A model generated the notes under the pieces. It ran no database searches. It was not told where the DNA came from and saw nothing but the letters and a program-made list of their open reading frames with translations. From Bacteroidota bacterium (GTDB taxonomy: Bacteria > Bacteroidota > Bacteroidia > Chitinophagales > Chitinophagaceae), in assembly GCA_013287475.1 (NCBI GenBank), contig JABDDT010000035.1, positions 1 through 32,046 of the forward strand: 32,046 nucleotides of DNA, given 5' to 3'. Positions 1-32,046 of the stretch are shown here, piece by piece. How positions within the stretch are numbered: position 1 is the first letter of the stretch; every line of letters starts with the position of its first letter. Both the position numbers and the translations under genes were made by a program.

Positions 1-426
1 ATTGCTAATTTTCTATTCCGCCATGAGAATGAAGAACGCAATCATATGATGAAGATCCTGGAGTATATTTTAAAACGGGGCGCCAAAGTAGTCGTATCGC
101 CAATTCCCGGTCCGGGCCCTAATCCAAAAAGTGTAAATGATTGCTTTGAAAAGGTATTTAAATCGGAAGTTGAAAACACTTCAAATATTTACAAGATTGT
201 TGAAATGAGCATGAAGGAAAAAGACTGGGCAACCTGGAACTTTATGCAATGGTTTGTCAAGGAACAAACGGAAGAAGAAACACTCGCCATAGAACTTGTA
301 GATAAAATTAGAATTGCCGGAGGCGAAAAAGCTTCGGATAGTGTCCTGTATGCTTTAGATCGTGACCTTCAGTCAACGCCGGATGAAGCTGTTCTGGCTC
401 AGGATGTTTCGGTTGAAAATCCCTGA
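1..426 (+). CDS. Ferritin, C-terminal part (5' end cut by window)
   Basis: Iron-storage ferritin of the bacterial non-haem type, which oxidises Fe(II) and stores it in a 24-subunit cytoplasmic shell. The frame is open from base 1, so the N-terminal part of the four-helix bundle lies outside the window. The visible part starts in helix B with FRHENEERNHMMK, whose Glu and His fit the ferroxidase ligands. The later segment with MQWFVKEQTEEE fits helix D, with the conserved Gln and Glu of the centre. The last 25 or so residues are an acidic, probably flexible tail. The ATG at 46 is internal to helix B and is not a real start. The stop codon touches the ATG of the next gene with no spacer, so the two are probably co-translated. 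Family assignment is by motif and is fairly secure. Confidence 0.85.
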   Translation: MANFLFRHENEERNHMMKILEYILKRGAKVVVSPIPGPGPNPKSVNDCFEKVFKSEVENTSNIYKIVEMSMKEKDWATWNFMQWFVKEQTEEETLAIELVDKIRIAGGEKASDSVLYALDRDLQSTPDEAVLAQDVSVENP

Positions 427-3018
427 ATGAAAATTATATTATTTTTTCTGTTAAGTTTTTTTTGCAGTCCCTGTTTCCCGCAACAAGGTCTGTGGCCGGT
501 TCTGAAACATTATGAAGGAAAATATATCGAGAAGATTGCCATGCCCGTAGGAGGAATTGGTACAGGCAATATTTCCATCGGTGGTAATGGTCAATGGAAA
601 GATGTGGAGATCATGAATAAACCCGGCATGGGGTTTTATGGATCCGTAACACCGAAACAGGCTCCCTGTTTTATGCTGTTCACAGAAAATGAATCTGGCG
701 AAAAACATGCAAAACTTTTGACAGGTCCCATTCCTCCTTCGGAATTTATTGGCTCACAGGGAAGCCTGGCGCCGAATCACGGATTACCAAGATTTGCCTC
801 CGCCAGTTTTGATGCAGCTTATCCCTTTGCCATTGTAAACCTGGAAGACAATGGCATGCCCGTTTCAGCAAAAGTAAAAGTCTTCAATCCATATATTCCC
901 GGAGATGCCATCAGCAGCGGGATTCCCATCGCTGTGATCCGCTATGAGATTACTAATAAAACAAACAAGCCTTTAACGATTGCCGTAGCCGGTTCGTTGG
1001 ATAATTTTATCGGCATGGATGGTTCAGTGGTTGAATTCGATTCTTTCGACCGAAGCATCATTCCGCAGGGAACAAAGAATAACCGGAACATTTTTAAACA
1101 ATCTTCCGGACTTGCCGGAATATATATGATGTCCGACAGTGTAGACCATCATTCGAATGCATGGGGCACGATTGCATTGACAACTCCTGCAAATAATAAA
1201 GATTATAATATAACATATCGTACGCAGTTCAGTCCGAAGGGCTGGAATGAAAATATCACAGACATGTGGGATGATTTTTCAGATGACGGATCTTTCAAAG
1301 ACCTTCAATTTGATCAAAAGGTCAATGATCCCCGGGCTGCCTTATCGGTCAAAATGAAACTAGCTGCCAATGAGACAAAAGAGATTGAATTTTTTCTTAC
1401 CTGGGATTTTCCAAATCGTATGGACTGGAACGATAAAGTTATCATCGGGAATTATTATTCTACCCTTTATGACAATGCCTGGGATGTAGCAGAAAAAACC
1501 TTACCACTCTTACCCTCACTGGAAGCAAAGACCATTGATTTTGTAAATCTGCTGGTTAAAAGTGATTATCCATCCGTAATGAAAGAAGCTGCTTTATTTA
1601 ACAGCAGCACCCTTCGTTCCCAGACGGCATTCCGTAATAAGGAAGGATATTTTTTCGGGTGGGAAGGAGTATTCGCGTCTACTGGTTCCTGTTATGGCAA
1701 CTGTACCCATGTATGGAATTACGAACAGTCAACTCCTTTCCTTTTTGGAAATCTGGCAATGAAAATGCGGGAAGTGGAATATCAGAAAGCACTTGACGAC
1801 AGTTCAGGATTAATGAGTTTCAGGGTATCTCTTCCATTTGATAAAAAAGAGAATTGGAAATCTGCTGCTGCCGACGGACAAATGGGAACCATCATGAAAG
1901 TATATCGTGAATGGCAGTTGTCGGGCGATGACGAATTTCTGAAAAATACCTGGCCGGGAGTGAAAAAAGCGCTGTCTTTCGCCTGGATAAAAGGAGGATG
2001 GGATGCGGATAAGGATGGCGTGATGGAAGGTTGTCAGCATAATACGATGGATATAGAATATTATGGCCCCAATCCTGAAATAGAATTCTGGTATCTCGGC
2101 GCACTCAGGGCATCTTCCAAAATGGCTGAGTATCTAAAAGACAAAGAATTCGGGAAGACATGTTCGCTGCTCTTTGAAAATGGCAGCAGGTGGACAGACC
2201 AGCATTTATTCAATGGTGAATTTTATATCCAGCAAATCAGGCCCATCGAAAATAAATCTTCCATAGCTCCGGGATTATTAATTGGCATGGGTTCCAAGGA
2301 TTTAAAGAATCCAGATTTTCAGATCGGAGAAGGATGTTTGGTGGATCAGCTGGTAGGACAAAACATGGCATGGATTTGCGGACTTGGATATCTCACGGAT
2401 TCGAATCATATTAAAAAAACATTACAAAGCATCTGGAAATATAATCATGTAAACTCTTTTGGCGATCAGTTCAATAATATGCGGTCTTATGCGCTTGGAG
2501 ATGAATCCGGACTGATACTTACCTCTTATCCCGATCCTTCAAAACGACCAGCAGTTCCACTTTCCTATGCATTTGAATCGTGGACAGGCCTTGAATATAC
2601 AGCAGCCACTGGTATGATTTATGAAGGAATGAATGAAGATGCGTTGAAAATTATTACTGATACGAGAAACCGTTATGATGGTTATAAACGTAATCCCTTT
2701 AATGAAGAAGAATGCGGTAACCATTATGCGCGGGCTATGGCAGCATGGTCTGCACTGATAGCCTGGAGTCGTTTCAATTATTCTGCTGTTGAAAAAGAAT
2801 TTTCAATTACAGCGAACCCGGGAAACTATTTCTGGTCTGATGGATACAGTTGGGGAAATGCCTCAGTAAACGGTCATAAGGTTTTAATTTCAGTGCATCA
2901 TGGAAAACTGGATATTAAAACAATTCATCTAGCTGGCGGAGGAACTCTGAAATTAAAAGACGCAGTTACACTGAGTGAAAATAATTCGCAGGAATTCAAT
3001 GTAGAAAGTAAAAAGTAA
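427..3018 (+). CDS. Exported GH116-family glycoside hydrolase (GBA2/DUF608-like)
   Basis: Likely retaining beta-glycosidase related to bile-acid beta-glucosidase/glucosylceramidase GBA2 and archaeal GH116 enzymes. Residues 1-19 are a Sec signal peptide ending FPQ-Q, so it acts in the periplasm or outside. Residues about 35-370 form the N-terminal beta domain, opening with MPVGGIGTGNISIGG. Residues about 385-800 are the (alpha/alpha)6 catalytic domain. E413 in FFGWEG followed by GNCTHVWNYEQ fits the nucleophile region, and D542 in NTMDIEYYGPN fits the acid/base region; both are placed by recall of the family, not by alignment. At 863 aa the length is normal. The ATG directly follows the ferritin TGA. 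No SusCD pair is adjacent, so the substrate cannot be inferred from context. Confidence 0.82.
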   Translation: MKIILFFLLSFFCSPCFPQQGLWPVLKHYEGKYIEKIAMPVGGIGTGNISIGGNGQWKDVEIMNKPGMGFYGSVTPKQAPCFMLFTENESGEKHAKLLTGPIPPSEFIGSQGSLAPNHGLPRFASASFDAAYPFAIVNLEDNGMPVSAKVKVFNPYIPGDAISSGIPIAVIRYEITNKTNKPLTIAVAGSLDNFIGMDGSVVEFDSFDRSIIPQGTKNNRNIFKQSSGLAGIYMMSDSVDHHSNAWGTIALTTPANNKDYNITYRTQFSPKGWNENITDMWDDFSDDGSFKDLQFDQKVNDPRAALSVKMKLAANETKEIEFFLTWDFPNRMDWNDKVIIGNYYSTLYDNAWDVAEKTLPLLPSLEAKTIDFVNLLVKSDYPSVMKEAALFNSSTLRSQTAFRNKEGYFFGWEGVFASTGSCYGNCTHVWNYEQSTPFLFGNLAMKMREVEYQKALDDSSGLMSFRVSLPFDKKENWKSAAADGQMGTIMKVYREWQLSGDDEFLKNTWPGVKKALSFAWIKGGWDADKDGVMEGCQHNTMDIEYYGPNPEIEFWYLGALRASSKMAEYLKDKEFGKTCSLLFENGSRWTDQHLFNGEFYIQQIRPIENKSSIAPGLLIGMGSKDLKNPDFQIGEGCLVDQLVGQNMAWICGLGYLTDSNHIKKTLQSIWKYNHVNSFGDQFNNMRSYALGDESGLILTSYPDPSKRPAVPLSYAFESWTGLEYTAATGMIYEGMNEDALKIITDTRNRYDGYKRNPFNEEECGNHYARAMAAWSALIAWSRFNYSAVEKEFSITANPGNYFWSDGYSWGNASVNGHKVLISVHHGKLDIKTIHLAGGGTLKLKDAVTLSENNSQEFNVESKK

Positions 3019-3068
3019 AAAGAGCCCGAAATTAAGCATCAGGAAATTCCAACAATAAAATGGTTTTT

Positions 3069-3446
3069 ATGAAGAAATCGCTGATAATTATTTTTTCCAC
3101 TTTTTTAGTTTCGATAGCTACGAGCCATGCACAGGTCACAAATACAAAATGGAAAGGCATATTAAACCTTGATGGACCTACGCAAGTTATCTGGCAATTT
3201 GATAAGGATACTGTTCAGATTTTTAATATTTCTGACAGTTCCCTGGTAGAAAAAATGACATATAAAACAGAACCCGGGTTCTTTATGTTTACCAAAGTCA
3301 GTGGCATTTCATCCTGCGATACGAGCACTATTGGTAAATATAAATTCAGCATCAGGAGTGATAGTCTTTTTATTGCTCCTTTTACAGATCCCTGTAATGA
3401 CAGGGCTTCAGCGGTTAGCAATGAACCCTGCATCAGGGTAAGATAG
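3069..3446 (+). CDS. Small exported protein of unknown function
   Basis: A 125-aa protein with a clear signal peptide (MKKSLIIIFSTFLVSIATSHAQ). I chose the ATG at 3069 because it starts the signal peptide; an in-frame ATG at 3060 would only add MVF. The mature part is short and beta-rich in appearance (TKWKGILNLDGPTQVIWQF, then FSIRSDSLFIAPF). It has four cysteines, two in SSCDTS and DPCND and one in NEPC near the end, which could form disulfides outside the cytoplasm. The pattern resembles small Bacteroidota lipocalin-like or META-like secreted proteins, but I do not recognise the family. It is followed at once by an intrinsic terminator, which probably closes the transcript that includes the GH116 gene. 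Confidence 0.6.
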   Translation: MKKSLIIIFSTFLVSIATSHAQVTNTKWKGILNLDGPTQVIWQFDKDTVQIFNISDSSLVEKMTYKTEPGFFMFTKVSGISSCDTSTIGKYKFSIRSDSLFIAPFTDPCNDRASAVSNEPCIRVR

Positions 3447-3466
3447 GCTTCAACTGTTATCACTTC

Positions 3467-3510
3467 ATGCTTCCCCTTATTTCGATAAGATCTAAGAGGG
3501 AAGCATTTTT
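3467..3510 (+). terminator. Intrinsic terminator after the small exported protein
   Basis: ATGCTTCCC (3467-3475) pairs with GGGAAGCAT (3498-3506) and is followed by a T run. Nested inside is a second perfect hairpin, CTTAT-TTCG-ATAAG (3476-3489), leaving an 8-nt bulge on the 3' side. It lies 20 bp past the stop codon. Confidence 0.75.
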
Positions 3511-3543
3511 ATTTCATGACCAGATCGGAAAATCCCCGGGCAT

Positions 3544-3551
3544 CATCTTTG
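3544..3551 (+). promoter_or_regulatory. Possible Bacteroidota -7 element
   Basis: CATCTTTG differs by one base from the Bacteroidota -7 consensus TAnnTTTG and lies about 20 bp before the ATG of the 49-aa gene, directly after a terminator. No convincing -33 TTG was found, so support is weak. Confidence 0.3.
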
Positions 3552-3572
3552 CAAAGGCATAGAATAAACATT

Positions 3573-3722
3573 ATGATCCGAAAATTAAAATCAGGTGAAT
3601 ACCGTCTTTATTCACGTAAAACTGATCCGAAGACAAAGAAGCGCCGCAACCTGGGTACGTTCAATTCGAGGGAAGCAGCCAAAAAACACGAGAGAGATGT
3701 GCAATATTTCAAACGGCACTAA
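3573..3722 (+). CDS. Conserved small basic protein, 49 aa
   Basis: A 49-residue, very basic protein beginning MIRKLKSGEYRLYSRK and ending VQYFKRH. I start it at the ATG at 3573. The 19 in-frame codons upstream (from 3516) begin just after the terminator and look like leader sequence, not protein. The pattern (K-S-G-x-Y-R-L-Y, then a basic turn, then L-G-T-F-x-S-R-E-A-A and a short helix) resembles the three-stranded, AP2-like arm-binding domain at the N terminus of tyrosine integrases, but it stands alone here without a catalytic domain. As I recall, near-identical small proteins occur in many unrelated bacteria; no function is assigned. It has its own candidate promoter and lies between a terminator and a heptad repeat array. 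Confidence 0.65.
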   Translation: MIRKLKSGEYRLYSRKTDPKTKKRRNLGTFNSREAAKKHERDVQYFKRH

Positions 3723-3734
3723 GCTGAAGTAATT

Positions 3735-3776
3735 GGTTATGGGTTATGGGTTATGGGTTATGGGTTATAGGCTTTA
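3735..3776 (+). repeat. Heptad tandem repeat array A (GGTTATG x4, GGTTATA, GGCTTTA)
   Basis: Six 7-bp units in perfect phase: four GGTTATG, one GGTTATA and one GGCTTTA. The array starts 12 bp after the stop of the 49-aa gene and ends 16 bp before the ATG of the first SDR gene. The last unit is the same word that makes up the array next to scpB (31701-31749), which links the two sequence subtypes. Confidence 0.9.
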
Positions 3777-3792
3777 GATAATCACGAAAAAT

Positions 3793-4566
3793 ATGAGTTG
3801 GGCATTAGTAGCCGGAGGCAGCAAGGGCATTGGTTTCAGTATCGCAGAGGCATTAGCGAAGCGGAAATATAATTTATTGTTGGTTGCAAGAAATCATGAT
3901 GATCTGATACTTGCTAAAAAGACGCTTGAAAAGACTTATCCTGTAGAAGTTGAAACATTAACCTGCGATTTATCACTCACAGAATCAACAATAAAAATTC
4001 ACGATTGGTGCAACGATAAAGGATGCAAAGTAAATATTCTTTGCAATGTTGCCGGCTCGGGTGGGTCAGGCGACTTTCCTGAATTGCCAGTGAATGAAGT
4101 GAGCACAATGCTCAGGACTAATCTTGAATCGACCATTGCCCTTAGTACGATATTAATTCCTCAGTTAAAAACAAACGCTCCTTCTTATATCCTGAATGTC
4201 GGAAGTCTCGCGGGATTTGCACCCATTCTCATTAAGAGTGTTTATGCTTCTGCAAAATCTGCTGTACATTCTTTTAGCTATTCGCTCAGATATATTTTAA
4301 AACCAGATAAAATTTCTGTCAGTTGTCTCTGTCCCGGTCCGGTTTTTACAAAACCTTCTATTGTAAACGAAACGATGAAACAGATGGGGTGGCTGGGGAA
4401 ACATATGGCTCTGGAACCCGGACTGGTCGGGGAATTAGCCATTCGGGGCTTGTTAAGAAGGAAAATGATTATTGTACCCGGCAAGCTGGCAAGATTGATT
4501 TCTTATATACTCAGGATATTACCGGATCAATTTATAGCATACCTGATTTATTCTTTCAGAAAGTAA
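3793..4566 (+). CDS. SDR-family NAD(P)-dependent oxidoreductase, cytoplasmic
   Basis: Short-chain dehydrogenase/reductase of classical type, 257 aa, with the Rossmann fold starting at residue 4. The dinucleotide motif is GGSKGIG (residues 8-14), followed by the NVAG element and the catalytic Ser138, Tyr151 and Lys155 (YASAK). LCPGPVFTKP after strand 6 is typical of the 3-ketoacyl/long-chain reductase branch. No signal peptide is present, so it should act in the cytoplasm; substrate unknown. The gene downstream is a close tandem paralog sharing long blocks such as VAGGSKGIG, LSVSCLCPGPVFTKP-like and EPG-VGE-AI segments, with a 26-bp gap between them. Recent duplication is likely. Confidence 0.85.
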   Translation: MSWALVAGGSKGIGFSIAEALAKRKYNLLLVARNHDDLILAKKTLEKTYPVEVETLTCDLSLTESTIKIHDWCNDKGCKVNILCNVAGSGGSGDFPELPVNEVSTMLRTNLESTIALSTILIPQLKTNAPSYILNVGSLAGFAPILIKSVYASAKSAVHSFSYSLRYILKPDKISVSCLCPGPVFTKPSIVNETMKQMGWLGKHMALEPGLVGELAIRGLLRRKMIIVPGKLARLISYILRILPDQFIAYLIYSFRK

Positions 4567-4592
4567 AATGACCCTTCAATAAAACAACAGTT

Positions 4593-5474
4593 ATGAAGCA
4601 TATAATCATCAGTATTTTTATTTGCTTCAATTGCATTGTATGTTTTGCACAGTTGAAAGCAGACAACGAAAACCAAAGCGACTCATCAAAACCTTATGCA
4701 CTTGTTGCAGGAGGAAGCAAAGGAATAGGTTATGGCATTGCAGAAGCCCTGGCAAAAAGAGGATATAATCTGATCCTGATAGCAAGACACCTGGATACAC
4801 TGCAGTTTGTCAAAAATAAATTGCAAACAAAGTATCCAATCCATGTGGAAATATTAGCCATTGATTTGAGCTTTGACAGCTCGGCATATGTGATAGCAAA
4901 ATGGTGTACCGACAGAAAAATTCACTTAAAAGTTTTATGCAATGTTGCAGGCTTAGGTGGGGCGAATGATTACTTATCATTTCCACTTGATTCGTTACGC
5001 TACATGGTCAGTCTGAATATTGAATCCTGCATGGCGCTTAGTCTCACATTGTTGCCACTATTAGAGAAAAATACTCCTTCTTATATATTGAATGTAGCAA
5101 GCATGGCCGGTTTTGCGCCTATCCCGATTAAGAATATATACTCAGCCACCAAATCGGCTGTGGTTTTTTTCAGTTACTCGTTAAGGTATCAACTGGAAGA
5201 TAAACATATAAGTGTGAGTTGTCTTTGTCCTGGTCCTGTTTTTACAAAACCCGAGATCGTTAAAGATACCAAGGCCAAGCTCGGTTGGTTTGGAATGAAG
5301 ATGGCGCTTGATCCGGGTACAGTGGGAGAATACGCAATAAAAAAAACATTCAAAAAGAAATTAATTATAGTACCCGGCACTCTGGCTAAAATCAGTTCTT
5401 CGATTATCAGGTTTCTTCCCCGCAGATGGGTTGTCTCATTGTATGGAAAAGCCGGCAAGAAAAAGAGTAAATAA
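4593..5474 (+). CDS. SDR-family oxidoreductase paralog carrying a signal peptide
   Basis: Tandem paralog of the preceding SDR gene, 293 aa. It keeps the full SDR set: GGSKGIG in the cofactor site, NVAG, and Ser170, Tyr183 and Lys187 (YSATK). It differs by a 35-residue N-terminal addition that reads as a Sec signal peptide (MKHIIISIFICFNCIVCFAQ) plus a polar linker. The ATG at 4593 is the only start that includes it; without it the protein would start close to the position of its neighbour. Export of a nucleotide-cofactor enzyme is odd, because free NAD(P)H is not expected in the periplasm. The extension might instead act as an N-terminal membrane anchor with the enzyme facing the cytoplasm. 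A terminator overlaps the end of the gene. Confidence 0.82.
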   Translation: MKHIIISIFICFNCIVCFAQLKADNENQSDSSKPYALVAGGSKGIGYGIAEALAKRGYNLILIARHLDTLQFVKNKLQTKYPIHVEILAIDLSFDSSAYVIAKWCTDRKIHLKVLCNVAGLGGANDYLSFPLDSLRYMVSLNIESCMALSLTLLPLLEKNTPSYILNVASMAGFAPIPIKNIYSATKSAVVFFSYSLRYQLEDKHISVSCLCPGPVFTKPEIVKDTKAKLGWFGMKMALDPGTVGEYAIKKTFKKKLIIVPGTLAKISSSIIRFLPRRWVVSLYGKAGKKKSK

Positions 5475-5500
5475 CGTAAGTAACAGATACCGGCTTTTTT
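5447..5500 (+). terminator. Terminator overlapping the end of the second SDR gene
   Basis: AAAAGCCGG (5447-5455, inside the last codons) pairs with CCGGCTTTT (5490-5498), and the T run continues to 5500. The loop is long (34 nt). The symmetric A/T arms mean it could also work on the - strand for the convergent gene that ends at 5549. Confidence 0.55.
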
Positions 5501-5548
5501 GTTTCTTGTAGAAACTAATCCCCAATAAAAAGCTACTCAAAACTTATC

Positions 5549-6586
5549 TTACTGTTTCAGGGCGCTATTTTTTACATGTAATTCTTCAATGACAATGATA
5601 AGGATTGACAGCAGGGGAACAGCCAGGATAATACCCATTATGCCGGACAAAGTGCCCATAATTAACTGGCTTAACAACGTCAGGGCCGGAGGAATATCGA
5701 TCATCTTCTTTTGAAGCAAGGGTGTTACAATACTAGCCACAATAGTTTGACAGGCGATATATATCAGTGCAACTACAACAGCCGTTTTTGTGCTGATGGT
5801 AAAAGCAAGCAATACGCCGGGTATCATGGCGATCACAGGACCGAAATTCGGAATGATCTCAAGTACTCCGGTTATAAGTCCTAATACGGTGGTGCCCGGT
5901 AATCCAACAATATTTAAACTCACTGCAATCAAAATACTAATAAGAATCATAGATACCAGCATGCTTTTAAGCCAGCCTTTCAGTGCAACACGAATCCGGT
6001 TTAAAATGATACTTCCTACGGATTTTTTCTGTTCCGGTAAAAGTAAAATTATTCCATTCTGATACAGAGAAGGATCTGCAGTAAAAAAAACCCCGAGAAA
6101 TAAAATTATATACAAATCACCTAAAACTCCAAAGCTGGTACTAAAAAAACTAGTGGCTGTATCCATTAATTTTTGTGAATTATTTCCTGAAGTATATTCA
6201 AGTATCTTTTCTCCAACTGGTGTTTTTGACATTTTAGCCTTGACCGTACTAATCGTCTGGGGCAGCGTATTGTTTAGTTCTGTTACCTGATTCTGGATCC
6301 TCGCTCCAATGAACCAGGTCATGACCGCAAACAGAATAGTCGTTCCACCAATGGAAATAATCAAAGAAATCCTACGGCTTAGTTTTGTTTTTCGATTAAT
6401 CATTGCAGCCAGGCCGTGAAAATAAACCGCAATCAAAACTCCGGCAAGCGCCATTAGTAACACATTAAATGCTACCCGCACGATCAATATGATAACCAGT
6501 GTCAGACATACGATAGCGGTGGTCTGCCATACTTTAACCGTATAGGAAAGTTCTTTTTTGATTGAATTATCGGGTTCCTTATCCAT
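5549..6586 (-). CDS. AI-2E family (PerM/UPF0118) membrane protein
   Basis: Polytopic inner-membrane protein of 345 aa with about eight hydrophobic segments. Its layout fits the AI-2E/PerM family: two N-terminal helices, a soluble segment of about 100 residues, then a helical block with LKGWLKSMLVSM, LPGTTVLGLITGVLEIIPNFGPVIAMIPG and SQLIMGTLSGIMGIILAVPL. The IPNFGP and PL motifs are typical. Family members have been proposed as autoinducer-2 exporters or as Na+/H+ antiporters. Nothing here decides the substrate, and the AI-2 name should be treated as a family label only. The gene is convergent with the SDR pair. A perfect 8-bp inverted repeat lies 13 bp before its ATG. Confidence 0.85.
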   Translation of the reverse strand: MDKEPDNSIKKELSYTVKVWQTTAIVCLTLVIILIVRVAFNVLLMALAGVLIAVYFHGLAAMINRKTKLSRRISLIISIGGTTILFAVMTWFIGARIQNQVTELNNTLPQTISTVKAKMSKTPVGEKILEYTSGNNSQKLMDTATSFFSTSFGVLGDLYIILFLGVFFTADPSLYQNGIILLLPEQKKSVGSIILNRIRVALKGWLKSMLVSMILISILIAVSLNIVGLPGTTVLGLITGVLEIIPNFGPVIAMIPGVLLAFTISTKTAVVVALIYIACQTIVASIVTPLLQKKMIDIPPALTLLSQLIMGTLSGIMGIILAVPLLSILIIVIEELHVKNSALKQ

Positions 6587-6598
6587 AAATCAAATTTT

Positions 6599-6617
6599 CG
6601 ATATTTTTCAAATATCG
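6599..6617 (-). promoter_or_regulatory. Inverted repeat just before the AI-2E gene
   Basis: CGATATTT-TTC-AAATATCG is a perfect 8-bp dyad 12 bp upstream of the ATG at 6586. It lacks a following T run on the - strand, so it does not look like a terminator for the upstream gene. It could be an operator or a hairpin in the 5' leader. Confidence 0.35.
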
Positions 6618-6653
6618 TATTCCCCGAAGTTATATTTATTTCGTAATTGTTTT

Positions 6654-9533
6654 TTATGGCCTGTTTCTACCGCCACCATCAAAACCGCCACCTTCACGCC
6701 TGCCCCCCGGAGGAAAAAATCCCGGCATCCTGTTTTGTTTTGGTTCTGCAAAATTATTCAGATTATAGGTGAAGGTCAGCATCGCATACCGGGTAAGCGT
6801 ATTGGTCCTGGTATAGGATTCCAGGTTTGAAGTCACCGATTTACTGACTGAAGTATTCTGGTTCAGCAGATCAAAAACACTCAGTCTTATTTCACCATTC
6901 TTCTTTTTAAAAACCTGTTTGGCGATGCTCGGACTTAGCAGGGGTACGCTTGCATTATATGCTGCAGCATTATTGTTCGTATATGTGTAATCAAAATTTG
7001 CTGCAATCAGCCATCCGTTGTTTGTATATGCTGTAAATTCCGCAGAGAAGGCCTGAGAAAATGCATTGAGATTATTTTGCGCATTTGATTTTTGTGGCGA
7101 GGCACCAGATCTCTTGTTGATGCTATATTTGGAAACAGTACTAAAGTTCATATCAAAGTTCTTCCTGATATTCGTAGTCCAGGAAATCGTTTCAGACAAT
7201 CCCGTGTTTTTCGAATATACATGCGCGTAATTATTTTCTGCGGCATCTATGGAATCCTGTGCAAGAAGGTTCTGACTCTGAGCATATGTTATACTGGTAA
7301 TAAAGTTCAGGTTGGATTTAGGTTTATTTAAGGGGATACCATAATTAAAATATCCAGAGATATTATAAGTACCGTTCAGGTTTACGTAAGTGGTTTGCTG
7401 ACCCCCCTTTGAATTATAATAAACAGCCGATTGTATATCATTTACGATCGTACTTGCATTGATTGTTGCAAAGACCACGTGCTGCGATCCGGGTTCGAAC
7501 GATGAATATAGCATGCGCAGACTATGTGTGAACTGCGGTTTCAGGTCGGGATTACCTACCTGGTAATTAATCTGATCAGTCGTTGTAATTAATGGCTGCA
7601 GCTGCGTTACAGAAGGAGTACCCGTTCTTCCTGAATAGTTAAGACGAAAATGTTTTGTTTTCGAAATGGCATATTGGAAATTGACTGTGGGTGTAAGATT
7701 CACATAGTTCTGAACCACACTGATATCTTTGGTGGTGTTCAGACTATTGAATCCGGTGAATTGTATTCCGGATCCTACTGAAAAATTAAACTTGGGATTC
7801 TGAACCCTGTAATTCAGTGTGAACCTGTTGGAATGAGATACGAATTTATATGAGTTACTGAACAGGCTGTCAAATTGTTCATAGCCTTTCAATGAATCGA
7901 CAAAATCATATGTATTGTTGATGGATACATTATGCTGATAGTTAAAATTATAATTGAATTCCAGGATCTGATTCTTACCCACAGGTTCTGTATAAGACAA
8001 TGTGGGACTGATCGTATATGAATGGAGGGTATCAGTTATATATTGATTAAGTGTATCAACTTTACCCAGATTATAAAAATCATTTATTGCATAATTATAT
8101 CCATATCCTTCATTCACATTCGCGGTACCATTGATGTCAAGAGAGATAGTCCGGTATTTCTTTGCGAATCTGTGCCTGAACTGCAAATTGGATCCATTGA
8201 TATTAAAACCATTATTATAATTGGAGGAATTCCCTATTGAAGTATTTACAGGCGACCCGTGATTGTCGACGGTAGTGGAGTTTGAACTCGCGCTGGGATC
8301 ACTTCTCTGAAAGGTCAGGTTAGGGCGGAATACAAGTGAATTGTTGCTATCGTATTTCTGCTCCAGATTCAAATATACACGGTGTGACTGCAACCTTTGA
8401 ATGCTTGACTGATATCCGGAAGTTGTATTGGAACTGTCCTGACCTGATTGGCCCGTGATGAGTTTTATGGTACTGTCCTGCTGACTGACAGCTATGTGCT
8501 GACTGTTGAAAAAATAACTTCCGTAGAAATCAGTTTTAGGGCCGAATGAATTCCTGTAGTTTGCGCCACCAGCCCAGACGGTCGTAACACCAGAAGAATT
8601 CGCAGAGGTGCTGGCGCCTCCTCCGCCTCCTCCTCTTCCACCTGAAATAATGTCCGGTGTAAAATTTTGTTTGTTGATATCATTTGCCTGTCCCAGCAAT
8701 GATATCTGCTGGTCATTATCAAACCGGTGCATATTTATGCTTTCATCATAATTCTGATCTGTACCAATACCGCCTACCAGTTTCACAAAATATCCCTGAC
8801 GCTTATCTTTTTTAGTAATGATATTAATGGTCTTTACCCTGTTGCCATCGTCGAAGCCACTGAATTTGCTCTGATCACTCAGGTCATCAAAAACCTGAAT
8901 TTTATCTATGATGTCCGGAGGAAGGTTCCTGGTTGCCAGTTTTGGATCGTCATTGAAAAAGCGTTTACCATTTACCAGCACGCGACTTACTGTTTCCCCC
9001 TGTGCGGTAATTACTCCGTTTTTATCAACCTGTATACCTGGCATTTTTTTTAAGAGGTCTTCCGCCAGTGCATTGGGTTTCGTCGTAAAACTGCCCGCAT
9101 TATATTCTACCGTGTCTTTATGAACAGCCATCGGCGGCCTTTCAATGGTTACTTCTTCCAGCATTTCCGTGGACTTACGCATATTCAGAATACCAAGATC
9201 TATATCCTTATTTGTACTGCTGATCGTAATATCTCTCCGGAGATGACGATATCCTTCAAAGCTGATGAGCAGATGATATGATCCGGGATGAAGGTTTTTT
9301 ACAATGAAATAACCCTTTTCGTTGGTGGTCATAAATTGAATGTTTACGGAATCCGGACCAATGGGTTTGACTGTAACCGTCGCTTCACTCATATCCTGCT
9401 TACCCGTTGTATCTACGATGGTACCTTTTACTGATCCCGTTATCTTGTTTTTTGTATTTGCCGGATTATTAACCTGTGAAAAGACAGAAATTCCTGTGAG
9501 GAATAAAATAGAAAAAAATAAAAGAATACGCAT
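6654..9533 (-). CDS. Outer-membrane beta-barrel protein with carboxypeptidase-regulatory and plug domains
   Basis: A 959-aa outer-membrane protein. Residues 1-20 are a signal peptide (MRILLFFSILFLTGISVFSQ). Residues about 33-115 are a carboxypeptidase-regulatory-like beta sandwich (GTIVDTTGKQDMSEATVTVKP, YFIVKNLHPGSYHLLIS). Residues about 120-245 form a TonB-receptor-type plug (LLKKMPGIQVDKNGVITAQGE, VLVNGKRFFNDDP). The remainder is a long barrel with alternating aromatic strands, of the outer-membrane-beta-barrel family common in Bacteroidota. A loop near residue 300 contains a run of glycines, and the C terminus is also Gly/Arg-rich and not an ordinary barrel-ending strand. Unlike SusC it has no SusD partner. 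Role: probably uptake or surface display; cargo unknown. It is divergent from the FtsX-type permease gene across a 306-bp spacer. Confidence 0.82.
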   Translation of the reverse strand: MRILLFFSILFLTGISVFSQVNNPANTKNKITGSVKGTIVDTTGKQDMSEATVTVKPIGPDSVNIQFMTTNEKGYFIVKNLHPGSYHLLISFEGYRHLRRDITISSTNKDIDLGILNMRKSTEMLEEVTIERPPMAVHKDTVEYNAGSFTTKPNALAEDLLKKMPGIQVDKNGVITAQGETVSRVLVNGKRFFNDDPKLATRNLPPDIIDKIQVFDDLSDQSKFSGFDDGNRVKTINIITKKDKRQGYFVKLVGGIGTDQNYDESINMHRFDNDQQISLLGQANDINKQNFTPDIISGGRGGGGGGASTSANSSGVTTVWAGGANYRNSFGPKTDFYGSYFFNSQHIAVSQQDSTIKLITGQSGQDSSNTTSGYQSSIQRLQSHRVYLNLEQKYDSNNSLVFRPNLTFQRSDPSASSNSTTVDNHGSPVNTSIGNSSNYNNGFNINGSNLQFRHRFAKKYRTISLDINGTANVNEGYGYNYAINDFYNLGKVDTLNQYITDTLHSYTISPTLSYTEPVGKNQILEFNYNFNYQHNVSINNTYDFVDSLKGYEQFDSLFSNSYKFVSHSNRFTLNYRVQNPKFNFSVGSGIQFTGFNSLNTTKDISVVQNYVNLTPTVNFQYAISKTKHFRLNYSGRTGTPSVTQLQPLITTTDQINYQVGNPDLKPQFTHSLRMLYSSFEPGSQHVVFATINASTIVNDIQSAVYYNSKGGQQTTYVNLNGTYNISGYFNYGIPLNKPKSNLNFITSITYAQSQNLLAQDSIDAAENNYAHVYSKNTGLSETISWTTNIRKNFDMNFSTVSKYSINKRSGASPQKSNAQNNLNAFSQAFSAEFTAYTNNGWLIAANFDYTYTNNNAAAYNASVPLLSPSIAKQVFKKKNGEIRLSVFDLLNQNTSVSKSVTSNLESYTRTNTLTRYAMLTFTYNLNNFAEPKQNRMPGFFPPGGRREGGGFDGGGRNRP

Positions 9534-9839
9534 GTTTTGATTTGGGACCAGCTCTTCACCTAACAGAGAATCGAAAATTTAGTTTCAAGATCTGTTTTAA
9601 ATAAGTTTGCTGTTTTATCTAAACTACAATTACGTAAATCAATTTGTAATAGTGGTCGGAGAATTCCGGAATTATGCCCGTTAACATATAGGTAACACCA
9701 CCATCTCTGGTTATATAAATAGAACATGTGTTGTTCAGAATCGAACACAATTTTCTGATAGCATGACGTAAGTGGGTAATATTCAACTAATTATATCATG
9801 GCATGTCTTATGTGATTTTAGACTTATCAAAAAATTATC
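9534..9839. promoter_or_regulatory. Divergent promoter region with a 12-bp palindrome
   Basis: 306-bp spacer between the divergent barrel (-) and permease (+) genes, with no ORF of note. It holds the perfect palindrome AATTCCGGAATT (9662-9673), a TGTGTT/AACACA inverted repeat (9727-9732 with 9744-9749), and a + strand TAAGTTTG (9602-9609) matching the Bacteroidota -7 consensus but 230 bp from the permease ATG. I cannot assign the promoters with confidence. Confidence 0.4.
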
Positions 9840-12269
9840 ATGATCAGGAGTTATTTCAAAATTGCATTCAGGAATCTGATGAAATACAGGTTCACATCAT
9901 TCATCAATCTGTTTGGCCTTGCTATCGGCCTCACCTGTTGCTTGTTGATACTAGCATTTATTCTGAATGAACTGAGTTATGATAAATACAATAAGAATGC
10001 AAATCGTATTTACCGGGTGACAAGAAGTTTTAATAATCAGGACGGGTCGATATCCCTGAACCTGAGTACCATCGCTCCTGCTTTCGGTCCTTATCTGACC
10101 AATGATTTTCCTGAAATAGAGAAAATGACAAGGATGTTAAAAAATGGCATAACATCCTTCCGGTACAAGGAGAATTTATTCAATGAAACCAATATATACT
10201 TTGCTGATGATAATCTGTTTGATGTTTTTACCCTGAAAGTAAAAGAAGGCAATCCTAAAACTGCCCTGTCAGATCCATTTACGGTTATGTTATCAGAAGA
10301 TATGGCAAAGAGATATTTTGGAAGTGAAGATCCAATGAATAAAACGATAAGGGCGTACAATCAATTCAATCTTAAAGTAACCGGAGTTTATAAAGATTTT
10401 CCATATAATTCCCATATGCATCCAGACGCCCTTGTGTCTTTCTCCACTCTGAATGATTCAACTGTTTACGGAGCTGAAAATTTACGCACAAGCTGGGGCA
10501 ACAATTCCTTTTTTAATTTTCTCCTGCTTCCTGAAAATTACCAGGTAAAAAATATGATCGGGCGATTCCCTGAATTTGTTGACAAGCATATGGATCACAA
10601 AGATTTCAACGGACAGAATCCGTCAAAATTTACCAAACTGGGATTGCAAAAATTAACGGATATACATTTGAGATCCAAAATGGATTATGAAGCCGAACCA
10701 AATGGCGACATCAGCCGTGTATATATATTTTCCCTCATCGCTTTATTTATATTATTGATCGCCTGTATCAATTATATGAATCTGTCAACCGCAAGATCAG
10801 CGCTGCGAGCGCGTGAAATTGGAATCCGGAAGGTGATCGGCGCCAGAAAGAAAGAACTTATTTTTCAATTCCTTAGCGAGTCCGTTATGCTTTGCTGGTT
10901 AGCTACTTTAATCGCATTCTTTCTCACTACGATGGCAATTCCCTGGCTCAATAAAATTTCAGGACAGCAAATCTCTTATCATGACTTGCTAAGATGGAAA
11001 ATCGTAATCCCATTATTATTAACGCCATTTATACTTGGAATTGTTTCCGGAATATATCCTGCCCTTTTTATGTCCTCATTTCAGCCTGTAAAAACGTTAA
11101 AGGGTCTGTTTAAAACCGGGGGAAGCAGCATTTCTCTAAGGAAAGTTTTGGTGGTGGCGCAATTTGCCATCAGTATTGTGTTGATCATATCTACGGCCAT
11201 TGTTTTTCAGCAATTGCATTATATCCAGAATAAATCGCTGGGTTTTGAAAAAGAACATCAGATCATTTTACCCTATGGCAATGATGTGGATAAACAATAT
11301 GATGTTTTCCGCAATACCCTTTTGCATAATACTTCTTTTAAAGAAATGGGGCGTTCATCCAGAATTCCGACCGGAAGATTATTGGATGCACAGGGAGCTT
11401 TTACCCTTGTCGGGGATTCACTAAGGCCGGTAAATACGGATATCAAAATGGTAAATGTCGACTATGATTTTATTCCGGTTTACAATATCAAAGTTGTAGC
11501 GGGAAGGAATTTCTCAAGAGCATTTGCTACGGATACGGCAAGCTTTATACTGAATGAATCTTCCATTCATGTGCTCGGATGGAAAAATCCCAAGGACGCA
11601 GTCGGAAAAGATTTTAAATACGGTAATCAAAAGGGCCATATTATTGGTGTTATAGCCGATTTCAATTTTGAGTCCATGCATCAGAAAATCGTTCCCATGG
11701 TTCTGACAATGAATCCTCCTTCGCAGCAATACTATAACAATATTACGATCAGGATAGCTGGTAACAATATCGCGGGGACGCTTGGATATCTGGAAAAAAC
11801 ATGGAAAACACTTTTACCGGAAACACCTTATCAATTCAGTTTCCTGAATGAGAATTTTAATAAACTTTACGAGAGTGAACAGAAACAGGGAACCCTGTAT
11901 ATATTTTTTGCGTGCATTGCGATCTTTATAGCCTGCCTGGGATTGTTCGGCCTGTCTTCATTTGCCATTACACAGCGAATTAAAGAGATCGGTGTAAGGA
12001 AAGTGCTGGGTGCCAATGTTGGCAGGATTGTTACTCTCCTGTCGAAAGATTTTCTCAAGCTGGTCGTCATCGCGGCTATCCTGGCCTTTCCTATTGCCTG
12101 GTTCGCCATGAATAGCTGGCTGAAGGATTTTGCATTCCGCGTCAGCATAGAATGGTGGGTATTTATACTGGCTGGCATGCTGGCTTCATTGATCGCGTTA
12201 CTAACGGTAAGTGTCCATGCAGTCAAAGCTGCCAGTGCAAATCCGGTAACCAGCCTGCGCTCGGAGTGA
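9840..12269 (+). CDS. FtsX/MacB-like ABC transporter permease, ATPase not adjacent
   Basis: An 809-aa permease with the double FtsX layout usual in Bacteroidota. It opens MIRSYFKIAFRNLMKYRFTS, then a first membrane helix (about residues 20-43), a large extracytoplasmic domain (about 45-290) and three helices of the first FtsX domain (about 290-415, with REIGIRKVIGARKKEL). A second copy follows: helix near 435-455, a second extracytoplasmic domain, and a final three-helix FtsX domain (about 685-805, with KEIGVRKVLGANVGRIVTLL). The two IRKV-GA cytoplasmic loops are the expected contact sites for an ATP-binding subunit. No ABC ATPase is found on either side, so the partner must be encoded elsewhere. 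MacB-type systems transmit force for export of lipoproteins, peptides or drugs; the cargo is unknown. Confidence 0.88.
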   Translation: MIRSYFKIAFRNLMKYRFTSFINLFGLAIGLTCCLLILAFILNELSYDKYNKNANRIYRVTRSFNNQDGSISLNLSTIAPAFGPYLTNDFPEIEKMTRMLKNGITSFRYKENLFNETNIYFADDNLFDVFTLKVKEGNPKTALSDPFTVMLSEDMAKRYFGSEDPMNKTIRAYNQFNLKVTGVYKDFPYNSHMHPDALVSFSTLNDSTVYGAENLRTSWGNNSFFNFLLLPENYQVKNMIGRFPEFVDKHMDHKDFNGQNPSKFTKLGLQKLTDIHLRSKMDYEAEPNGDISRVYIFSLIALFILLIACINYMNLSTARSALRAREIGIRKVIGARKKELIFQFLSESVMLCWLATLIAFFLTTMAIPWLNKISGQQISYHDLLRWKIVIPLLLTPFILGIVSGIYPALFMSSFQPVKTLKGLFKTGGSSISLRKVLVVAQFAISIVLIISTAIVFQQLHYIQNKSLGFEKEHQIILPYGNDVDKQYDVFRNTLLHNTSFKEMGRSSRIPTGRLLDAQGAFTLVGDSLRPVNTDIKMVNVDYDFIPVYNIKVVAGRNFSRAFATDTASFILNESSIHVLGWKNPKDAVGKDFKYGNQKGHIIGVIADFNFESMHQKIVPMVLTMNPPSQQYYNNITIRIAGNNIAGTLGYLEKTWKTLLPETPYQFSFLNENFNKLYESEQKQGTLYIFFACIAIFIACLGLFGLSSFAITQRIKEIGVRKVLGANVGRIVTLLSKDFLKLVVIAAILAFPIAWFAMNSWLKDFAFRVSIEWWVFILAGMLASLIALLTVSVHAVKAASANPVTSLRSE

Positions 12270-12275
12270 GTCATG

Positions 12276-12289
12276 GACCGATGACCGAT
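12276..12289 (-). repeat. Minimal heptad repeat B (two units)
   Basis: Two adjacent GACCGAT units (GGTCATC type on the - strand), 7 bp after the permease stop codon and 11 bp before the end of the convergent GtrA gene. This is the shortest member of the heptad family in the window and could be chance if seen alone. Confidence 0.5.
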
Positions 12290-12299
12290 AACAGAAGGT

Positions 12300-12671
12300 T
12301 CAGGCAAAGACATATTTCTTCAGCATGAAATAATTATAGCTGACTCCTAACAATACCGATGTAAGAGTTTTTGAAATGATATAATTAATACCAAGAAAGT
12401 GGGTGAAAAAATAAACACCTGCAGCTGAGAGTAAAATATTGCCTGCAAAAAAAAGTATGAATTTAAAAGCCTGATTTCCTGTTTTGCCTTTATATGCATG
12501 AAAGACCCAGTTCCTGCTAAGAATAAACTGTAAACTGCCTCCGCAGATATTTCCCGCAAGATTTGCATAAAGATACCAACTGTGAAAGATCTCCACCAGG
12601 ATGATGGTAATCAGATAGTCTGCTAAAGATCCCAGAATGGAAGCTGCCTGAACCTTTATGAAAGTGATCAT
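12300..12671 (-). CDS. GtrA-family membrane protein
   Basis: Small inner-membrane protein of 123 aa with four hydrophobic helices. It matches the GtrA family: FIKVQAASILGSLADYLITI in helix 1, the conserved FILSRNWVFH segment before helix 3, and a C-terminal SVLLGVSYNYFMLKKYVF. Members help move undecaprenyl-phosphate-linked sugars across the membrane in O-antigen or wall-glycan modification, often next to a glycosyltransferase. Here there is no transferase; the gene instead overlaps the upstream phosphatase-like gene by 4 bp (ATGA), so the two are translationally coupled. That suggests a joint role at the envelope, but the substrate is not visible. Confidence 0.82.
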   Translation of the reverse strand: MITFIKVQAASILGSLADYLITIILVEIFHSWYLYANLAGNICGGSLQFILSRNWVFHAYKGKTGNQAFKFILFFAGNILLSAAGVYFFTHFLGINYIISKTLTSVLLGVSYNYFMLKKYVFA

Positions 12672-13780
12672 TTGGGATGCCTTAACAGGGCTGTATTGTA
12701 CCCGGTTGCCATAGGAATAAAAATGGGGTCAGCATTATTTTTTCGGGAATCAAATTGTTCCCCAAGCAAGCTGGCAATTGTTGATGCCATTTGTTTCTGA
12801 TAGTTCTGCTGGTCGGATTTTATTTCTCCCCCTCTTGAAATTCCCGGTCCGATTACTGCAAACCATGTTTCCCCTGATCCTTTCGTCAGAATTCCATGTT
12901 TATACCAGGCGGTTGGATTTTTACCACGGCCGTGATCGGTCGTAATAATAAATGTTGTTTTATTTCTGTAGAATGGATTGGTCTGAACATAGTACCATAG
13001 TTCGGCAATCATTTTATCAACATTTGCCGCCTGCTGCAAATACAAATCATAACGTTTTCCGTGCGCATATTCATCCGTTTCACCAAATCCGATCAGCACA
13101 ACTTTCGGCTGATTATGTTCTATGTATTCCCGCGCGCTGAGATATGTCAGCAGGTCGTACCGTGTATTCTTTTTATGAACAATTAAATCCTGTGAAACAT
13201 TGATCATTTCATTATTATATGAACTATCATCCGGAAGGTTTTCATATCCGCTATTTACCGGAAGATGTGTTCTATGTTTATTTAAAATAGCTGAGAAAAT
13301 ATTCCATGAGCTGAAAATGGCAACTTTACCGGCGTATTCTTTCCTGGCATTCAGGTATTCGAAGATGTTAGTATTCCTGTTGTGGACAGGAATATTGGGA
13401 ATAAAGACAGGATCGGGATAACCTGTGAACATTTCATTATAACCCGGATAAGATATTTTGTAAAAATTCGCAACGTCCACTTTATTCTCATATAACCTGT
13501 TTCCATACAACTGGCCTTGCTGCGCCACAATATTCCAGAAGAAGGGCATTAGTTTCTGTCTTCGGAGTTCGGCTGTGGAATCCCAGTATAATTGTTTTAG
13601 CAGTGTGGTATCTTCAACATAACGGGGATTACTGATCAGGTCGGAATCAGCGCCGGTAAAGACTTCCTGCCACCGGAAACCATCCGTGGTGATGATGAAT
13701 ATGTTTTCAGCGTTCGGAGCAGGTTGTGCGATTGCTGCTGCTGAAATCAGCAGGAAGTAACAACAGAATACGAATTTCAT
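12668..13780 (-). CDS. Exported alkaline-phosphatase-superfamily hydrolase
   Basis: A 370-aa enzyme of the alkaline phosphatase/phosphodiesterase superfamily. I start it at the ATG at 13780, which opens a good signal peptide (MKFVFCCYFLLISAAAIAQ); the longer frame from 13825 adds 15 residues that spoil it. Two-metal ligands are visible: Asp33 (TTDGF), Asp236 and His240 (GETDEYAHG), Asp282-His283 (TTDHGRG), and a later KHG. The usual nucleophile position lies after TDGFRWQEVF, probably a Thr or Ser in TGADSD, but I cannot fix which residue. The enzyme should act in the periplasm on phosphate or sulfate esters. Its stop overlaps the start of gtrA-like gene (ATGA), and the SusC/SusD locus lies just upstream on the same strand, 132 bp away. 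Confidence 0.82.
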   Translation of the reverse strand: MKFVFCCYFLLISAAAIAQPAPNAENIFIITTDGFRWQEVFTGADSDLISNPRYVEDTTLLKQLYWDSTAELRRQKLMPFFWNIVAQQGQLYGNRLYENKVDVANFYKISYPGYNEMFTGYPDPVFIPNIPVHNRNTNIFEYLNARKEYAGKVAIFSSWNIFSAILNKHRTHLPVNSGYENLPDDSSYNNEMINVSQDLIVHKKNTRYDLLTYLSAREYIEHNQPKVVLIGFGETDEYAHGKRYDLYLQQAANVDKMIAELWYYVQTNPFYRNKTTFIITTDHGRGKNPTAWYKHGILTKGSGETWFAVIGPGISRGGEIKSDQQNYQKQMASTIASLLGEQFDSRKNNADPIFIPMATGYNTALLRHPK

Positions 13781-13912
13781 TTTAATGGGTTTAGCAAAAA
13801 TAGATTCCGCATATAAACCCAGCATTAAAATACTATGAACTTACTGTTACCTAAATTGACTGATTAAGAGATGATTGGAATTGTTTGTGTAAGTATTTGT
13901 TTAAGAAACCGG

Positions 13913-14392
13913 TCAGTAGTCGTCCTGTGCCCAGCGGGAACGGGCCACTCCACTGATGATAAAGGTATCGACAGGATCATCGCTGAACGAAGCTTCCATG
14001 TATATGCTATCAACCACACTCCCGGTTGATTTACCCATACCACCATTCGGAATGATCTTTCCATTTGCGATGTGTACCTTGATATCATAGTATAAATTCT
14101 GCGAAGAGTCTGTTGTAAACGTTAAAGCCTTTGGATTTGCCAATACTTTACATTTGAAATCATAACCATTTCCCAGGTCGTCCAGCCAGAGTGAATCTGC
14201 AACATTCGCGGAAGTATTATAAGTAGAAAACAGAACGTGTTTTCCGATCAGATCATTTCCACCCAGGGTAAGTGTCACCCACCATTCATTCGACATGGCA
14301 ACTGTATTAGTGGCGCCGGGGTTTTCGAGTTTTTTGGTACAGGACATGGAAAACAAAATGATAATTGCCGAAATTCTGAAAATTCTATTCAT
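13913..14392 (-). CDS. SusCD-associated lipoprotein (lipid-binding putative hydrolase-like)
   Basis: A 159-aa lipoprotein: basic N terminus, hydrophobic stretch and lipobox FSMSC with lipidated Cys18, followed by KK. The mature protein opens with NEWWVTLTLGGND and continues with short beta segments such as KHVLFSTYNTS, FKCKVLA and YYDIKVHI. The WWV pattern and its place in a SusCD locus resemble the Bacteroidota lipid-binding putative hydrolase family (PF12888), which I recall but could not check. It is the last gene of the uptake locus, 10 bp after the stop of the preceding lipoprotein gene. It probably sits on the outer membrane and helps bind the substrate of the SusC/D pair. Confidence 0.65.
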   Translation of the reverse strand: MNRIFRISAIIILFSMSCTKKLENPGATNTVAMSNEWWVTLTLGGNDLIGKHVLFSTYNTSANVADSLWLDDLGNGYDFKCKVLANPKALTFTTDSSQNLYYDIKVHIANGKIIPNGGMGKSTGSVVDSIYMEASFSDDPVDTFIISGVARSRWAQDDY

Positions 14393-14402
14393 ATAATACG
14401 TT

Positions 14403-15065
14403 TTATTGCTTTACAAAAGTTCTTGGTCCGGTTCCATAACCAGGAGCAAAATAAACCCAGGTATAAGTGCCGGGAGGATTATAGGTTGTTGCAGAACTAC
14501 TGACTATTCCACCGAAATAAGGACTGTTCTGCGTTGGAATCTGAATATTGTTAGCTGAATAATTTGTTGCGACAACCAGGAGACCCACACCGGAAGAACC
14601 TCCCGGATTTTCAACGGTATAAACTCCTGTATAGATTTTTGTCCAGGTACTGGTCACACCTGTAGCCGCCCTCAGGTAGGTACCTGAATAATCATTTGCA
14701 ATAATTACAGGATCCGCTACAACTGAAGCTGGGACAACAACTACAATCCGCTGATCACTATTGGTACCGTCCGGACTGGTAGCAGTATAATTTATGGTGT
14801 ATACGCCGGATGTTGTCGATGCATCTATAGTCATGCTCGTTTTGTAAGATATTGTATCGCCATTCAGCATGGCAGTTGCCCCCGGATCGGTATAACCGTT
14901 TCCTTCCGTTACAGCAATGAACTTCGGACCGTTAATAGATATGGATGGATAGTAAGCAACTTTCGAAATTCCTACCTGGGTTGGTGTATCAACAATTGTT
15001 TCCTTGTTACAGGAATAGGTCAGAACCAGTAAACAGAGAAATGCAATTCTAAAAATATTCTTCAT
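14403..15065 (-). CDS. Surface lipoprotein with Ig-like DUF5011 domain
   Basis: A 220-aa lipoprotein with lipobox LTYSC (Cys19). Residues about 38-112 form a bacterial Ig-like domain of DUF5011 type, with the hallmark GNGYTDPGATA and the closing VYTINYTATSPDGTNSDQRIVVVV. The C-terminal half (about 118-220) has repeated YSGTYLRA, YTGVYTVEN and PGTYTWVYFAPGYGTG segments, another beta domain that I do not recognise. In SusCD loci such lipoproteins are usually cell-surface ligand-binding proteins. It sits 23 bp after susD and 10 bp before the last lipoprotein gene, so all four genes are probably one operon. Confidence 0.75.
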   Translation of the reverse strand: MKNIFRIAFLCLLVLTYSCNKETIVDTPTQVGISKVAYYPSISINGPKFIAVTEGNGYTDPGATAMLNGDTISYKTSMTIDASTTSGVYTINYTATSPDGTNSDQRIVVVVPASVVADPVIIANDYSGTYLRAATGVTSTWTKIYTGVYTVENPGGSSGVGLLVVATNYSANNIQIPTQNSPYFGGIVSSSATTYNPPGTYTWVYFAPGYGTGPRTFVKQ

Positions 15066-15088
15066 GATATCTTATTTTATATTTAAAA

Positions 15089-16552
15089 TCATTGCCCCCA
15101 CCAAACTGGTGTTGTTATAGGAACCTGTGCAGGTGTATTTGTATTCCTCGACCTCTCATTGTCAGGAAAAACAATTCTTTTAGGATATGCATCTCCGATA
15201 ACTGAAGATGCTGAAACAACAAATTGTCCTGGTATATATGAAGGATCCGTTGAATAAACCTGACTCGATTTAGGGAATCCGGTCCTGTTTCTTTCCATCC
15301 AGCTTTCGAGCGCATGAGAGCCTGGAAAGGAGGCCCATTTCTGTGTTATGATCGCGTCAATCTTATCATCCAGTGTTCCGGCTGTCGGATATTCATATGC
15401 ACCTCCCGGGGCAATAAAGGTGGTCGCATCAAATCCATAGAAAGCAAATGCGGCCTGCACGCCGGCATTGTATAATGCCTGCGCCTGATCTCCTCCAAAA
15501 TATCTCTCCCTGGCTTCTGCCTGCATGAAAAAGGATTCAGGACCGGAAATAAACTGAACCGGATCAGTTGCATGCTGAACAAAAGTTGTAGCCGTTTTAT
15601 AAACCGGATTATTACTTTGATAGTTCCCCTGATCAATACCAACCGGCGTGGCCGTACCAAAATATGATACGATGCGTGGATCGTTATTTTTGGTCAGCCA
15701 GGTAATAAAGGTTACGCTGGCCTTCAAATTTGAAGGAGTATTTAATGCAAAAATATTCTGGGCATAGAAGGGATTCTGTTTATTTGGTACTGTGGTCCAT
15801 TGAGTAACACCTGCATCTACCGTTAAGAACACAGCGTTTGCATTATATAATGCAGTTATTCCTGCCTGGGCTTCAGCTGGTTTGGCATTGACCATCCTAA
15901 GGTACATTTTCAATTTTAAAGTATTGGCAAATGCTTTCCATTGGGACATATCTCCATTGAATAAAAAGTCTTCGCTGCCCGGAGTTGAGTTTGTAGAAGC
16001 AGTAAAATCCTGGTTTAATGCTGAATCAAGGGAACTTAATAATGATTCGTAAATACTGTCGCCATTATCAAATTTAGGCTGAAGATCGGAAGCGCCCTGC
16101 AATGCATCTGTGTAAGGAACCTGATCGTACATATCTACCAATACCTGGTAGGTATAAACCTTCATCACGGTTGCCATGAGGTTGTAATTCCAGTCCTGGG
16201 AAGATTTTGCTTTTTCAAGGATCAGCTGAAGATCATTTAATGCACCTGTATATAATTGATTGTAATCTGTATTCAAATCCGTGCTGACTACATTGTAAGA
16301 ATCAAAATTCCGGTACTGAGAAGAAGAAACATCTTCTGTAGTAAATTCAGACCATAACATACCGATGATAGCCAGTTCTCCACCAATGGCGGAAGCGGCA
16401 GATATGGTTGCAGCCGGAAATAATAATTGTTCGGTAGCCAGACTTGTTGACGGATTATTGGGATCCTGGTTAATATTCAGTTGCTGCTTGCAGGAAAATG
16501 TAGAAAAGCAACTGATGATTAAACTCACCCCCATTATTTTTTTCCATTTCAT
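15089..16552 (-). CDS. SusD/RagB-family outer-membrane lipoprotein
   Basis: Substrate-binding lipoprotein that works as the lid of the SusC channel. I place the start at 16552, where MKWKKIMGVSLIISCFSTFSC forms a lipoprotein signal with Cys21; the frame upstream to 16675 overlaps susC and is not needed. That gives 487 aa, normal for SusD. The mature start LNINQDPNNPS is the classic SusD opening. Helical TPR-like segments follow (DYNQLYTGALNDLQLILEKAK, WNYNLMATVMKVYTYQVLVDMYDQVPYTDAL), then ISGPESFFMQAEARER and the end with GDAYPKRIVFPDNERSRN. It fits the SusD-like_2 branch. The gene follows susC by 37 bp. No polysaccharide-degrading enzyme is in the locus, so the ligand may be a peptide, glycopeptide or another small polymer. 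Confidence 0.9.
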   Translation of the reverse strand: MKWKKIMGVSLIISCFSTFSCKQQLNINQDPNNPSTSLATEQLLFPAATISAASAIGGELAIIGMLWSEFTTEDVSSSQYRNFDSYNVVSTDLNTDYNQLYTGALNDLQLILEKAKSSQDWNYNLMATVMKVYTYQVLVDMYDQVPYTDALQGASDLQPKFDNGDSIYESLLSSLDSALNQDFTASTNSTPGSEDFLFNGDMSQWKAFANTLKLKMYLRMVNAKPAEAQAGITALYNANAVFLTVDAGVTQWTTVPNKQNPFYAQNIFALNTPSNLKASVTFITWLTKNNDPRIVSYFGTATPVGIDQGNYQSNNPVYKTATTFVQHATDPVQFISGPESFFMQAEARERYFGGDQAQALYNAGVQAAFAFYGFDATTFIAPGGAYEYPTAGTLDDKIDAIITQKWASFPGSHALESWMERNRTGFPKSSQVYSTDPSYIPGQFVVSASSVIGDAYPKRIVFPDNERSRNTNTPAQVPITTPVWWGQ

Positions 16553-16589
16553 TGATAGCCGGTTGAGATTTTTAAATGGTTTTATTCTT

Positions 16590-19500
16590 TCAGAAATTAG
16601 CTTTAAGTGATAAGCCATACTGAACCGTGGTCGGACCTGTTGGAGAATATTCTCCGAATTCGCTTTGCAGATCATTTCCGAGGTTCGAAACTTCAGGATC
16701 TATGTAGGCGTTCTGTTTTGGAAGCCACAGTATGAAATTCCTTCCATAAGCCGAAAGCATCAGACTGCTTGCGTGAATGGGGGTTGCCCATTTTTGAGGC
16801 AGCGTATAAGAAAGTGCGATATCTCTCAGTTTAAGAAAAGATTTATCGATCAGTCGCATCGGGTAAGCCAATGGCTTATTATTATTTGTGTAGAAATAAG
16901 CGTCAAAACTGCTTTGTGGGATGAATTTTGTATTTTCCACATAAACCGTCTTACCTCCTGCATCAGTGATCTGGTTTACAGAATTTGGTATAATAAAAGG
17001 CTTCCGGTCATTATAAGTAGTAATGAACGCATTACCCGAGAACATCGTTATATCAGCCGTAGAACTGTAGAAGTAACCCCCTTTCCTAAAGTCGAGAGAA
17101 AAGCTGAGTGCCCAGTTTTTATATGTGAGGGTATTCACCAGGCCCATCGTGAAATCTCTTTGAGAAGTTCCAATATCAGCTTTATTTGGATTTACTATCG
17201 GGAATCCTGAATTGGGGTCCACGACGATTTTTCCATCAGGAGAATATACCGGGGCGGGGCTCTCAAATATTCCTACCGGTTTACCGGGGAACAAATCAAA
17301 TTCCATTCCCCCGGTCAGTCCATCATTTCCAATCTGAACTTTATTCAAACCGTTTGACAGGCTAACAACATCGCTTTCATTTTTTGAAAATGTATAATTG
17401 AATGTCCAGCTGAAATCCCTGCTGCGCACGGGTGTTACATTTAGGGTTAGTTCTATACCCTTGTTGCTTACAACTCCTATATTCTCAATTAAACCGCTGT
17501 AGCCGCTGGACGGAGAGATGGGGACATTGAATATCTGGCCATCTGTTTCTTTATTATAAATCGTTGCATCCAGACCGATCCGGTTATCAAAGAATTTTAC
17601 TTCTGCACCCAACTCCAGTTCCTTGGTAATAATGGGTTTCAGGTTAAGATTTCCAATACTGGGTGTGATGGTAAACCCGTTCACACCTGCAATTGGAAAT
17701 GTAATCGACCCATAAGGCATGCCGGTAGTTGCGGGAATATTTCCCTGTTGTATGGTAGGGTAAATCTGATATGGTAATGCATCCGCACCGGTTTCGCCAT
17801 ACGCCACCCTGAACTTCAAAAATGAAAGTTTGCTGTCCCTCATATCAAAAGTCTGTGAAGCAAGCCAGGAAAGATTGGCACCAGGATAAAAAAAAGCGTT
17901 ATTATTTATTGGCAGCGTGCTTGACCAGTCGTTTCGTGCGTTGACTGTTAAATACAACTGCTCCTTGTAACCCACTGTTGCCTGTGCATAGATGCCGATG
18001 AGCCTTTTTTCAAATAAACTATTTGCGGCGGTTGGCGGGCTATTTGAGTTGGACAAATTATAAAACAACGGAATAGTGAGTCCCTGAATAGCAGCTGTCT
18101 GATTCGTAGCTTTTGACTGATAATAATTAGCTCCGGCAAGCACATCCAGGTTAAAATTAGAATTTAAATCTTTTACATATTTTACAATGAAGTCCGCATC
18201 TATCAATCCATTATAATCAGCCTGTTGCTGGTAAGAGCCGATGTCAGGGGCTCTTGCTGAACCGTCCACGTTATTGCCGGAGTTCCAGCTGCCCGGCGAT
18301 GGTGCGTTCACTGCATTCCAGATAGAAGTGGAGGTGTTGGTAAAATCTCCCCCGATCCTGAACTCAGCGGATAATGCCTGATCGATTTTGTATGTGAGGT
18401 CAATTTTACCGAATATGCGGTCTGAGCCGGACTCACTGCCATTTTGTGTCAGGTCATAGTATGGATTTTCAGCAAACGGTGTAAAATAATTATCAACGTT
18501 GAAAAATTTATTATTATAAAGGCTGAAATCCTTTATGCGCATGTCAACCGGGATCTGAAGAATATTATTGAATAAATCATTACCCAGTCCGGCTAAAGAA
18601 AATTTTGCAGGTGTAGTCAGATGCCTGTTTAAATAATTCAATGAAACAGCCAGCGAGAGATTATCAAATGTGGTGTTTAAGCGGAGACTAAAATTATTTC
18701 TCTGGAGTTTATCATAATCTCCCGGCAGGATTCCGTTGCTGGAAACATTACCATAAGAGAAATAAAAACTTGTTTTTTCATTACCACCGGAGAGAGAAAT
18801 TGTATTGTTTGCTTCAATCCCTGTTTCATAAAAGTCCCTGATACTGTTTTTTTGAAATGCAAATGGCTTTACCAGCTGGGAATTATCTACGATTGCCCCC
18901 CAGGCTGTCATTTTACCATTCAGTGCTGGTCCCCAGCTTCCGTTCTGACCAAGATCTGATACACCAGCCCAGCCTTGTCCAAACTGGGTTTGTTCATCCG
19001 GCAATTTTCCTACCACGGATGCACTGAAAGAACTCGCGAGGCCGACGGTAAGTTTTCCTGCTTTACCTTTTTTAGTTGTAATCAGGATGGCGCCATTTTT
19101 TGCTACTGATCCATATAATGAAGAAGCTGAAGTCCCCTTCAGCACAGTGATGGATTCAATATCGTTTGGATTTATATCTGTCATTCCATTGCCATAGTCA
19201 GTGAGTGCCGGACCGTTTCCACCTGCACCTCCAATATTTATACTCGCATCACTCAATGGAATTCCATCGATAACATATAATGGCTGATTGTTACCGCCAC
19301 CGATTACTCCAAAACCACGAAGCACTACTTTGGTGGATCCACCCGGTGTGCCGCTGACGTTTGAAATATCAGCTCCCGCTACTTTGCCGGATAACCCATC
19401 CATCATACTTACCGGTGAAACTTTATTAATTGCATCTGTATTGAATGTTGCAGTTGAATAACCGATTTTTGCTTTGCTCTTGCTTTGTCCCAATGCAACT

Positions 19501-19808
19501 ACAACTACTTCATTTAATGAAGTGTTACCCGGTTGTAAAACAAATTCATTGCCTGCTAACTGACCAAGTTGAAACTCTTTCGATGCATAAGAAGTGGCAG
19601 ATACAATGAGGGTCTGTCCTGCATTGGCTCTGATTCTGAAAGTGCCATCCGCTTCTGCAACAGCTGAAACTTTCGTTCCTTTCACTGTAATGGTGGCAAA
19701 TGAAATGGGTTCCCCTCTGGAGTTTGTAATCTTACCTGATGCCATTTCATTTTGTGCATAAACAGAAAATGAAACGAAAATCAATAACAGGAATAGTAAA
19801 TTTCTCAT
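16590..19808 (-). CDS. SusC/RagA-family TonB-linked outer-membrane transporter
   Basis: TonB-dependent channel, 1072 aa from the ATG at 19808. This start opens the signal peptide MRNLLFLLLIFVSFSVYAQ; the frame up to 19853 would put MGSTPFLKLKSKRLL in front of it and runs through a leader hairpin. After the signal comes a carboxypeptidase-regulatory-like domain (about residues 23-95, GKITNSRGEPISFATITVKG). Next is a TonB-box-like VVVVAL and the plug (about 105-235, with LSGKVAGADISNVSG, LRGFGVIGGGNNQPLYVIDGIPLSD, SITVLKGTSASSLYG and ILITTKKGK), then the 22-strand barrel to the end. It heads the susC-susD-lipoprotein-lipoprotein operon. No ECF sigma or anti-sigma gene is next to it. The 5' leader carries a strong predicted RNA fold that includes the start codon. 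Confidence 0.93.
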   Translation of the reverse strand: MRNLLFLLLIFVSFSVYAQNEMASGKITNSRGEPISFATITVKGTKVSAVAEADGTFRIRANAGQTLIVSATSYASKEFQLGQLAGNEFVLQPGNTSLNEVVVVALGQSKSKAKIGYSTATFNTDAINKVSPVSMMDGLSGKVAGADISNVSGTPGGSTKVVLRGFGVIGGGNNQPLYVIDGIPLSDASINIGGAGGNGPALTDYGNGMTDINPNDIESITVLKGTSASSLYGSVAKNGAILITTKKGKAGKLTVGLASSFSASVVGKLPDEQTQFGQGWAGVSDLGQNGSWGPALNGKMTAWGAIVDNSQLVKPFAFQKNSIRDFYETGIEANNTISLSGGNEKTSFYFSYGNVSSNGILPGDYDKLQRNNFSLRLNTTFDNLSLAVSLNYLNRHLTTPAKFSLAGLGNDLFNNILQIPVDMRIKDFSLYNNKFFNVDNYFTPFAENPYYDLTQNGSESGSDRIFGKIDLTYKIDQALSAEFRIGGDFTNTSTSIWNAVNAPSPGSWNSGNNVDGSARAPDIGSYQQQADYNGLIDADFIVKYVKDLNSNFNLDVLAGANYYQSKATNQTAAIQGLTIPLFYNLSNSNSPPTAANSLFEKRLIGIYAQATVGYKEQLYLTVNARNDWSSTLPINNNAFFYPGANLSWLASQTFDMRDSKLSFLKFRVAYGETGADALPYQIYPTIQQGNIPATTGMPYGSITFPIAGVNGFTITPSIGNLNLKPIITKELELGAEVKFFDNRIGLDATIYNKETDGQIFNVPISPSSGYSGLIENIGVVSNKGIELTLNVTPVRSRDFSWTFNYTFSKNESDVVSLSNGLNKVQIGNDGLTGGMEFDLFPGKPVGIFESPAPVYSPDGKIVVDPNSGFPIVNPNKADIGTSQRDFTMGLVNTLTYKNWALSFSLDFRKGGYFYSSTADITMFSGNAFITTYNDRKPFIIPNSVNQITDAGGKTVYVENTKFIPQSSFDAYFYTNNNKPLAYPMRLIDKSFLKLRDIALSYTLPQKWATPIHASSLMLSAYGRNFILWLPKQNAYIDPEVSNLGNDLQSEFGEYSPTGPTTVQYGLSLKANF

Positions 19809-19898
19809 AAGCAGTCTTTTACTTTTTAGCTTTAGAAATGGGGTTGACCCCATTTGTTAAGACAGCCATCACATAAGGATTGCTGTACTGCTTATGAG
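19804..19898 (-). promoter_or_regulatory. Candidate structured leader RNA of susC (three-way junction over the start codon)
   Basis: Read on the - strand. Helix P1 is a perfect 12-bp pairing of CTCATAAGCAGT (19898-19887) with ACTGCTTATGAG (19815-19804), and the susC ATG lies in the second arm. P2 starts directly next to P1: ACAGC (19886-19882) pairs with GCTGT (19866-19862), extendable past one mismatch by AUC/GAU. P3 is a perfect 8-bp hairpin, AAATGGGG (19855-19848) with CCCCATTT (19843-19836), closed by a 4-nt loop. The three helices form a three-way junction that would hide the start codon. This is pairing seen by eye; no folding energy was computed. Confidence 0.55.
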
Positions 19899-20087
19899 CC
19901 CATATTTTTAATGTATTAAATATTCACGCTGATCCATTATTTTCCTTCTCTGAACAATATTTTTTCGACCAGAATATTTTATTAATTATAAATATCCTCT
20001 CCCGTATTTGTTAATTTTAAATAAAATAAGGGTGAAAAATTAAGTTAGTTACTGAAACAGTATCCCGCTTCCGGGGGGACTGTTAAA

Positions 20088-20171
20088 GGTTGACGGTTGG
20101 CGGTTGGCAGTTGGTGGTTGATCGATCACGGATGACGGTTGGCGGTTGACGGTTGACGGATGACCGATGAC
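20088..20171 (+). repeat. Heptad tandem repeat array C (12 units)
   Basis: Exactly twelve 7-bp units in unbroken phase over 84 bp. The commonest words are GGTTGAC (3), GGTTGGC (3) and GGATGAC (2); others include GGTTGAT and CGATGAC. The array lies between the ydjM-like stop (19 bp away) and the susC leader. The whole 382-bp spacer 19809-20190 otherwise contains the susC leader RNA and an AT-rich stretch with no clear promoter match. Confidence 0.92.
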
Positions 20172-20190
20172 CGTTTAAAAATAACTGAGA

Positions 20191-21201
20191 TTAATTTCCG
20201 CGGATGCGATGAATGAATGCTCTTACTGAATTCCAATTCCAGTTTGCAAATCTGCCGCGCTGTATAATGAGATAGTTCGCGCCGGGCTCATTCAGATAAT
20301 AATGAAAAACAAAATCTGCATCATTGTTTTCCCAACCCATTATCTGACCGAATCGAAGATCGTTGAATACGATGCCGTGATTAGAGATTCCGGCAGTATA
20401 ATATCCTCTTGAAAAGCGGATGAGCTTGCGCAGATCCCGGCGACCATTCCAGGGTTTCAATAAAGAGTCATTCCGCGGAAAATATTTGAATTCAATGGGT
20501 TCATTTTTATCAAATACAGAACAGTATCCGATTTGATATCCCGCGTCTGTCTCAGCAACCACATACCATAACCAGTTATTAAAGGGGGTAGGTGTTGTCA
20601 AATACCGGTTATAATGAATTCCCTTCTGAATAAGTGCGTACCTGGTTTTATTGTCGATCCTGATTTTATTTGAAAAGCAATATAACAAATAGAGAGAGCA
20701 AAAAATCAGTCCCAATTTCGCGATCCTTCTTCTTTTATTACTGTTACGGTTCAGAATCAGTAAACAGATTGCAGCAATTCCAGGCCATATGGAAAAAAAA
20801 GGATCAGCAACAAAAATCACATTAAATGATACTCTGTAGTGACTGAAAGGTTCAAACCATCCGATACCATATGCATTAAAAGCATCTATGAAAATATGGG
20901 AAAATATTTCAGTCCCCATGAAAACCAGCCATGTTTTAACAGGAATTTCTTCGGCGCTATGGCGCTTTCTGAAAAAAATAGCGAGTAAAATGATTATCAG
21001 GAAAGCAAATAAAAAAGAATGTGTAAATCCACGGTGAGCCAATAAATCATCCGGCGTGTTCATCCAGAATGAAGTAATAAAATCTATGTCAGGCAAACTG
21101 GCTGCGATAGCTCCGTATAGCATCGCTTTTTTGCCAATTTTTTTCCCCAGAAACAGATCCCCGATGCAGGCGCCGATAGCGATATGCGTTAAACTGTCCA
21201 C
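20191..21201 (-). CDS. YdjM-like membrane-bound metal-dependent hydrolase
   Basis: Inner-membrane protein of 336 aa of the YdjM/LexA-binding-hydrolase family. It shows the family's metal-site motifs: DSLTHIAIGACIGDL at residues 2-16, SLPDID near residue 35, and AHRGFTHSFLF near 55, which together supply the His and Asp ligands. Four hydrophobic segments follow up to about residue 175. The C-terminal 150 or so residues are soluble (DNKTRYALIQKGIHYNRYLTTPTPFNNWLWYVVAETDAGY) and resemble the extra domain seen in the longer Bacteroidota members. The biochemical activity of this family is not well established. It is alone on its strand: a heptad array and a terminator lie upstream, and another heptad array lies downstream. 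Confidence 0.82.
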   Translation of the reverse strand: MDSLTHIAIGACIGDLFLGKKIGKKAMLYGAIAASLPDIDFITSFWMNTPDDLLAHRGFTHSFLFAFLIIILLAIFFRKRHSAEEIPVKTWLVFMGTEIFSHIFIDAFNAYGIGWFEPFSHYRVSFNVIFVADPFFSIWPGIAAICLLILNRNSNKRRRIAKLGLIFCSLYLLYCFSNKIRIDNKTRYALIQKGIHYNRYLTTPTPFNNWLWYVVAETDAGYQIGYCSVFDKNEPIEFKYFPRNDSLLKPWNGRRDLRKLIRFSRGYYTAGISNHGIVFNDLRFGQIMGWENNDADFVFHYYLNEPGANYLIIQRGRFANWNWNSVRAFIHRIRGN

Positions 21202-21244
21202 CTGTTAATTTGGAGATATAAGTGCCTTTCTCCTGGAAAAAAAC

Positions 21245-21317
21245 CCAACGATCGAAGCTTTTGTTATCATAACCAGACGTGTAAAATAATAAAAAATTTT
21301 GAATGAAGCATCGTTGG
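21245..21317. repeat. Widely spaced inverted repeat upstream of the ydjM-like gene
   Basis: CCAACGAT (21245-21252) and ATCGTTGG (21310-21317) are perfect 8-bp inverted copies 57 bp apart in the spacer before the ATG at 21201. The right copy runs into the first unit of heptad array D. The function is not known; it could form the base of a leader hairpin. Confidence 0.35.
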
Positions 21318-21392
21318 TTATGGGATATGAGATATGGGATATGGGATATGAGATATGAGATATGAGATATGAGATATGAGATATGAGATATT
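21316..21392 (+). repeat. Heptad tandem repeat array D (11 units)
   Basis: Eleven 7-bp units in phase over 77 bp: one GGTTATG, then a mixture of GGATATG and AGATATG, ending in AGATATT. The run of identical AGATATG units at the right end suggests recent expansion. It creates a spurious repetitive reading frame on the - strand. It lies about 115 bp upstream of the ydjM-like start. Confidence 0.95.
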
Positions 21393-21444
21393 ATAAATGT
21401 TATTAGTATTCGATTAAAAAATTTATTAAAACTAACTCCTATCA

Positions 21445-21472
21445 CATAGCCTATAACCTATAACCCATAACC
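21445..21472 (-). repeat. Heptad tandem repeat array E (4 units)
   Basis: On the - strand the units read GGTTATG, GGTTATA, GGTTATA and GGCTATG. It is a short array of the same subtype as array A but in the opposite orientation, only 52 bp from array D. It is followed by the terminator of the adjacent lipoprotein gene. Confidence 0.85.
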
Positions 21473-21475
21473 CCA

Positions 21476-21506
21476 TAAAAAAACCCCTCCGCGCTCTGAA
21501 GGGGTT
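21476..21506 (-). terminator. Intrinsic terminator of the 336-aa lipoprotein gene
   Basis: On the - strand AACCCCT (21506-21500) pairs with AGGGGTT (21488-21482) and is followed by a run of T (A run on + at 21476-21483). It lies 20 bp past the stop codon at 21527. Confidence 0.85.
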
Positions 21507-21526
21507 CTGAAATAAAAAAGTACGGA

Positions 21527-22537
21527 TCAATAAGGCCGGATAATTGTAAATGTTTTACCATTAACACCTGTCCATACTAACTTATAATAGTATGTACCTG
21601 AACCTGGACAACCAGTTGGATTGCCACTGGAATCAAGTCCATATGTTATTACAGAAGTTCCAATATCTGTAATCACTGTATTCTGACCACTGGTTAATCT
21701 GAAATCACAATCCTGACGAATTACTTTAGGTTCACTTATCAAACTTTGGAATGATTCTCCCAGACGGTTCAATCCCCATTCGGCAATATCATCATTTGTA
21801 CCATCAGAATAAGTTCCGGTTGTTGTGATAACGATACCATTGTCATATGTGAATACTCTTTGTTTCGAAACATTCCAGGCTCTTGTAGTGCCATTGTCAA
21901 AATCAATTGACATAGTTCCCTTAATTGTATGGGTAATGGTTAGAAGTGTTGCCAGATTTTTTAATAGACCGCCGGTTACGTTTGTATATGTTTTGTTACC
22001 ATTGATGACAATACTTTTATTATCCCTTAAACGGGTAATTTTCAATTCATCAATAACAATGTTAGCTGTAGCTCCGACATCCTTCCAATGCTGTCCTAAT
22101 GGCACTGTAATAATCACTTTACCATTTCGCGTTCTGTTTCCCCAGCAATTCGTGCCGTCATATACAATAGTAATAACACGCTGGTTGTTTGATGTGTCAT
22201 AGGTAATTGTCGCATCACAAATTAACTGATGAACATTCACCAGTGAAGAGGTACCCATAACAGCATCCGTGCTGTTAACTTCCGTATTACCACTTATTGA
22301 TGCCGTGCTGCTGTTGTCGCCTGAAAAAACAGACTGACCGTTCAGAGCGGTATTTGCATCATCAGTGATGATATCCGACTCAGTGGAAACCTGTTGCTGA
22401 TCATCTCCTGTTGTAGTAAGGTTTGCTGACGAATTATCCTGTGAAGAAGCTGAATTGCTTTTCTGACAGGAATAAATACTTATACAGGATAGCAGGCAAA
22501 AAGCGATTGCCATCCGGCGAATGAGGTTTGCTTTCAT
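21527..22537 (-). CDS. Lipoprotein of unknown function
   Basis: A 336-aa lipoprotein with lipobox IYSC and lipidated Cys24. Residues 25-90 are a low-complexity Ser/Thr/Asp/Gln-rich linker, which would hold the folded part away from the membrane. The folded part (about 95-336) is rich in beta strands: ITYDTSNNQRVITIVYDGTNC, WGNRTRNGKVIITVPLGQHW, IVINGNKTYTNVTGG, GTMSIDFDNGTTRAWNVSKQRVFTYD. It contains four cysteines that could form two disulfides. I recognise the general type (hypothetical lipoproteins common in Bacteroidota) but no named family. It is monocistronic: its own terminator follows, and a 145-bp spacer separates it from the histidine kinase gene upstream. Confidence 0.7.
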   Translation of the reverse strand: MKANLIRRMAIAFCLLSCISIYSCQKSNSASSQDNSSANLTTTGDDQQQVSTESDIITDDANTALNGQSVFSGDNSSTASISGNTEVNSTDAVMGTSSLVNVHQLICDATITYDTSNNQRVITIVYDGTNCWGNRTRNGKVIITVPLGQHWKDVGATANIVIDELKITRLRDNKSIVINGNKTYTNVTGGLLKNLATLLTITHTIKGTMSIDFDNGTTRAWNVSKQRVFTYDNGIVITTTGTYSDGTNDDIAEWGLNRLGESFQSLISEPKVIRQDCDFRLTSGQNTVITDIGTSVITYGLDSSGNPTGCPGSGTYYYKLVWTGVNGKTFTIIRPY

Positions 22538-22682
22538 AATTGACGATTATTTTTTTATTCAGACGGGATTTGGTCTCCGCGGTTTAACGGATCCTTAAAT
22601 TTTATTTGTTAACAAACCGTTATGAGAAAGGAATTGTTATGGCGGATTTGATAAAACGTTGATTTTTACCTGTATCCTGACT

Positions 22683-24797
22683 TTAAATAATATTGCTTTT
22701 AGCAGAGAGCAGCATGGAGATTTTACTGTGGAGGTCCTCCGGACGGAAAGGTTTGGGTACAAATTCCATAAATCCTTTTGATAAAAGATCGGCGCGGATA
22801 TTATCATAAACAGCGGCCGTAAATGCAATGGCCGGCACGGCAGCATTTATTTTTTTTATTTCTCCCAGGGCGGTAATGCCGTCCATTTCAGGCATTTCCA
22901 GATCTATCAGAATCAGGTCGAATGTATGTTGGGAAAACAGCTCCACGGCCTCCTTACCATTGTATGCTTCTTTTACTTCGATTCCCCATTTCTGAAGAAA
23001 ACGACGGGCAATAGACATATTGATAGCATTATCTTCAGCTACCAATACTTTGATACCAGGAAAAAGAGATAAATGTTTTACACGTTCTTCATTTATATAA
23101 CGCTTCCTGTTCTCATTGATGGCAAGCTTTAATGTAAAATGAAAAGTAGAGCCCCTGCCCTCTTCGCTTTCGACTTGTAATTCGCCATGAAACAGATTGA
23201 CCAGTTTCTTAGTGATGGACAATCCAAGTCCTGTTCCTCCGTATTTCCGGGTAGTATCTACATCTGCCTGTGTGAAACTTTCAAATATTTCCTGTTGCTT
23301 ATTGGAAGGAATGCCAATACCGGTATCCTTTACCATGAATTGAATGGTCGCTTTCTGACTGGTTGAAAATATCTTTTTCGCTACAACAGTAATTTCACCA
23401 TAATGGGTGAATTTGATAGCATTGGAAAGCAGGTTACTGAATACCTGGTTCAACCGGGTTTCATCTGTCATCACTTCGATATCCAGACTGTCGTATTCCA
23501 TTTTGAAACCAAGGTTCTTCGCATGTGCCTGTGCTGAGAACTGGAGATTTATCTTCTCGAGAAATTTTTTCAGATCTACCGGATGTTCTCCCAATTGCAG
23601 TTTTCCAACTTCAATTTTACCAAAGTCAAGGATCTCATTGATGAGCATCATCATGTGCTCGGATGAATATTTCAGAATATCGAGATGAGACTTCTGATCA
23701 GGCAGATAGTCTTCCTGCAGCAATAAATTTGAAGTTCCAATGATCCCGTTGAGCGGAGTGCGCAACTCATGACTCATATTGGAAAGAAAACGAGACTTAG
23801 CCTGAGATGCCACTTCGGCTTTTTGTTTGGCTTTCATCAGTTCAAACTGGGCGGTCTTTATTTCAGAAATATCCAGTATACTGATCTTCAAAAATCTTTT
23901 TCCAAAATCCAGGAAGGGTACAATATTTACGAATGCGAAAAAGGTTCTTTCTGCAGAAGTTAATGCCAGCTCTCCCTGCCAGTCTTTTGCCTGTTCAGTA
24001 GAAAGATTCAATTCAATTGTTTTGAATAACTTGATATGTTCGCTGGTGAACCAGTCTTCGATGGCCGTACCTTCTATTTCTTTTTTATTTTTTATGTGCA
24101 GGAGTTCACAGGCTCTGTTATTACAACCGATGATTTTACGGCTTTCTGAATCCATGATCAGCACACCATCCAGGGAAGTATTATATATAGTATCTACAAA
24201 ATGCTTTTCTTTCAAAATCGCTTCTTCGTGGTCACGGTTAACACGGAAAATAAAATAAGAGAAAAAAGTAGTCAGGGTTAGAGAGATCGCCAGGTTAGAA
24301 CTGTACAATCGTGTGAACATTCCGGCTATCCGGACCTGGTAATAATTTTCAAAGGGACTAAGGTTCAAACAAATCAGTACAGAGATGATGGTAATAAGGT
24401 AAACAAATTTCAGCTCTGTGAAATTTCTTTTCACATCAATCACCAGGGTCATTACGAGGAAGTATGGAAAATAGAGCAGGTACTCGCCTGCACGTAATCC
24501 TTCCATATAATTCATAACAATCAGATAGAGATTGAGATTGACGATGGCTATGATACGTGCCAGTTCAAATCTTTTCTTGGAATTAAGATGAAAGGCAAGG
24601 ATAAAAATATAACCTGCTGAAAGATTTACCAGTGCACTTATATATAGACTTAAAGTAAAATAACTGACTACTGAAAGAAGAGTACCGCAAAGGGTAAGAA
24701 ATATGAACTGATTGAACCTGATTATTTTCTTCCGTTGGGAAAGAGTATTAGCCGGATCTAATCCCGAATATACAATATCCTGATAGACAGACCACAA
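22683..24797 (-). CDS. Hybrid sensor histidine kinase with C-terminal receiver
   Basis: A 704-aa inner-membrane hybrid kinase. Residues about 25-180 hold five or six membrane helices with only short loops, so it has no large periplasmic sensor and probably senses a membrane-borne or intracellular signal. A PAS domain (about 185-300, DGVLIMDSESRKIIGCNNRACELL) is followed by a short coiled coil. HisKA has His343 in SNMSHELRTPLNG. The ATPase domain shows the N box NQVFSNLLSNAIKF, then DTGIGIP and GTGLGLSI. The receiver (about 580-700) has its phospho-acceptor Asp632 in LILIDLEMPEMDG and the conserved FVPKPF lysine. It is divergent from an HPt-LytTR pair 113 bp away. The expected route is His343 to Asp632 to the HPt protein to the LytTR regulator. 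Confidence 0.93.
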   Translation of the reverse strand: MWSVYQDIVYSGLDPANTLSQRKKIIRFNQFIFLTLCGTLLSVVSYFTLSLYISALVNLSAGYIFILAFHLNSKKRFELARIIAIVNLNLYLIVMNYMEGLRAGEYLLYFPYFLVMTLVIDVKRNFTELKFVYLITIISVLICLNLSPFENYYQVRIAGMFTRLYSSNLAISLTLTTFFSYFIFRVNRDHEEAILKEKHFVDTIYNTSLDGVLIMDSESRKIIGCNNRACELLHIKNKKEIEGTAIEDWFTSEHIKLFKTIELNLSTEQAKDWQGELALTSAERTFFAFVNIVPFLDFGKRFLKISILDISEIKTAQFELMKAKQKAEVASQAKSRFLSNMSHELRTPLNGIIGTSNLLLQEDYLPDQKSHLDILKYSSEHMMMLINEILDFGKIEVGKLQLGEHPVDLKKFLEKINLQFSAQAHAKNLGFKMEYDSLDIEVMTDETRLNQVFSNLLSNAIKFTHYGEITVVAKKIFSTSQKATIQFMVKDTGIGIPSNKQQEIFESFTQADVDTTRKYGGTGLGLSITKKLVNLFHGELQVESEEGRGSTFHFTLKLAINENRKRYINEERVKHLSLFPGIKVLVAEDNAINMSIARRFLQKWGIEVKEAYNGKEAVELFSQHTFDLILIDLEMPEMDGITALGEIKKINAAVPAIAFTAAVYDNIRADLLSKGFMEFVPKPFRPEDLHSKISMLLSAKSNII

Positions 24798-24866
24798 AAT
24801 GGGCGATAGGCGGGATTTCAGGGAGGGTATCAGATGAAATTATTTGAATATTAAAACGCGGCAGGC

Positions 24867-24880
24867 ATAATAATTATTAT
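24867..24880. promoter_or_regulatory. AT-only palindrome in the kinase/HPt divergent spacer
   Basis: A perfect 14-bp palindrome, ATAATAATTATTAT, lies at the middle of the 113-bp spacer, flanked by AACGC (24855-24859) and GCGTT (24886-24890). The symmetric layout suits a shared operator, but an AT-only palindrome in an AT-rich spacer may be chance. Confidence 0.3.
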
Positions 24881-24910
24881 TTAAAGCGTTAATATAAATG
24901 AATCCATAAC

Positions 24911-25315
24911 ATGAATCACCTGAAAACAGCTAATGCATTCGTTTTCAACGCCGAAATAGACGCGAATTACCTTAATAGCCTCTACGGCGATGACTATAAC
25001 TACATGCAGGAAGTATTCAATACTGTCCTGGATGAATATGTATCATTAACCGATAATATTGAATTCAGTCATTCTTCCGGCAACCTTGCAGCATTAAAAG
25101 CATCTGTTCATAAAATCAAACCAGTATTTGGATTCGTGGGACTCACCTCCGTTCAACAGCAATGCCAGCAATTTGAACAAATCTGCAGCACGGTCAGTTC
25201 ACCCGATCAACTCTCAGGTGAATTTGAAGCATTAAAAAACAAAATATTTCAGAGCAAACTACTTATAGAAGAAGAAAAGAAAAAATTGGAACTGTTTAAT
25301 AGCAATTGCTCATGA
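24911..25315 (+). CDS. HPt domain phosphotransfer protein
   Basis: A 134-aa stand-alone histidine phosphotransfer protein. It is all-helical in appearance and carries the HPt signature ALKASVHKIKPVFGFVGL, with His67 as the phospho-acceptor. FEQICS and a charged C-terminal helix complete the four-helix bundle. It is cytoplasmic. It overlaps the LytTR regulator gene by 4 bp (ATGA), and the hybrid kinase is divergent 113 bp upstream. This context makes it the shuttle between the kinase's receiver and the LytTR receiver. The identification rests on one short motif and on the strong context. Confidence 0.8.
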   Translation: MNHLKTANAFVFNAEIDANYLNSLYGDDYNYMQEVFNTVLDEYVSLTDNIEFSHSSGNLAALKASVHKIKPVFGFVGLTSVQQQCQQFEQICSTVSSPDQLSGEFEALKNKIFQSKLLIEEEKKKLELFNSNCS

Positions 25316-26004
25316 GTCTCAGCTGTATAATTGTGGAAGATCTGCAGGTAGCCGCGAATTACCTTAAGAACTGCTGTGAAAAAAGCGGACAGGTTGAAGT
25401 CAGGGGGCATTTTAGCAATGTCACTGATGCGCTTTCATTTCTTAACAGTAATACGGTGGATCTGATATTTCTCGACGTGGAAATGCCCGGCGCCAATGGT
25501 TTTGAATTGCTAGATCAAATAGCATTTTCGCCGAAAGTTATTCTTACAACCGCCAAATCGGAATATGCTTACAATGCATTTCAGTATAATGTTTCTGATT
25601 ATCTGATGAAACCTTTTACTTACCAGCGATTCATGGAGGCTTTACAGAAAATTCAACCTTCTAAAGAAACTATTTCTACCAATAGCGCTTCAGACCATAT
25701 TTATATCAAAACAGATGGCAAATTGATAAGGCTGAACAACGATGCTATTTTATATATTGAAAGTATGGGCGACTATGTAAAGTTTGTTACTATGGATGGC
25801 AAGAAATATATTACCCATAATACCATTAAAAATCTCGAGGAAAAAGTAAGTAAACAGCACTTCCTCAAAGTGCATCGTTCCTATATCGTTAACCTCCATA
25901 AAATCGACGATATGCGGGAAAATCTTTTATTCATCAAGGGAAATGAAATTCCTGTCAGCAAGGCCAATAAAGCTGATGTTTTCAGAAGGTTGAATATTGT
26001 GTAA
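25312..26004 (+). CDS. LytTR-family response regulator
   Basis: Response regulator of 230 aa. I use the ATG at 25312, which overlaps the HPt stop as ATGA; a TTG at 25306 would add two residues only. The receiver (residues 1-118) has the acidic pair in IIVED, phospho-acceptor Asp55 in LIFLDVEMPGANG, the Thr of ILTTAKSEYAYNAF and Lys of YLMKPF. The C-terminal LytTR DNA-binding domain (about 130-228) shows DHIYIKTDGKLIRLNNDAILYIE, GDYVKF, the FLKVHRSYIVNL hallmark and PVSKANK. Such regulators usually bind pairs of direct repeats about 21 bp apart. Its target genes are unknown. Its stop codon is the first triplet of heptad array F. Confidence 0.93.
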   Translation: MSLSCIIVEDLQVAANYLKNCCEKSGQVEVRGHFSNVTDALSFLNSNTVDLIFLDVEMPGANGFELLDQIAFSPKVILTTAKSEYAYNAFQYNVSDYLMKPFTYQRFMEALQKIQPSKETISTNSASDHIYIKTDGKLIRLNNDAILYIESMGDYVKFVTMDGKKYITHNTIKNLEEKVSKQHFLKVHRSYIVNLHKIDDMRENLLFIKGNEIPVSKANKADVFRRLNIV

Positions 26005-26035
26005 GCCTAAAGCTTAAAGCCCAAAGCCTAAAGCC
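26002..26035 (-). repeat. Heptad tandem repeat array F (GGCTTTA type)
   Basis: A 6-bp TAAGCC followed by four 7-bp units (TAAAGCT, TAAAGCC, CAAAGCC, TAAAGCC), read on the - strand as GGCTTTA-type words. The stop codon of the LytTR gene (26002-26004) is the start of the array. It shares the unit with array I near scpB. Confidence 0.88.
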
Positions 26036-26070
26036 TAAAACTACTTTTTGGAGATCGATCAATGATCAAA

Positions 26071-26117
26071 GGTCAACGGTTATCGGTCAACGGTTATCGG
26101 TTATCGGCTATCGGTCC
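26071..26117 (+). repeat. Heptad tandem repeat array G (GGTTATC/GGTCAAC)
   Basis: Six full units in phase plus a partial one: GGTCAAC and GGTTATC alternate twice, then GGTTATC and GGCTATC. The array runs into the 3' end of the convergent M1 peptidase gene; the TAG stop and the last two codons (Asp-Arg) are made of repeat sequence. The 103-bp spacer thus carries a different heptad array at each gene end. Confidence 0.92.
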
Positions 26118-28084
26118 TTCATAATCCATTCGTTGTTTTTTCTATCAGCATCCGGCAATTCTTTATTGGGATCCAGGATTACTTTATCAATCTTTCCTGT
26201 GGACGCATATTTGAGTGTCCATACTCCTCCTCTTTGCCATATTTCCACGGGCAATTGAACAATGGCTGAATCGCCATTTGTCTGAATGATTTTCAAACTT
26301 ACCGGCATGATCATTTTACCTCTGTTCTCAATGGTTATCAGGATACCTTTTGACGAATCATTGTCTACATATTTTACATCAGACAATGCCTGGTCCAGCG
26401 TCCAGGTAGTAAAAAACCATTCTTTCCAGAACCAGTTCAAATCTTCACCTGCAGTGCTATTCATGCAATGAAAGAAGTCGTTGGGTGTGGGGTGCTTAAA
26501 TGCCCAGTACTCGGTGTATTTCCTGAATGCATAATCAAAACGGTCTTTTCCTAAAATCACATTGCGCAGTAAAATCAATCCAAAGGCAGTTTTACCATAG
26601 TATTGTCCATAGTCGGTCAAGGCCATTGCTTCCGGTACCATCATAAGCGGGTCTTTATACCTCCGCAAGGTTGCCGGATCAAGCATACTAAAGATTCTTC
26701 GGCTTGTCATCGGATCTTTGGCAAACTCGCCATTGTTGAAAATAAGTGAAGCCTGATAATTTATAAATGTGTTGAATCCCTCATCCTGCCACATATATTT
26801 TCTTTCATTGGAACCGACAATCATTGGAAACCAGTTATGTCCGATTTCATGTGTAACGAGATTCCATAGAAATGCCTTTTGTGCGCTGTATTCATTGAAA
26901 ATAATTCCCGGATATTCCATACCTGTTACTGATCCTCCTACATTTACCGCTGTATTCCAGGGATATTCAAAATAATTTTTTGAATATATTTCTATACTGT
27001 TTTTTAAGTATTCCGTTCCCCGGGAATACCCGTTATCGCCAGCGCTTTCCTCCGGATAAGCGGACATGGCAATTGCCTTGCGGCCTGAAGGAAGGTTAAT
27101 CCTGGCGGCGTCCCACACAAACGCTTTTGAAGCTGTCCATGCAACATCGCGGCTATTCTTCATGATAAAATGCCAGGTAAGGTTTCCTTTGGCAAGGGGC
27201 CGGACAGAAGGCTTTCCAATTTCATCCTGACTGATTATTGAAACAGTTTTATCAGATATTGCTGCAGATGAAATTCTTTTTATTTCTCCGGTAGTTAATA
27301 CTTCGGAAGCATTTTGCAAATCGCCGGAACCGAATACAATCATTTCCGCAGGTACAGTAATATAATAGTCGAAATTTCCATATTCACAATAGAATTCACC
27401 CAGTCCCATATAAGGCAAAGTGTTCCATCCTTCCACATCATCATATACACACATGCGCGGATACCATTGTGCAATTTCATATATCTCTCCTTTTTTTGCA
27501 TGCATTCTTCCCATGCGGTCAGCACCGTGACTCGGAATCGCAAAATTGTAATTTACTCTGACGGATATCTTATCGCCTTTTGGTAAAAGCGGATTATGTA
27601 AACGAATCTGCATTCTGGTATCAGATATCACCGGCTGAACATTGTACGACTTACCCGCATAAGTGACGGATACAAGACCAATATGATAGCCTCCCAGGTT
27701 AAATTTTCTTACATCAAACCTGTCACCGGAAACAGGCGTAGCAGCTGCACCTCTTGATGCAGGATCAAAAAGATTCTGATCTAACTGGAGCCATAAATAG
27801 TCCAGTTTATCAGGGCTGTTATTGGTATAAGAAATAACTACATCGCCTGTAATACTGGTATCTTTTTCACTTAAAGTAGCATGTATCAGATAGCTGGCGT
27901 TGTTTTGCCAATACAGAGGACCCGGCATTCCACTTGCTGAGCGAAAGGCATTTACAGCATCCGGGTTAAAATTTTGCAGGAAAAAATCCCGCTTGTTATA
28001 AAGCAAACTATCCTTTTGTTCATTTTGACCAAATAAAATATTCAAACTCATCAAAAGAAAACTCAGTAATAATCCTTTTTTCAT
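26108..28084 (-). CDS. M1-family zinc metallopeptidase, exported
   Basis: A 658-aa aminopeptidase-type enzyme. Residues 1-19 are a signal peptide ([20 protein letters not shown]). A beta-rich N-terminal domain occupies about residues 55-300. The catalytic thermolysin-like domain follows: VTGMEYPG stands where aminopeptidases have GAMEN; the zinc site is His412-Glu413-x-x-His416 (HEIGHNWFP) with Glu435 18 residues later (DEGFNTF); and the tyrosine of YYGKTAFG is a candidate transition-state residue. The change from GAMEN to GMEYP is usual in this Bacteroidota branch as I recall it and may alter N-terminal recognition. No M1 C-terminal HEAT-like domain is present; a beta domain ends the protein. 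It is probably periplasmic or surface-exposed and used for peptide scavenging. Its last codons and stop are embedded in heptad array G. Confidence 0.9.
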
Positions 28085-28244
28085 ATCATAGTTTTAATTG
28101 ACAAAATACCCGCTCAGCCTTTCTCATAATTACTCCAAAGAATAATAAGCAATGGCAGACACAAAATATATCTAAGATCAGTAAAAGTTCTTGATTTGAA
28201 TACTTTGAAGTTTCCTTATAAAGGACAAATAAACCATTCATCCA

Positions 28245-28260
28245 TAAGGGTTTACCCTTA
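28245..28260. promoter_or_regulatory. Perfect dyad TAAGGGT-TT-ACCCTTA
   Basis: A 16-bp inverted repeat 160 bp upstream of the M1 peptidase ATG. Related GGT-T(n)-ACC words follow at about 28289-28301 and 28311-28320, so the spacer may hold a cluster of operator-like sites for the peptidase gene or for the RNA candidate. Confidence 0.4.
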
Positions 28261-28360
28261 GATACAGGACATTAAAACCCATCTATCGTGGTTTTTTACC
28301 CAAAAATCGAAGGTTTTACCTACCCGGTCGAATAAGTTAAAGAAAGCGTGAAAGGCTTTG

Positions 28361-28368
28361 CATCTTTG
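28361..28368 (+). promoter_or_regulatory. Possible -7 element for the non-coding RNA candidate
   Basis: CATCTTTG is one base off TAnnTTTG and sits in a TTTGCATCTTTGTA context much like the candidate at 3544. It would start a + strand transcript near 28375. No clear -33 TTG was seen at the right distance. Confidence 0.35.
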
Positions 28369-28421
28369 TATTGTTGAAGCGCGCGAATGATCTGATCCGA
28401 TGAAACCCGAAAATCCTAACC

Positions 28422-28501
28422 GAGAAAAACCGAACTGAATCCTAAGAAAACCGAAAGAATCCGAACTGAGAAAAACCGAACCGAATCCTAAGAAAACCGA
28501 A
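28422..28501 (+). repeat. Direct repeat of 34 nt, two copies, inside the RNA candidate
   Basis: Copies at 28422-28455 and 28468-28501 start with GAGAAAAACCGAAC and end with CCTAAGAAAACCGAA. They differ at a single base (T at 28436, C at 28482) and are spaced 46 bp start to start. The CCGAA word occurs seven times between about 28406 and 28501. Confidence 0.9.
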
Positions 28502-28688
28502 TAACTGATCAGACCATTAGAAGATATTAAACCTATGAAAACGAATCCAATACCTTAGAAAAAACGTTGACGATCCCTGAACCCTTATCCTTTTTGAAAA
28601 CCGAACGAAATCCAATGTCGAAAAACTCTGAAATCTGTACCTTTTCTTGACGGAAAACTAAAATTTGATGACTCTTAAACAGATTTAG

Positions 28689-28717
28689 ACGGCCACCTTA
28701 TGGTGGCTGTTTTTTTT
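28689..28717 (+). terminator. Strong intrinsic terminator, + strand
   Basis: ACGGCCACC (28689-28697), loop TTAT, GGTGGCTGT (28702-28710), then seven T (28711-28717). The stem is 9 bp with one G-U pair. On the - strand no T run follows the hairpin, so it does not serve the C1 peptidase gene, whose stop codon overlaps the T run. Confidence 0.85.
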
Positions 28718-30323
28718 ATTTATTTACCTCAACTATACAAGCTACAATACGGTTACTATTTTCGTCCCCTTTAAAATGAATATTGCCTTTTGAAGAAAGA
28801 TCAGCCTGGATGAACCGGGTAGACGATCCAAGAGCAGAACGGAGTCTTTCTCCATAATCTTCTGATTTATTCAAGCTGATTTTTTCATTAAGCGAACTCC
28901 AGTTTAAACTGTCTTTACTTACTACCACACCCATTATATCTTTAGTACCAATACTATCCGGTTCCATACTTTTATCTTTCGGGAATAAACGGTATCCTGC
29001 TATTCCACAAAAAGGAGAATATTTAGTTTTTGTGGGATCGTCTGAACGCGGATAAGGAAACAATGTGTAGCTGCTTCCATCTGTTTCTTTTCCGAATACA
29101 TAAATAAAACATTCGGATTCATTCCGAATTTCCATTTTAAACCTGGTGCCTGCTTTTATAGCTTCTGTCGTTTCGAATACATAATCAGAAGTTTTTTTCA
29201 ATTGAATATAATTGCCGGAAACAGTTTTCTTTCCATTAAAACTAACCTGTACCAAGCCTACTTCGCATTCAAATGGTCTGTTTGCTGCAGCCCCTACTGC
29301 AGGCATTGCTTCAAGTCCGTATGCTTCTCTTACAAAGTATTTGAAAACATTGTAATTGACCCATGCAAAACCATTGTTGCCCCATTGCGGCCCCCAGCTG
29401 TTCATAATCAGAAAAGCTCCTCCGTATTTCGCGTCATCATATCCGACAACACATTGGGCATGACCTCCGAATCCCATCATAGTTTTATCATCCTGATCGG
29501 GAATCCAGACATCTTTGCCCATCATAGGCTGCATGTAGCTACCACCCACCATCATTCCAATTACGACGGGAGCACCCTGTGAAAGATTTTCTTTTATTGC
29601 ACGTAAATCAATCTGGTCTGTCCGGTCACCTATAGTCAGTCTGTTTGAACCACGCATGCGAAATTTTCTGGCCTGATCCAATAATTGTTCATCGGGCTGG
29701 CGTTTACAATCCTGATCATTATAAGGAAATGCATCGTAAGGGACAGAACCCCGCTGGCTCATGAATTCCATGGCGTGGTTGATATAAGATCCGTCACATC
29801 CGTTCAGTCCGATCTGATTATATAAAAAAGCAGGACTGAATTTTAATGCATTTGGATCCGAGCCTGTTCTGACAGATTCCAAAATGGTTCGTGCACCGTA
29901 GGCGCTGCTCCAGGCCACACAACTTCCCTGTTTTCCCTGATCGCCCACTGCAGGTGCATATTTTTGCAGGTTGGCTGATTCAGGCAGCGGATTTTTATTA
30001 TCATCATCAGCAAGAGCTTCATATACTTTGGCCTTATCAAAAACACGCGGATCGAGAATACCCCCTGTTGCCAGTTGCTGAGCTTGCTGTGAGACTGAAG
30101 CAATATTACATCCGCCTCCGCGGCCTAATATAAAATATCCTGCAACTGCGAGTCCTATGATCAGAAGAAGACTTTTGGGTCCGCGTATAAGACCAAATAT
30201 TAGCGGAAGTAAACCAAAGAGTCCGCCACCACCGGATCCGCCACCTCCCCTGTCACCACCACCTTCAAAACCTCCGCCACTGTCGTCTGATTCAGCCGGA
30301 TCGTCTGTCATTCTTATAGGCAT
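28716..30323 (-). CDS. Membrane-anchored papain-like (C1) cysteine peptidase with DUF4384-like tail
   Basis: A 535-aa protein from the ATG at 30323 (MPIRMTDDPAESD); ATGs at 30365 and 30311 are alternatives. There is no signal peptide. A Gly-rich acidic stretch (about residues 12-35) leads to one or two hydrophobic helices (LFGLLPLIFGLIRGPKSLLLIIGLAVAGYFIL), an internal anchor. The C1 peptidase domain (about 110-350) has the oxyanion Gln129, catalytic Cys135 (GSCVAWS), His288 (GGHAQCVVGYDD) and Asn308 (MNSWGPQWG), so it should be active. There is no obvious pro-peptide. The C-terminal part (about 365-470) resembles DUF4384 (KMEIRNESECFIYVFGKETDGSSYTLFPYP), a beta domain found with caspase-like and surface proteins. 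Orientation and substrate are unknown. It is 82 bp downstream of lysA. Confidence 0.85.
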   Translation of the reverse strand: MPIRMTDDPAESDDSGGGFEGGGDRGGGGSGGGGLFGLLPLIFGLIRGPKSLLLIIGLAVAGYFILGRGGGCNIASVSQQAQQLATGGILDPRVFDKAKVYEALADDDNKNPLPESANLQKYAPAVGDQGKQGSCVAWSSAYGARTILESVRTGSDPNALKFSPAFLYNQIGLNGCDGSYINHAMEFMSQRGSVPYDAFPYNDQDCKRQPDEQLLDQARKFRMRGSNRLTIGDRTDQIDLRAIKENLSQGAPVVIGMMVGGSYMQPMMGKDVWIPDQDDKTMMGFGGHAQCVVGYDDAKYGGAFLIMNSWGPQWGNNGFAWVNYNVFKYFVREAYGLEAMPAVGAAANRPFECEVGLVQVSFNGKKTVSGNYIQLKKTSDYVFETTEAIKAGTRFKMEIRNESECFIYVFGKETDGSSYTLFPYPRSDDPTKTKYSPFCGIAGYRLFPKDKSMEPDSIGTKDIMGVVVSKDSLNWSSLNEKISLNKSEDYGERLRSALGSSTRFIQADLSSKGNIHFKGDENSNRIVACIVEVNK

Positions 30324-30405
30324 GTAAAATATTTTAGGATGAAGAATTGTGGAATTTAATTCCAAAACACCCTTAAAATAAATAAAGCACAGAAGATGAA
30401 AAAAT

Positions 30406-31620
30406 TTAAATCACTTCAAGCTGGTTGCGGAGAAGATCATCAAACTGATCTCTGCGGCGGATCAAATGAGCCCTGCCTTCCAGTACTATGACTTCAGCCG
30501 GTTTAAAACGTGAATTGAAGTTAGATGACATTTCAAACCCGTAAGCGCCCGCATTACGGAATACCAACAAGTCTCCTTCGCGGACCTGGTTCAGCGGCCG
30601 GTCCCATGCAAATGTGTCTGTTTCACAAATATTTCCTACAACAGAATAATTTTTTAACGGGCCATCAGGATTACTGATATTCTCGATATGATGATAAGCA
30701 TCATAAAACATGGGACGGATAAGGTGATTGAAACCGCTGTTTACACTGACAAAATCAGCCGTTGCGGTTTCTTTCATCACATTCACTTTGGCAATAAAAT
30801 TTCCGGCTGCACTTACCAGGAATTTTCCTGGTTCAAACCAGACCTGCAGGTTCCTGCCTTTTTTATATGGGTGACTGGCGAATGCCCTGCTTACTTTTTC
30901 AGCAAGTAAAAGAATATCTGTTTCCTGTTCACCTGCCATGCTTGCCACTTTAAATCCACCACCGAGGTCAATGAATTCCAGGTTTTCAAAATGTGGTGCT
31001 ATGTCGAATAACACTTCTATTCCTTTGAGAAAAACATCCACATCTTTTATTTCACTGCCTGTATGAATATGCAGGTCACTGATCCGCAGCTTATATTTAT
31101 TTACCAGTTTAAGAATCTGTTCAATCTGTTCAACAGGAATTCCGAATTTACTTTTATCGTGTCCGGTGGAAATCTTTATATTTCCACCTGCCAGAATATT
31201 CGGGCGCAGCCGGATGCCTACCGGGTATGAGTAACCGAAAGCATTGCCGAATTTTTCCAGATTGGAGAGGCTGTCAATATTTATATATACACCAAGCTCT
31301 TTCGCGTCTCTGATTTCATTAAAATCGATACCATTGGATGTATAAAGAATCCGGGAAGGCGGAAATCCGGCGTGGAGTGCAAGCCTCACTTCGTTAATGG
31401 AACTGCAGTCTACATTGGCACCCAGGTTCTTTATATACCGAAGTATGTTTACATTGGTGAGTGCTTTGCAGGCGTAGAAAAAAACAGTATTGGAATTACT
31501 GAAAGCATCTTGCAGCTTCCTGTATTGTTCTTTAATTTTCTCTGCATGATATACATAAACAGGTGTCCCATATTCTTCTGCTATAGTAATAAGATCGGCA
31601 TGGGAAAGGGAGTTCATCAT
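30406..31620 (-). CDS. lysA: Diaminopimelate decarboxylase
   Basis: PLP-dependent enzyme that converts meso-diaminopimelate to lysine and CO2, the last step of lysine synthesis, in the cytoplasm. I start it at the ATG at 31620 (a second ATG follows directly at 31617); the frame to 31641 adds an unlikely leader. It has 404 aa, normal for the family. The fold-III barrel carries the PLP lysine Lys52 in FYACKALTN, then CSSINEVRLAL, HIHTGSEI, the phosphate-binding GGGFKV, EPGKFLVSAAG, and the decarboxylase-specific CETDTFA (active-site Cys from the partner subunit) and AGAYGFEMSSNFN. These favour diaminopimelate over arginine or ornithine decarboxylase, although carboxynorspermidine decarboxylase should be excluded by alignment. 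scpB is 120 bp upstream on the same strand. Confidence 0.9.
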   Translation of the reverse strand: MMNSLSHADLITIAEEYGTPVYVYHAEKIKEQYRKLQDAFSNSNTVFFYACKALTNVNILRYIKNLGANVDCSSINEVRLALHAGFPPSRILYTSNGIDFNEIRDAKELGVYINIDSLSNLEKFGNAFGYSYPVGIRLRPNILAGGNIKISTGHDKSKFGIPVEQIEQILKLVNKYKLRISDLHIHTGSEIKDVDVFLKGIEVLFDIAPHFENLEFIDLGGGFKVASMAGEQETDILLLAEKVSRAFASHPYKKGRNLQVWFEPGKFLVSAAGNFIAKVNVMKETATADFVSVNSGFNHLIRPMFYDAYHHIENISNPDGPLKNYSVVGNICETDTFAWDRPLNQVREGDLLVFRNAGAYGFEMSSNFNSRFKPAEVIVLEGRAHLIRRRDQFDDLLRNQLEVI

Positions 31621-31648
31621 GGTTGCGAATATAACAATCAAGCATGAA

Positions 31649-31672
31649 AGTGTGAGGGTGTGAGAGTGTGGA
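31649..31672. repeat. Octamer repeat H
   Basis: Three near-identical 8-bp units (AGTGTGAG, GGTGTGAG, AGTGTGGA) in the spacer between scpB and lysA. It has a period of 8, unlike the 7-bp arrays nearby, so it may be unrelated. Confidence 0.6.
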
Positions 31673-31700
31673 AATTATATTTACATTTTCCTAAATCAAT

Positions 31701-31749
31701 AGCTTTAAGCTTTGGGCCTTAGGCTTTAGGCCTTAGGCTTTAAGCTTTA
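31701..31749 (+). repeat. Heptad tandem repeat array I (GGCTTTA type, 7 units)
   Basis: Seven 7-bp units in phase over 49 bp: AGCTTTA, AGCTTTG, then GGCCTTA and GGCTTTA alternating, then AGCTTTA. The scpB stop codon (31742-31740) and its last codons lie inside the sixth and seventh units. Same word family as array F. Confidence 0.92.
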
Positions 31750-32046
31750 TCTTCCTCATCCTCTGACGTGGGCGATAAGGGATTATTTTCAAGCAATTCA
31801 CCTTCTTCACTTACAACGAGGGCGGGATTTATTTCCGGCGTGATGGGTTTATAATTCAGCAGGGAAGGTTCCTCCAGGCTTTCTCCCAAAACTTCCCTGA
31901 GTTTTGGCAGGTCGGAGGTTTGATTAATGCCAAAATAATCCATAAATGATTTGGAAGTTGCATATATCAGTGGTTTCCCGGGCATGTCTTCATTGCGTCC
32001 AATGATTACGATCAGCTCTTTTTCCAATAATTTCTGGATGGAATAA
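31740..32046 (-). CDS. scpB: Segregation and condensation protein ScpB, C-terminal part (cut by window)
   Basis: Subunit of the SMC-ScpA-ScpB condensin that organises and segregates the chromosome. The frame is open to the window edge (..YSIQKLLEKELIVIIGRNEDMPG), so the gene starts outside; a TTG at 32027 is an internal Leu. The visible part is the second winged helix with its hallmarks RNEDMPGKPLIYATSKSFMDYFGI and DLP. A 50-residue acidic tail (SEEGELLENNPLSPTSEDEEDKA) follows, as is common in this family. The final codons and stop are made of heptad repeat sequence. scpB and lysA may be cotranscribed but are separated by array I and an octamer repeat. Confidence 0.88.
   Translation of the reverse strand, partial: YSIQKLLEKELIVIIGRNEDMPGKPLIYATSKSFMDYFGINQTSDLPKLREVLGESLEEPSLLNYKPITPEINPALVVSEEGELLENNPLSPTSEDEEDKA

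Follow-up and report, generated by a model that had tools for sequence, protein, structure and literature searches.

Cyanobacterial STRR are heptanucleotide tandem repeats that lie in spacers. The REP/BIME/REPIN elements are palindromic, many-copy and extragenic and are paired in inverse orientation, and REPs share a palindrome of 20-40 bp and accompany RAYT transposases. The arrays that we report here are like STRR by description only, as heptanucleotide tandem repeats in spacers, and they are like REP/BIME/REPIN elements in being palindromic, many-copy, extragenic and inversely paired. Unlike the latter, they are tandem heptads of many units with no one shared palindrome, and no Y1 transposase (Y1_Tnp) was found in their incomplete genome, so that membership in that class was rejected.

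Heptamers are the commonest long repeats of bacterial genomes, an observation made in 2007 that has no settled reason (quoted in PMC4679880 and PMC4692102). TAACTGA direct repeats are described in Beggiatoaceae, cyanobacteria and five Bacteroidetes; in some Bacteroidetes long TAACTGA arrays adjoin other heptamer arrays, and in the BOGUAY genome the repeats lie mostly just upstream of start codons (PMC4679880). The nearest known counterpart of our arrays is formed by the GGGAATC arrays of two Xanthomonas genomes (186 and 183 arrays, with 70 and 75 inverted convergent pairs) and the GGGGA(C/T)T arrays of Nostoc PCC 7120 (PMC4692102). These have mixed units, preferably four per array, are mainly intergenic and scarce between divergent genes, and follow a strand rule: the coding strand carries them within 50 bp of a stop codon, the non-coding strand upstream of a start codon (PMC4692102). 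Some of them overlap stop codons, their length and sequence vary extensively between species, and, as the best-studied case of heptamer repeats, they have been discussed as G-quadruplex formers; in Xac, transcript starts and stops are commoner at quadruplex-capable repeats than at control ones (PMC4692102, section 15). Clusters of hairpins close to stop codons have also been reported as terminators in 13 genomes, with U trails stated in a section heading to be unnecessary (PMC8355165).

We analysed a stretch of 32,046 nucleotides (the window) from a genome of the Chitinophagaceae (Bacteroidota; G000), an incomplete MAG of 137 contigs that is 74% complete. Tandem Repeats Finder returned period-7 rows at 3735-3768, 20088-20175, 21319-21391, 21446-21472, 26003-26039, 26077-26115 and 31702-31749, with an extra period-14 row at 26071-26116. 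Over periods 3-30, our own detector at its standard threshold found seven arrays in the window and no more, every one with period 7. When the window was shuffled 60 times by a third-order Markov model, no period-7 array appeared, and six of the 60 shuffles held an array of another period. An earlier sequence-only reading had listed eight repeat places. Seven of these are genuine period-7 arrays, and the eighth (12276-12289) has two units only and falls below countable length. A lower threshold adds a weak period-8 array (31650-31670) and a weak period-7 array (2998-3022), neither of which that reading had listed. An Rfam search of the window gave no match. The features are as follows.

2998-3022, plus strand: weak period-7 array AGTAAAA, spanning the 3' end of the GH116 gene 427-3018 (plus strand)
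3729-3777, plus strand: period-7 array GGTTATG, 4.9 copies, continuing in phase into TATAGGCTTTAG (Tandem Repeats Finder and own detector); in tandem spacer 3447-3792, 15 nt upstream of the SDR gene start
12276-12289, plus strand: two exact units GACCGATGACCGAT (GACCGAT), below array length, between convergent stops 12269 and 12300
20082-20173, minus strand: period-7 array of GGTTGAC/GGTTGGC/GGATGAC type (plus-strand letters), 17 nt past the stop of the YdjM-like gene 20191-21201 (minus strand)
21316-21391, plus strand: period-7 array GGTTATG/GGATATG/GAGATAT, far arm of an inverted pair as seen from gene 21527-22537 (minus strand)
21446-21473, minus strand: period-7 array GGTTATG on the minus strand, near arm, paired with the far arm 21316-21391
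21477-21507, minus strand: ordinary intrinsic-terminator-like hairpin with a T run (sequence and predicted fold)
26003-26039, plus strand: period-7 array AAGCCTA in a convergent spacer, starting within the stop codon of the gene for the LytTR response regulator (25306-26004, plus strand)
26057-26114, minus strand: period-7 array GGTCAAC/GGTTATC (plus-strand letters), overlapping the stop of the M1 peptidase gene 26108-28084 (minus strand)
31650-31670, strand not assigned: weak period-8 array GTGTGAGG; the start of the LysA-like decarboxylase gene 30406-31641 (minus strand) is 9 nt away
31701-31749, minus strand: period-7 array AAAGCTT/AAAGCCT/AAGGCCT, overlapping the ScpB gene stop (31740, minus strand)

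The excess of these periods extends to the genome. In 1,181,567 bp our detector (periods 3-30) assigned 177 arrays to period 7 and 65 to period 8, against 5 to period 14 and at most 4 to any remaining period; this sample is 1.18 Mb, or 37% of the genome, from 27 of the 137 contigs, some partial, picked non-randomly by contig number. The genome-wide excess of period 7, for which the sequence-only reading had asked a count, is thus borne out, and its description as a 7-bp family stands for period 7 but was too narrow, since period 8 belongs to the same phenomenon. The assembly, being a MAG, is incomplete and split into 137 contigs, and this could suggest chance, low complexity or an assembly artefact, which is scarcely credible because a genome-scale Markov-3 shuffle (one run) gave a single array, of period 3, because 200 kb of E. 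coli MG1655 held 3 arrays with neither period 7 nor period 8 among them, and because the same periods recur in independent genomes, some from named isolates. The congener G071 (58% complete) carries 54 period-7, 22 period-8 and 6 period-6 arrays in 400 kb, with at most 2 of other periods. A search of viral contigs for the octamer pattern gave 0 matches. The reversed octamer pattern, used as a control, also matched in the source genome (15 and 13 times), and for GTTGRC such a control is uninformative, the reversed pattern being approximately the same repeat.

The arrays are placed at gene ends. Less than half of the length lies inside called genes for 225 of 248 arrays, and the nearest array edge falls at -20 to +9 nt for 126 of the 174 stop codons that face an array-bearing spacer (all stops of 94 tandem and 40 convergent array spacers, a one-array convergent spacer being counted twice), in agreement with the earlier proposal that the arrays are intergenic and near gene 3' ends. 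Arrays cross gene boundaries 77 times at 3' ends versus 9 times at 5' ends, and their density per kb of spacer is 3.67 in convergent, 2.01 in tandem and 0.52 in divergent spacers; in the other relatives, pooled, it is highest in tandem and not in convergent spacers. Genes were called with a caller of our own, which on 50 kb of E. coli recovered 39 of the 44 annotated stops and placed 29 of the 44 starts exactly, so that figures for start edges are softer than those for stop edges. The intergenic position is shared with the TAACTGA repeats, which have one unit and are start-side in BOGUAY (PMC4679880), whereas here many units lie mainly at stops and in inverted pairs. With 40 linked units and stop-side placement, membership in the TAACTGA type (a single unit just upstream of starts) was rejected; the five Bacteroidetes with TAACTGA arrays are described counterparts in this phylum (PMC4679880), of which the earlier reading knew none. 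The Xanthomonas/Nostoc arrays share the intergenic position and the scarcity between divergent ORFs (PMC4692102).

Each unit has a fixed outward orientation. Among units seen at least two times, 88 of 91 arrays at stops are in the majority orientation of their unit, where chance gives 60.6 (one array per spacer; 109 of 115 when both arms of convergent pairs are taken), and arrays adjacent to starts are opposite to the stop orientation of their unit in 30 cases and the same in 6 (the counts 30 to 6 and 43 to 11 take in units seen once at a stop). This pattern, stop-side on one strand and start-side on the other, is also that of the Xanthomonas/Nostoc arrays (PMC4692102). In G071 the orientation is the same as in the source genome for 26 arrays versus 5. 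In the window, array 3729-3777 departs from the start-edge rule, and array 20082-20173 is opposite to the usual orientation and stands outside the counts, its stop being too distant. Purine richness as the rule was rejected: it holds for 76 of 105, weaker than the unit rule itself, and when the other relatives are pooled, their single arrays close to start codons break it (7 of 10 purine-rich). Stop codons in all three frames were likewise rejected as a purpose; they occur in 66 of 98 in sense and 38 of 98 in antisense, a genuine bias that is not general, and a stop codon within the unit (n = 105) is found in sense only for 43, in antisense only for 7, in both for 38 and in none for 17. Fixed orientation together with fixed period would suit heptad arrays bound at gene boundaries by a DNA or RNA protein that reads the repeat; we consider such binding sites unlikely, because by eye AAGCCTA, GGTTATG, TTAATTG and the 8-bp GAGTATAA have no common motif, and because units differ between species.

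All 40 of the 40 distinct heptamer consensus units join into a single network of single substitutions, whereas in 300 random unit sets of equal size and composition 7.2 units were linked on average and 21 at most, and the suggestion of one evolving family is therefore supported. Within arrays, adjacent units are more alike than distant ones (for period 7, 0.831 at lag 1 versus 0.79 at lags 4-7; for period 8, 0.934 at lag 1 versus 0.83 at lag 5), which matches the prediction for slippage. Units and sites both change between species. Related species carry units other than those of the source genome, and across orthologous spacers of the source genome and G071, arrays are in both in 3, in the source only in 7, in G071 only in 1 and in neither in 37 (p 0.025). 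For just 3 of 10 source arrays was an array thus detected in the orthologous spacer of G071, whereas most sites are common to the two Xanthomonas species (PMC4692102). At site C16:16620 the place is retained in G071 and the unit is swapped for another, and at the scpB-lysA spacer of a few relatives we saw by eye hairpins built of different units. Local spread from spacer to neighbouring spacer was dropped, with 75 of 119 in the same cluster versus 68.5 when shuffled (p 0.08); clusters are single-linkage, and linked units are accordingly not always the identical unit.

The sequence-only reading missed, besides the orientation, the frequent pairing of arrays as inverted repeats, which the Xanthomonas/Nostoc arrays also show as inverted convergent pairs (PMC4692102). 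Close pairs of linked units (n = 68) are inverted in 52 cases, direct in 6 and undecided in 10, with a median arm complementarity of 25 versus 5 for arms taken from different spacers, and the mean RNA fold z is -3.22 with at least two arrays, -1.85 with one and -0.79 with none (45 spacers each). In the window, arms 21316-21391 and 21446-21473 base-pair with each other in the predicted RNA fold, and by eye the AAGCCTA array and array 26057-26114, which face each other, show no complementarity. At score 12, 56 of 82 single-array spacers lacked a hidden partner. Mirrored unit order between arms, beyond unit type, was not seen (z median 0.04), and G.U-type mismatches show no significant excess over A.C-type ones (32 versus 25 in tandem, 6 versus 9 in convergent spacers), so that by these two measures RNA pairing bears no sign of selection, and selection at the RNA level through G.U wobble was dropped.

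Canonical terminators are found in 0 of 36 convergent spacers of 50-600 bp with arrays versus 7 of 45 without (p 0.015), and in 6 of 85 tandem spacers with arrays versus 18 of 217 without (p 0.82), where they are not rarer with arrays. By these counts the arrays were rejected as intrinsic terminators of the type in which a T run follows a GC hairpin. Behind arrays there is no enrichment of promoter-like motifs (7 of 35 versus 44 of 206), promoters in loops were discarded with just 2 motifs in 2951 bp, and the stretch after the last array is shorter than 40 nt in 46 of the 94 tandem spacers with arrays, leaving little space for a new promoter. It is possible, if doubtful, that the arrays are selected transcript-end devices, the inverted ones being bidirectional terminators or 3' hairpins that protect mRNA, with fold and place selected and the unit drifting. 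The anchoring at stop codons, the inverted pairing, the folding z-scores, the array-bearing convergent spacers free of canonical terminators and the places that keep a hairpin or array with another unit would fit, as would the reported terminator hairpins (PMC8355165) and the Xac transcript ends (PMC4692102). Against it stand the many partnerless arrays, the missing wobble bias and mirrored order, the tandem spacers with no association with canonical terminators and little promoter space, and one window pair that lies beyond a normal-looking terminator, the hairpin 21477-21507, which separates these arrays from the stop of gene 21527-22537.

A dedicated copying mechanism, also raised earlier, found no support. 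Such a copying or mobile system (REP/RAYT-like, a MITE, or a reverse transcriptase with an RNA template) would write arrays in fixed orientation, in line with the orientation of each unit here and in G071, and inverted pairs also occur in BIMEs. Searches for Y1_Tnp and RVT_1 gave no match in the source genome or in G071, and at 74% completeness the absence of Y1_Tnp from the former is not final. The array-rich G180 (98% complete) has no RVT_1, with two Y1_Tnp matches above the cut-off (40 and 36 bits); among 8 congeners without the octamer of the source genome, 7 have Y1_Tnp and 4 have RVT_1, and G205, which carries GTTGGCA arrays, has both. The loops of 40 elements have no common sequence beyond 21 short matches (best E 0.002) and hence no mobile core, by which a MITE was rejected. 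As many units and two periods also stand side by side, we regard a copying system as very unlikely.

We prefer, with a probability of about 0.5, a single oriented multi-unit heptamer/octamer family of the Xanthomonas/Nostoc kind that is made by slippage, mirrored into hairpins and held at gene ends, with a putative function. The arrays would be made and re-amplified by replication slippage that favours steps of 7-8 nt, and substitutions alter the unit with the phase retained. Arrays reach the end of the upstream gene and often enter it slightly, at which point coding sequence would halt their growth. The inverted second copy in the same spacer may arise most simply through snap-back template switching, and the rarity of arrays in divergent promoter spacers may reflect their removal. 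The outcome, according to the computed folds, would be a transcript-boundary hairpin behind a stop codon or between cistrons, probably tolerated at gene ends, which at some convergent sites might perhaps replace the intrinsic terminator. In favour of this explanation we count the near-exclusive periods 7 and 8 here and in G071, the linked units and the likeness of adjacent ones, the placement at gene edges, the inverted pairs with their arm complementarity and fold z, the loops with no mobile core, the convergent array spacers free of canonical terminators and the orthologous spacers of G071. Slippage alone predicts neither inverted partners nor fixed unit orientation, which counts against this explanation. 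Also counted against it are the missing mirrored order and wobble bias, the lone arrays without a partner, the few sites common with G071, the tandem terminators and promoter-like motifs, which differ little with arrays, and the relatives that are densest in tandem spacers and whose start-side single arrays break the purine rule.

Like the Xanthomonas/Nostoc arrays, this family has period 7 and heterogeneous units, here with octamers besides (PMC4692102). Unlike them, with their single G-rich, quadruplex-capable unit (PMC4692102), it has 40 linked heptamers, plus octamers, with a quadruplex motif in only 12 of 248 arrays; quadruplex formation was therefore rejected as the shared cause, and the family is filed as a variant of a wider kind rather than among the quadruplex repeats. 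That their layout and strand rule recur here with units that are mostly quadruplex-incapable argues that another factor fixes period, place and orientation. We tentatively suggest that oriented arrays of this sort are a general element of gene boundaries, present in at least three phyla; their sequence would turn over freely with period, place and polarity retained, and their shared property may be a hairpin of interchangeable units at transcript ends rather than a quadruplex. The genome is material in which the preferred step length of slippage can be tested, and also whether orientation follows from stop codons or from transcript ends.

The repeats that the sequence-only reading had placed at eight sites in the window are real at seven of them, every one with a period of 7 bp, and the eighth holds two units only. 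The assembly that contains the window (as C35:1-32046) comprises 3.16 Mb in 137 contigs and is 74% complete, and 1,181,567 bp of it (27 contigs, some partial; 37% of the assembly) were scanned with one detector for every period from 3 to 30. Period 7 accounts for 177 arrays, period 8 for 65, period 14 for 5 and period 16 for 1, and no other period in this range exceeds 4 arrays. A single third-order Markov shuffle of the genome returned 1 array, of period 3, and 200 kb of E. coli returned 3 arrays in total, none of period 7 or 8. Array density depends strongly on region, differing up to about 40-fold between contigs C16, C6 and C2 and contigs C10, C4 and C1: non-divergent spacers of at least 60 bp carry an array in 14 of 17 cases on C16, 0 of 14 on C10 and 1 of 24 on C4. 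The dnaA contig (C22) is also dense in arrays. C16, the densest contig, aligns with L159, one of the two densest stretches of the congener G071 (13 arrays, as many as in the other, L141).

The window genes are usual for the phylum (GH116, SDR, TonB-dependent receptor, SusD-like, LytTR regulator, M1 and C1 peptidases, decarboxylase, ScpB), and the LysA-like decarboxylase has its best matches in Chitinophagaceae (86% for UBA5175, 84% for a Bacteroidetes MAG). The 631-bp stretch separating the M1 and C1 peptidase genes holds a repeat of another kind than the heptads, with two copies of 46 bp and an inner period of 21 (28412-28501).

That the differing units belong to one family is borne out by the larger sample. 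Heptamer arrays (period 7 or 14) number 182 and have 40 distinct consensus units, with both strands and all rotations of a unit treated as one; all 40 are connected via single substitutions, while in 300 random sets of 40 units the largest linked group averaged 7.2 and reached at most 21. Common heptamers are AAAGCCT, AACGCTT, AAAGCTT, AATAATT, AGATATG, AACCGTC and AACAATT, and common octamers are AAGAGTAT, ACTCCCAT and ACACTCTC; within some arrays one unit changes to another in phase, as judged by eye.

The placement in spacers and at gene 3' ends also holds genome-wide. Among 248 arrays of periods 7, 8, 14 and 16, 153 lie clear of called genes, 72 touch them partly and 23 are at least half inside, and gene boundaries are crossed 77 times at the 3' end versus 9 at the 5' end. 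Convergent spacers carry 3.67 arrays per kb, tandem spacers 2.01 and divergent spacers 0.52. For 126 of the 174 stop codons facing array-bearing spacers, the nearest array edge lies -20 to +9 nt from the stop, and in the subset of spacers inspected the stop codon often belongs to the repeat itself.

Each unit has a fixed orientation outward from the gene. When a single stop-adjacent array is counted for each spacer, 88 of 91 share the majority orientation of their unit (random orientation, 60.6; maximum 71 in 2000), as do 33 of 35 in single-array spacers (random 24.9, maximum 33), and start-adjacent arrays have the opposite sense (30 opposite, 6 same). Linked units tend to keep the strand, with 43 links the same and 11 flipped, a fraction of 0.80 (random 0.49, maximum 0.70). 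Orientation is predicted only in part by purine richness, by stop codons in the unit or by G over C. Two window arrays, 3729-3777 and 20082-20173, run contrary to the rule, and the latter, 17 nt from its stop, was left out of the orientation counts. Among 58 edge arrays of G071, 26 agree with the orientation in our genome, 5 disagree and 27 have units outside the set.

At least two arrays occur in 67 of the 149 array-bearing spacers, and facing arrays mostly consist of a like unit and its inversion. The median arm complementarity is 25 (score at least 15 in 47 of 67), compared with 5 when the arms come from different spacers and 6 when they are aligned in direct orientation. In 68 of 84 close array pairs the units belong to one linked cluster, and these are 52 inverted, 6 direct and 10 undecided. 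The loops of 40 paired elements show no kinship with each other and are AT-rich (GC 0.28).

Such pairs could act as terminators, kept by selection on a hairpin in the RNA. Folding z-scores are -3.22 for spacers with at least two arrays, -1.85 with one and -0.79 with none (45 spacers each), and canonical terminators occur in 0 of 36 convergent spacers with arrays versus 7 of 45 without, and in 6 of 85 tandem spacers with arrays versus 18 of 217 without. Against selection on the RNA, there is no wobble bias and no mirrored order, and many arrays are unpaired; we therefore prefer an explanation in which arrays would grow by slippage and be copied in inverted form, bounded by coding sequence. A hairpin function is possible but unproven.

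Similar arrays have been described in Xanthomonas and Nostoc (PMC4692102), where placement, strand rule and inverted pairing are as found here, but with one G-rich heptamer unit, whereas our genome has 40 heptamer units. PMC4679880 reports TAACTGA arrays in five Bacteroidetes; it cites Mrazek 2007 for the finding that heptamers form the commonest category and for the suggestion that 7 nt is favoured by the contact length of the polymerase. Searches of an open-access library turned up no description of heptamer arrays in Chitinophagaceae that are oriented and built of several units.

Spacers between gene pairs adjacent in both our genome and G071 (n = 48) carry arrays in both at 3, in ours only at 7, in G071 only at 1 and in neither at 37 (Fisher P = 0.025). 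At C16:16620 each genome has a pair of arrays, but the units differ between the two, and at C23:11781 the G071 spacer, by eye, apparently holds a degenerate hairpin missed by the detector. The scpB-lysA spacer has an array in the window versus two units in a close relative (L021); among 69 loci with both genes, hairpins of other units were seen by eye in L034, L057, L069 and L080, and a number of other relatives have terminators of ordinary look. The L034 hairpin (5808-6001) is long and near-perfect, with arms of about 50 bp of degenerate octamers by eye, and looks like a recent inverted copy.

In 400 kb of G071, period 7 occurs in 54 arrays, period 8 in 22 and period 6 in 6, with partly other units. 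A further 40 genomes (649 kb) have period 7 as their commonest, with 10 arrays spread over 6 of them, and no array of period 8; 80 named loci (939 kb) hold 22 arrays of period 7, 19 of period 8 and 5 each of periods 9 and 21, no other period exceeding 4, with units varying by species and some pairs inverted. Period-9 arrays lie in L055 (710-882 and 3792-3825, facing inverted) and L043 (12334-12394), and the preferred period may move among 7, 8 and 9 by species. In the two sets pooled (1.59 Mb), crossings number 11 at 3' ends and 4 at 5' ends, and arrays per kb are 0.37 in tandem, 0.22 in convergent and 0.11 in divergent spacers. Of 9 spacers with at least two arrays, 7 have a purine-rich first arm and 1 a purine-rich last arm; among single arrays, 11 of 15 nearer a stop are rich in purines and, contrary to the rule, so are 7 of 10 nearer a start.

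Few other genomes hold the exact unit patterns of ours (class A in 1 of 59 members of the family, the octamer in 1 of 32 congeners; across the phylum, AATTRAC in 11 and GTTGRC in 16 of 295 members). The reversed control pattern matches 28 times in G001, a member of the family that lacks class A arrays, and these matches probably represent a heptamer family of its own. Class A-like GGATATG arrays on three viral-collection contigs (L224 8414-8467, L225 1885-1950, L226 4449-4482) may be host sequence. Across 362 kb from 20 genomes outside the family, with one stretch chosen around a known match, there are 5 period-7 and 2 period-8 arrays. In G180, from another family and chosen for its match, 15 kb selected at known matches (L223, G180:C3:1-15000) hold 11 heptamer arrays, several of them built of AGTGCTG, a unit peculiar to this genome, and some in facing inverted pairs. 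We conclude that relatives share the period and some of the layout but differ in the unit.
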